DNA from: Salminus brasiliensis
Taxonomy: Eukaryota; Chordata; Actinopteri; Characiformes; Bryconidae
Length of the DNA: 64,000 nt
Assembly (NCBI RefSeq): GCF_030463535.1
Contig: NC_132901.1
Coordinates: 4,038,640 to 4,102,639 of the forward strand
Reading direction: 5' to 3'
The notes under the pieces were generated by a model. That model made no database searches. It saw only the letters and a list, made by a program, of their open reading frames with translations, and was not told the origin of the DNA. Made by a program: the position numbers and the translations under genes. Shown here piece after piece: positions 1 to 64,000 of this stretch (its first letter is position 1; every line of letters begins with the position of its first letter).

Positions 1-760
1 TGATATTAAACAGCATATTTGCGCCATCTGCTGGTCACTTCACCACATTACATCAGCGCGGTATTTTCCACTTAGAGCGTTTATTATTAAAATTTTTTTT
101 TTTAATTATACTGATATTTGATTATTCAATCCATGATTTTAAATGTATTAAATGTATTAACAGTGGTGGCTTTTTAACAGATGTGTTTAAATTAAAATAA
201 ATTCCATTAAATTAATTTAAATTAAATTCAATTAAACTTTTTCGTTGATTGTTGTATAATTGTTATTATGAGAAAGGTGCTGGACACCACCATGGAACCA
301 GATAAATTATAAACTGCTGGCACTAATATCTATGGAATATACAGTTATGAATAACACGTTTACAGGAAACAGAGACGCTACGACAAACATATGTATACAC
401 TTATTGGAGTACTTGGCGCTTTGTCGCCGTCTAGCGGCCAGAAGCTGTAACTGACTGTAACAATCATAAAGGAAATGACGAGGCTCATTTAGTTTGACCC
501 AGTGACTCTGCTGCTGCTGGAGAACCACGAATTACCAGAGACAATCTTGAATTGTAGATATTAGATCTATTATTTGATATTATAATACTGGGATAAAATC
601 CATATTATAGAATATTTTAACCTACAACTCGATGTCTTTTGTTCAGACGCTAGAGGGCGCCAAAACAATGGGTTTATATGAAGCTGTGCAAAATTGTAAT
701 TTCTGGTCTTTCAATTACCTTTAATTACTAAAGCAGAAGAAATCGTTACAGTACTTAATA
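1..760. repeat. Dispersed repeat, copy 1, with CTCF-like motifs
   Basis: This stretch recurs in direct orientation at about 3120-3800, and parts recur near 63.4-63.85 kb. Shared blocks are the CGCCATCTGCTGG segment (22-34), the block around GTCTAGCGGCCAG (about 430-445), the stretch starting TTGAATTGTAGATATTAG (about 548-640) and ACGCTAGAGGGCGCC (647-661). The first and last fit the CTCF core consensus CCASYAGRKGGCRS, the first on the minus strand and the last on the plus strand. I see no coding capacity. The family is not identified. Confidence 0.7.
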
Positions 761-1119
761 ATAAAAAATGTGACAGCGCACACATCCTGCCCTACAGGAA
801 ACAGATTTAGAGCAGAAACCGCTTCCATTCTGGCTACTGGTGAACTGATCTGCTTATCGGCTGGTCACTCACTGACGTCTTGAATTATGTCTCATAGCTG
901 ATTAAAATGTGTGGTGAGCTGTTTTATGATGTATTGTGTTGAGAATGTGAGCAGTTATCTATATCTAAATGTAGGATCAATATTATTTTTGTACAAAAGC
1001 TCCATATGGACCCATTCATTTTGGACTTGCGGTTGAGCGCCCTCTAGCGTCTGAACAAAACGGAGGGCATAATCAAGTGGTTAATCCCTTTAGAATAATG
1101 TCTAATAGTCCTCCGGTCC

Positions 1120-1345
1120 TCGGCCGCTAAATCAAGCAGTGTCTATGGGAGGAGATCCACTGTCCAACAGAATGTCGAGGTTCAGGTCAGCATCACTGAG
1201 GCCACTGGGACAAGCTTCACCCTCCATATTGAACTGGACACCAGTGGAGAGCCGATGCCTGAGGTGAAGACTGCACTTTAATGATCACTTCTCTTGTCAA
1301 TAAATGTACTTTTTTCTCTCAGAACAGATGTTTAATGTTTGGGAG
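1120..1345 (+). pseudogene. 3' end fragment of an unidentified gene (paralogue of 41.8-42.1 kb)
   Basis: This aligns by eye with the last exon and 3'UTR of the remnant at 41652-42025. Shared words include AAATCAAGCAG, GGGAGGAG, CACTGGGACAAGCTTC and GAACT(A/G)GACAC. The similarity continues past the stop into the 3'UTR (ATGTA followed by a T-rich run and CTCTCA), so the fragment came from duplicated genomic DNA rather than from convergence. Small indels break the frame. A CAATAAATG polyadenylation-like signal lies near 1299. Function is unknown. Confidence 0.6.
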
Positions 1346-3119
1346 TTCTCGTAATGCTCAAATGGCGCCTGTTTACTGACCGACTAAGAGTCCCGCCCTT
1401 CAATAAAAAACAACCAATCAGATTGCTGCTCACAGATTAAGCCCCGCTTTCCGGTAACGAGCTATCGCTGTGGCTCTGGTCAGACCGTGTCAAAATAAAA
1501 GTCACTAATACAAACGAATCTGCAACATAAATACTTTTTGACTGAGAGCTAAATTTACTGTCTTACATTAATTCCCACTTTTCTTTTTATGTTGATCAAA
1601 TAATGTATGTTATAACTGATCAAAGGGAAAACTGATTTACTATTGTTATACTTTACTGCGGCTTCACTGCATATCCTTGGGTTTAACAGTTAAAAGAAAA
1701 AAGGTATTGGAGTTTGATTAATCTTTTAGATTTTATAACTTTTATATTAGCAGCGTAATTAACACGGTGAATTTCTGAATAAATTATGAATTTTTATTAA
1801 CTTAACTGTTACTTAGCAAATGCCTTAAACTACCTCAAGATAAATCAATGATTTTTTTCAAAAATCATCAGATTATTTGATTGTAAAAATAGCTGTTTGT
1901 TGCAGCCCTAATCTGCTGAAGCCTGAGAAGCTTTTTTATTTAGGTGTTTGTCATTATTGAACAGTATGACTATTACTCCATGGAGTGTCATTTTAGAAGA
2001 AGGACATTAATATGTAATGTTTAATTTCTCAAGCAAGTTTGTTAATGAACATTAAAGCACATACATTCACTCATTTAACAAAACTAATAAATAGCCTTAC
2101 TCTGCTTACAGGGCCGAATCATCTCATTTCAGTCCAACTTGAGTGTGAAGTAAAATAATAAAAAACAAAGTTTTACTTTTACCACCTTTTACGTTTTTCA
2201 GTTTCATGTCAATATAAAATATATAAACTAATTCCTAAATGAAATAGAAAAAAAAAATAGATACAGACAAACTCATATGTGTTTATTTACACGTGTTTCA
2301 GGCCGTGGCCAGTGGTCACTGTGGTGAGGAGCAGTTTGACCAATGGTTGCTGTAGACGTCCATGTACATGTAGACCAGTCGTGGTGGTGAGAAGGCGGGG
2401 CTTCAACGGGCGTGCTGACAGGTGTATAAATCCGCAGACAGACCGAGTAGCGACACGCAGACGTGAAATAAATGCGCACACAAAAAGAAAACATGCCCGG
2501 TAAAAAGAGGACGCTCGGTCACCCTGCTTAACCAACCTCCACTTAGTCTTTCCTGGAGTTTTGGAATTGTTACCACTGAATTTACCCCATTTGTTGTGGA
2601 ACTACTTTTTTTGGCGGAAGAAATTGACAGTATTTAAGCTCTAGAAAGAACATCAGGGCTTCTCTGCTTTATTTTGTTTGTATAAAATACTCTCAGAATA
2701 AATCAGCTTTGAAGATGTCTAATAGATCCAAACTCTATTTGGCATTTTGTCTCCAAAACTGGAGGACTATCATTTATCACTTTTAAAATATACCGCTAGT
2801 TATTTGACAAGTAAATAATACATAGCTGAAAGCTATTCCTAATGGCCTCATTCAGCTTTTATAAAAGTAATTTCAGATGCAGTAGCATAATGGAATCATT
2901 ATATATATTTGATAATAATATGTAATAATAAACATGTTAGAAACCTGCTGCATATCAAAAACCTAAATTGAGCGAGGAAACAAAATAATCCAAATAATTG
3001 TGATATAAAGGGAAAATTAAACAGTCATGTGTCCACTGACCAAATAAACCCATCAACTCTAATCAGGATTTGTACTGAAGCTTTTCAGCTGCTGGGCTTT
3101 TAACAGCAGCTCAGTCTCA
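1346..3119. other. Intergenic; no gene seen
   Basis: The DNA is AT-rich. Short open frames near 2273-2535 overlap on both strands, have no recognisable domain and no paralogue here, and are treated as chance. A GTTGCAGCCCTA end near 1898-1910 resembles the tip of an hAT element (compare the element at 34581) and probably marks an old fragment. Confidence 0.5.
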
Positions 3120-3800
3120 GTCCGATGTTAAACGGTAGATTTATTTTATGGCATATATGCGCCATCTGCTGGTCACTCCACCACATTACATCAAAGCGAC
3201 ATTTTCAACTGACAGGGTTTATCGTTTTTAACATTTTTAAATTACATTGATATTGTATTATTCAACCAATGATTTTAAATGCTTTTAATTCTATTAACAG
3301 TAGTGTTTAACAGATGTTTTTAAATTAAATTAAATTAAACCCGTTAAGATCGTTTCATAATTTTTCAAAAAAAAAAAGTGCTGGACACCACCAGGGCATC
3401 AGATAAATTATAAACTGCAGGCACTGAATATACAGTTATGAATAACACGTTTACCAGAAACAGAAACGCTACGGGTAACATATGTATGTTCTTATTGGAG
3501 TAACACTGGTGTAATTGGCGTTTTGTCGCCGTCTAGCGGCCAGAAGCTGTAACTGACTGCAACAATGACGGAATGAAGGAAATGACGAGGCTCGTTACCC
3601 TTGAATTGTAGATATTAGATCTATTATTTGATATTATAATACTGGGATAAAATCCATATTATAGAATATTTTAACCTACAACTCGATGTTTTTTGTTCAG
3701 ACGCTAGAGGGCGCCAAAACAATTTTATATGAAGTTTATATGAAGCTGTGCAAAAATGTAATTTCTGGTCTTTCAATTACCTTTAATTATCAAGTGTAAT
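3120..3800. repeat. Dispersed repeat, copy 2 (direct)
   Basis: This is the second copy of the 1-760 repeat with the same block order: CGCCATCTGCTGG at 3160-3172, the GTCGCCGTCTAGCGGCCAG block near 3523-3541, and ACGCTAGAGGGCGCC at 3701-3715. Small indels and substitutions separate the copies, so the duplication is not very recent. Confidence 0.7.
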
Positions 3801-5180
3801 CAAGCATAATCAAGTGGTTTATCCCTTTAGAAAAATGTCTAATAGTGAAGGTCATATAAAGTCCACAATAGGAGAACTACAAGTTCTCTGGAACAGCAGC
3901 AGCAGAGTCACTGGACCTCATTTATTTAATCATCATCGCTGGTCAGTTACAAAGCACCAGTGACACTGGCGGTACCCGAGCAGACATACTGTGGTGCGGA
4001 TCCCAAAAGCATTGGCTAAGTAGGCCGCAGTCGCACTGGAAGTTCTACACAAAGTAAATAAAGATGGCCACCTTCATTAGGATATTTCCTGTGTATCCAT
4101 ATGGCTGCATATTCTGTGATAATGATTCTCACACTGCCTACATACATTTATTTCCTTCTAGACCACACTCTTACACTGTAGAGACTTCCTTTGCTCCTCA
4201 GTCTTCTGTCCTGTCATCAAAGTCTTTAACATTAAGGCCTCAGGTGATATCAGTCAAGACAGAATCCACAATATATGAATTCATTTACTTAAAACTTTAA
4301 AAGAATCATTAAAAAAAATCTAAACTATCAATTTGTCAAATGTATAAATTTATAAAATAATGGATAAAAACGGTGAAATCTGTTTAAAACCCTAAATGTA
4401 ACGTTTTATACTGAACTGGTAAGGAATGGTATGCGATTATTAAATTCTAAAATCTGTTTCAGGCATGATTAAATAAACTGTGCAATGTAATGTGGTCCCT
4501 TTTTGCAATATAATCACATATGCATAGCAATATGTATTCATACACAGTACTGAAGAGCTTCTCATATTTGACTCCTTTAAGGAGAATTTAACACCTGGCA
4601 AAGGTCTAATAGTCACAAAAAATTGTCATATTCATATTCTCTCAGTCTCACAGTCTGTATTCAATTAATCAGTTTGTAAAAGTAAGTTACAAGGTACATC
4701 AGCTAAAAGCACAAAAGTTAAAAGTGTTTTTGACTGAAACTTAGAATCACCCATAAATCTGATGTTTGAGACGAGGTAGAACCTTACCACTGAAACTGAG
4801 GAAAAAAAATAAGACTGGTTGAAACTCAGTGGTCAGAATACAGTTAACCTTACAATAAATAATGGGTTTGATCCCACATTTTGTCCAGTACCACGACTGT
4901 AAAATAACATGACACCTAATCTCAAACTACTGCAGATAATCCATCCCTGCAGCTGCTTAATGTAGCTCACTTTGTAAACCGATTCAGTGAAAGGCTGAAC
5001 ACACATTGATATAAATCTCTGGAACATCAGTCTGTACCTGTAACTGTAAAAAAAATGTCACTAAAACATACAGCATGTTGTGTCAGACAAACTCGCTGAA
5101 CCCGCAGACAACCTTGAAACAACTGTCTTGCCCTTCATGAACTCCCAAGCTGTCCAGAGTGCTGACAGCCCTGTCCCACA
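3801..5180. other. Intergenic; one exon-like fragment
   Basis: At about 4150-4265 a TTCCTTCTAG acceptor-like site precedes an open stretch. The same TTCCTTCTAGACC arrangement ends the window at 63958-63970, so both may be remnants of one duplicated exon. The remainder up to the NLR 3' end shows nothing recognisable. Confidence 0.35.
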
Positions 5181-5183
5181 GCC

Positions 5184-5197
5184 TTTAATCCTTTAAT
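5184..5197 (-). terminator. Possible ATTAAA poly(A) signals of the giant NLR gene
   Basis: Two TTTAAT hexamers on the plus strand (5184-5189 and 5192-5197) read ATTAAA on the minus strand, about 185-195 nt past the TGA at 5381-5383. ATTAAA is the commonest variant signal in vertebrates. No canonical AATAAA was seen closer to the stop. This rests on motif and position only. Confidence 0.3.
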
Positions 5198-5380
5198 TTT
5201 TTTCGTTTGTTAAAATTGGTACTGCAGTTAAGTTCCCCCTCGGGGTAGTTTTTGTTGCTCTATGCCTGACTCAGTGTGGTTCTGGCTTTACGCCATGTCC
5301 GGAGACACTGTTTAAAAGTAAAAACAACCTAAAAACCCCAAACTATAAAAAAAAGAGTCTCTTAGGATGTCTCATCAGCT

Positions 5381-5814
5381 TCACCATATCTCAAAGCGCT
5401 GGTCTGACATAAAGAGCTGCTTCTGTGTAATTCTGTTGTTGAAGAGCCTGCAGAGACAAAACACTCATCACACATACAGTTAAGTAAGTTAAAGAAATGT
5501 ATAATGAAGTTGAATGTATATAGGCTATAACACTACAGGCTTCAGTTCATGGCTAAAATACAAGGTAATACAACAACTTAAATACTCAAGCCTGCCACTG
5601 CAGAAGACACCTCACTGAGTCATGAGTGTGTGAAGACAGACACACTAACACCCTTTAACATAATAATGCGCATGAAAAAGTCACTTTAGTGAGAAAAGTC
5701 ACCCTTTATAGATGCAAACACAAGACTCACCTTACTGTCTGTATGTGGCTGTTTGAGGAGACCACACGGTGCACACCCCCAGCCCCATGATCAGTGATGT
5801 TATTATTATTTAAA
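5381..5814 (-). CDS. Last two NLR exons: 84-bp LRR exon and terminal exon
   Basis: Exon 5814-5731 is exactly 84 nt (28 codons, phase 2/2) and encodes a ribonuclease-inhibitor-type LRR beginning LNNNNITDHGA after the split Asp codon. The 84-bp single-LRR exon is a hallmark of NLR genes. Exon 5447-5381 encodes LFNNRITQKQLFMSDQRFEI, one further Trp and TGA, which caps the LRR domain. The donor AG|GTGAGT lies at 5730 and acceptors are TTTTCCAG and CTCTGCAG. This exon pair anchors the 3' end of the gene. Both exons are too short to appear as ordinary open frames. Confidence 0.85.
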
Positions 5815-6642
5815 CTGGAAAACAGAGGAATAGAGTCTATTATAACACAAAACTCTCATATTACAACTCATATGATCACACAGCAGTGTGATCAGCACTC
5901 TCACTGCTAACTCACTCTAGGACGCAAATTTTGTGCAGGTGTGGAAGCAGCAGCTCCAGGCAGTGGTCAGTGAGCTGGCAGTGACTGAGGTCCAGTTCTG
6001 ACAGCCCTTCACAATGTTCCAGAACCAGCGCCAGTGACCTACAGGCCTGCAGATCCAGTGGGGTGTGACTGAGGTCCACTTCCTCACCCAGAGCCTGAGA
6101 GAGAGAGACAGCGCGCCTCACACACTCCGATTCAGTCCAAACATGGACAAGAGTCAGGAACTGTAGTAGCAGAGCTTTACTGCAGCTGAGTGAGAGAGAA
6201 AGAGATAGAGGGAGAGAGAGATAGACAGAGAAATATAGACAGATGCTATAATACAGATGTTTTTTCATTATGCAGAAAAAGTCTGAGTTTAGTTACATAT
6301 GTATATATTTTTACTTACATATCTATGTTTTGCTCTTTTCCCTTACCTCAGACTGACTTTGTGTATAATGGTGATAAGTTGCTCCACTCCAGCGTCCTCA
6401 ATCTCACAGTCCTGCAGACTGAGCTGAGTGTGTGTGGAAGCTCTCTGAATGGTCGTGGAGATGACTCTGCAGTCCTCAGTGCTCAGAGTCAGTGTGTTTG
6501 TGTGAGCTGTGAGGTCCAGAGTGGAGCTGCAGGAGAAGTCCAGTCTGTGCTGCAGAGCGGAGAGCAGAACTGCTGCTGCTGTTCCCTCAGAAACACTGCA
6601 GCAGTGGAGCAGCCTCAGCAACAGAAGCCTGTCAACACTGAA

Positions 6643-6684
<42 letters not shown>

Positions 6685-9600
6685 TTTCGTCCAACTTTAC
6701 TGGTCATATATATACTTTAACATGACCATTTTCCATCTCTCTCCCTTACAAGATAAATAAGCTGTGTTCTGATTGGCTACCCTTTTTGTACTTCATTTCT
6801 CTGAGCGTGTCAGCGTTTGAAAAGAGACGGTGGCTGGCATTGCACATACTGGTTGAGACATATTAAGTCTTTCCCCACCCTGTGTCGGGAGCATTGATAG
6901 TGTTAGGGGAAGCTATGAATGGGTGGGATAACTGGTGGTACCAAACTGGCAGGAAAAGGGCAAACTTTGGCAGACAAACAAACAACAGTGATTTAGAACA
7001 GGGTGTTTTACATTAAGACATGTCAAAACAGCCACATCCAGGCTTAGGCCTTAAAAAGTTAAAGACACCTGAGATTTGAGATGTGGTTCAGGAGAGGCAC
7101 AATTCGCTCTAGCTCCCCCTCTGGTATGGAGGCCCACAGCAGGCTGAGAGAGACTGTGCTGCAGTGCTGGAGGGTGAAGCAAAGGGCAGCCCAGTGAACA
7201 GAGTACAGATCTCTGTTGTTCAGGTTAATGAAATTCTCTGCTGAGCTCAGCAGGCAAGACACAGAGTGAGCAGAGCCAGTCTCATAGATCTCTCTGATGA
7301 TGGACAGAACAAAGCTGGTGCTCAGCCTGTGAAGAGGTCACACACACACACACATAGAGCATAGTTCTGCATAGTTAGAGCAAAGTTTCTGAAATATTGA
7401 ACAGCTTTGCAGTTGTGCATGTTTGTGTTTTACCTTCTGAGCTGAACTCTGTCCAGTACAGTGAGAAGTTCTCTGATGTTCTGTTGTTTAATGTTGCTCT
7501 TTCTGAAGTCCACAGTGACACAGTGATACTGCAGGAAATACTGAATCATTTTCCAGTTCAGAGAGCAGGGAGTCAAATCTCCACCCACTTTCTGTAGGAA
7601 ACACTGAGTAAACTCCTCTTCCTGAGCTTCATATACCACTACAAGCAGCTGCTGGAGAGTCTCATTGGATAACCTACACACATAGAAAACAACAACTTTA
7701 ATTAAGTGCTATAGCTGTAATAGCTGTAAGTATTCAATATTTAATATATAACATTCGTACAGACCTGATGGTCAGAGATCCCTGGTGGCACAGCAGGACA
7801 ATGAGAGACTGGACTTCCATTGTGTGTTCAGACAGGTTCACACACTGGACATTCCAGAGTCTCAGCAGAGAGGCTAAGCTGCTCAGGACCCTGGACAGCT
7901 CCCTCACTGACTGCTGTGTTCTGCTCAGGTCGAGTGAGAGCTCTTCAACACTCACTGGAACAGAAGCTCTCACTGCCCTCAGAGCTTTCACCATTTTCAC
8001 CACCATTGAACCACTCAGCCTGAAACATCACAGTGTAGGAAGATATGAAAAACTCAAATAAAGGAGAGTTTCAGTGATGTGTGTGAATGACCTTTGGGTT
8101 CAGACTTTTTTTTTATTTCAATACAATAATAAAGATCTATAGCCGTTCTAGACCCCGTACACCCCTAGCCACTTCCTCTCTAACCATGAATTAGAATCTG
8201 GATGAGCTCACTTTTTTAAACTTAATACCAATTATAACTCATTTCCTGTCACTCTGTGGTATCTACTGACATTAATGGAGTATATACACTGCTAATAGGA
8301 ACAATAATCAGATCTTGGTGTCACATTTGAATTTTTGAATCTCATTTCAAGTCATTTATTAAGACTGCCTGGTTGACATGACGGACCATGGACCATGAAG
8401 CACTCCTCAAAAATGTCTTCAACTGTAGTTTAAACAAGGACATCAAAATTACTCTAATTTTGACAACAGTGTTTGTAAAACAATCTATACTGCTTATAAT
8501 GACTTATTAGACTAATTAAAATGTATTGTATGTGGGTAAACATAAGTGAGATTGCTTTAACATTTAAAATGTTTGTGCTTTATAAAGCACAGAATCACAC
8601 AATCACTTCAAATTATGAGGACTACATCCATTTTTAATGTTTCAAACTAGTAAAACTACAAAAAATGGAAAGAACATAAGGAGGAAATTTGTGAAATTAT
8701 CATTCACAAACAACTAAAAAAAAACGTTTAGCTTTCATACTTGAGAGTGTGTAGGTGTTTAATATGTCTGAAGAGAACTCTGGCTCCTCTGAGAGAGATT
8801 TCTAGTGGGTTTAGAGTAAGGTTGAGCCTGGAGGTTGAGAGGCCCAGCACTCTTCCCACAGCCCTGCAGCTGGAAGTGGATAGCTTTTCTCCCAGAGAGA
8901 GAGTGAAGCCCAAAGCCTGAAGGAGAGAAGCCACCTGCTCTGCCGTAGGTTTCGTCCACAACACTTTACACAAGGACAGGAAACACTCCTCAGCACCACT
9001 AAAACACAAAATAAAAGCACTTACAAACAATATATTTAAATCTAGATATAGTTAATTCCAGTAAAGAAACATTTTTCATCTTTACAGCACAGTACCTTTT
9101 ACAGCACAAGGTTGATTCTTTACAACAGAACTGTACACCGTTTTAGATTGTAGCAGTTACCCCACCAGGCTAAATGAATCTGGAGCAGGATGTTAAATTT
9201 ACTGCACACACAGGAGTACATCTAAAAATACTTTGACTTCAATCAGGGAAAACATGAGTGCCTGAGAATTGAGAAAATGTGCATGTAGGTTTGTTCAAAA
9301 CAAATGTGTTGTTGGAAACAATGTTACCAAAGTTTTTTTTAGGTCTATTAACATGAATAACTGAACTATTGTAATGCAAAGAATGGTGCACACATGGGTG
9401 CATTATTAGTACTTATATGTACAGAAAATGTTCTTTGTTCATGCTAGTCCTGCCTTGAATTACTCCATAACCTTTTTGTTTTATAAAAATATATATGCAC
9501 AATGAACTGTGAGAAAAATGTAAGTGAAAACAATAGAAACAAACCTTAGCTGGGAGATGAAGGGCAGACACTGAAGGAAACTCCTTACTTCACTCTCTTC

Positions 9601-12600
9601 AACTGACCAGCCTCTCAGCTCTACTGGTTTCTTCACTGTTTGGAGTTTCAGCACTTCTAGGAGGAGGGAGCTCTTTCTCTCTGAGAGGTCTATGATCCAG
9701 ACTTCAGGAGCTGACTGGTAAACTGGCTGTAACACTGGAAGAACACTCCTGCCTGTTTCAGTCTCATACTTCTTCACATGTGAGTACAGATCCAGCAGAA
9801 AAGCACACTGATCAACAGGATCACACTCATTTTCAAAAAAAGGGAATGTTGTGTAGGTGCACACAAAGGCCAATGGCTTGGTGAAACTCTGCCCTGTAGC
9901 TGCATCCCACTCTACTGCTGCAGCAATCAGCTTCACCAGAAACTGCAGAACTGCACTTTGTTGTCGACAATACATGAAACTGTTTGAACAGAAACAGTAA
10001 AAAAAATTAAATCAAATGATCTACTAAACTTTACAATTTCTCTTTTAAAGAGTCAATACTGGCGCCAATCAGCATAGTCCTTACATTCCCTCAAGTGCCC
10101 CCCTCCCCAAGGTCATGCTTCCCACCACTAAAATCCTGCAGCACTACCAACTACACACAGGGATCTGTTCGTAGAACACTAAACACTTCATTGTGCCCTG
10201 AAATCATCAGATAACTGACAGTCTTACCTCAGCTGGGAGATGAAGGGAAGACACTGAAGGAAACTCCTCACTTCACTCTCTTCATCTGAGCAGCCTCTCA
10301 CCTCTACTGGTTTCTTCACTGTTTGGAGTTTCAGCACTTCTAGAAAGAGGGAGCTCTTTCTCTCTGAGAGGTCTATGATCCAGACTGCAGGAGCTGACTG
10401 GTAAACTGACTGTAATGCTGGAAGAACACTCCTGCCTGTTTCAGTCTCGTACTTCTTCACATGTGAGTACAGCTCCAGCAGAAAATCACAATGCACTGCA
10501 GCACCATATTTAAAAGGGAAGGATTTATAGGTACACACAGATGTCAGAAGCTTAGTGAAACTCTGCCCTGTAGCTGTATCACATTCAGCTGCTGCAGAAA
10601 TCAGCTTCACCAGAAACTGGACAAGTGCATGTCTTGACGTATTGTTCCCAAATCTGTTCAAATAAAGAGACAGAGTGTAGACTGAGAAGACCATGATTAA
10701 ATCATGCAGTTGGATGAAGAAAATTTCTCTTTTGGACAACGGATTCCTGTTGTCAATTAATCAAACTGATTAGTAGTGTAGTATTTGGCTTCCTCTAAAT
10801 GTGAAATCACACAATAATGCAGTAGAGAAAAGGTTGGCACATGCATCTGTCTAAGCATATGCATGTCAACTCGGACTAGAGGCTTAAGATTTGTGAAATG
10901 TCAGATATTGAAAATTAATAAAGGATATTTAGCCAACAGTAATACATTAACAACACCTGTGGTTTCTAACCTTCTAAATGCATTTGATTCTGCCTATCGA
11001 TATTGTGACAATCACAGCTCTGGGAAAAGTGCATTGCATTATGGTTATTTTAGTGAATTTATTTTTACTGCCAAACAAAGTAATCTCCAGCCATACAGAT
11101 AACTGACAGGTTTCGTACTCACCTCAGCTGGGAGATGTAGGGCAGACACTGAAAGAAACGCCTCACTTTAATCTCTTTATCTAAACCGTCTCTCAGCTCC
11201 ACTGGTTTCTTCACTGTTTGGAGTTTCAGCACATCTAGGAGGAGGGAGCTCTTTCTCTTTCTAAGGTCTATAATCCAGACTGCAGGAGCTGACTGGTAAA
11301 CAGGCTGTAATGCAGGAAGAACACTCTTGCCTGTTTCAGTCTCATAGTCATTCACATGTGAGTACAGATCCAGCAGAAAAGCACACTGATCAACAGGATC
11401 ACACTCATTTTCAAAAAAAGGGAAGGTTGTGTAGGTGCAAACAAATGCCAGTGGCTTAGTGAAATTCTGCCCTGTAGCTGCATCCCACTCTACTGCTGCA
11501 GCAATCAGCTTTACCAGAAACTGCAGAACTGCACTTTGTTGTCGACAATACATGAAACTGTTTGAACAGAGACAGATAAAAAAAGATTAAATCAAGTGAT
11601 CTACTAAACTTTACAATTTCTCTTTTAAAAAGTCAATACTGGCGCCAATCAGCATAGTCCTTACATTCCCTCAAGTGCCCCCCCTCCCCAAGGTCATGCT
11701 TCTCACCACTAAAATCCTGCAGCACTACCAACTACACACAGGGATCTGTCCGTGGAACACTAAACACTTCATTGTGCCCTGAAATCATCAGATAACTGAC
11801 AGTCTTTATACTCACCTCAGCTGGGAGATGAAGGGAAGACACTGAAGGAAACTCATCACTTCACTCTCTTCATCTGACCAGCCTCTCAGCTCTACTGGTT
11901 TCTTCACTGTTTGGAGTTTCAGCACTTCTAGGAGGAGGGAGCTCTTTCTCTCTGAGAGGTCTATGATCCAGACTTCAGGAGCTGACTGGTAAACTGGCTG
12001 CAATGCTGGAAGAACACTCCTGCCTGTTTCAGTCTCATACTTCTTCACATGTGAGTACAGATCCAACAGGAAATCTCCTTTTTTACCACAGGCACATGAC
12101 ATCAACTCCTCAACAGTGGTGTGAATATTTGCGTTCTGATGAAGAGCTGCCTGCAGACACAGATCCAGTAGGAATGAATTCACTCTCTTTCTCCACTGAA
12201 CACTGTCACTATATGGAGATGTGAAACTGCAGAGAGAGGAAACAAGTGAGAATATATAATAATAAGAGTAAAAACAAAATACAACATTTTAAGACATTTC
12301 ATGATACACGATATGCCTCATCAAAACATTGTTAAGAACTATGCACTGAATGATGCTCATTCCATGTTCATTCACACACTGCACAGCACTAAATTTAGTT
12401 AAGCTCAACTTTGTAATAAAGCCTACAACTGATTAATGATATTTAAAGATCCAGCATACGTTTTTAAATTTCTGTGGAAAATACATTTTAGCTGAGAATT
12501 TTATGCATTTTAATAAACGTCCAAACATTTTACGTTAAAATGTTTTACAAACATTTAAAATTTGTGTTTTTATACTTTCATTTAGCTGTATGGGTGTGAA

Positions 12601-15600
12601 CCATATCCAATTACATATTAAGCATCATCTTTTAAATGATAAAAACATTTAGTGCTAGGAGAACGATAAATCAGACCATAAAAAAGCAGAGAGTAGTTAT
12701 AGTATATGAATAACGTAACTTATCTCAGAGGTAAAATGCTTCAAACCAGAATTTGGAAGTTAGATTTATGTTATGAATGTTAAAACATACAAACCATATT
12801 TCAGTTTCAGTATGAAACAGTGCAGCTGGCCTGAGATTTACCAGTAAGTTACCAGTTTAGTAAGCTACCCCTACTTACTGAATCTTGCATGTGAAATTGC
12901 TTTTGTAAACTCAACATGTCCCCTATTAATGTAGGAACATGCACTGGATGATGTGGTAGGATGATTTTTGCACCTCTCAGTGCATAATGTAAATTGTGTT
13001 ATACAAAAGAATGCAGACTAGCTATTTGGTTAGGACCTCACCTCAGCTGGGAGACGTAGGGCAGACACTGAAGAAAACTCCTCACTTCACTCTCTTCAAC
13101 TGACCAGCCTCTCAGCTCTACTGGTTTCTTCACTGTTTGGAGTTTCAACACTTCTAGGAGGAGGGAGCTCTTTCTCTTTGAGAGGTCTATGTTCCAGACT
13201 GCAGGAGCTGACTGGTAAACAATCTGTAATGCTGGAAGAACACTCATGCCTGTTTTAATCTCATAGTCCTTTAAATGTGAGTATAGATCCAGCAGAAAAT
13301 CTTCACCATCTACATACGACATCAGTTTCTCTACAGTTTTGTGAATATTCTTTTTCTGATGAACAGCTGCTTGCAGACATAGATCCAGCAGGAACGAATG
13401 CACTCTCTTTCTCCACTCACCAGTCTCACTCTGAGTGGATTTAAAACTGCATAACAGGAAACAATTCAGAAACACAAAAGCATGAGTATGGGTGATGGTT
13501 TGAACAAGACACAATATGCTTTAAATAATATAGATATTTTAGATTTCATAAGTTGAAACACGATACTTGTACAGTGCTGTTTAGTTTGATGTTTCACATC
13601 TAGTTATGCATGGCAAATTATCCTCTTTCAGGCACTTTTTAGCAAGAACAAGAGAAAAGGCAGCAACACTAAAGTTCAGCAGAAACTCTGTAGCTAGTCT
13701 TCTTGTGATAGTGATAGTTTCAAGGTCCAACAGTGAACGGATATGCCCTTTAGAGTCTTGGTGGCCTCCCTCACCAGTCTCCCTCGTGCATGGTCACTCA
13801 CATGTGTAAATCTAGGCCATAGAGTGCCATATTCCATTCAATTCCTAATGAATGGATGGATTTAAATGAACTACAGTGAATGTTTAAGGATTGGGAATTA
13901 TTTCCTTGTATTCATACCCTGAATTATACACAGCTGGAAGAGAGTCTCAGTCCACGTAAACAACTCACTGCTATCTACATACATATTCTTCTGAAACAAG
14001 ACCAGGCAAGCCCAGTGTTGCCTGACTGCCATCGGTATTTGTCACCTAAGCATCGCTGATATGCCATCAACGTTGGGTTGTAACGGTACATGTAAAAAAA
14101 AAAAAAGTAACTGTATTTCATTGCAGTTGCAATGAAACAGTAAGACATTTGATTTTGTTACATGACTTGGAAACTTTTACTGTCTATAAAAGGTATTCAC
14201 CCCCTGGGATATTGTCCCCTTTTATTGCTGTTATAAATGGAACCAAGGTAAATATAATATGCCTTTTTACTATAATTAACAAAAATGCTTTAATGTCAAA
14301 GTGAAACAGGTTACTACAAAGTAATGTAAATTAAATAAAATAAGTGACTCAAAGTCTTGGGGGCCTCTTTCACTAGTACTCCCTCCTTCTTTCATGGTCA
14401 CTCACGTGTAAATCTGCTCTAGAGTACACATTTACCAGTTTAATCTAAGAGAGTATATTCTTTTTATAGGCACAATATTTTTAGGTAAATGCTACATGAT
14501 GCTGCATTAAACGTACAATAAAAAAAGTTGTCTTTCTATATAAAATATGTATATATTTTTTTCTTACCTCAGCTGGGAGATGTAGGGCAGATACTGAAGG
14601 AACCTCCTCACTTCACTCTCTTCATCTGACCAACCTCTCAGCACTACTGGTTTCTTCACTGTTTGGAATTTCAGCACTTCTAGAAAGAGGGAGCTCTTTG
14701 TCTCTGAGAGGTCTATGTTCCAGACTGCAGGAGCTGACCGGTAAACTGGCTGTAATGCTGGAAGAACACTCCTGCCTGTTTTAGTCTCATACTTCTTCAT
14801 ATGTGAGAACAGATCCAGCAAGAAATCATCTACACCAGCATCTGCACATGACAGTTCTTCTATACTTTCAAAAGGATCTTCCTGAAGAAGAGTTGCTTGC
14901 AGGGACAGATTAAGTAGGAACGACTTTACTCTTTCTCTCCACTCGTCACTCTCACTCTGAGGAGATCTGAATCTAAAGAGACAGGAAGTGATCCAGAAAC
15001 ATAAGAAAGAAAGAAATACCATCAGTAGTGAAAGTACCTTTCCACACTTCTGTAACTACAACACAAATATTCAAACTTCATACTATATTCCAGTGTCTAA
15101 CTGTCTTTTAAAAAAGAAACATGAGCTATGCTAGAGTGTACAGCTGCAAAAAAATAACCCTTTGGAAGTCCCTGGATTACTGCATTAAAGCAATAACACA
15201 CCTTTTTTGTCAACACTTTGTCTAATTGTAAATTGCTGTACAACCAGGTCTTTAGCAATGCTTTTGTAGCCTTTTGCATTTCTACAAGCATTCTGAAAGT
15301 CGTTTGCATCATGCATTTTCACTACTAACCAATACGTCTAAGGAGTAGTGCAATCTGTTAGTGACCAAGCTTTGTGGGCCTTTATTTAATAGGCAAAACC
15401 CACATTTCCAATTTCATCTCCTTTCCTCACTTCAGTTCACTTACTTTCTTTAGCCTGCACTGTGGATGTTTAATCATTGTTTTTAATAAAAGACATGAAC
15501 AGTACAACTGTGTGTGTCTGTGTTACAAGTTTAGTTTCATTATATGTCTATAATTGTGACTTATATAGTGATCAGAAAATATTTTATTTGTAACCAGGGT

Positions 15601-18600
15601 GAAAATCCAAGTAATTACAAAGGCTTACTTACTTTGTTTTGCAACTGTATATTCACTATTTACATTTTGCATTTTAACACAATACAGACCATCTACCTTA
15701 GGAGGGACTATGACACTCAGTATAACAACCTGTAACTGAGCAAATCGGACTGTGATGTAAAACAAACTTTGTAGAATGATTTCTGTGTACCATTACACCC
15801 CTGTTGGTGACAATTAAAAAGAAATAAAGATTTTAAACCATTGGTTTATACGGTGAAGAACCAGTGTACCAGTGTTACCAAGTTGGAATGACTAATGCAA
15901 GGCTGTTAACTGCAATTGCATATATTACAGATAATATTGTCTGCTACAAATTGCTCAGTTTCTAACACAAATATATTTCCAGCATGCACTTATGCATATC
16001 ACAGCTGCAAAACACGCAGTGTGCAAGAAGCTGAAAATAAAGCATGCTACAGTTAAAAAAATACAATGAAAACATTAAAATGTATCAGCCATGAAAAGTC
16101 TTGATATTACAGTAAGACTTACCTCAGCTGGGATATGTAGGGCATACACTGAAGGAAACGCCTCACTACACCCTCTTCATCTGACCAGCCTCTCAACACT
16201 ACTGGTTTCTTCGATGTTTGGAGTTTCAGGACTTCTAGGAAGAGGGAGCTCTTACTCTTCTTAAGGTTAATGTTCCAGACTTCAGGAGCTGACTGGTAAA
16301 CTGGCTGTAATGCTGGAAGAACACTCCTGCCTGTTTCAGTCTCATACTTCTTCACATGTGAGAACAGATCCAGCAGGAACTCACACTGATCTGCGGTATT
16401 AGTATAATCATCATCTTCATCAAAAGGGAAGGTTGTGTAGGTGCACACAAATGTCAGCAGCTTGGTTAAACTCTGCCCTGTAGCTGAATCCCACTCTGCT
16501 GCTGCGGCAATCAGCTTCACCAAAAACCGGAGAAGTGTACTTTGTTGTCGACAGAACTCAAAACTGTTAGAAAACAGGAGCCAATTATTATTTCATGTCT
16601 GTAATAGAAGTGACTATTTTTCTCTGGACTACTTATTTGAACTGATAACCAGTGCTTTATTCCTCGTCTCAAGTGTCCCATTAAATCGAAAAGGGAGGAA
16701 TCTGGAACTACAAATAAAACACTTCAACCCTTCAAAGCATGTTTCGTCCGTTATATCATCTTCTAGAACTACCAATAAAACAATGATAGTGCAGTACAGT
16801 AATATATGTGGAGTACACTAAACACTCTTCTGTGTCCTGATACCAAACAGATAAATAACAGGCTACTTTATAAATCAGCCCAGAGGAAGAGGTTGGATCA
16901 GCTGACTTACACTCACGGTGTATAACAGCAATAAAGGAATTTTTTATTTATTTATTTATTTAAAAATATTTTTCTATCGCAATAAGACTCACCTCAGCTG
17001 GGAGATGTAGGGCAGACACTGAAGAAAAATCCTCACTACACTCTCTTCAACTGACCAGCCTCTCAGCTTTACTGGTTTCTTCACTGTTTGGAGTTTCAGC
17101 ACTTCTAGAAAGAGGGAGCTCTTTCTCTCTGAGAGGTTTATGTTCCAGACTGCAGGAACTGACTGGTAAACTGGCTGTAATGCTGGAAGAACACTCCTGC
17201 CTAGTTTCCACTCATAATCCCTCACATGGGAGTACAGATCCAGCAGAAAATCTTCTACATCAGCATGTGTGCATGATATTAGTTTCTCGACAGCTTGAAC
17301 AGATCCTATTTGATGGAGAGCAGCTTGTAGACACAGATCCAGCAGGAATGAATTCACTTTCTTTCTCCACTCATCATTCTCACTCTGTGGAGATTTGAAT
17401 CTGCAGAGACAGAAAGAGAATCAGAAATGCAACAGTAGATGCAGTGAAAATCTCTTCAGGAGCATCTAGAATTGTTCTAGATTACGTTTTCTATGTGTTC
17501 TAATGCCAACATCTCACATCTCATAAAACACTCATAATAAAATGCAAGAAGATCAGGAGACTACAGAAGGACCGCAATAAACAAGGAAGGACCACAAAAA
17601 ATAAAAAGTACCATTTATTTTCCATTTCTTATCTTAATCACAGCTAATTTGAAATGAAATGACTGCTCTAAGTATGCAGCACCATACATTCAGAAAGGAA
17701 AATGCTAGCATTTGTGTCCTATAAGCATATGCAGAATACCATTTTATATTGAGCACTGTCAGGCACATCTCTTAGAAAGACAGGATTTTGTGTAAACAAA
17801 GGCCTTTCTGGTTAGGACAGGACATACAGAGAAAGAAAACCTGCTGAGACACTTCTAATAACTAATGCAACACAGCTAACTGCAATCACATGTTTTTTTT
17901 AAATAAACATGGCAAACACACCAATAAGTATTAATTGCATGGCAACCCCACTTGGAAGTGCTGCAAGCATCTCTTACAGTGCTCTTCTAATGGAAAACAT
18001 ATCTGAAAATAAAACATCAAATCAAACACTCACTGAGATTTCATACATATAACACTTCATCATTAAACATATTTAAAATACAACACTCACCTCAGCTGGG
18101 AGATGTAGGGCAGACACTGAAGGAAACTCCTTATTTCATTCTCTTCATCTGACCAGCCTCTCAGCTCTACTGGTTTCTTCACTGTTTGGAGTTTCAGCAC
18201 TTCTAGGAAGAGGGGGATCTTTCTCTCTGAGAGGTCTATGATCCAGACTTCAGGAGCTGACTGGTAAACTGGCTGTAATGCTGGAAGAACACTCATGCCT
18301 GTTTCAGTCTCATAGTCCTTCACATGTGAGTACAGATCCAGCAGAAAAGCACACTGATCAACAGGATCACACTCATTTTCAAAAAAAGGGAATGTTGTGT
18401 AGGTGCATACAAAGGCAAGTGGCTTGGTAAAATTCTGCCCTGTAGCTGCATCCCACTCTACTGCTGCAGCAATCAGCTTCACCAGAAACTGCAGAACTGC
18501 ACTTTGTTGTCGACAATACATGAAACTGTTTGAACAGAGACAGATAAAAAAAGATTAAATCAAATGATCTACTAAACTTTACAATTTCTCTTTTAAAAAG

Positions 18601-21600
18601 TCAATACTGGCGCCAATCAGCATAGTCCTTACATTCCCTCAAGTGCCCCCCCTCCCCAAGGTCATGCTTCCGACCACTAAAATCCTGCAGCACTACCAAC
18701 TACACACAGGGATCTGTCCATAGAACACTAAACACTTCATTGTGCCCTGAAATCATCAGATAACTGACAGTCTTTACACTCACCTCAGCTGGGAGATGAA
18801 GGGCAGACACTGAAGGAAACTCCTCACTTCACTCTCTTCATCTGACCAGCCTCTCAGCACTACTGGTTTCTTTACTGATTGGAGTCTCAGCACTTCTAGG
18901 AGGAGGGAGCTCTTTCTCTCTGAGAGGTCTATAATCCAGACTGCAGGAGCTGACTGGTAAACTGACTGTAACAATGGAAGAACACTCCTGCCTGTTTCAG
19001 TCTCAAACTTCTTCACATGTGAGTACAGATCCAGCAGAAAAGCACACTGATCATCAGGATCACACTCATTTTCAAAAAAAGGGAATGTTGTGTAGGTGCA
19101 TACAAAGGCCAGTGGCATGGTGAAATTTTGCCCTGTAGCTGCATCCCACTCTACTGCTGCAGCAATCAGCTTCACCAGAAACTGCAGAACTGCACTTTGT
19201 TGTCGACAATACATGAAACTGTTTGAACAGAGACAGATAAAAAAAAGATTAAATCAAGTGATCTACTAAACTTTACAATTTCTCTTTTAAAAAGTCAATA
19301 CTGGTGCCAACCAGCATAGTCCTTACATTCCCTCAAGTGCCCCCCCTCCCCAAGATCATGTTTCCCACCAAAATCCTGCAGCACTACCAACTACACACAG
19401 AGATCTGTCCGTAGAACACTAAACACTTCATTGTGCCCTGAAATCATCAGATAACTGACAGTCTTTATACTCACCTCAGCTGGGAGATGAAGGGAAGACA
19501 CTGAAGAAAACTCCTCACTTCACTCTCTTCATCTGACCAGCCTCTCAGCACTACTGGTTTCTTCACTGTTTGGAGTTTCAGCACTTCTAGGAGGAGGGAG
19601 CTCTTTCTCTCTGAGAGGTCTATGATCCAGACTGCAGGAGCTGACTGGTAAACTGGCTGTAATGCTGGAAGAACACTCCTGCCTGTTTCAGTCTCATACT
19701 TCTTCACATGTGAGTACAGATCCAACAGGAAATCTCCTTTTTTACCACAGGCACATGACATCAACTCCTCAACAGTGGTGTGAATATTTGCGTTCTGATG
19801 AAGAGCTGCCTGCAGACACAGATCCAGTAGGAATGAATTCACTCTCTTTCTCCACTGAACACTGTCACTATGTGGAGATGTGAAACTGCAGAGAGAGGAA
19901 ACAAGTGAGAGTATGTAATAATAAGAGTACAAACAAAATACAACATTTGAAGACATTTCATGATACACGATATGCCTCATCAAAACATTGTTAAGAACTA
20001 TGCACTGAATGATGCTCATTCAATGTTCATTCACACACTGCACTGCACTAAATTTAGTTAAGCTCAACTTTGTAATAAAGCCTACAACTGATTAATGATA
20101 TTTAAAGATCCAGCATACGTTTTTAAATTTCTGTGGAAAATACATTTTAGCTGAGAATTTTATGCATTTTAATAAACGTCCAAACATTTTACGTTAAAAT
20201 GTTTTACAAACATTTAAAATTAGTGTTTTTATACTTTCATTTAGCTGTATGGGTGTGAACCATATCCAATTACATATTAAGCATCATCTTTTAAATGATA
20301 AAAACATTTAGTGCTAGGAGAACGATAAATCAGACCATAAAAAAGCAGAGAGTAGTTATAGTATATGAATAACGTAATATATCTCAGAGGTAAAATGCTT
20401 CGAACCAGAATTTGGAAGTTAGATTTATGTTATGAATGTTAAAACATACAAACCATATTTCAGTTTCAATATGAAACAGTGCAGCTGGCCTGAGATTTAC
20501 CAGTAAGTTACCAGTTTAGTAAGCGACCCCTACTTACTGAATCTTGCATGTGAAATTGCTTTTGTAAACTCAACATGTCCCCTATTAATGTAGGAACATG
20601 CACTGAATGATGTGGTAGGATGATTCAGTGCATAATGTAAATTGTGTTATACAAAAGAATGCAGACTAGCTATTTGGTTAGGACCTCACCTCAGCTGGGA
20701 GACGTAGGGCAGACACTGAAGGAAACTCCTCACTTCACTCTCTTCAACTGACCAGCCTCTCAACTCTACTGGTTTCTTCACTGTTTGGAGTTTCAGCACT
20801 TCTAGGAGGAGGGAGCTCTTTCTCTTTGAGAGGTCTATGTTCCAGACTGCAGGAGCTGACTGGTAAACAGGCTGTAATGCTGGAAGAACACTCCTGCCTG
20901 TTTGAATCTCATAGTCCTTTAAATGTGAGTATAGATCCAGCAGAAAATCTTCACCATCTACATACGACATCAGTTTCTCTACAGTTTTGTGAATATTCTT
21001 TTTCTGATGAACAGCTGCTTGCAGACATAGATCCAGCAGGAACGAATGCACTCTCTTTCTCCACTCACCAGTCTCACTCTGAGTGGATTTAAAACTGCAT
21101 AACAGGAAACAATTCAGAAACACAAAAGCATGAGTATGGGTGATGGTTTGAACAAGACACAATATGCTTTAAATAATATAGATATTTTAGATTTGATAAG
21201 TTGAAACACGATACTTATACAGTGCTGTTTAGTTTGATGTTTCACATCTAGTTATGCATGGCAAATTATCCTCTTTCAGGCACTTTTTAGCAAGAACAAG
21301 AGAAAAGGCAGCAACACTAAAGTTCAGCAGAAACTCTGTAGCAAGTCTTCTTGTGATAGTGATAGTTTCAAGGTCCAACAGTGAACGGATATGCCCTTTA
21401 GAGTCTTGGTGGCCTCCCTCACCAGTCTCCCTCGTGCATGGTCACTCACATGTGTAAATCTAGGCCATAGAGTGCCATATTCCATTCAATTCCTAATGAA
21501 TGGATGGATTTAAATGAACTAGAGTGAATGTTTAGTGATTGCGAATTATTTCCTTGTATTCATCCTCTGAATTATACACAACTGGAAGAGAGTCTCAGTC

Positions 21601-24600
21601 CACGTAAACAACTCACTGCTATCTACATACATATACTTCTGAAACAAGACCAGGCAAGCCCAGTGTTGCCTGACTGCCATCGGTATTTGTCACCTAAGCA
21701 TCGCTGATATGCCATTAACGTTGGGTTGTAACGGTACATGTAAAAAAAAAAGTAACTGTATTTCGTTGCAGTTGCAATGAAACAGTAAGACATTTGATTT
21801 TGTTACATGACTTGGAAACTTTTACTGTCTATAAAAGGTATTCACCCCCTGGGATATGGTCCCCTTTTATTGCTTTTATAAATGGAACCAAGGTAAATAT
21901 AATATGCCTTTTTACTATAATTAACAAAAATGCTTTAATGTCAAAGTGAAACAGGTTACTACAAAAGTAATGTAAATTAAATAAAATAAGTGACTCAAAG
22001 TCTTGGGGGCCTCTTTCACTAGTACTCCCTCCTTCTTTCATGGTCACTCACATGTGTAAATCTGCTCTAGATTACACATTTACCAGTTTAATCTAAGAGA
22101 GTATATTTTACTTTTTATAGGCACAATATTTTTAGGTAAATGCTACATGATGCTGCATTAAACATACAATAAAAAAGTTGTCTTTCTATATAAAATATGT
22201 ATATATTTTTTTACCTCAGCTGGGAGATGTAGGGCAGATACTGAAGGAACCTCCTCACTTCACTCTCTTCATCTGACCAACCTCTCAGCACTACTGGTTT
22301 CTTCACTGTTTGGAATTTCAGGACTTCTAGGAGGAGGGAGCTCTTTTTCTCTGAGAGGTCTATGTTCCAGACTGCAGGAGCTGACCGGTAAACTGGCTGT
22401 AATGCTGGAAGAACACTCCTGCCTGTTTTAGTCTCATACTTCTTCATGTGTGAGAACAGATCCAGCAAGAAATCATCTACACCAGCATCTGCACATGACA
22501 GTTCTTCTATACTTTCAAAAGGATCTTCCTGAAGAAGAGTTGCTTGCAGGGACAGATTAAGTAGGAACGACTTTACTCTTTCTCTCCACTCGTCACTCTC
22601 ACTCTGAGGAGATCTGAATCTAAAGAGACAGGAAGTGATCCAGAAACATAAGAAAGAATGAAATACCATCAGTAGTGAAAGTACCTATCCACACTTCTGT
22701 TACTACAACACAAATATTCAAACTTCATACTATATTCCAGTGTCTAACTGTCTTTTAAAAAGAAACATGAGCTATGCTAGAGTGTACAAAAAAGTGTGCT
22801 GCAAAAAAAATAACCCTTTGGAAGTCCCTGGATTACTGCATTAAAGCAATACCACACCTTTTTTGTCGACACTTTGTCTAATTGTAAATTGCTGTACAAC
22901 CAGGTTTTGAGCAATGCTTTTGTAGCCTTTTGCATTTCTACAAGCATTCTGAAAGTCGTTTGCATCATGCATTTTCACTACTAACCAATACTTCTAAGGA
23001 GTAGTGCAATCTGTTAGTGACCAAGCTTTGTGGGCCTTTATTTAATAGGCAAACCCCACATTTCCAATTCCATCTCCTTTCCTCACTTCAGTTCACTTAC
23101 TTTCTCTAGCCTGCACTGTGGATGTTTAATCATTGTTTTTAATAAAAGACATGAACAGTACAACTGTGTGTGTCTGTGTTACAAGTTTAGTTTCATTATA
23201 TGTCTATAATTGTGACTTATATAGTGATCAGAAAATATTTTATTTGTAACCAGGGTGAAAATCCAAGTAATTACAAAGGCTTACTTACTTTGTTTTGCAA
23301 CTGTATATTCACTATTTACATTTTGCATTTTAACACAATACAGACCATCTACCTTAAGAGGGACTATGACACTCAGTATAACAACCTGTATACTGCAAAT
23401 CGGACCGTGATGTAAAACAAACTTTGTACAATGATTTCTGTGTACCATTACACCCTTGTTGGTGACAATTAAAAATAAATAAAGATTTTAAACCATTGGT
23501 TTATACGGTGAAGAACCAGTGTACCAGTGTTACCAAGTTGGAATGACTAATGCAAGGCTGCTAACTGCAATTGCATATATTACAGATAATATTGTCTGCT
23601 ACAAATTGCTCAGTTTCTAACACAAATATATTTCCAGCATGCACTTATGCATATCACAGCTGCAAAACACGCAGTGTGCAAGAAGCTGAAAATAAAGCAT
23701 GCTACAGTTAAAAAAATACAATGAAAACATTAAAATGTATCAGCCATGAAAAGTCTTGATATTACAGTAAGACTTACCTCAGCTGGGATATGTAGGGCAT
23801 ACACTGAAGGAAACGCCTCACTACACCCTCTTCATCTGACCAGCCTCTCAACACTACTGGTTTCTTCGATGTTTGGAGTTTCAGGACTTCTAGGAAGAGG
23901 GAGCTCTTACTCTTCTTAAGGTTAATGTTCCAGACTTCAGGAGCTGACTGGTAAACTGGCTGTAATGCTGGAAGAACACTCCTGCCTGTTTCAGTCTCAT
24001 ACTTCTTCACATGTGAGAACAGATCCAGCAGGAACTCACACTGATCTGCGGTATTAGTATAATCATCATCTTCATCAAAAGGGAAGGTTGTGTAGGTGCA
24101 CACAAATGTCAGCAGCTTGGTTAAACTCTGCCCTGTAGCTGAATCCCACTCTGCTGCTGCGGCAATCAGCTTCACCAAAAACCGGAGAAGTGTACTTTGT
24201 TGTCGACAGAACTCAAAACTGTTAGAAAACAGGAGCCAATTATTATTTCATGTCTGTAATAGAAGTGACTATTTTTCTCTGGACTACTTATTTGAACTGA
24301 TAACCAGTGCTTTATTCCTCGTCTCAAGTGTCCCATTAAATCGAAAAGGGAAGAATCTGGAACTACAAATAAAACACTTCAACCCTTCAAAGCATGTTTC
24401 GTCCGTTATATCATCTTCTAGAACTACCAATAAAACAATGATAGTGCAGTACAGTAATATATGTGGAGTACACTAAACACTCTTCTGTGTCCTGATACCA
24501 AACAGATAAATAACAGGCTACTTTATAAATCAGCCCAGAGGAAGAGGTTGGATCAGCTGACTTACACTCACGGTGTATAACAGCAATAAAGGAATTTTTT

Positions 24601-27600
24601 TTTTATTTATTTATTTAAAAATATTTTTCTATCGCAGTAAGACTCACCTCAGCTGGGAGATGTAGGGCAGACACTGAAGAAAAATCCTCACTACACTCTC
24701 TTCAACTGACCAGCCTCTCAGCTTTACTGGTTTCTTCACTGTTTGGAGTTTCAGCACTTCTAGAAAGAGGGAGCTCTTTCTCTCTGAGAGGTTTATGTTC
24801 CAGACTGCAGGAACTGACTGGTAAACTGGCTGTAATGCTGGAAGAACACTCCTGCCTAGTTTCCACTCATAATCCCTCACATGGGAGTACAGATCCAGCA
24901 GAAAATCTTCTACATCAGCATGTGTGCATGATATTAGTTTCTCGACAGCTTGAACAGGTCCTATTTGATGGAGAGCAGCTTGTAGACACAGATCCAGCAG
25001 GAATGAATTCACTTTCTTTCTCCACTCATCATTCTCACTCTGTGGAGATTTGAATCTGCAGAGACAGAAAGAGAATCAGAAATGCAACAGTAGATGCAGT
25101 CAAAATCTCTTCAGGAGCATCTAGAATTGTTCTAGATTAGGTTTTTTTATGTGTTCTAATGCCAACATCTCACATCTCATAAAACACTCATAATAAAATG
25201 CAAGAAGATCAGGAGACTACAGAAGGACCGCAATAAACAAGGAAGGACCACAAAAAATAAAAAGTACCATTTATTTTCCATTTCCTATCTTAATCACAGC
25301 TAATTTGAAATGAAATGACTGCTCTAAGTATGCAGCACCATACATTCAGAAAGGAAAATGCTAGCATTGGTGTCCTATAAGCATATGCAGAATACCATTT
25401 TATATTGAGCACTGTCAGGCACATCTCTTAGAAAGACAGGATTTTGTGTAAACAAAGGCCTTTCTGGTTAGGACAGGACATACAGAGAAAGAAAACCTGC
25501 TGAGACACTTCTAATAACTAATGCAATACAGCTAACTGCAATCACACGTTTTTTAAATAAACATGGCAAACACACCAATAAGTATTAATTGCATGGCAAC
25601 CCCACTTGGAAGTGCTGCAAGCATCTCTTACAGTGCTCTTCTAATGGAAAACATATCTGAAAATAAAACATCAAATCAAACACTCACTGAGATTTCATAC
25701 ATATAACACTTCATCATTAAACATATTTAAAATACAACACTAACCTCAGCTGGGAGATGTAGGGCAGACACTGAAGGAAACTCCTCATTTCATTCTCTTC
25801 ATCTGACCAGCCTCTCAGCTCTACTGGTTTCTTCACTGTTTGGAGTTTCAGCACTTCTAGGAAGAGGGGGATCTTTCTCTCTGAGAGGTCTATGATCCAG
25901 ACTTCAGGAGCTGACTGGTAAACTGGCTGTAATGCTGGAAGAACACTCCTGCCTGTTTCAGTCTCATAGTCCTTCACATGTGAGTACAGATCCAGCAGAA
26001 AAGCACACTGATCAACAGGATTACACTCATTTTCAAAAAAAGGGAATGTTGTGTAGGTGCATACAAAGGCAAGTGGCTTGGTAAAATTCTGCCCTGTAGC
26101 TGCATCCCACTCTACTGCTGCAGCAATCAGCTTCACCAGAAACTGCAGAATTGCACTTTGTTGTCGACAATACATGAAACTGTTTGAACAGAGACAGATA
26201 CAAAAAATTAAATCAAATGATCTACTAAACTTTACAATTTCTCTTTTAAAAAGTCAATACTGGCGCCAATCAGCATAGTCCTTACATTCCCTCAAGTGCC
26301 CCCCCTCCCCAAGATCATGCTTCCGACCACTAAAATCCTGCAGCACTACCAACTACACACAGGGATCTGTCCGTAGAACACTAGACACTTCATTGTGCCC
26401 TGAAATCATCAGATAACTGACAGTCTTTACACTCACCTCAGCTGGGAGATGAAGGGAAGACACTGAAGAAAACTCCTCACTTCACTCTCTTCATCTGAGC
26501 AGCCTCTCAGCACTACTGGTTTCTTTACTGATTGGAGTCTCAGCACATCTAGGAGGAGGGAGCTCTTTCTCTTTCTAAGGTCTATAATCCAGACTGCAGG
26601 AGCAGACTGGTAAACTGGCTGTAATGCTGGAAGAACACTCCTGCCTGTTTCAGTCTCATAGTCCTTCACATGTGAGAACAGATCCAGCAGAAAAGCACAC
26701 TGATCAACAGGATCACACTCATTTTCAAAAAAAGGGAAGGTTGTGTAGGTGCAAACAAATGCCAGTGGCTTAGTGAAACTCTGCCCTGTAGCTGCATCCC
26801 ATTCTACTGCTGCAGCAATCAGCTTCACCAGAAACTGCAGAACTGCACTTTGTTGTCGACAATACATGAAACTGTTTGAACAGAAACAGATAAAAAAAGA
26901 TTAAATCAAGTGATCTACTAAACTTTACAATTTCTCTTTTAAAAAGTCAATACTGACGCCAATCAGCATAGTCCTTACCTTCCCTCAAGTGCCCCCCCTC
27001 CCCAAGGTCATGCTTCTCACCACTAAAATCCTGCAGCACTACCAACTGCACACAGGGATCTGTCCGTAGAACACTAGACACTTTATTGTGCCCTAAAATC
27101 ATCAGATAACTGACAGTCTTTATACTCACCTCAGCTGGGAGATGAAGGGAAGACACTGAAGGAAACTCATCACTTCACTCTCTTCATCTGACCAGCCTCT
27201 CAGCACTACTGGTTTCTTTACTGATTGGAGTCTCAGCACTTCTAGGAGGAGGGAGCTCTTTCTCTCTGAGAGGTCTATGATCCAGACTTTAGGAGCTGAC
27301 TGGTAAACTGGCTGTAATGCTGGAAGAACACTCCTGCCTGTTTCAGTCTCATACTTCTTCACATGTGAGTACAGATCCAACAGGAAATCTCCTTTTTTAC
27401 CACAGGCACATGACATCAACTCCTCAACAGTGGTGTGAATATTTGCGTTCTGATGAAGAGCTGCCTGCAGACACAGATCCAGTAGGAATGAATTCACTCT
27501 CTTTCTCCACTGAACACTGTCACTATGTGGAGATGTGAAACTGCAGAGAGAGGAAACAAGTGAGAATATATAATAATAAGAGTAAAAACAAAATACAACA

Positions 27601-30600
27601 TTTGAAGACATTTCATGATACACGATATGCCTCATCAAAACATTGTTAAGAACTATGCACTAAATGATGATCATTCAATGTTCATTCACACACTGCACTG
27701 CACTAAATTTAGTTAAGCTCAACTTTGTAATAAAGCCTACAACTGATTAATGATATTTAAAGATCCAGCATACGTTTTTAAATTTCTGTGGAAAATACAT
27801 TTTAGCTGAGAATTTTATGCATTTTAATAAACGTCCAAACATTTTACGTTAAAATGTTTTACAAACATTTAAAATGAGTGTTTTTATACTTTCATTTAGC
27901 TGTATGGGTGTGAACCATATCCAATTACATATTAAGCATCATCTTTTAAATGATAAAAACATTTAGTGCTAGGAGAACACTAAATCAGACCATAAAAAAG
28001 CAAAGAGTAGTTATAGTATATGAATAACATAACTTATCTCAGAGGTAAAATGCTTCAAACCAGAATGTGGAAGTTAGATTTATGTTATGAATGTTAAAAC
28101 ATACAAACCACACTTCAGTTTCAGTATGAAACAGTGCAGCTGGCCTGAGATTTACCAGTAAATTACCAGTTTAGTAAGCTACCCCTACTTACTGAATCTT
28201 GCATGTGAAATTGCTTTTGTAAACTCGACATGTCCCCTATTAATGTAGGAACATGCACTGGATGATGTGGTAGGATGATTCAGTGCATAATGTAAAATGT
28301 GCTATACAAAAGAATGCAGACTAGCTATTTGGTTAGGACCTCACCTCAGCTGGGAGATGTAGGGCAGACACTGAAGGAAACTCCTCACTTCACTCTCTTC
28401 AACTGACCAGCCTCTCAGCTTTACTGGTTTCTTCACTGTTTGGAGTTTCAACACTTCTAGGAGGAGGGAGCTCTTTCTCTTTGAGAGGTCTATGATCCAG
28501 ACTGCAGGAGCTGACTGGTAAACAGGCTGTAATGCTGGAAGAACACTCATGCCTGTTTGAATCTCATAGTCCTTTAAATGTGAGTATAGATCCAGCAGAA
28601 AATCTTCACCATCTACATACGACATCAGTTTCTCTACAGTTTTGTGAATATTCCTTTTCTGATGAACAGCTGCTTGCAGACATAGATCCAGCAGGAACGA
28701 ATGCACTCTTTTTCTCCACTCACCAGTCGCACTCTGAGTGGATTTAAAACTGCATAACAAGAAACAATTCAGAAACACACAAGCAAGAGTATGGGTGATA
28801 ATATGCTTTAAATAACATAGATATTTTAGATTTGATAAGTTGAAACACGATACTTATACAGTGCTGTTTAGTTTGATGTTTCACATCTAGTTATGCATGG
28901 CAAATTATCCTCTTTCAGGCACTTTTTAGCAAGAACAAGAGAAAAGGCAGCAACACTAAAGTTCAGCAGAAACTCTGTAGCTAGTCTTCTTGTGATAGTG
29001 ATAGTTTCAAGGTCCAAAAGTGAACGGATATGCCCTTTAGAGTCTTGGTGGCCTCCCTCATCAGTCTCCCCTGTGCATGGTCACTCACATGTGTAAATCT
29101 AGGCCATAGAGTGCCATATTCCATTCAATTCCTAATGAATGGATGGATTTAAATGAACTACAGTGAATGTTCAGTGATTGGGAATTATTTCCTTGTATTC
29201 ATCCTCTGAATTATACACAACATCTGACTTCTTCCATGTTTCTTCACACAGATTTCCAAGTACTGGAAGAGAGTCTCAGTCCACATAAACAACTCACTGC
29301 TATCTACATACATATACTTCTGAAACCAGACCAGGCAAGCCCAGTGTTGCCTGACTGCCATGTCGTCTAGTCTGATGGCCAAAAAGAACTCCCTTTCAGT
29401 TGACCTCAGAGTCTCTTGGTGCCTCAGTAACTTTCTTTGCTGCTCTCCCATAAAGCTTAGACTGATGAAGAACCCAGGCAACTGTTTGTATACAGAGTCT
29501 CCCCAAACTCATTAACAGTTTTCAAAGTCTTGGGGGCCTCTTTCACTAGTACTCCCTCCTTCTTTCATGGTCACTCACATGTGTAAATCTGCTCTAGAGT
29601 ACACATTTACCAGTTTAATCTAAGAGAGTATATTCTTTTTATAGGCACAATATTTTTAGGTAAATGCTACATGCTGCATTAAACGTACAATAAAAAAGTT
29701 GTCTTTCTATATAAAATATGTATATATATATTTTTTTACCTCAGCTGGGAGATGTAGGGCAGATACTGAAGGAACTTCCTCACTTCACTCTCTTCATCTG
29801 ACCAGCCTCTCAGCTTTACTGGTTTCTTCACTGTTTGGAATTTCAGCACTTCTAGAAAGAGGGAGCTCTTTGTCTCTGAGAGGTCTATGTTCCAGACTGC
29901 AGGAGATGACCGGTAAACTGGCTGTAATGCTGGAAGAACACTCCTGCCTGTTTTAGTCTCGTACTTCTTCATATGTGAGAACAGATCCAGCAAGAAATCA
30001 TCTACACCAGCATCTGCACATGACAGTTCTTCTATACTTTCAAAAGGATCTTCCTGAAGAAGAGTTGCTTGCAGGGACAGATTAAGTAGGAACGACTTTA
30101 CTCTTTCTCTCCACTCGTCACTCTCACTCTGAGGAGATCTGAATCTAAAGAGACAGGAAGTGATCCAGAAACATAAGAAAGAAAGAAATACCATCAGTAG
30201 TGAAAGTACCTTTCCACACTTCTGTTACTACAACACAAATATTTAAACTTCATACTGTATTCCAGTGTCTAACTGTCTTTTAAAAAAGAAACATGAGCTA
30301 TGCTAGAGTGTACAGCTGCAAAAAAATAACCCTTTGGAAGTCCCTGGATTACTGCATTAAAGCAATACCACACCTTTTTTGTCGACACTTTGTCTAATTG
30401 TAAATTGCTGTACAACCAGGTTTTGAGCAATGCTTTTGTAGCCTTTTGCATTTCTACAAGCATTCTGAAAGTCGTTTGCATCATGCATTTTCACTACTAA
30501 CCAATACTTCTAAGGAGTAGTGCAATCTGTTAGTGACCAAGCTTTGTAGGCCTTTATTTAATAGGCAAAACCCACATTTCCAATTTCATCTCCTTTCCTC

Positions 30601-33600
30601 ACTTCAGTTCACTTACTTTCTCTAGCCTGCACTGTGGATGTTTAATCATTGTTTTTAATAAAAGACATGAACAGTACAACTGTGTGTGTCTGTGTTACAA
30701 GTTTAGTTTCATTATATGTCTATAATTGTGACTTATATAGTGATCAGAAAATATTTTATTTGTAACCAGGGTGAAAATCCAAGTAATTACAAAGGCTTAC
30801 TTACTTTGTTTTGCAACTGTATATTCACTATTTACATTTTGCATTTTAACACAATACAGACCATCTACCTTAAGAGGGACTATGACACTCAGTATAACAA
30901 CCTGTAACTGAGCAAATCGGACCGTGATGTAAAACAAACTTTGTACAATGATTTCTGTGTACCATTACACCCTTGTTGGTGACAATTAAAAATAAATAAA
31001 GATTTTAAACCATTGGTTTATACGGTGAAGAACCAGTGTACCAGTGTTACCAAGTTGGAATGACTAATGCAAGGCTGCTAACTGCAATTGCATATATTAC
31101 AGATAATATTGTCTGCTACAAATTGCTCAGTTTCTAACACAAATATATTTCCAGCATGCACTTATGCATATCACAGCTGCAAAACACGCAGTGTGCAAGA
31201 AGCTGAAAATAAAGCATGCTACAGTTAAAAAAATACAATGAAAACATTAAAATGTATCAGCCATGAAAAGTCTTGATATTACAGTAAGACTTACCTCAGC
31301 TGGGATATGTAGGGCATACACTGAAGGAAACGCCTCACTACACCCTCTTCATCTGACCAGCCTCTCAACACTACTGGTTTCTTCGATGTTTGGAGTTTCA
31401 GGACTTCTAGGAAGAGGGAGCTCTTACTCTTCTTAAGGTTAATGTTCCAGACTTCAGGAGCTGACTGGTAAACTGGCTGTAATGCTGGAAGAACACTCCT
31501 GCCTGTTTCAGTCTCATACTTCTTCACATGTGAGAACAGATCCAGCAGGAACTCACACTGATCTGCGGTATTAGTATAATCATCATCTTCATCAAAAGGG
31601 AAGGTTGTGTAGGTGCACACAAATGTCAGCAGCTTGGTTAAACTCTGCCCTGTAGCTGAATCCCACTCTGCTGCTGCGGCAATCAGCTTCACCAAAAACC
31701 GGAGAAGTGTACTTTGTTGTCGACAGAACTCAAAACTGTTAGAAAACAGGAGCCAATTATTATTTCATGTCTGTAATAGAAGTGACTATTTTTCTCTGGA
31801 CTACTTATTTGAACTGATAACCAGTGCTTTATTCCTCGTCTCAAGTGTCCCATTAAATAGAAAAGGGAGGAATCTGGAACTACAAATAAAACACTTCAAC
31901 CCTTCAAAGCATGTTTCGTCCGTTATATCATCTTCTAGAACTACCAATAAAACAATGATAGTGCAGTACAGTAATATATGTGGAGTACACTAAACACTCT
32001 TCTGTGTCCTGATACCAAACAGATAAATAACAGGCTACTTTATAAATCAGCCCAGAGGAAGAGGTTGGATCAGCTGACTTACACTCACGGTGTATAACAG
32101 CAATAAAGGAATTTTTTATTTATTTATTTATTTAAAAATATTTTTCTATCGCAATAAGACTCACCTCAGCTGGGAGATGTAGGGCAGACACTGAAGAAAA
32201 ATCCTCACTACACTCTCTTCAACTGACCAGCCTCTCAGCTTTACTGGTTTCTTCACTGTTTGGAGTTTCAGCACTTCTAGAAAGAGGGAGCTCTTTCTCT
32301 CTGAGAGGTTTATGTTCCAGACTGCAGGAACTGACTGGTAAACTGGCTGTAATGCTGGAAGAACACTCCTGCCTAGTTTCCACTCATAATCCCTCACATG
32401 GGAGTACAGATCCAGCAGAAAATCTTCTACATCAGCATGTGTGCATGATATTAGTTTCTCGACAGCTTGAACAGATCCTATTTGATGGAGAGCAGCTTGT
32501 AGACACAGATCCAGCAGGAATGAATTCACTTTCTTTCTCCACTCATCATTCTCACTCTGTGGAGATTTGAATCTGCAGAGACAGAAAGAGAATCAGAAAT
32601 GCAACAGTAGATGCAGTCAAAATCTCTTCAGGAGCATCTAGAATTGTTCTAGATTACGTTTTCTATGTGTTCTAATGCCAACATCTCACATCTCATAAAA
32701 CACTCATAATAAAATGCAAGAAGATCAGGAGACTACAGAAGGACCGCAATAAACAAGGAAGGACCACAAAAAATAAAAAGTACCATTTATTTTCCATTTC
32801 CTATCTTAATCACAGCTAATTTGAAATGAAATGACTGCTCTAAGTATGCAGCACCATACATTCAGAAAGGAAAATGCTAGCATTGGTGTCCTATAAGCAT
32901 ATGCAGAATACCATTTTATATTGAGCACTGTCAGGCACATCTCTTAGAAAGACAGGATTTTGTGTAAACAAAGGCCTTTCTGGTTAGGACAGGACATACA
33001 GAGAAAGAAAACCTGCTGAGACACTTCTAATAACTAATGCAACACAGCTAACTGCAATCACATGTTTTTTTTAAATAAACATGGCAAACACACCAATAAG
33101 TATTAATTGCATGGCAACCCCACTTGGAAGTGCTGCAAGCATCTCTTACAGTGCTCTTCTAATGGAAAACATCTGAAAATAAAACATCAAATCAAACACT
33201 CACTGAGATCATACATATAACACTTCATCATTAAACATTTTTAAAATACAACACTCACCTCAGCTGGGAGATGTAGGGCAGACACTGAAGGAAACTCCTC
33301 ATTTCATTCTCTTCATCTGACCAGCCTCTCAGCTTTACTGGTTTCTTCACTGTTTGGAGTCTCAGCACTTCTAGAAAGAGGGGGCTCTTTCTCTCTGAGA
33401 GGTCTATGATCCAGACTGCAGGAGCTGACTGGTAAACTGGCTGTAATGCTGGAAGAACACTCCTGCCTGTTTCAGTCTCATAGTCCTTCACATGTGAGTA
33501 CAGATCCAGCAGAAAAGCACACTGATCAACAGGATCACACTCATTTTCAAAAAAAGGGAATGTTGTGTAGGTGCATACAAAGGCAAGTGGCTTGGTAAAA

Positions 33601-36600
33601 TTCTGCCCTGTAGCTGCATCCCACTCTACTGCTGCAGCAATCAGCTTCACCAGAAACTGCAGAACTGCACTTTGTTGTCGACAATACATGAAACTGTTTG
33701 AACAGAGACAGATAAAAAAGATTAAATCAAGTGATCTACTAAACTTTACAATTTCTCTTTTAAAAAGTCGATACTGGCGCCAATCAGCATAGTCCTTACA
33801 TTCCCTCAAGTGCCCCCCTCCCCAAGGTCATGCTTCCGACCACTAAAATCCTGCAGCACTACCAACTACACAGAGATCTGTCCGTAGAACACTAAACACT
33901 TCATTGTGCCCTGAAATCATCAGATAACTGACAGTCTTTACACTCACCTCAGCTGGGAGATGAAGGGAAGACACTGAAGGAAACTCATCACTTCACTCTC
34001 TTCATCTGAGCAGCCTCTCAGCTCTACTGGTTTCTTTACTGTTTGGAGTTTCAGCACTTCTAGGAGGAGGGAGCTCTTTCTCTCTGAGAGATCTACGATC
34101 CAGACTGCTGGAATTAATCCATATAACTTTTTTAAACAGTCAAATTCTGCATCTGTTTTCACAAGGGATTGCAGCTTTATCAAAAAATCACAAACATGAA
34201 ATGGATCCTCTTGGAAAAACTTCAGAACAGATGATACAATGCCACTCTGCTGCCCATTTGATTCAAAAACTGCAGCTCTTAGCACAAGATCACGCTGAAT
34301 GGATTCAATTATCTGTAATTGGTGCTCAGTCTGTATCAGAGAATTATCAGGAAATTCAAACCTGTGGATTTAAACACATATATTAACACAAAGATTTTTT
34401 GAACAAAAAGCTTTTATTTAATGATTACAATACTTAATTTTTTATGCCTAAAAAAGGGTTTTTAGCTAGGTAACTAGAGTTCTAAGCTAGTGACTTTCTA
34501 GGCTGTTAAAAAAGGACACGAAGTTCTCATGACTAAGAACTTCAATGTGTAAACTTAGACAGGAGTTTCAAAGTTGTTAGTAGGGCTGCAACTGTTAAAT
34601 ATTTTTGGAATCGAGTATTCTGTTGATTTTGTGATCGCTTAATTGAGTAATCCTATTTGTCCTTAGTTCTTAATTATTAAAGGAAAAAAGTGGTGTACCC
34701 CCTGCAATAGGCCATCTGAGAATAAATAATACATAACAAAAAGTATAAAGGTACAAATGATTACAAATACTGTAGGCTCTAACAAGTGCTAGTGTTAACA
34801 GTTAGTAATCGTAAACATATGCTGTAGTATGTACTGTTATGGGAGGACAGGTCCGTTTTTACAGTGTATACACTGCACACCGGTCTCTTCATTTTCCACC
34901 ATTGCCATAGAGAGTAAAATAAACTGCGCCGTGTAAAACAATGAGACTGGAGCTGCGCAGTAGTCTACAAGGCAGGAGTGATGCGATAGCAAAGACATTT
35001 AAAAGGGATGGACTTTGGTGACATTAATTATACGAAGCCTCGAGGCAAAGAATTTGCCTTGAACATTTTTTGTAATCAAATTATTCGAGTTACTCGAATA
35101 ATCGTTTCAGGCCTAGTTGTTACCAAATAAATCAATAGTTATCAGCTAACTCCTGGGATTCAGATTGGTGAACTATGAATTCAACATTGTACAAGAAAGC
35201 ATTTGAAGAGAATATAGCAGAGCCATACAAAACACACATTAATATGGACATAAAAAGATTAAATTAAGGATTATAGAATGGCCAAGACATTTTACCCCTA
35301 ACGAAATTATACCCTTTTCTACTAAACTGAGAAACTTTAGCTTTTGCTAAATCTTGGAAAATAGATTTTCCTTGTTACAATTCTTGTTAGCACTGTATTA
35401 CACAGATTTCAGAGTAAATGCAATGCCATATGCCAATATGCAAATAATTACAAAGTGCAGGCATTACTCACCTTAGAGAATTTATTCGTGGAAGTGCCTC
35501 AAAAATCATGCTGCAGGCAGCACTGCTGATCTGATCTGTGCCTTGTCTACAGTGTAGATGAAGGCAGATCTTCTCTGAGCTTTCATTCAGGAATTTTCCA
35601 GCCTTTCTAAATGTGGATGCATCACCCAAAATAGAAAGGTGAATTTGTTTCCCATAGACATCCAGTAAAGTTGTTAAATCTTGGGGTCTCTTATAACCCA
35701 GCGCTAACATCCACATATGGCAGACGGTAGAAGATGTAGCCCTGCAATCATCATAGCTTTAGTTATTGCAATTACTACTGTTACATAGCAAAGACAATCA
35801 CAAAGCCTTTAAGAAACTAACAACCTTACATCAGTGTATACATACCCAAGATGTGCAAGATGTGGTGTGGTTCTGAGAATCATCTCGACCCCAGTGTCAG
35901 ATATAATGCAGTCCTCCAAGCTCAGATGAACCTGTTTGCTACTGGACTGGCTGATCACATAAGACACTGCACAGCACTGATGTGGATCAAGGTCATTTCC
36001 ACTCAAGTCTAAATGATAGTTCACTTTCTCCAGGAACAGCAGGCAAGACTTAGGTGACTGGGACTCATACAAACACTGACACACAAAAACAGCATTAACA
36101 TCATCTTCATCACCCATTATCTGTTCATGCTGAACAAAAGTGTTCATGACTTTCATGAAAAGTCCATCAGAAGCTCTTCTGATCTGATCTTCTAAGAAGA
36201 GATTCTTCAAGAGATCAAGGTTCTGTTGTGATAAAAGTCCGCAGATAAAAGGAATCAGGTGTTTCAGGTGCTTTTGTTCTTCTGCTAGACAAAGTTGAAG
36301 AATCTTGTCAATTTCATCTGGATTTCCAAGAAGCCACAGTGCAGAGAAGAATTCCTGTACAGTGCTGTGCAGAAATGCATGGAACTCTTTCACAGAGGTG
36401 GGGGTGGCTTCAACTGTGATTTTCCTCAGAAAAACTTTACTGATTTCAATCTCATCGCTGTCTATGTTTGGTAGGTTTACAGTTTTCTGCAGTGTTGCAC
36501 TGAAGGCACTTTCCATCAAGGAAAACAGTTGATCTCTAATGTCTTTCATGTATTTGTCGATTTGCCTGAAGGTTTTGTTTCCAGCTTTTTTCAAGTCTTG

Positions 36601-38203
36601 GCGGAGGATGTGGACATACATTTCTGTAATGGTCAGTGGATGCCTAGCAGCTGTGAGGTTGCTGAAAGAACTACAGGTTGCAACCATGAATGCATACATT
36701 GGGACGTGGCAAAGGCTTATTAGCTCCTGGTTGTTCAGAACAATGTTTAAAATTTCAGCCTCAGAACATAGCATATGAGCCAAGTAAATCCGAACTGATT
36801 CCTCACTGAACCCTTGGACATAGACTCTAAAAGCAGGCCAGTCTGACAAAAAAGAATCATCCTCCAACTCTGATCTGCATGTTATCACAATCTTAGCCTC
36901 TGGAAGAAGGTCACCATCCAGTATTTTCTGTAAAAGAGGGTTTTTCTGTGTAGTATTGATGCCATCAAACACAATGATAACATTTTCTGAGTGTTCCTCA
37001 ATATCCTGCCACACCTCCTTTCTATCCTTTTCCAGTGGTTTACAGTTCAGGTCAAACAGAAGGGACTCCAAGGACATGAGGTTCCAGATTTGGGCTAGTG
37101 TAGCTTCATCAAAGTAAAACATGTAGTCTAATACTCTGCTGTCTTTTTGGGACCAGATGGAGAGCATTTCCTGGACAAGTGACGTTTTTCCTATGCCAGG
37201 TTTTCCTATGAGCAGGATTGCCTTTTCACGACTGTGCAGAAGGTCATCAGGTGATAGTTTCTGTTTCTGCACAGGAAGGTAACTCCTAAGTTTCTTGTGA
37301 CGAAGTTTCTTACATTTGTTGTTTTTCTTTTTAATTTTACTTTGTGCAGAGTTCCCATTTGTGTCAGTGTCGAGGACTACGGGTACAAAAGTGAACTTTC
37401 CTTCTGTCTTGTGCTTTAGGCGTCTGCTGCACTGCTCCCACTGTTTCCTTAAAATGTTTAAAGCTTTTGTTTTAAGCTGTTTCTGGTAGTCGTGACAAGG
37501 CTTTGTACCTAAAATTCATTACAAAGGTACAATTATTATACAATGTTTGTTAGACATATTTAAATGCAGATTTACATACAACAATCCAAATTACATATTC
37601 CATTTTTGTCACAGGCTGATACTGAAATGGTAAAACATGTTTTGTTACAACAAGGATTTAATACTGTCACACTTTTCAGTGACCTACAACATTTTTAAAG
37701 TTACAGTTCATGTATTTCTTATGTTTATGTTTTTATTTTTTTATTTATTTCAGTAACACTGATTTTGTATATTTGTCACACTTCATTGTTTCATATATTT
37801 AAACAAAATCTAATGCATGGCATCTAAGACAACATGAGTAAATATAGTACTAACACTAAGACCAGGGCTCACCAACACTGTAGTCAGCCTCTGTGTCTTC
37901 TCTGAAAGGAAAACAGCAGATCCAGTGATGTGAGTCCTGATGTAACGTCCTCTTCCTGGTGATGTCCAGGATCCTGAGTAACTCATAACTGGCTCCTTCC
38001 CCTTTCTTACTGACACAGTCCAGTATAAACCTGGCTTTGTCAAAATTTCTTCTCTCTGCTTTGAGAGCATCAACTTCAGAACCGTTCAGTACCTTGCGCT
38101 GGTAGAGATTCTCAGTGATGAGAGGAAAGTTCTTCAGACGAGTCACCAGATCTGCTCTGGCATTTCTGAGGTATTCAGCTGCACTTTGCTGAGCACAGGC
38201 CAT
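5381..38203 (-). CDS. Giant CARD-NACHT-LRR receptor (NLR family), 35 coding exons
   Basis: This is a predicted cytoplasmic or nucleocytoplasmic innate immune receptor of the NLR family. Coding exons 5' to 3' are 38203-37873 (CARD), 37508-35846 (linker and NACHT), 35741-35472, 34361-33948, 23 more repeat exons from 33693 down to 9545, then 8998-8741, 8019-7765, 7673-7434, 7326-7069, 6637-6347, 6185-5916, 5814-5731 and 5447-5381 (TGA). Junction phase is 1 after the CARD exon and 2 at every later junction, and all acceptors are AG. The joined CDS is 14,082 nt, about 4,693 aa, with no in-frame stop. Ordinary vertebrate NLRs are roughly 1,000-1,900 aa, so the excess is the 24-exon array (about 3,365 aa). 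The CARD, basic linker, NACHT and long LRR order recalls NLRC5, but I cannot assign orthology. Alternatives are several transcripts using subsets of exons, or two adjacent genes, although no internal promoter or start exon is evident. Confidence 0.85.
5916..8998 (-). CDS. Six C-terminal LRR-type NLR exons
   Basis: Exons 8998-8741 (86 codons), 8019-7765 (85), 7673-7434 (80), 7326-7069 (86), 6637-6347 (97) and 6185-5916 (90) are all phase 2/2. They are RI-like leucine-rich segments with diverged sequences, unlike the nearly identical array upstream. Recognisable LRR cores are LSLQDCEIEDAGVEQL in the 6347 exon and LSELDLSHCQLTDHCLELLL in the 5916 exon. The 6347 exon acceptor directly follows a (TG)n tract on the minus strand. 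The 5916 exon has two in-frame acceptors six bases apart (CAG then CTGCAG, giving starts at 6185 or 6179), so a two-residue splice variant is possible. The donors of the 7765 exon (GTCTGT) and 7069 exon (GTGTCT) are weak. Confidence 0.75.
6642..6680. repeat. (CA)n microsatellite
   Basis: This is a run of CA dinucleotides adjoining the acceptor of NLR exon 6347-6637. On the transcript strand it is a TG run just upstream of TTTTTTCAG. Length changes here could affect acceptor strength. Confidence 0.9.
9545..10653 (-). CDS. Two terminal NLR repeat exons outside the triplication
   Basis: Exon 10653-10228 (426 nt) is a diverged class I repeat exon: it starts RFGNNTSRHA instead of SFMYCRQQ and lacks the acidic loop of its relatives. 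Exon 9979-9545 (435 nt) is a typical class I (f-type) exon. Both are phase 2/2 and open. They lie after the last complete seven-exon unit and look like products of an older, smaller duplication of about 0.69 kb (exon plus one intron), the same step that made f and f' inside each unit. The 9545 exon has a poor donor, AG|GTTTGT, whereas most array donors are GTGAGT or GTAAGT. Confidence 0.8.
11123..18525 (-). CDS. NLR repeat-exon unit 3 (seven exons)
   Basis: Exons in transcript order are f 18525-18091 (435 nt), e 17400-16993 (408), d 16563-16123 (441), c 14972-14568 (405), b 13446-13042 (405), a 12226-11816 (411) and f' 11557-11123 (435). Every exon is a multiple of three and phase 2/2. Each encodes a variable helical N-terminal half of about 50-60 residues, then a conserved LRR-like core containing FLLDLYSH, ETGRSVLPALQPVYQSAPAV, KSSLLLEVLKLQT, KKPVELRGWSDEESEVRSFL and QCLPYISQLR. 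Class I exons (d, f, f') begin with a CRQQS..FLVKLIAAA type half. Class II exons (a, b, c, e) begin with SPQSES.EWR..V.SFLL.L.LQA. The core resembles the LRR region of fish NLR proteins; a ligand-binding or oligomer-scaffolding role is inference. Confidence 0.85.
13600..14420. mobile_element. Degenerate dispersed transposon remnant in the b-c intron
   Basis: The stretch holds words typical of a common fish repeat: a GGTGGCCTCCCTCACCAGTC-like block, TGGTCACTCAC, a TTGTATTCAT segment and GTATTCACCCCCTGGGATA near 14193. The same element is at the equivalent place in the other two units (about 21250-22060 and 28890-29600) and a related piece lies at 55560-55920. It therefore predates the triplication. 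I recognise it by memory of the repeat, not by alignment. Confidence 0.4.
18784..26179 (-). CDS. NLR repeat-exon unit 2 (seven exons)
   Basis: Exons in transcript order are f 26179-25745, e 25055-24648, d 24218-23778, c 22619-22215, b 21094-20690, a 19885-19475 and f' 19218-18784, with the same lengths and phases as unit 3. The d exon protein is identical over the 134 residues compared in all three units. The e exon differs from the other units by a single Ser-to-Pro change (IGPVQAV for IGSVQAV). The c donor is AG|GTAAAA followed by an A run, somewhat weak. The start-to-start offset to unit 3 is 7,647-7,661 bp for every exon, and introns match almost base for base, which indicates recent unequal exchange or gene conversion. 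Confidence 0.85.
21250..22060. mobile_element. Same transposon remnant, unit 2 copy
   Basis: This is the positional equivalent of 13600-14420 with only scattered substitutions and short indels (for example a shorter A run near 21742). It was duplicated together with the exons. Confidence 0.4.
26437..33693 (-). CDS. NLR repeat-exon unit 1 (seven exons, first in the transcript)
   Basis: Exons in transcript order are f 33693-33259, e 32572-32165, d 31735-31295, c 30144-29740, b 28749-28345, a 27540-27130 and f' 26871-26437. All are open and phase 2/2. Offsets to unit 2 are 7,653-7,655 bp for b, a and f' but only 7,514-7,525 bp for f, e, d and c. The ~130-bp difference therefore lies in the b-c intron, where the transposon remnant has a different internal structure (29220-29520). 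Substitutions in the f' and a exons (for example LRLQSVKKPVVL in place of LKLQTVKKPVEL) are shared patchily between units, a sign of gene conversion. Confidence 0.85.
28890..29600. mobile_element. Same transposon remnant, unit 1 copy with extra internal segment
   Basis: This copy keeps a segment at about 29220-29520 (including CTCTCCCATAAAGCTTAGAC and GGAGACTCTGT-type blocks, read on either strand) that is missing or replaced in units 2 and 3. The retained part resembles 55660-55810, so this copy is probably closer to the ancestral element and units 2 and 3 carry a deletion. Confidence 0.4.
33948..34361 (-). CDS. First NLR repeat exon, chimeric
   Basis: The exon is 414 nt, phase 2/2, with acceptor AATCCACAG and donor AG|GTGAGTG. 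It begins RFEFPDNSLIQTEHQLQ and its N-terminal half matches neither class I nor class II. Its last ~52 residues (from AVWIVDLSERKSS to FLQCLPFISQLR) are nearly identical to array members. The intron that follows (33694-33947) is also the array-type f/f' intron. The exon thus looks like an old founder whose 3' half and downstream intron were overwritten by conversion, or a product of unequal exchange with a breakpoint inside the exon. Confidence 0.8.
34573..35123. mobile_element. Non-autonomous hAT-type element with target-site duplication
   Basis: The element spans 34581-35115. It begins TAGGGCTGCAAC and ends ATCGTTTCAGGCCTA, imperfect terminal inverted repeats of the type seen in hAT elements, with subterminal ATTCGAGT/ACTCGAAT-like palindromic motifs. 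It is flanked by GTTGTTAG (34573-34580) and GTTGTTAC (35116-35123), an 8-bp duplication with one mismatch, which is the hAT signature length. It sits in the NLR intron between the bridging exon and the first repeat exon and carries no transposase frame. Confidence 0.75.
35472..35741 (-). CDS. NLR bridging exon after the NACHT exon
   Basis: The exon has 90 codons and is phase 2/2. The acceptor TGATTGCAG gives GG|G (Gly) and then ATSSTVCHMWMLALG; the donor is AG|GTGAGT. The body (IHLSILGDAS, KICLHLHCRQ, MIFEALPRINSLR) resembles an LRR segment and ends in the same I.SLR pattern as the array exons (ISQLR). It may therefore be a distant member or ancestor of the repeat family, but the two cannot be aligned convincingly by eye. 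Confidence 0.75.
35846..37508 (-). CDS. NLR linker and NACHT NTPase exon
   Basis: The exon is 1,663 nt, with acceptor AATTTTAG at 37509 and donor GG|GTATGT at 35845. Residue numbers refer to the joined protein. A basic linker (KIKKKNNKCKKLRHKKLRS, about 160-185) could be a nuclear localisation signal. Walker A is GKPGIGKTS (about 212-220). Walker B is VIIVFDGINTT with Asp near 292. Sensor 1 is KIVITCRSE. The GFSEESVRIYL segment and CHVPMYAF (the C..P motif of NACHT) follow, and an LRR-like end (QVHLSLEDCIISDTGVEMIL) closes the exon. Typical NLR Walker B reads hhhhDGhDE; here the positions after DG are I-N-T, so the second acidic residue is missing. No FISNA segment is evident. NLR NACHT domains bind ATP or GTP and drive oligomerisation. 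Confidence 0.9.
37873..38203 (-). CDS. NLR first coding exon: CARD
   Basis: The ATG at 38203-38201 begins MACAQQSAAEYLRNARADLV, and the segment to about residue 90 fits the six-helix CARD pattern of fish inflammasome-type adaptors and NLRs: FPLITENLYQRKVLN, GSEVDALKAERRNFDKARF and KGEGASYELLRIL. CARD domains recruit downstream CARD proteins by homotypic contact. The exon ends GTT G|GTGAGC (phase 1) and joins GT ACA at 37508 to encode GTKPCHDYQ. Upstream, a TCTCAG acceptor at 38255 implies a non-coding first exon. Confidence 0.85.
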
Positions 38204-38794
38204 GGTAGAGTTTCAGCAGCTGCATAGTACCTGACTCAGTCCTGTTGCATCCACCTGAGACAGCAAAAACAGATGGCTAGCTAAGTCATGTGTACAGGTT
38301 AAATCACTGTAATTCTACATTAAAGTAATAGCAAGTAAAATAATAATTTTATGGATTATTAAGTAATTCAGAAAGTAGTAGTTCGATTCAATGAAGGAAG
38401 TGTTCATTGCAGATGGGCGTAACTAGAACGGTGCTAGCATACATGCTAATAACGTTATAGATAGTATTATGTTAACTAATGTGATTTTGCTAAATCTTAA
38501 CAACACCATAATACCAAACATACATCAATATACAGTAACACTGTGTTGAACGTGTGATGGTTACGTGAATAATTCACTCCATTTCCCTCCAGCTTTTGAC
38601 GGTTTCTCAGCAGAGCGAGTCGCTAGCTGCAGACAGGCTGAGCTCGAGCGCTAAAAATAAACCCGGCCCTTTACAGGTCCCACCAGAAACCACTGCTGTT
38701 ATTCAGAAACTCGCTGTTTTCGTTAGAAAGACTCGAAATGTCCCTCAATAAACGAGATTTCTGGACACGTTCGCTTTTTATACTTCATCCGTAC

Positions 38795-38915
38795 CTGTTC
38801 AGAAATCTCACAAAAAGCTCAAACAGTGAAAATTAGATAAACACGGAACCAAAAACTCGTGAACTTGTGAATTTATGAGAAACCCGGAAACGCAAACAGA
38901 AAGTGAAACCGAAAC
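38795..38915 (-). promoter_or_regulatory. Likely 5'UTR exon and ISRE-bearing promoter of the NLR gene
   Basis: A donor GAACAG|GTACGG at 38794-38795 (minus strand) pairs with the acceptor at 38255 to give a plausible non-coding first exon. Just upstream, plus-strand 38899-38915 reads GAAAGTGAAACCGAAAC, which contains GAAANNGAAA and a third GAAA half-site: a composite interferon-stimulated response element / IRF site. The position, within about 100 bp of the likely start, suggests interferon induction as known for NLRC5 and many fish NLRs. The transcription start itself is not determined. Confidence 0.55.
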
Positions 38916-39950
38916 ACAAAAACAAAACAAGGGAAGTCATATATTTCATCTACACGGTGATTTTAGGGCTGAATCAAGTAAAACGGCAGCGCATAACAGC
39001 TGTACGGTTTTGGGATAAGGCAGAACTCAGTCTTACCTCCCAGACGAGGAAGAGAAACATAAGCAACACGGCGGAGTCTTGTTTTAACATGTTGAAGCCA
39101 ATGCTTCTTCAGCACACATCCTTCCCACCCTCCTATACTGTTAGAAGTAGTCTGACAGCGTCGATGACAAAAGAAAACGTGTATGTCCAAATGACAGCTT
39201 TACAGGAGAAGGAAAAAACTTTTTAAACTTTCAATTAAAAGTCATGTAAAAATTAAAAAAAAACAACATATTCCAAGTCATTTTTGAGCATGTCTTAATT
39301 CATTCATCAAGAAATATGAACATAGTATAAAGAACCACTTCACGCAAAAATCAAGACGATAAGACGATAATATTTATAGCCAAGACCTTTTCTTATCTAA
39401 TTAAATTGTTGATTTGCTACTCAAGCATCAACACAGCAGTACAACAAGCCAGCAATGAATGCACTAAGAAACCCATGGCTTTTAAAAAAAATAATTTAAT
39501 TATTTTTTAGTTTTCATAATAATGTAAAATAAGAGTTTAATCCAAGTGATTTTATGCCTGGTCTATTCATCCGGAATTATTTACACAGTGTACAGAAGCA
39601 GCTACAAGGTTCAAACTATGGAGAAAACTGAAATGGTCAAAAATGGACAGCGGTTATTTAAAGTCCACTCTTAAAGTAAAAATAAAAACACCACAGCTCC
39701 TCAGACACAAAGGTTCTCTACTTGTCTAATACATGACTGTAATTTAATTAATACAATTAAATAAATAATGCAGAAAGGCGAATGCTTTACACTTTATGGC
39801 AGAAAAATGTTATATCAAATACAATATTTATATCAGTATATTCCAAATTCCATATTTTATGGATTCATCAGTCTTCTCTTGGTCAGGTCAGACCAGATCA
39901 GAAAGTCCAAAAGAACATTTTCCAAGATCATTCTGCACCATCCTGAAATT
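38916..39950. other. Intergenic; no gene seen
   Basis: This is the region upstream of the NLR promoter. Open frames at 38903-39226 (plus) and 38963-39190 (minus) overlap each other, show no domain and lie across the promoter; they are considered chance. Confidence 0.5.
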
Positions 39951-39958
39951 GAACCCTG

Positions 39959-40330
39959 TCAGTAGTCTAGTGTAGGAGTATATTTTTCATAGCACAATAC
40001 GTTAAAATCCAGGACAAGAAAAAAAGGAACCAGTGTCAGTATTTTTCCTAGTATTTTCTCTTTTTCCTTTAAGTTATCTTTCCAGTATTTCTGCAATTTG
40101 GGGCATGACCAATAACAATGAACATGGCTTCCCATATCCATTTTGCATTTAGAACATAAAGGGGATGTGTCAGATTTAAATTTGGAGAGACAAAGAGGGG
40201 GTATGTGTAGTCTATGTAAAAAGCTCAGTGCCTGTATTGAGATTGAAGCCTTGGGCATAGGGTTTACTTTTAGCTGCAGACACTTCCTCCAAGGACTCTC
40301 TCAAACATCTAGTAGGGGCTAGTTTCCTCT
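39959..40330 (-). mobile_element. LINE (L1-like) ORF2 3' fragment, degenerate
   Basis: The minus-strand frame has the cysteine/histidine cluster found at the C-terminus of L1-type ORF2 proteins: LCSKCK, then SHVHCYWSCPKLQKYWKDNL. Upstream residues (KCLQLKVNPMPKASI, FLHRLHIPPLCL) also fit the reverse-transcriptase tail. The frame is interrupted further upstream, so only a truncated 3' remnant is left, which is usual for 5'-truncated LINE copies. Confidence 0.65.
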
Positions 40331-41290
40331 AAAGCCATACTTACCTGCAGAGGAATGAGGAATTTTGCAATTCCTTGAATCCTGAAACTAAAATATAAAT
40401 ATTTGACAAAATAGACACAATTATAATTACAATTATTATGTATAGCTAAAAATATTGGCCTAATTAAATCTAACTTTTGAGCCTGTGAGATTAAATGGAG
40501 GTGTAAAAACAGCTGTAATTCCTAAATGGCTAATGTAGCATTTTTGTAAAAAAAGCTGAAAAAGCTGAAGTTCTACACCTCCATCACATTTTACATCATT
40601 ACATCATTTCAGATCCGCTTGGTGCGACATTCCGGTTGTTTTTTTTAACCTAATTATCAACTAAATTTAGTAAACTGGTTTATAGAGTAAACTGAACTAA
40701 AAAGTGGTGATATTTTTTTTCAGACAGGGTCAGGGACAGTAATGTTATGCTGTTACAGTGGTAGTTCTTCTAAAGTGTTATAGAAGTCCTGATTTAGGGT
40801 CCTGATTGTGTTGGTTTTGAATGGGACGTTTTACAAATGAGGAGATGTAGCTAGCTATCTTTTTTTGTGTCAGGTTTCTACAGAATCACCTCCTAAAGCT
40901 CTAATGTTTGTCTTATTAAAGAACTCAGTGAATAAATCAGCCCAACATTCTAAACTCTAATGTTAATCCGTCTCCATGGAAACCACTCAGCAGAAATTTG
41001 GGCCTCAACCATCCTTGAGGTCATAATTACCTGCTGAGGTCAGATAGAATTCTGAGTCCAGATTTCAAAAGTAAACACAATCAAAGTTACACCTCTGATA
41101 ACACAAGCTCTTCAGATCTGCTCCTCAGATCTACTCTTTAGATGTACTCTTCAAAGCTTTTTCAGCAACAGCTACTTTCTTCTTTTAGAAACATCTCCTA
41201 CAGAAATGGTACACTTCTGAGGTGTATTTTTTATTAAATTAGACTAATTATTTTTAACTGCACATAATTATTATATATTCATATTTTAGT
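40331..41290. other. Intergenic; no gene seen
   Basis: The DNA is AT-rich. No open frame has a recognisable domain and no clear repeat boundary is visible. Confidence 0.5.
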
Positions 41291-41295
41291 TTCAG

Positions 41296-42025
41296 GATTC
41301 AAGGGACCGTTCCTCTGCCGGTCAGTACGACCTCAGGAGGAAACCTACCAGACAGCTGAGAGAGTACTTGGAGGAAGTGTCTGCAGCAAAAAGTAGACCT
41401 TGTAAGCCCAAAGCTCCAGAGATTTACAGAATACAGGTGTTGAGCTCCAGGCTGGACCACACTTACAGCTGCATCTCCACATTTGTCAGTACTCCTCAGC
41501 AGGTAAATCACACACTAACACAACCTAGAAACCCTTCATCCATGATCCTCCCTCATTTAATAGACTCCCCCTCTGTAGATGTAGGTTTAGGTCCTAAAAC
41601 AACCAGGTTCTGAATCTTATTGTTGTGCTTCTTTATTCGGACTGTCGTCAGTCCACCCACTGCTCCTGTCTCAGTCCCAGAGACGAGCTCCATTGGTGAA
41701 GAGACCTCCCTGCTGGTCCATGGTCTCAGTGTGAGGGATTACCAGAATGTGTATCACTCTGTGGTGGACCCTCTGCTCAGAGCTCCCTCAGGACATCTCC
41801 GGCCCTACAGCCTGCAGACTAGGCCGTGAAATCAAGCAGCGTCTGTGGGAGGAGCTCCGCTGTCCTACTCTGAGTATGGAGGTCCAGCCCAATGGACAGG
41901 TCCATATCACTGAGACCTTCAGCTCACCCACTGGGACAAGCTTCGCCCCTCACTTTGAACTAGACACAAGCAGGGAGCCAATGCCTAAACAGCCCAAGAG
42001 GAAGAGGAGGAGGCGAAGACACTGA
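41296..42025 (+). pseudogene. Remnant of an unidentified two-plus-exon gene
   Basis: Exon-like segment 41296-41502 (acceptor TTTCAG, donor CAG|GTAAAT) is open for 69 codons (DSRDRSSAGQYDLRRKPTRQ onward). The second segment starts after GTCGTCAG at 41652 and encodes PPTAPVSVPETSSIGEE and SVRDYQNVYHSVVDPLLRAP. The frame then shifts at about 41815-41822, where one extra base in GCAGACTAGG disrupts a continuous reading, and resumes as LGREIKQRLWEELRCP with a basic end (KRKRRRRRH) before TGA at 42023. The exon phases also disagree by one base. It is therefore decayed or carries sequence errors. The same 3' end occurs at 1120-1345. I do not recognise the family. Confidence 0.55.
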
Positions 42026-42429
42026 GATCAGGAAAAACTTTTTTCTATTTTAACTACTTCTTATTATTGTTATTAAAATGTATTTTTTTCTCTCATAACT
42101 GATGTACTGTCCTGATCTGGTTAAAAAATTGAGCAATTGTGAAATATATATATTTAAACATGTTTAAAATAATATGCTTTTAAATCATGTAAAACCATAT
42201 TTTTGTGAAATTACTGAATATTGTAGAAGTGAAAATGTTGCATTAGTTTTCCCAAACTATGCCAACAATGCTTCCCATAACCTGGAAAATCTCACATATT
42301 CCAACCTGAGGAAATATCTAAGCAGTTAGATGTCTGGATAACTAATATAAACAAATCAAAAACTGTGTTCTTTTACTACTGTAGAATAATGAGTTTGAGA
42401 ACTGTTTATTATAAAGCTGTAGCATCCAT

Positions 42430-42640
42430 ATTCTTAAAACATGGAAACACCCCTGAAACACAGTCCAGTGCTGTGGGCTTTATACCCCTTCTATCTAGCA
42501 GATGGCATTGGGAATGGTAACTGTTACATTGGCAGTGCTTTGGCGAGTAAATAAGCTATGCATGCCCAGCTAAATGCCTCTGTTAGTACTGGGTGCACCG
42601 TAAAGTAGCTGAACTCACTCATTAAAAGGAGTGTCTGGTT
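42430..42640. mobile_element. Fragment of a MITE related to 46409-46914
   Basis: The segment around CACAGTCCAGTGCTGTGGGC, TTTATACCCCTTC, GGCATTGGGAATGG and the tail ATTAAAAGGAGTGTC resembles the middle and right part of the element at 46.6-46.9 kb (CAGTGCAATGTTGGGGGCTT, TTTATACCCCTCC, ATTAGAAGGGGTGTC). The termini are lost. Confidence 0.4.
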
Positions 42641-43728
42641 ATTTTGTACATACATTGCATGCATGTGCTCTTTTAAACTATGTTAATCATCTCATGCAAT
42701 TGATGCATACATCTTCCTTTTGTTTAATCAGTGTAAAAGAATCATAATTTGCACCAGAAAAAAGGTTATATGAACATAAAGATTACAGATACTCTGCAGC
42801 AAAGGTTCCTCTGTGACTCACTGCCCATACAGTGTTACTACACTTCACCACATTTCTGTGGCATATCCACACAGGGCACTTTCAGAGCTGGTGAGAACCT
42901 AGCTCCTTCTGCATTTCCCACATTTCTATCTGTCTAACAGAATGGAGATGAGGAAGGTATATGCAAAGAAATAAGATATATATAAGATACAGTTGAGATA
43001 TATAAGAAACTGATGAGATTTCTTGCAAGCCTGTAATGCTCAATGTATTAAGAAGATGGGATAGAGTATTTGAGCGTTATCTAATGATGATCTCGAAGGT
43101 GGGCTGTGTAAAATGTGTCCTAACTGCAACTTAACATAACTTAGAACATAACTCCCAAATTTTACATTTAGCACCTTAGGAACAGCTATAGTTTGTATGT
43201 ATGATGTGTATTCTGTGTTTGTCTTGCATGTTTGCTGCCAAAACATTGCAATTTCTCTTTTGGATTAAAGTGTATTTTGACCCTGTGTTGATTTCAGAAG
43301 AAAAAAAAATAGATCTTGTGCACCAATTTTTATCTTTACTGGTAAAGCAAAAAAAGAAAAGAAAAAGAAGAGTTCTCACTGAAAACCTAATATTGCCATG
43401 ACATTTATATCCATGATAAGGATATGTAAACTTCTGACCGCAATCGTAGTACTCATAGAACAACTCTTAGCCAGCCACATTGTGGGATCTGACCTAATCA
43501 TAGTATAATTACCATTACACCTAGCTTTGAATCAATAAAAAGCTAGAAGCTTTAAAGCAACAACCTTCCAAGGTTAACTTTCTCTCATACACCAATGACA
43601 TACACCACCACAGAGTAGAAGGCAAATAATACATGTTGGAAATGCCAGGTAGCCTGAGAGAAAGGAAGAGCCTTTTGAGCATCATTTGCAGAAATTCAGC
43701 CCAATCCATTACAATGCAGATCAGCAAT
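42641..43728. other. Intergenic; no gene seen
   Basis: No domain-bearing frame is visible. A segment at 42791-42806 (ACTCTGCAGCAAAGGTTCCT) also occurs at about 51000-51019, upstream of a lectin first exon. This stretch may therefore be duplicated lectin upstream DNA. Confidence 0.4.
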
Positions 43729-46700
43729 TTAAAAAGCAAGTTTCTTCTCACATATCCACTGAAAATGGACAGAGCAGGAACGATCATTCCACGTGTTTAT
43801 TACATCCGTCACTGGTCTTTCATCCGGTGGCTTATAGCCAGTTGAACCACAATCCTCTTTTCCGCCATAATCATTGGGTTCCCCGCTCCACCAGAACCTG
43901 AAAGCAACGAAAGAATCAGAATGTCCATCTATTTCATCACTGCTGAATAACAGCAACTCTGAATAACTGCACAATCAGGGATCTCTCACCTAGTGGTCAG
44001 TGCTGTGCCGTCCACCCACTTCCACAAACCTTCTTGGCTGCTGTCAGTCAGGCCAATCCAAGCTTCCTGACCTTGTCTGATCATTTCAACAAACACCTGT
44101 TGGAAGTATGGTAATTAGTAATACACAAATGAACATCATTAAGCCATTCAGGTAATACCAGTGTAGAAACTACTGTGAATTATTTGGTAAATGTTTGGTT
44201 TAGTATATGTGGTTTTATTTTGGGGCCCTTGAAACTTGAAACTTTATTATCTCTCCCACCTGTTCCTCTCTGCTGTTTATGATCACCAGGTCTGCTCCTC
44301 TGTCTTTGCAGTACTGTCTGCTCTCACTCCAGCTCTTCTTCTCAGTAGAGGCGTAGTAAAGACTAGAGCTGACGTAGATCCACCCTGGTTTGTTAATGAT
44401 TTCATCTGTTCAGTGGAAATATTAAAGTCAGGTCCACAGTGACCCCCTTCTTACTTTATGTCCACAGTTCATTATATCATATAATATCAAATCAGAAAAA
44501 GTTTTTTCTACACCGGTCCTACTAGGTCCTAAATTTCATCCTATTTGTTGAGTTACTGCTAATAGAAGCACTAACCTAAACTGAAATAAGGACTGACCAG
44601 AGTTTAACTGCTTACATTTATTCTATAACAATATAACAACAGGTCATTCTAAACAACTTAGGAATCATCTGATATAGTATATAATATACACAAAAACAAT
44701 AACGCATCCAGATAGAAATGTCAGCATGTAGTTGTCATCGCATACAACAGTCACCCCTAATAGTGAAACAAGGGACACTAATCCTAACCTTAACCTCAAC
44801 CCAAAACCTAATCCTCATCCTGGCCCTAATCCTAACCTTAACCTCAACCCAAAACCTAATCCAAACTCTCACCCTGGCCCTTAGCCTAACTTTAACCTTA
44901 ACCTCAACCCAAAACTTAATCCTAACCCTCATCCTGGCCCTAATCCTAACCGTAATCGCAACCCAAAACCTAATCCTAACTCTCACCCTGGCCATAATCC
45001 TACATTTAACTGTAACCTCAACCCAAAACCTAATCCTAATCCTTACCCTGGCCCTAATCCCAAACTTAACCACAACCCAAAACCTAATCCTAACCCTCAT
45101 CCTGGCCCTAATCTGAACCTTAACCTCAACCCAAATCCTCATCCTGGCCCTAATCTTAACCTTAACCTCAACCCAAAACCTAATCCAAACTCTCATCCTG
45201 GCTCTTAGCCTAAGTTTAACCTCAACCTCAACGCAAAACCTAATCCTAACCCTCATCCTGGCCCTAATCCGAACCTTAACCTCAACCCAAAACCTAATCC
45301 CAACCCTCATCCTGGCCCTAATCCTAACCAACAGTCACCCCTAATAGTGAAACAAGGGACACTAATCCTAACCTTAACCTCAACCCAAAATCTAATCCTC
45401 ATCCTGGCCCTAATCCTAACCTTAACCTCAACCCAAAACCTAATCCAAACTCTCACCCTGGCCCTTAGCCTAACTTTAACCTTAACCTCAACCCAAAACT
45501 TAATCCTAACCCTCATCCCGGCCTTAATCCTACTCGTAATCGCAACACAAAACCTAATCCTAACTCTCACCCTGGCCATAATCCTACATTTAACTGTAAC
45601 CTCAACCCAAAACCTAATCCTAATCCTTACCCTGGCCCTAATCCCAAACTTAACCTCAACCCAAAACTTAATCCTAATCCTTACCCTGGCCCTAATCCCA
45701 AACTTAACCACAACCCAAAACCTAATCCTAACCCTCATCCTGGCCCTAATCCAAACCTTAACCTCAACCCAAAACCTAATCCTAACCCTCATCCTGGCCC
45801 TAATCCAAACCTTAACCTCAACCCAAAATCTAATCCAAACTCTCATCCTGGCCCTTAGCCTAACTTTAACCTTAACCTCACCCCAAAACCTAATCCTAAC
45901 CCTCATCCTGGCCCTAATCCAAACCTTAACATTTATACATAATATAAAAATATTACAAATCACTAACCCAGGTAAAGCAGTTTCGTCTGGAGTCCATCTT
46001 TCTCTTTTGCCAGGCTGGTGTAACGGATCTGTAACTGTTTTTTCTCCCTAACCAGGCTGTTGTAACCAGTCAGGAGCTGGTCTCTCTCTGTAGACTGATT
46101 GTTGCAGCCGGTGTGTACCAAGTTTGCGTCCTCCCGAAAGGTAACTGATGATTCAAGAGCACTGTTACAAATGTAATCAGCCAGAAACATTGCCTAAAAA
46201 AAGGCATCGCTCTGAATCTGAACATGTGAATGATTCCAAAAGCTGAAGATAACTCACAGTACAGCCTCAGGACAACGTTCAGGGTCACCTGAAGAACACA
46301 CATCACTCCAACACACACTCCAGCCAACCTGAGCGCTGAAACACACAAACAGTTACAGAACATACTTTGTGGAACTGGGCGAACATTGTATGCGTTTCAA
46401 CACACATGCACTACATGGACAAAAGTATTGGGACATCTGCTCATTTATTGTGACTTCTAAAATAAAGGATATTAAAGAGTTTAATCTGCTTTTGTTGGTG
46501 TAACTGTCTCTACTGACCAGGAAAGGCTTTCTACTAGATTTTGGAGCAGCATTGCTGTGAGGATTTGCTTGCATTTAGCAACAATAGCGTTCGTGAGGTC
46601 AGGATGTTGGACGATCAGCACCCCACCTCATCATCCCCAACTGATCCAACTCCAATATGTTCCAGAAAACACAGTTCCACTGCCCCACAGTGCAATGTTG

Positions 46701-47073
46701 GGGGCTTTATACCCCTCCAGCCCACTTATGGCATTAGGAGGCATGGTGCCACTAGGTTCATGTTTAGTCCTATTCTTTTGGCAGTACTTTTCCACAGAGT
46801 CCAAACCAGCTGTGTGTTTGCATTTGCATTTGCATCTATGTCAGCAATGGGTTCAGTTTAAAATAGCTGAATGCAGTCATTAGAAGGGGTGTCCACAAAC
46901 TTTTAGACATAGTGTACTCTTACCTCTGTACTTGCCATCTCTTGCATTTAAATGAGCCGTTTGGTGCAGTCTCTCTACATTCTGGCCAGGATGAACGGGT
47001 TCATTTAGAACGTCCATATCCAAATCCACAGTCACGAAATCAACACTCGGAGGAACGCTGAGAACGCTACAGC
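43729..47073 (-). CDS. C-type lectin, type II membrane protein (CD209-like layout)
   Basis: Exons in transcript order are 47073-46924 (cytoplasmic, including [13 protein letters not shown]), 46335-46258 (transmembrane, [20 protein letters not shown]), 46161-45968 (coiled-coil stalk, [20 protein letters not shown]), 44405-44260 ([35 protein letters not shown]), 44096-43990 ([20 protein letters not shown]) and 43897-43729 ([30 protein letters not shown], stop). EPN and WND are the calcium and mannose-type sugar-binding motifs. The lectin-domain exons join in phase. Two problems remain. No in-frame upstream ATG is seen for the first exon (an internal Met at MDVLNEP is possible). The good donor of the transmembrane exon (T|GTGAGT) is out of phase, while a poor one (CT|GTACTG, low end 46263) is in phase. 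It may be a weakened gene. It lies head-to-head with the plus-strand lectins. Confidence 0.65.
44769..45943. repeat. Telomere-like CCTAA-rich minisatellite inside a lectin intron
   Basis: About 1.17 kb of tandem units is built from CCTAATCC, AACCTTAACCTCAACCC and CATCCTGGCCC words. Within it a larger block of ~579 bp repeats: CCCCTAATAGTGAAACAAGG occurs at about 44755 and 45334. The units resemble degenerate (CCCTAA)n. Both strands lack stops over long stretches only because of the repeat composition. It lies in the intron between the stalk exon and the first lectin-domain exon of the minus-strand lectin. Confidence 0.9.
46409..46914. mobile_element. MITE-type DNA transposon with terminal inverted repeats
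   Basis: The left end CACTACATGGACAAAAGTAT and the reverse complement of the right end (CACTATGTCTAAAAGTTTGT) form inverted repeats. The interior matches a widespread fish non-autonomous element (GGACGATCAGCACCCCACCT, GGGGGCTTTATACCCCTCCA). No transposase is present. It lies in the first intron of the minus-strand lectin. Target-site duplication is unclear. Confidence 0.65.
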
Positions 47074-47083
47074 CTGCATGCAA

Positions 47084-48037
47084 TGAGTGTGCTTAGCATC
47101 TTGATGGTGTAAGACTCAGCTGAAAATCAGGAAGTGAGAGCAACACAACCGACTTCTCAGAAAGAACATGTATAGGCCATAGTTTATTAAAAGAAAACAC
47201 TGCTAATGGCAGCTAGCTAAATCTAGCCATATCTAAATATGCAGTTAAAACATCAACATATATAGGCTGACAGTTAAAGCATAGGATGAACTGAGAGCGA
47301 ATAATTTCACTGTCAAAAACCTTATGGACCTGCACTAAATTAGAGCTGCAACCAGTGACTAAAGGGGATGCCTCAAGGTTCAATTCATAAGCTGGTACTG
47401 TTGAATATATGTATAAATTATACTTTAATCTCTGCTGATTTCAGAATGCACCTTTATGCTGACACCATTCTCTATTGTTTAGCCTACTCAATCAGAGTTG
47501 CAGAGCAAAAATGACAGTGCTCTCTTTCATCACTCAAACAGTTTAGCACATTATACAGATGTCCAGGACGAACATGGGTAATTCTGCAGCCAACATATTG
47601 CCATTGTTGAATAAATATTCAGCATTCAAGATTACTTTAGATTTCCTTGTAAACATGATCATACTTTGAGGTTGTGTTGTAGCCAGAGGCATAGCACTTT
47701 CCTATGATCCAAAGGCGTCATTAGACCCAAATGCACTGCAGTAGAAACCTAGTAGAAATGCACCTAGTAAAACGTTGCTGCGGCCTACTAAACTCACTGC
47801 AGTAAAAGGTCAATTTGGATTACTGAGCAGAACTACAGCACATGCCACTATGGGCACTTCATTTCCCATAATGCCATTATCTTTCCAAAAGCTTAAACAG
47901 CTAATGCTTTCAGTCAGTCAATATAAAAGTAAACAACTCATTTTAAAATACAAAATACAAAATGACAGTTTATGTGTAGCTTCATTCTGCAAATGAAATA
48001 TTTAATGCATGTGAGTGTTATAATAATAATAACAACA

Positions 48038-48070
<33 letters not shown>

Positions 48071-48204
48071 AATTATTATTAGTCTTATTGCTAATGGTAA
48101 TATGATTACACATACACAGGATAACATAGTAATATTAATAATAATATTCTTATTAACTAGTAAACTTTTTAGGCAACCAAAGGTGTAAATAGCAAAGCAA
48201 TTTT
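47084..48204. other. Intergenic; no gene seen; (TAA)n microsatellite
   Basis: This is the upstream region of the minus-strand lectin. A TAA/AAT microsatellite is present at about 48020-48068. A TTTTCAG near 47118 precedes ATG CTA AGC, which is out of frame with the cytoplasmic exon, so it does not supply the missing start. Confidence 0.5.
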
Positions 48205-48258
48205 TGTAATTCGCTCTGGATAAGAGCATCTGCTAAATGCCTTAAATGTAAATGTAAA
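48205..48258 (+). mobile_element. SINE 3' tail fragment (V-SINE type)
   Basis: GTAATTCGCTCTGGATAAGA followed by GCATCTGCTAAATGCC and short ATGTAA repeats is the conserved 3' tail of fish V-SINE-type elements and their partner LINEs. No tRNA-derived head was identified upstream, so this is a truncated copy. Confidence 0.65.
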
Positions 48259-48342
48259 ATGTTCTGCTCTGTCTCTCTTAATTATTGGTGTGACCCAGTA
48301 CAACAAATCATCTAGCAAATGCCCTTGCTATGATATGATGAT

Positions 48343-49054
<712 letters not shown>

Positions 49055-49215
49055 ATGATGGAGGATATTTATCCAATTTCAGGACACACTACAGATGGCA
49101 GATGTGATTTAGATTGAAGTAGTCATTCATATGAAGATATTTATGCCAATAAGGCCAATCCTTGAGAAAGATCATAAACCCCTCTTTTACACGTTCAGCA
49201 GATTCTCAGTACTCA
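49055..49215 (+). pseudogene. Decayed first exon of a C-type lectin
   Basis: It starts ATGATGGAGGATATTTATCC (MMEDIYPISG) and ends in GTACTCAGGTCAGT, matching the first exons of the two intact lectins (M..MEDIYANS to YSG and donor). Internal stops and shifts break it after about 18 codons, although SHSYEDIYAN is still readable in a shifted frame. No transmembrane or lectin-domain exons follow; a retroelement and the next lectin gene do. Confidence 0.75.
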
Positions 49216-49344
49216 GGTCAGTTTCTTATCTTTGGTTAGCAGATCTTTTGTTTATTAGGGGGTTTCACAGCAGTAGCAGTAGTAAACTTAGAGCGCTGCT
49301 AGGCCTGGGCTTAAAGATGACTTTGAGATGATGGGGTCATGGGT

Positions 49345-50738
49345 CATTGTACTTATATTGGGGTGCTTCCATAGGGCACTATGACTCACATGATGTGGAC
49401 TGAGTGTGTGCCTGAGAAGGACTGAGAGAGCACATTTTTGCTGTAAGCTGCTGATACATATCATCTGTATGAAGTTCTTGAAGCTAGTTCCTGTGCCCTG
49501 TGTGAGTTCATAACCTGGTGTCAGAAAGATAAACTCAGACATCCCAGTGAATTCCAGCAAATTCCAGTCCAGGTTTTTACCCCTTCAGATTAGCCATCGT
49601 TGTGGTGGCAGAAGTTTTCCTGTTTTCAGGTACCGAGAGCGGTATGGTGCAGGTGAACTCATTACTTTGTGCAGTGACTGCAAAGGCAGAACAGATGTTG
49701 GATAATTTTAAATTAGAGGAGGACAAGCCACAGGCTTATGACACAGCTGTTATTCAATGGATAGAGAGAACTGCTCTGCACTGAAGATATGGCTGCTACA
49801 AGTCGGATCCATATCTAGCTTTGATCCCAAATCAGTGCTGCAGGGGCAAGCCCAGCCCAGCTGATGATGAGCCATCAGATTCGCACAATTCCAATGCTGG
49901 AGAAGAAGCTGATACCGCAACCATCTAGTCAGGGATTTTGGCCCACATGAAAAGACTTACACTGGGCCCCACAACTCTGACAATTCTGCCAAACATACAT
50001 TTTGTATTGATTAATTGAACCCCTGTAGCCCCCACCATCCCATATGGCACCCCTGCCAGACAGCTAGACAAGGGCTTTTACAACAGGCGACACTCCACCC
50101 GTCTACGGACGCGAAACACAGTCAGAGTCAAGCTAGACACAGAAAAATGGTGGAAAACCCGGCAAAAGACTTGAGCGAGTCTTCTGACCCAAGATCGCAT
50201 GTTGTTCAAACTGAGAACAGTACCACAACCAGACTGAATCGGCCCCAGTGCTACAAGAAACTGTTTGACCACAATCATCTTGTGGGAACAAAGAAGTAGC
50301 TACTGAGACGTGTGATCAGTCAGGTTCCCAAGTGCTGTTTCCAGGTCAGTCATTATCTGTGGACTCAACAAGAGAGGCAGAGGGATTAAACTACCTGCTC
50401 GCTTGATACAGCAATATTAGCTGTAGGAATGGCAGTTGTTTGGGGTAGAATAATCCCTATGCTGTTGTGGCAGTTTACCTCAATGTACTAGTTTATAGGA
50501 GTTTGCATTGTGCCCTTTAGCACTTGTTCCTGTGTATTATAAAGCTACACTGTTTTATTCCTTTCTCAGAAAGAATTAAAGAAAGGGGAAGATGTGCTGA
50601 CATTGGGGTGCTTTTATAGGGCACTGTGAGTCATGTGAGTATGCATGAGAAAAACAGAGAGCAAGTTTTTTGCTGTAAGCTGCTGACAAAATGATAGAAA
50701 TATTTGAAGCTAGTTCCTCCGCCCTGTGCAAGTTCACC
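49345..50738 (+). mobile_element. Internally deleted Ty3/gypsy-like LTR element
   Basis: Two direct repeats about 1,245 bp apart act as LTRs (about 49345-49512 and 50590-50738), sharing ATTGGGGTGCTT, ATAGGGCACT and GAAGCTAGTTCCT blocks. The second is preceded by a purine tract (AAAGAAAGGGGAAG, about 50577-50591). Between them lie a gag-like remnant (49602-49784, VNSLLCAVTAKAEQMLDNF, EEDKPQAYDTAVIQWIE) and, near 50133-50270, a pol-end-like remnant (KLDTEKWW; SDPRSHVVQTENSTTTRLN). The frames are broken and most of pol is missing. It is inactive. Confidence 0.6.
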
Positions 50739-51159
50739 CAGTGACCCAAATGTTTGAAGAGGAGTGAACTGTAAACTGTAGTAACATAGAAGATCAGTGG
50801 TCTGTAAACTGCGCTGGATTTAGGTATGGATGACACGGAGCGCTGCCCACTATGTCTCCTACTGAGCACTTGTAGACCAGACACATGCACACACACAGTC
50901 TTTACTCCAGGTCTTTTACTTTAGTTCTCTATATTAAACATTAAGGCCACGGAAATGGACAAATTTGCAGCAAATGTAGAGAATGTGAAGAGTCCAGATA
51001 CTCTGCAGCAAAGGTTCCTCTTTGACTTCCTGACATCTTCCTGACCTCCTTAAATCACTGTGCCCAACCACAATTGTGGTATCACTACCCACCCACACAG
51101 AGTCACTTATAAATGTTAAGACTGGACTTCTACATCACTCAGACATCTATCAGAGCAAA

Positions 51160-53749
51160 ATGGAGATGATGGAGAATATTTATGCAAATTCAGGACAGTT
51201 TGAATCTTATGAAGGTGTTTATGCGAATGAGGACAATACACAGAACGATCCTTTTTATCAGAGGAATACTGAGAAAGTGGACAAACCCTCTCTCACATGT
51301 TCAGCAAATCCTCCGTACTCAGGTTAGTAGGCCTTATCTTGATATTTTATTGGGGGTTTCACAGAAGTAGTGGTAGTAGAAGTACTGTAGTCTAATGTAT
51401 GCTTCTTTATAGAACATTTTAAAATGGTTAAACATACATTAGCAACACTACATTAGCAAGTCTATTGATGATGCTAATGTCTCTAAAACCACAGCACACA
51501 CCAACCAGAAACCATGGATGAATGCAGAGGTGCATGTGTTGCTGAGAACTTGTGATGAGGCCTTTAAGTCAGGGGATAAGGCAGGCCTCAGAACAGCAAG
51601 AACCAAGATTTCTCGGGCCATCAGAGAGGCAAATCATGCCTACACAAAAGTGCCTTGCGAGGCTTGTCCTGAGGAACATCAAAATGCAGCTCTTTCCTCA
51701 CTGGATCCTCTGCAGTTTGCATCACATTCCACCTGGCTTTCACACACCTGAACAATAAAGACACCTATGTCAGAATGCTGTTTTAGAAAATGTCAACAGG
51801 GAGGCACTATATAACTTTCAGAAAGGTCCCTGAATCTCAATGAAGCATCACTGAGTATTTAAAATGAGCATCTTCTGACCAACACATATTTCTGGAGGCT
51901 AGTCATGTAGCCCACATCAACTCTGCCACCTTTAGCATCTGAACAGCTAATCCATTCACTGGAACATGTCTGTTTCTATTGTCAGGAAGGAGCTCTGCAG
52001 GGAGCAGATGCTACAGACTGACTGCAGTGTTTCTGGGGCTGCTGTGTGTTCTACTGCTGACTGCCATCACACTGCTGTGGATCAAGTTCAACAACCTGAC
52101 TGCAGAGAAAGACCAGTTGCACACCAGTTATACCACCTTGACTAAAGAGAGAGACCAGTTACAGACCAGATACACCAACCTGACTATAGAGAAAGACCAG
52201 TTACAGACCAGTTACACCTCCCTGACTAAAGAGAGAGACCAATTACAGACCAGTTACACCTCCCTGACTAAAGAGAGAGACCAATTACAGACCAGTTACA
52301 CCTCCCTGACTAAAGAGAGAGACCAATTACAGACCAGTTACACCTCCCTGACTAAAGAGAGAGACCAATTACACACCAGTTACACCTCCCTGACTATAGA
52401 GAGAGACCAGTTACAGACTAATTACACCTCCCTGACTAAAGAGAGAAACCAGGTACAGACCAGTTACACCTCCCTGACTAAAGAGAGAGACCAGGTACAG
52501 ACCAGTTACACCTCCCTGACTAAAGAGAGAGACCAGTTACAGACCAGATACACCTCCCTGACTAAAGAGAGAGACCAATTACAGACCAGGTACACCTCCC
52601 TGACTAAAGAGAGAGACCAATTACAGACCAGTTACACCTCCCTAACTATAGAGAGAGACCAGTTACAGACCAGATACACCAACCTGACTAAAGAGAGAGA
52701 CCAGTTACAGACCATTTACACCACCTTGACTAAAGAGAGAGACCAGTTACAGACCAGATACACCAACCTGAATAAAGAGAGAGACCAGTTACAGACCAGA
52801 TACACCAACCTGACTAAAGAGAGAGACCAGTTACAGACCAGTTACACCTCCCTGACTAAAGAGAGAGACCAGTTACAGACCAGTTACACCACCTTGACTA
52901 AAGGGAGAGATCAGTTACAGACCAGATACACCACCCTGACTAAAGAGAGAGACCAGTTACAGACCAGTTACACCACCTTGACTAAAGGGAGAGATCAGTT
53001 ACAGACCAGATACACCACCCTGACTAAAGAGAGAGACCAGTTACAGACTAGTTACACCTCCCTGACTAAAGAGAGAGACCAGGTACAGACCAGTTACACC
53101 TCCCTGACTAAAGAGAGAGACCAGTTACAGACCAGATACACCACCCTGACTAAAGAGAGAGACCAGTTACAGACCAGATGTGTAGAAGTCACAAAGGAAA
53201 AGGATCAATTAAAGACCAGTTACACCAGTGCCATGCAGCAGCTCCAGAATGAGAGAGGTTAGTTCCAAAAACACACCATCTAGAATATTCTTCAAAGATC
53301 ATTCTGTTCATACTGTTTCGGCTCACTGATTTTTATTGGCCGGTAAAGAGCTTCAAATAAAACTCAGATTCAGAGAAGTCTGATAAGACTAAAAGGTGTG
53401 TAATCCAGAATAGTCAAACAATGTTCATGTGAATTGCTGTAAGTAGCATTTCCTGCTGATCTTTCTAATCTTTGGTAAATCTTGGATTTCCATACCCAGG
53501 TATTAAAGCAGCATTATGCAAGAACTGGTATTTCTTGCTCATGGGCTCCCCCTGCAGTCAGGAAGTGTAGTTTGAGATATATTGAGATATAGATATATTG
53601 AGATATGGTTTACATGCAAGTAAAAGTATGAAAGGATACACTCTTAAATGTCCTTAAATTATAAAAAGTAATCAAGCTTTAGCTAGATTAGCGTTAGCAA
53701 ACTGTTGCTACAGTTGCTCATGCTTAGCAAACCAGTTGTGCTTGTTGCA

Positions 53750-53800
<51 letters not shown>

Positions 53801-53978
53801 GTGTTTAATGTGCAGTGAAGGCAAATCTTCAGGGTTGGAAGTGTTTCGACACCAGTTTTTACTACATTTCTACTGAGGAGAAGAGCTGGAGCGAGGGCAG
53901 AGAGGACTGCAGAAAGAGAGGAGCAGACCTGCTGATCATCAACAGCAAAGAGGAACAGGTCAGAGACAGAGAGTGAGA

Positions 53979-54013
<35 letters not shown>

Positions 54014-54589
54014 TTAATCACCATTATTCAGCTCTATTTTTTTGTGATTACTTTGGCAGGACTTCATCCTTAACAATCTGAGCAGCGACAGGATTTGGAT
54101 TGGTCTGACTGATAGTGAAAGTGAAGGGGTCTGGAAATGGGTGGACGGCACAGCACTGACCACTGCGTAAGAAACTAAGTAACTGGAGATTAACTATAGA
54201 TTTATCTCACCACCATAAAAACATCCAGCCTAATCAGTATCAGTAGAACATCCAGAGTGCATTTTAACACTGCAACTTCCAGCAGATGATCACTATGATT
54301 ACATTATGTACACTATGATCCTCTGCAGCTTTCAGCAGGTGGGTCATTTTAGGCAGGGTAGAATTAAGCAGAATTAAGAGAGTTGAAGTAAAGGTGTGGA
54401 ACCAAAAGCTGAATAAACTCTGATCAGAGACTGATTCTACTTCTGGGTTTCAGGTACTGGCATGAAGGAGAACCCAATGATGCGCATAATGAGGACTGTG
54501 CTGAGATTAGAAATTCTCTAGGTAAGAAGAGATGGAATGACGTCCCATGCTCTATTAAAAAAACGTGGATCTGTGAGAAAAGCTTTTGA
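51160..54589 (+). CDS. C-type lectin with very long repeated coiled-coil stalk, 606 aa
   Basis: Exons are 51160-51322, 51986-53257, 53816-53958, 54060-54166 and 54454-54589. They join in phase (1, 1, 0, 2) to 1,821 nt. The protein is a type II membrane receptor. The cytoplasmic tail has two YAN motifs ([15 protein letters not shown]). One membrane segment ([17 protein letters not shown]) spans about 70-87. The stalk (about 95-475) is a run of roughly 25 units of 14 residues, consensus [14 protein letters not shown], with NLT glycosylation sequons in some units. A C-terminal lectin domain (479-606) follows, with [21 protein letters not shown] and WNDVPC motifs, suggesting calcium-dependent mannose-type binding. 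CD209-type receptors oligomerise through such stalks. The paralogue at 56.7 kb has only about three units. ATG is at 51160; an in-frame earlier start codon (51076) is outside the conserved exon. Confidence 0.9.
52118..53170 (+). repeat. 42-bp coding minisatellite (lectin stalk)
   Basis: About 25 tandem 42-bp units encode 14 residues each, two heptads per unit, with no frame break. Units differ at a few codons (S/R before Y, S/T/N before LT, K/I before E, L/V after Q). Runs of identical neighbours (52216-52380) point to recent slippage or unequal exchange. Confidence 0.95.
53753..53809. repeat. (GT)n microsatellite
   Basis: A GT run lies immediately upstream of the acceptor AATGTGCAG of the first lectin-domain exon (53816). 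Confidence 0.9.
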
Positions 54590-54723
54590 GTGAGAAATGT
54601 ATAAACATCCTTTCCAAAGTTAGAAGTCCTATTAGATCTCTGGGAGGGGAACCAGCAGAGTTTGTGAGACACCTTAGCTACAATCACACAGTAAATGACA
54701 AAAACAGAGCTTTAACTCTCTCT

Positions 54724-54727
<4 letters not shown>

Positions 54728-54769
<42 letters not shown>
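54728..54769. repeat. (CA)n microsatellite in lectin 3'UTR
   Basis: A CA run lies about 140 bp past the stop of the 606-aa lectin and before its AATAAA. Confidence 0.9.
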
Positions 54770-54771
<2 letters not shown>

Positions 54772-54837
54772 TGTCAAGCACTTTCTAATCACGCTACATT
54801 TGCAGTTGTTACAGTTGAGAATCCAAAGGCTTTCTGA

Positions 54838-54843
54838 AATAAA
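54838..54843 (+). terminator. AATAAA poly(A) signal of the 606-aa lectin
   Basis: A canonical AATAAA lies about 250 nt after the TGA at 54587-54589. It is the first canonical signal downstream. Confidence 0.5.
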
Positions 54844-54989
54844 ACTTAACTGCCCTGTTTCTGTTCACCTTTCTGTTTTCTGTCTAATGTTTTTAGTTCA
54901 TAAACATTCAAAAGATGTTTTAAATCATGCGGTAATGATATGTTTATCAATCTGTTTACTATTTACTTCTGTTTTAAAATATTAGATTC

Positions 54990-56692
54990 ACACTGTTCAT
55001 CTTAAATATGTGTTTTTGTATTAAAGTAACCCACTGTCAATCTATAAAGACATGTCTGCTGTTTCTAATAGGATGCTATAAAAAGCAGTTCATTGATTTT
55101 CAAAGTCAATTACTTCTAAAAATAAATAATACATGAATAAATTAAGATACCGTGATATACCGGGACTGGAATAGTGACGTAACGAGACTGAGTCCCAAAC
55201 CGCTCACTGCCATGCTAGATTCTATGCAGTCATTACTGTAGTAAGTATAAGTGTGGGGATGAGGACGCAGACTGTGCTACAGAGAAGGGTCCCATCACCG
55301 ACCCCGACACATGAAAGGTTTGAGGTGGAGATTTCTTCAGAGGTTGCATCAGAACATAGATGATTTCTGCTTATGTGTATTTAAATTCAGCACTTCCTGT
55401 TTCTCACAACTCTGAGCAGTGTTCAGACCTCTATGAATGATGTGCTTTGTTTTCACAAAAGGCAGGAAGTTAAAAGGGACATATTTTATCTATAAACTTT
55501 TAGCTGTTTGCAATCAACCAATCAAACAATGCCAATTTAAACTGCTCAGCACAACTAAAATAACAAGTGTTTTCTCCAACCCCAACACAACATGCCTCTA
55601 GAAAAGCCACCAAGACACCTATGACTACTCAAATTTCCATTTCAGTCTCATCAGACCACAGAACCTTCTTCCGGTTGACCCTGAAGTCTTTCACAGGCCT
55701 CTGGGTGAACTGTAGTGAAGGTGTAATTCGCTTTGTCGCTCTCCCATAAAGCTCTGACTGGTGGAGAACCCAGGCAACAGTTGGCGTATGCAGAGTCTCC
55801 CATCTGAGCAGCTGAAGCTTTTAGCTCCTTCAGAGCAGTCATCACTGTCCTCCCTCACTAGTCTCCTTCTTGCATGGTCACTCAGATTTTTTGGACAGTC
55901 TGATAGTTCTAGGCCATCTAACTGGTCTGAGTACCTAAAGGATAAACAACAGGAGGCTCTCTCTCTGTGGCTTTCTGACTGTAGGTCTGCTTATCTGCAA
56001 AGTACCATTTTTATATAGTAAATATTTGTGTTTTAGGAAATACAGATAAACCATGAAATTATTATGCTGGGGGATTCATGTGTGTGCTAATGTGGCCACA
56101 AGTGAGCCTGAGCATGAGTGGCCAGAGATGGCCATTCTCTGCATATGTGCTAACTTGTAGCTCACCTTCAGTAAATTTACTTACTTTGGTTTTATAATTC
56201 TGTATGAAACCAAATCAGGCTCAGATTAGAGGTGGCAGATCATAACTGTCAACAAGAGGGAGCTACTCATCAGATTAAAAGCAGAGCAAACACTTATGTA
56301 TAAGGGTATGTAGCTCAACTAAAACTATGAGCAGAACGTTTACACGGCTGCTGCTGATCCACCTTAACCACAGTGAAGTAGACAGCTTCATGAAAAAGAT
56401 GAGTAAAAACTATGAATAAATAAAGTTGACAAACTAGAAAAAAAAAACTCAGTCAGGCAGTTTCTGCATGTGTGTCATGTGATTCACACATCTCGCATGC
56501 TCACAGTTTGAGGTTGGCAGCAAGTATTATTAATAGAGCTGTGAAACACATTTGCATAGACCAGTTACAGCGCAGCACACTGTTGGTCATATACACTAAA
56601 TAGCATAGGATGTTGTCTTATGACTTCCTGGCCCCTCCACATAACATCACACATCTGTTCAGTATCACACAGACATTGCTCATCAGAGCAGA
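54990..56692. other. Intergenic between lectin genes; no gene seen
   Basis: This stretch contains the transposon fragment at 55560-55920. Otherwise nothing recognisable. Short open frames here have no domain. Confidence 0.5.
55560..55920. mobile_element. Fragment of the dispersed element seen in the NLR introns
   Basis: Blocks CTCATCAGACCACAGAACCT, CGCTCTCCCATAAAGCTCTG, GGAGAACCCAGGCAACAGTT and CTTGCATGGTCACTCAG match the family in the b-c introns of the NLR array, most clearly the copy at 29400-29580. Confidence 0.45.
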
Positions 56693-58798
56693 ATGGAGAA
56701 AATGGAGGATATTTATGCAAATTCAGACAGCAAAGGTGGTTCAGATAGTAGTGATCATTCCTATGAAGATGTTTATGCAAATGGGGACAATACACAGAGT
56801 GACCATGGTCATCAGAGGAATACTGAGAAAGTGGCTAAACCGTCTCTTACACGTTCAGCTGATCCTCAGTACTCAGGTCAGTAGGCTTTACCATTAGAAA
56901 TTTTGTCTTAATTGTCAATGTCTTAATTAAACACTGTGTTTTTAGGCTTATTTTATTTAGGGTAAGCTACACGAACTGTTGCAAACAGTGCTGCAACACT
57001 GTCATTGTAATGTAGGGTAAAGTATGCTTGTAGCCTCTATTTCTGAACACTCCTACACAAAGCTGCAGAACTGAAGCGTTAGACACTGGGGGAGAGGTCG
57101 GCTGTAAATCCCGCCCACAGAGAGAGCTGATAGGTCTGCTTAGCACAAAGGGAGACCAATCAGGATGCTGTGTGTGTCACTCCCACTTGCTTGTTTTACT
57201 ACTGATACACGTATTTAACAACAAACAGGAAGCAGATGCTACAGACTGGCTGCAGTGTGTCTGGGGCTGCTGTGTGTTCTCCTGCTGACTGCCATCACAC
57301 TGCTGTGGGTCAACTTCAACACCCTGACTGCAGAGAGAGACCAGTTACACACCAGTTACACCAACCTGACTAAAGAGAGAGACCAGTTACATACCAGGTT
57401 CACCAACCTGACTACAGAGAAAAAGAACTTGGAGACCAGCTACAGCGATGTGGTCAGGGAAAGGGACCAGCTTCAGAATAAACTTTCTCAATTAGGTAAG
57501 CAGACACTGAAACCCTGCAGAGAAAGCACTACACCTGCTATGGGGGAGAGATATCTCACATGAATGAAACTATATGAGCTATATTTGGAGCCTCTCTGAC
57601 CCCTGTCCTGCTCAGAGAGATATTCTAACTCTGTCCTGTCTCAGTAATATCAGCCCAGAAGTCAAGCCCTCACTTTAGATATTAACTGTGCAGTTTCAGC
57701 AAGATCCTGAGCTCATGAACACGACTGTCCTCAGAGAAGTTCACTTACTCATACAACCAGTGTTAACTAGGCCATGGCTGATGTAGCAGGGGGTACTGAC
57801 CTTCTTCTGTGAATACACATGCAGAAGCTAAGTTTGGGTTCCGGTTTCAGATGTTTGAGAACATGTAGAGGAGGAACCTGCATGACTGAATCAGGTCTGC
57901 TATATGTGCTGAGAGTGAGCACAGGTGGTCTGGTAGAGAGGCCGTGACAGGACTGTGGAAATTGCTGTCAGGCTGTACAGTTGGGTAATGGCTGTGTTGT
58001 TCTGTGTGTGAAATGTATAGTGACGGCCAAGGAGACAGGCTGGAAATTTTTCAGCTGCAGACTTTACTACATCTCTAATGTGGAGAAAACCTGGAGTGAG
58101 AGCAGAGCGGACTGCAGAAACAGAGGAGCAGACCTGGTGATCATCAACAGCAGAGAGGAACAGGTGAGAGAGAGACAGAGAGGGGAGGGGAAAGATAGAA
58201 CCAGAATCTCCATTATTCATCTCTGTGTTTTTGTGATTACATTGGCAGGACTTCATTATTAACAATCTGGACAGTGACCGGATGTGGATTGGTCTGACAG
58301 ATAGTGAAAATGAGAGGGTCTGGAAATGGGTGGATGGCACAGCACTGACCACAGCGTAAGAAACTCATTAACTGGAGAATTTTCTCACCTTAATCAGCCT
58401 AAATAGTGATAGTCAAACATTGATAGTGCATGTAGACACTACAGCTTTGTATGTACCAAGTGCAATGATCCTCTGCAACTTTCAGCAGGTATGCTGGCAT
58501 GCCAAGAGATACTATTTATTAATGTTGACTGATTAAGTACAAGAGTACTAGTACTAGAGTCTAAAAATAATTTGCAGAAGAATTAAGAGAGTTGAGGTAA
58601 AGGCGTGGAACCATTGCCTGAATAAACTCTGATCAGAGACTGATTCTGCTTCTGGATTTCAGGTACTGGCATGAAGGAGAACCCAATGATGAGAATAATG
58701 AGGACTGTGCTGAGATTAGGAATTCTCTAGGTAAGAAGAGATGGAATGACAGCCCATGCTCTATTAAAAAAACGTGGATCTGTGAGAAAAGCTTTTGA
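56693..58798 (+). CDS. C-type lectin, short stalk, 278 aa
   Basis: Exons are 56693-56876, 57229-57495, 58021-58163, 58249-58355 and 58663-58798, totalling 837 nt with junction phases identical to the 606-aa paralogue. The tail holds MEDIYANSD and YEDVYANGD. The membrane segment [20 protein letters not shown] spans about 68-89. The stalk has only about three 14-residue units ([14 protein letters not shown] type) and then diverges ([18 protein letters not shown]). The lectin domain (151-278) has [27 protein letters not shown] and WNDSPC, the EPN/WND calcium and sugar ligands. The domain is close to that of the 606-aa gene, and the last exons are nearly identical. It is predicted to act at the cell surface of immune cells. 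The exact ligand is unknown. Confidence 0.9.
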
Positions 58799-59757
58799 GT
58801 GAGAAATGTATAAACTTCCAATAGTGCTGGGCATCGTAACAGTTCATACAGTATAATCATTTAAAATGTGCCTTAATGTCTGCATTTCTTACATGTCGTA
58901 ATAGCATTATGCAACAAAAAATGGCAAAACAAAATGTAGCGCAGCACAAATGTAGATGCACAAATTATGAGCTTTGAAATGTTTAGATGTGGATATGAAG
59001 GATGTATTTAGCTGAACTGGGAAATTCCAGGCCAGTTGAACTGCTGCCTGCATGCAGACTGGTTTAGCAATGTGTGGCCTTGCTTATGTATTTATAGAAA
59101 TTTCACACAAATGTGTTAAATGTGTTAATTTCATAACAAAGTTAATATAAAGATTTTTAAATTGTTGTGATTATTATACTACTATATGTGTAGTATTATT
59201 ATTGTGATATTATTGTGATGTTTGATACTTTCCAGAAAGATTGTTTATCTAAAGCTGCTGGATTTTGTGGTCAGCTGTGGGTTTTTAAGGTTTGACTGCC
59301 CCCTGGTGGCGGAGTGAAAACCTTGTAGTCTAGGAGCTATTATGTGTGACATCACTTTTTAAAGTCTTACAAATTATTGTTTGTCTGTCTTTACATGTTT
59401 TTTTTAATTGTGTTTGAAAAAAAAATTATCATTTCAAATGTTGCTTCATAAGAAATTCAAGTTGGGATATGATTATAATGATAAAATGATAATATAATGA
59501 TTTAAAAAAAAAAAAGACCCTGTGTCTTTTTGTTTTATGATTTTTTTATTTTATTGTGGCATGCAAAACTTGGGCACCCCTTGTCAAAATATCTGTTACT
59601 GTGAATACAGTATAATGACCTGATTTTCAAAAGGCATAAAGTTGAAAAATAAGACACAACTTTAACATTTTAATCAAGATTCTATTTTATTATAACAAAA
59701 AAATAGATGGGCCTGAAGCAAAGCAAGCACCCTGCATGGTCTTAGGGTGGACCTTAG
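58799..59757. other. Intergenic downstream of lectin cluster; CTCF-like site
   Basis: No gene is seen. The DNA is AT-rich apart from the site at 59296-59310. Confidence 0.5.
59296..59310 (-). promoter_or_regulatory. Strong CTCF consensus
   Basis: The plus strand reads CTGCCCCCTGGTGGC. Its reverse complement, GCCACCAGGGGGCAG, matches the vertebrate CTCF core CCASYAGRKGGCRS at all positions. It lies 0.5 kb past the last lectin exon, a natural place for a domain boundary. Occupancy is unknown. Confidence 0.5.
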
Positions 59758-60122
59758 GGTGTTTTCAGTCCTAAAAGTCCAGACCAAGGTCCAAACCAAG
59801 GTTTCTCTTTTTGTTACATTGTATACGTTTGGTCCTGTTAGTTCGTGACTCACACTGCATTTTTTGCGAGCACAGTAAAGAGCTTTGCATGATACGTCTA
59901 CATCCCGGCTAAATCTTCCAATAATTGACACTGATTGGTTTGTAGCAGGGTGGTCGTCTGACATTGGTGTGTTGTCAGCACCCACTTCAGGCACAGCACT
60001 CTAAATTCTAAAGTAGTTCACATTCCCTAAATCCACCCAAATTTTGATCCTTTGGTTCGGACAGTGCTTCGCGGCACCTTTCACACCTGCTATTTTGATT
60101 CGGACCAATCTGAAAAGCACTC
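59758..60122. mobile_element. Possible MITE with terminal inverted repeats
   Basis: The left part, GTGTTTTCAGTCCTAAAAGT followed by CCAGACCAAGG, faces a right part whose reverse complement reads AGTGCTTTTCAGATTGGTCC. The paired GGTCC/GGACC-rich ends and TTTCACACCTG motif resemble fish non-autonomous DNA elements. The boundaries and target duplication are not certain. Confidence 0.4.
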
Positions 60123-60630
60123 TTAGTAACACTCTGCTGTAGTCTTACTGGACAGCATTGCTGCCCTCTTGGTGTCTGTTCATCACAGTGTGCTGTGAGC
60201 TAGCTAAAGAGACTGTAGTAGAGTCTGCTAGGGTTAGCTTTTAGCCGAGCACCTGCCTAGGTCCAGCACTCCAGGACCTTCGCACAGATACCCAGTGACA
60301 GATTAAGGTCTCGAGTTGATTTCAAGTGCTGTTCATTGGAAGAGCTCACACAGAACTCTTTATGCTGAGCTATCTCTCCTGCACCCTAGGAACTTTTCCC
60401 AGGTTATGTCCACTCCTCTTCCAGAATCTGCCCTACAGGAAGTATTAATAACCAAGCAACTGTTGAAAACTTGAAAGAGTGAACTAAAAAGTGTTTAGTG
60501 GTATAGACTATCTGCCCTCATTGGGTGAATCCGAATCCAGAACAGTGGAGGATGACAATTTGTTCATCTGGCCATTTCATCACATTACACCAAAGCGCTT
60601 TTCCAAAATATAGGTTAATACGCTTCTATA

Positions 60631-61290
60631 CAGGTGCTGGTCATAAAATTAGAATATCATGAACAAGTTGATTTATTTCAGTAATTCCATTCAAAAAGTG
60701 AAACTTATATATTATATTCATTCATTACACAGAGACTAATATATTTAAGTGTTTATTTATTTTAATTTTGATGGTTATAACTGACAACTAATGAAACCCC
60801 AAATTCAGTATCTCAGATAATTATAATATTACTTAAGACCAATACAAAAAAAGGATTTTTATAAATGTTGGCCAAATGAAAAGTATGAACATGAAAAGTG
60901 TGAGCATGTACAGCACTTAATTCTTCGTTGGGGCTCCTTTAGCCTGGATTACTGCAGTAATGCGGTGTGGCATGGAGTCGATCAGTCTTTGGCACTGCTT
61001 GGGTGTTATGAGAGCCCAGGCTGCTCTGATAGTGGCCCTCAGCTCTTCTGCATTGTTGGGTCTGGCGTTTTTTCTATTGGTTTAATTCCTATTAATTTTT
61101 TCTATGGGGTTAAGGTCAGGCGAGTGCTGGCCAATTAAGAACATGGATATCATGGTCCTTAAACAAGGTACTGGTAGCTTTGGCACTGTGTACAGGCGCC
61201 AAGTCCTGTTGGAAAAAAAAATCTGTATCTCTATAAAGTTGGTCAGCAGTAAGAAGCATGAAGTGCTCTAAAACTTACTGGTAGACAGCT
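60631..61290 (-). mobile_element. Decayed Tc1/mariner transposon, 3' part
   Basis: A terminus starting CAGGTGCTGGTCATAAAATT follows a TA. The minus strand of about 60920-61290 encodes broken pieces typical of a Tc1-family transposase C-terminus: an RLIDSMPHR(I)TAVIQAK-like end near 60950-61000, a GVLGKHD/FKDHD-like segment, and an FFQQD-like segment near 61200. Several indels make it inactive. Confidence 0.65.
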
Positions 61291-62869
61291 GCACATTTTT
61301 ACTGCACTTTTTGAACGGAGGTTTAACAAAGCATTAAATTAGTCTGGTTATTGAACGGTGCATTTCACCACATTACACCAAAGCGGTTTTCCAAAATACA
61401 GGTTAATAGACTTTTATATATCTAATTGCTATTTTTACTGCACTTTTTGAACGGAGGTTTAACAGAGCATTAAATTAGTCTGGTTATTAAACGGTGCATT
61501 TCACCACATTACACCAAAGCGGTTTTCCAAAATACAGGTTAATACACTTTTATATATCTAATTGCTATTTTTACTGCACTTTTTGAACAGAGGTTTAACA
61601 GAGCATTAAATGAGTCTGATATTAAACGGTGTATTTCCGCCATCTGCTGGTCATTTCACCACATTACACCAAAGTGGTTTTCCAAAATACAGGTTAATAG
61701 ACTTTTATATATCCAATTGCTATTTTTACTGCACTTTTTGATCGGAGGTTTAACAGAGCATTAAATTAGTCTGATATTAAACGGTGTATTTCACCACATT
61801 ACACCAAAGTGGTTTTCCAAAATACAGGTTAATAGACTTTTATATATCCAATTGCTATTTTTACTGCACTTTTTGATCGGAGGTTTAACAGAGCATTAAA
61901 TGAGTCTGATATTAAACGGTGTATTTCCGCCATCTGCTGGTCATTTCACCACATTACACCAAAGTGGTTTTCCAAAATACAGGTTAATAGACTTTTATAT
62001 ATCCAATTGCTATTTTTACTGCACTTTTTGATCGGAGGTTTAACAGAGCATTAAATTAGTCTGATATTAAACGGTGCATTTCACCACATTACACCAAAGC
62101 GGTTTTCCAAAATACAGGTTAATACACTTTTATATATCTAATTGCTATTTTTACTGCACTTTTTGATCGGAGGTTTAACAGAGCATTAAATGAGTCTGAT
62201 ATTAAACGGTGTATTTCACCACATTACACCAAAGCGGTTTTCCAAAATACAGGTTAATACACTTTTATATATCCAATTGCTATTTTTACTGCACTTTTTG
62301 AACAGAGGTTTAACAGAGCATTAAGTTAGTCTGGTTATTAAACGGTGCATTTCACCACATTACACCAAAGCGGTTTTCCAAAATACAGGTTAATACACTT
62401 TTATATATCTAATTGCTATTTTTACTGCACTTTTTGAACAGAGGTTTAACAGAGCATTAAATGAGTCTGATATTAAACGGTGTATTTCCGCCATCTGCTG
62501 GTCATTTCACCACATTACACCAAAGCGGTTTTCCAAAATACAGGTTAATAGACTTTTATATATCCAATTGCTATTTTTACTGCACTTTTTGAACAGAGGT
62601 TTAACAGAGCATTAACTTAATCTGAAATTAAACTTAATCTGAAATTAAACGGTGTATTTCACCACATTACACCAAAGTGGTTTTCCAAAATACAGGTTAA
62701 TAGACTTTTATATATATAATTGCTATTTTTTACTGCACTTTTTGAACAGAGGTTTAACAGAGCTTTAAATGAGTCTGATATTAAACGGTGTATTTCCGCC
62801 ATCTGCTGGTCATTTCACCACATTACACCGAAGCGCTTTTCCAAAATATAGGTTAATACGCTTCTATAC

Positions 62870-63115
62870 AGGTGCTGGTCATAAAATTAGAATATCATGA
62901 ACAAGTTGATTTATTTCAGTAATTCCATTCAAAAAGTGAAACTTGTATATTATATTCATTCATTACACACAGACTAATATATTTAAGTGTTTATTTATTT
63001 TAATTTTGATGGTTATAACTGACAACTAATGAAACCCAAATTCAATATCTCAGATAATTAGAATATTACTTAAGACCAAAACAAAAAAAGGATTTTTTAT
63101 AAATGTTGGTCAAAT
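62870..63115. mobile_element. Second Tc1 terminus in the satellite
   Basis: From CAGGTGCTGGTCATAAAATT this is nearly identical to 60631-60880 and then returns abruptly to monomer sequence. It sits after the same CTTCTATA context, so the insertion was probably copied with its monomer and then shortened. Confidence 0.7.
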
Positions 63116-63409
63116 GCTGCTGGTCATTTCACCACATTACACCAAAGCGGTTTTCCAATGTGTTAATCTGGTGATTTTAACTAAGGATTTCTAATTATAC
63201 TAATGCTGTATTATTTATCTGTTGCTTTATAACGCATGTTTCATCACTACTTGATCTTTCTTGTTTTTTTTTTTTTTTATTTATTTATTCTTTATTTTCA
63301 TTTATGTTTCCAGATGACTTATGATTTTTAATAGTTGTATTATTGAACTGAGGGACTGTTAAACAAATGAGTAATCATTTATCTGCTAATGTATGTATTC
63401 CGTTTGATA

Positions 63410-63845
63410 TTGTGACTCTGCTGCTAAATCAGAGAAGTTGAAGTGACGACTAGAAACCCACCCTTATTGCAGATATTAGATTATCTGTATGATATTTTAT
63501 TAACTGGATCAAACCCACATTAGAGAATCTCTGGAACAACCACATGATAATGTCTTCCGTTCTGTTCAGACGCTAGAGGGCGCTCCAGAGCGAGTCCAAA
63601 ATGCATGAGAATATGTCAGGCTCATTTCACAAGCTGACGGACAAATCAGAAGAAAAAACATAAGAAAATATTACAGAGATAAATAATGCCACTCAGAAGC
63701 TTACATATCCTCTTCTACAGCAAACGAATTAAGCCTCGCAGTCTTCTATTTCTTTCTTTATTACCGTCGGTCAGTTACAGATGCTGGCCGCTAGACGGCG
63801 ACAAAGCGCCAATTTCACTGGCGTTACTCTAACACGGGGATTCTG
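63410..63845. repeat. Right-edge pieces of the left-edge dispersed repeat
   Basis: 63410-63600 parallels 500-665 in direct orientation: GTGACTCTGCTGCT, a GATATTAGAT block, and ACGCTAGAGGGCGCT at 63570-63584. 63765-63845 (CAGTTACAGATGCTGGCCGC, GACGGCGACAAAGCGCCAAT) is inverted relative to the blocks at 410-460 and 3500-3560. Confidence 0.65.
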
Positions 63846-63957
63846 ATACAGTACCTGCTGCAGCGGGTCTGCTCATGCTGAACATGATGCTGCACTATTT
63901 TCTGTTTATTATTCATATTCCAGTATAATTATACTCGCAGTCTACAAACATTCATTT

Positions 63958-64000
63958 TCCTTCTAGACCCTAATCTTACCTCGTACTGCCTTTCTCTGCT
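63958..64000 (+). other. Exon-like edge fragment
   Basis: TTCCTTCTAGACC with following codons resembles 4155-4200. It may be the start of an exon continuing past the window. Too short to judge. Confidence 0.25.

Follow-up and report, generated by a model that had tools for sequence, protein, structure and literature searches.

The analysed window comprises 64,000 nt of the Salminus brasiliensis genome (GCF_030463535.1, NC_132901.1, positions 4,038,640-4,102,639; this contig is referred to as C28). Its minus strand carries a gene of 35 exons: a CARD exon, a NACHT exon, a post-NACHT exon, 24 repeat exons (R1 to R24) and eight terminal exons (D1 to D8). The coding sequence, rebuilt from the raw sequence, runs from 38203 to 5381, is 14,082 nt long and encodes a protein of 4,693 amino acids with a predicted mass of 537 kDa; the sole stop is terminal. 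All 34 introns are of the GT-AG type. The single reading of about 4,700 residues from a CARD-NACHT head and 24 repeat exons, proposed in an earlier note on this DNA, is therefore borne out. The array totals 10,095 nt, 71.7% of the coding sequence, in agreement with the share of about 70% given there.

Exon 1 (37873-38203) contains the start ATG and a CARD (Pfam CARD, 8.7e-10), whose best solved relatives are the CARDs of NOD1 (CARD4), with an E value of 4e-4. It is the only CARD exon in the gene model, as against the two CARDs of NOD2. Exon 2 (35846-37508) encodes the NACHT, a winged-helix region and an HD2 (Pfam NACHT, 5.9e-23; NLRC4_HD2, 3.5e-9); the sequence GKPGIGKT, which we take to be Walker A, is intact. 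With a profile of the four NACHTs found in this family (see below), the nearest solved relative was 5irm (1e-33; 5irm and 5irl are recorded as ‘Uncharacterized protein’ and are presumably rabbit NOD2), followed by NLRP3 (3e-20). An N-terminal CARD and a NACHT with HD2 are features of a NOD-like receptor (NLR). No FISNA match was obtained in the NACHT exons of the four genes (the window exon at E up to 1, the four exons at E up to 0.1), and there was no Pfam match to B30.2 among the exons scanned. The post-NACHT exon (35472-35741) is defined by its splice sites and frame and belongs to no Pfam family.

The repeat exons measure 405 nt (six exons), 408 nt (three), 411 nt (three), 414 nt (one), 426 nt (one), 435 nt (seven) and 441 nt (three). 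As had been claimed for exons of 405-441 nt, every one of the 24 is divisible by three, begins and ends in phase 2, is free of stops and has an AG acceptor and a GT donor. The ends were set by a common donor motif and the starts were picked among AG sites giving an open, three-divisible exon; under this procedure such an exon was obtainable in 24 of 24 cases. By way of a chance comparison, AG..GT spans of the same seven lengths in the region 39000-64000 had an open matching frame in 8 of 818 cases (minus strand) and 24 of 715 (plus strand). The post-NACHT exon and D1 to D7 likewise run from phase 2 to phase 2. The donors of R5, R12 and R24 are poor by eye, an observation that is neutral between constitutive and splice-diversified readings of the array.

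The terminal exons follow at 8741-8998 (D1), 7765-8019 (D2), 7434-7673 (D3) and 7069-7326 (D4), the last three being assigned from frame, splice sites and comparison with paralogues. D5 (6347-6637) and D6 (5916-6185) are LRR-like, with matches to Pfam LRR_6 (E 0.075) and LRR_1 (0.0036) that both fall below the cut-off, and are candidate C-terminal LRRs. D7 (5731-5814), an exon of 84 nt placed by frame and splice sites, is LRR-like by eye, and D8 (5381-5447), placed by frame, is the last coding exon and ends in TGA.

Several further features lie elsewhere in the window. On the plus strand, an open frame at 51943-53259 encodes a membrane-like hydrophobic stretch, behind which lies a 42-nt repeat (52095-53177; 25.8 copies, 92% match) that contributes 14 coiled-coil residues per unit. 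The product may be a C-type-lectin-like type II membrane protein whose stalk is expandable. At 57219-57560 a frame of similar make holds 2.3 copies and matches the Ly49 N-terminus below cut-off (1.1e-5). A 54-nt tandem array of 21 copies, strongly C-rich on the plus strand, occupies 44778-45930, and the GC skew of the 2-kb bin 44001-46000 is -0.535. A satellite-like array with periods of 135, 155 and 290 nt is found at 61295-62858.

The genome (1.07 Gb in 103 contigs) was searched with single exons, the match counts being lower bounds. One repeat exon as query gave at least 50 matches, all within five loci. Besides the window gene these are a same-strand neighbour some 28 kb upstream (C28up, C28:4104k-4124k; CARD, NACHT and seven retained repeat exons), a locus 1.1 Mb off on the same contig (C28b, C28:2893k-2916k, in full 2893473-2916315; four retained open repeat exons and D1 to D8), a locus on contig C3 (C3:1591k-1612k; CARD, NACHT and eight retained repeat exons) and one on contig C9 (C9:9435k-9452k; CARD, NACHT and five). 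D6 as query matched at least five times, once in each locus. With the NACHT exon, four copies of this type came up, at 100, 89, 46 and 42% identity; the window NACHT stands well apart from the remaining NACHTs in the genome, the next best having an E value of 8e-14 and 26% identity. In all four copies, matches to CARD, NACHT, array and D1 to D6 follow one another in the same order and on the same strand with open frames, and 24, 7, 8 and 5 repeat exons are retained. This order, conserved across paralogues whose NACHT differs at silent sites by 0.69-0.74 (C3 and C9), is the strongest evidence that NACHT and array belong to one gene. A division into two separate genes, one encoding CARD-NACHT and the other the array, is rejected, as the array follows all four NACHT copies found in the same order and on the same strand. 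What stands of the exon-array CARD-NACHT receptor design suggested in the earlier note is one gene with an array able to gain or lose exons in frame.

The paralogues are not complete in every part. Homologues of the post-NACHT exon were found in C28up and C3, and none was found in the C9 gene. D1 is also present in C28up, C28b and C9, while the C3 match is partial and without clean splice sites; D7 was not found in C3, nor D8 in C9. In the 70 kb searched around C28b (C28:2884000-2953999) neither a CARD nor a NACHT was matched; the locus is either a headless array gene or a young pseudogene. Isolated matches to D2 and D3 on the plus strand at C28:2889032-2889537, opposite to the C28b array, are read as the remnant of a further copy. 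In C28up, a decayed repeat exon (C28:4114580-4115119) with stops and without a downstream half sits inside an otherwise intact array; it fits a tolerance of exon loss.

The 24 window exons and 28 paralogous rows gave 52 rows, of which 48 (24, 7, 4, 8 and 5 for the window gene, C28up, C28b, C3 and C9) were used; in these, AG and GT bounds of one and the same phase could be placed with no stop between them, at a wide variety of lengths. Phase was imposed in choosing the bounds in window and paralogues alike, and the symmetry of the paralogous exons is thus not independent. The four rows left out are two from C28up with stops, which are pieces of the one decayed exon, and two from C28b, one with two stops and the other a fragment without clean splice sites. 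Exons 5 to 7 of C3, whose donor sits 12 nt beyond the conserved end motif, were cut at that motif.

Comparison of the repeat exons with one another divides each into two unequal parts. Nine exon types of the window gene were compared in 30-nt bins. In the upstream half the per-site difference is 38-46% in the three bins for which all 36 pairs are comparable, and 10-25% in three others with only 6-10 pairs. Over the last ~86 codons the difference is 7-14%, and it jumps to 58-76% at the first intron bases. An upstream half of ~50-60 codons thus stays divergent, whereas the downstream ~86 codons are homogenised; the median pS within the window gene is 0.55 for the former and 0.12 for the latter. 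The trees of the two halves (identical rows merged, leaving 40 and 43 of 48 rows) disagree. The upstream halves place class B exons from every one of the five loci in one group (97/91), and the class A side, also drawn from all five, is weak (77/81). In the downstream-half tree the C3 exons come together (100/99), as do the C9 exons (90/76), regardless of class; the C28 exons are poorly resolved and the bootstrap had not settled. Beyond what the earlier note contained, each repeat exon is a hybrid of an old upstream class and a homogenised downstream half. Repeat-exon trees mislead unless the halves are separated.

The homogenisation extends between genes. Between the window gene and C3, the silent difference is 0.72 in the CARD, 0.69 in the NACHT, 0.39-0.66 in D2 to D6 and 0.62 in the upstream halves, as against 0.155 in the downstream halves. 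The downstream half has the lower silent difference in 192 of 192 pairs with C3, in 96 of 96 with C28b and in 165 of 168 with C28up. R9 and one C28b exon, more than 1.1 Mb apart, show zero silent difference over the ~62 silent sites of the downstream half; in the D exons these two loci are 21-40% different at silent sites. When one downstream half was used as a DNA query, 40 of 47 candidate matches were scored, and all of these lie in the four family loci on C28 and C3, the eight in C3 at 87-90% identity. With C9, the downstream half has the lower silent difference in 101 of 120 pairs, and both halves are far diverged. With the contigs C28 and C3 taken as two chromosomes, homogenisation that is confined to one part of an exon and yet spans two apparent chromosomes is, to our knowledge, unusual.

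Constraint at the nucleotide level was considered as the cause of the low silent divergence and rejected. It explains the pattern poorly because the C9 copies vary freely at these silent positions: compared with the window gene, C9 has in the downstream half a median pS of 0.62, near saturation, and a pN of 0.28, and the motifs of that half persist in C9. The pattern is best explained by ectopic gene conversion and unequal crossing-over, which would act within the homologous part of the exon. Incompatible site pairs are more frequent downstream than upstream in the window gene (290 of 1326 versus 146 of 1485) and in C28up (106 of 171 versus 222 of 861); they are not in C3 (6 of 66 versus 106 of 1128) or C9 (438 of 741 versus 48 of 78). 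R1 and the first C28up exon were left out of these four-gamete counts, and C28b has too few sites to be counted. A run-length mosaic test on the downstream half, with R1 left out, gave a moderate result, 10 of 500 and 6 of 500 permutations reaching the observed value.

Within the window most of the array is a triplicated block, which the earlier note had not described; nor had it described the four other array loci. R1 (33948-34361), whose upstream half is a type of its own and whose counterpart is the first repeat exon of C28up, precedes three copies of one 7-exon block, each of 7.5-7.65 kb. These and all other repeat exons are placed by frame and splice sites. The first copy (26437-33693, R2 to R8) comprises the class A exons R2 (33259-33693), R4 (31295-31735) and R8 (26437-26871) and the class B exons R3 (32165-32572), R5 (29740-30144), R6 (28345-28749) and R7 (27130-27540). 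In the second (18784-26179, R9 to R15), R9 (25745-26179), R11 (23778-24218) and R15 (18784-19218) are of class A and R10 (24648-25055), R12 (22215-22619), R13 (20690-21094) and R14 (19475-19885) of class B. The third (11123-18525, R16 to R22) has R16 (18091-18525), R18 (16123-16563) and R22 (11123-11557) in class A and R17 (16993-17400), R19 (14568-14972), R20 (13042-13446) and R21 (11816-12226) in class B. Two further class A exons, the divergent R23 (10228-10653) and R24 (9545-9979), complete the array. The alignments that define the blocks start within the downstream half of R1 (34112) and stop 27 nt beyond R22 (11096). Between copies dS is 0.025-0.033 and dN/dS 0.55-0.71; intron divergence is 1.6-3.8% plus indels, and the intron between R5 and R6 is ~11% different and differs in length by ~130 bp. 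The C3 array has expanded separately and recently, with four near-identical repeat exons in a row, spaced ~2.2 kb apart. Given the tripling in the window and this separate expansion, array growth is recurrent.

Between genes, pN/pS in CARD, NACHT and D1 to D6 is 0.09-0.65, as expected of working genes. The post-NACHT exon gives 0.71, 0.81 and 1.11 in three comparisons. The highest value is that between the window gene and C28up, where the NACHT has 0.45 (Fisher p 0.015 on rounded counts) and protein identity is 54% in the post-NACHT exon, 99% in the CARD and 89% in the NACHT. This exon may be a candidate site of diversifying selection. In the downstream halves pN/pS exceeds 1 within C3 (1.42) and within C28b (2.07), on few changes. 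Between block copies replacements are fewer than neutral, with p of 0.02, 0.08 and 0.16, significant in one of three comparisons that are not independent; constraint on the array is weak. Because variable sites are spread over the downstream half and the fold model is unreliable, we claim no concentration at predicted concave LRR positions.

The nature of the fold encoded by the repeat exon was also considered. Searched one by one against Pfam, the 24 exons gave chance-level matches only and none to Pfam LRR, and a profile of all 24 against PDB sequences gave a best E value of 0.84, which is not credible. The structure prediction of a single repeat that the earlier note had called for was run on R16 with AlphaFold, the 24 window exons serving as the alignment. 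The model is poor (mean pLDDT 61), with an unreliable LRR-like part and low-confidence helices at 7-28, 33-41, 54-75, 80-89, 91-94, 103-114 and 126-135, a helical prediction that covers the upstream two thirds; Foldseek gave no structural match (best E 4.4). The last ~55 residues, with the pattern VWIIDL / PVELRG / ISQLRF, may be LRR-like, as judged from that pattern and from exon borders that fall just after a hydrophobic-x-x-L motif resembling that of the D exons; profile comparison with the D exons does not support this. To the eye the D exons look homologous to the downstream part of the repeat exon, but this was rejected as unsupported: hhalign gave a probability below 3% for D1 to D6 and for the post-NACHT exon. 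Class A exons have an upstream helical segment similar to the one with which their downstream half begins, and hhalign, at a probability of 89%, supports an internal duplication; with 10% for class B, such a duplication is not supported there. R1 and the first C28up exon were omitted from two of the hhalign profiles. Since the folded model is poor and without a structural match, a putative binding role for the array is assigned by position only.

Taken together, these observations suggest a single, intact NOD-like receptor gene that belongs to a small subfamily in this genome and has a putative sensor array evolving by in-frame exon gain, loss and conversion; we put the probability of this reading at roughly 70%. 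Recombination, as unequal crossing-over and gene conversion, would pair copies in register within the homogenised part of the exon. Such in-register pairing would add or remove whole exons or blocks and leave frame and splice sites unharmed. By homology, the protein would be a cytosolic, autoinhibited ATPase switch that oligomerises via its NACHT and signals via its NOD1-like CARD, and the array would serve as a surface for sensing or scaffolding, its length and its types of upstream half determining what binds. By default most exons would be included constitutively, with regulated skipping possible.

The earlier note had suggested that exon skipping could give splicing diversity; on that proposal the array would be a menu of exons, different subsets of which are joined in different cells. 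That the 24 repeat exons, the post-NACHT exon and D1 to D7 can all be joined in phase 2 is in keeping with such a proposal, as are a human NLRP3 isoform lacking an LRR exon (PMC6642158, in its accessible text) and the brown-algal ROCO LRR exons, also of phase 2 and alternatively spliced (PMC11378527, likewise). Splicing diversity cannot, however, be deduced from frame symmetry by itself, since the same accessible text of PMC6642158 reports that human NLRs have LRR exons that are strictly frame-preserving in general; the symmetry is then not specific to skipping, and we consider a splice-diversified receptor unlikely. It is likewise improbable that the array is neutral sprawl, lengthened by unequal crossing-over with little effect while function resides in the CARD, NACHT and terminal exons only. 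The weak constraint between block copies, the decayed exon of C28up and the headless C28b locus would all suit such a history, but frame and splice sites are kept in 24 of 24 window exons and in 24 others in the paralogues, and the persistence of downstream-half motifs in C9 at near-saturated silent sites (median pS 0.62, pN 0.28) also speaks against it.

An assembly error, which the earlier note had named as a threat to its reading, is unlikely as the source of the array, because the assembly has 103 contigs for 1.07 Gb and because the block copies differ in their introns (1.6-3.8%) and by indels. A narrower version holds that the three 7-exon blocks are partly an artefact, allelic copies having been set in tandem. 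The long block alignments are 95.9-98.6% identical, and allelic divergence in some fishes perhaps reaches this range. The same contig number, the intron differences (including the R5 to R6 intron) and the fact that there are three copies and not two argue against such an artefact, which we regard as very improbable; even a single block would still leave 10 repeat exons, the number that remains when two extra copies are subtracted. A bolder extension of the main reading, offered tentatively and rather to be doubted than expected, is a vertebrate germline receptor family with one half-exon module that would be continually copied between arrays on different chromosomes and another half that would contribute the diversity of types. 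Recombination, and possibly splicing, would then reshuffle receptor length and composition within the species.

The locus is a tangible example of an intracellular receptor with an expandable in-frame exon array as its putative sensing region, and its paralogues bring the number of array states in this genome to five. Long reads from populations can measure how long the array is, which of the two classes each upstream half belongs to and how the homogenised downstream half varies, so that the diversification of vertebrate NLRs by exon gain, loss and conversion becomes a directly testable question.

In the open-access literature searched, we found no description of such an array, and the family may well be annotated elsewhere. 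The accessible parts of a fish NLR review of 2025 (PMC12436146), a paper on zebrafish NLR copy number (PMC11192531) and the round goby genome paper (PMC6988351) contain nothing resembling it. The accessible text of Laing et al. 2008 (PMC2268669) lists NLR-B2, a CARD-NACHT gene of zebrafish that does not belong to the NOD set and might be related to the window gene.

Among known systems, the gene resembles the NOD1/NOD2 branch of the NLRs in having a CARD, a NACHT and C-terminal repeats, its CARD matching NOD1 best and its NACHT 5irm/5irl among solved structures. It differs from that branch in its 24 exons of 135-147 codons and its 4,693 residues; in most NOD and NLRC genes there is reportedly one 28-aa LRR per exon (PMC6642158, accessible text). 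Hoss et al. 2019, in the same text (PMC6642158), describe the LRR exons of human NLRs as strictly frame-preserving, with a fixed border and usually one or two LRRs each. On that account the phase symmetry seen here is ordinary; the exon size and number are not. The array shares with the modular LRR exons of the NLRP type its frame-preserving repeated exons of constant phase (24 of 24 from phase 2 to phase 2). The NLRP3 exons, as given in that text, have 171 nt and two LRRs, whereas those found here have 405-441 nt, predicted helices and a segment that is LRR-like by pattern. Exons of 135-147 codons also depart from the one or two 28-29-aa LRRs per exon of that type, and the recent block duplication and inter-gene homogenisation set the array further apart.

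The fish NLR-C or NLR-B30.2 genes, a different NLR family, are alike in their variable number of repeat exons, shuffling and part-wise conversion. In zebrafish NLR-B30.2 genes, Howe et al. 2016 report, in the accessible part of the paper, 0-6 variable LRR exons, a range given for groups 1, 2a and 3, together with exon shuffling and gene conversion acting on separate gene parts (PMC4852459). The present family, unlike these, has no FISNA match in its four NACHT exons and no B30.2 match, and its array reaches 24 exons. The closest analogue of such an exon array, as far as the accessible text of PMC11378527 goes, is found in the LRR-ROCO genes of brown algae, where candidate immune receptors carry phase-2 repeat-exon arrays that are shuffled and alternatively spliced. 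These belong to a distant eukaryote, use a ROC-COR switch domain and have exons of 72 nt with one LRR each. On the bolder and rather doubtful extension given above, the fish gene family would be an animal counterpart of these exon-shuffled candidate immune receptors.
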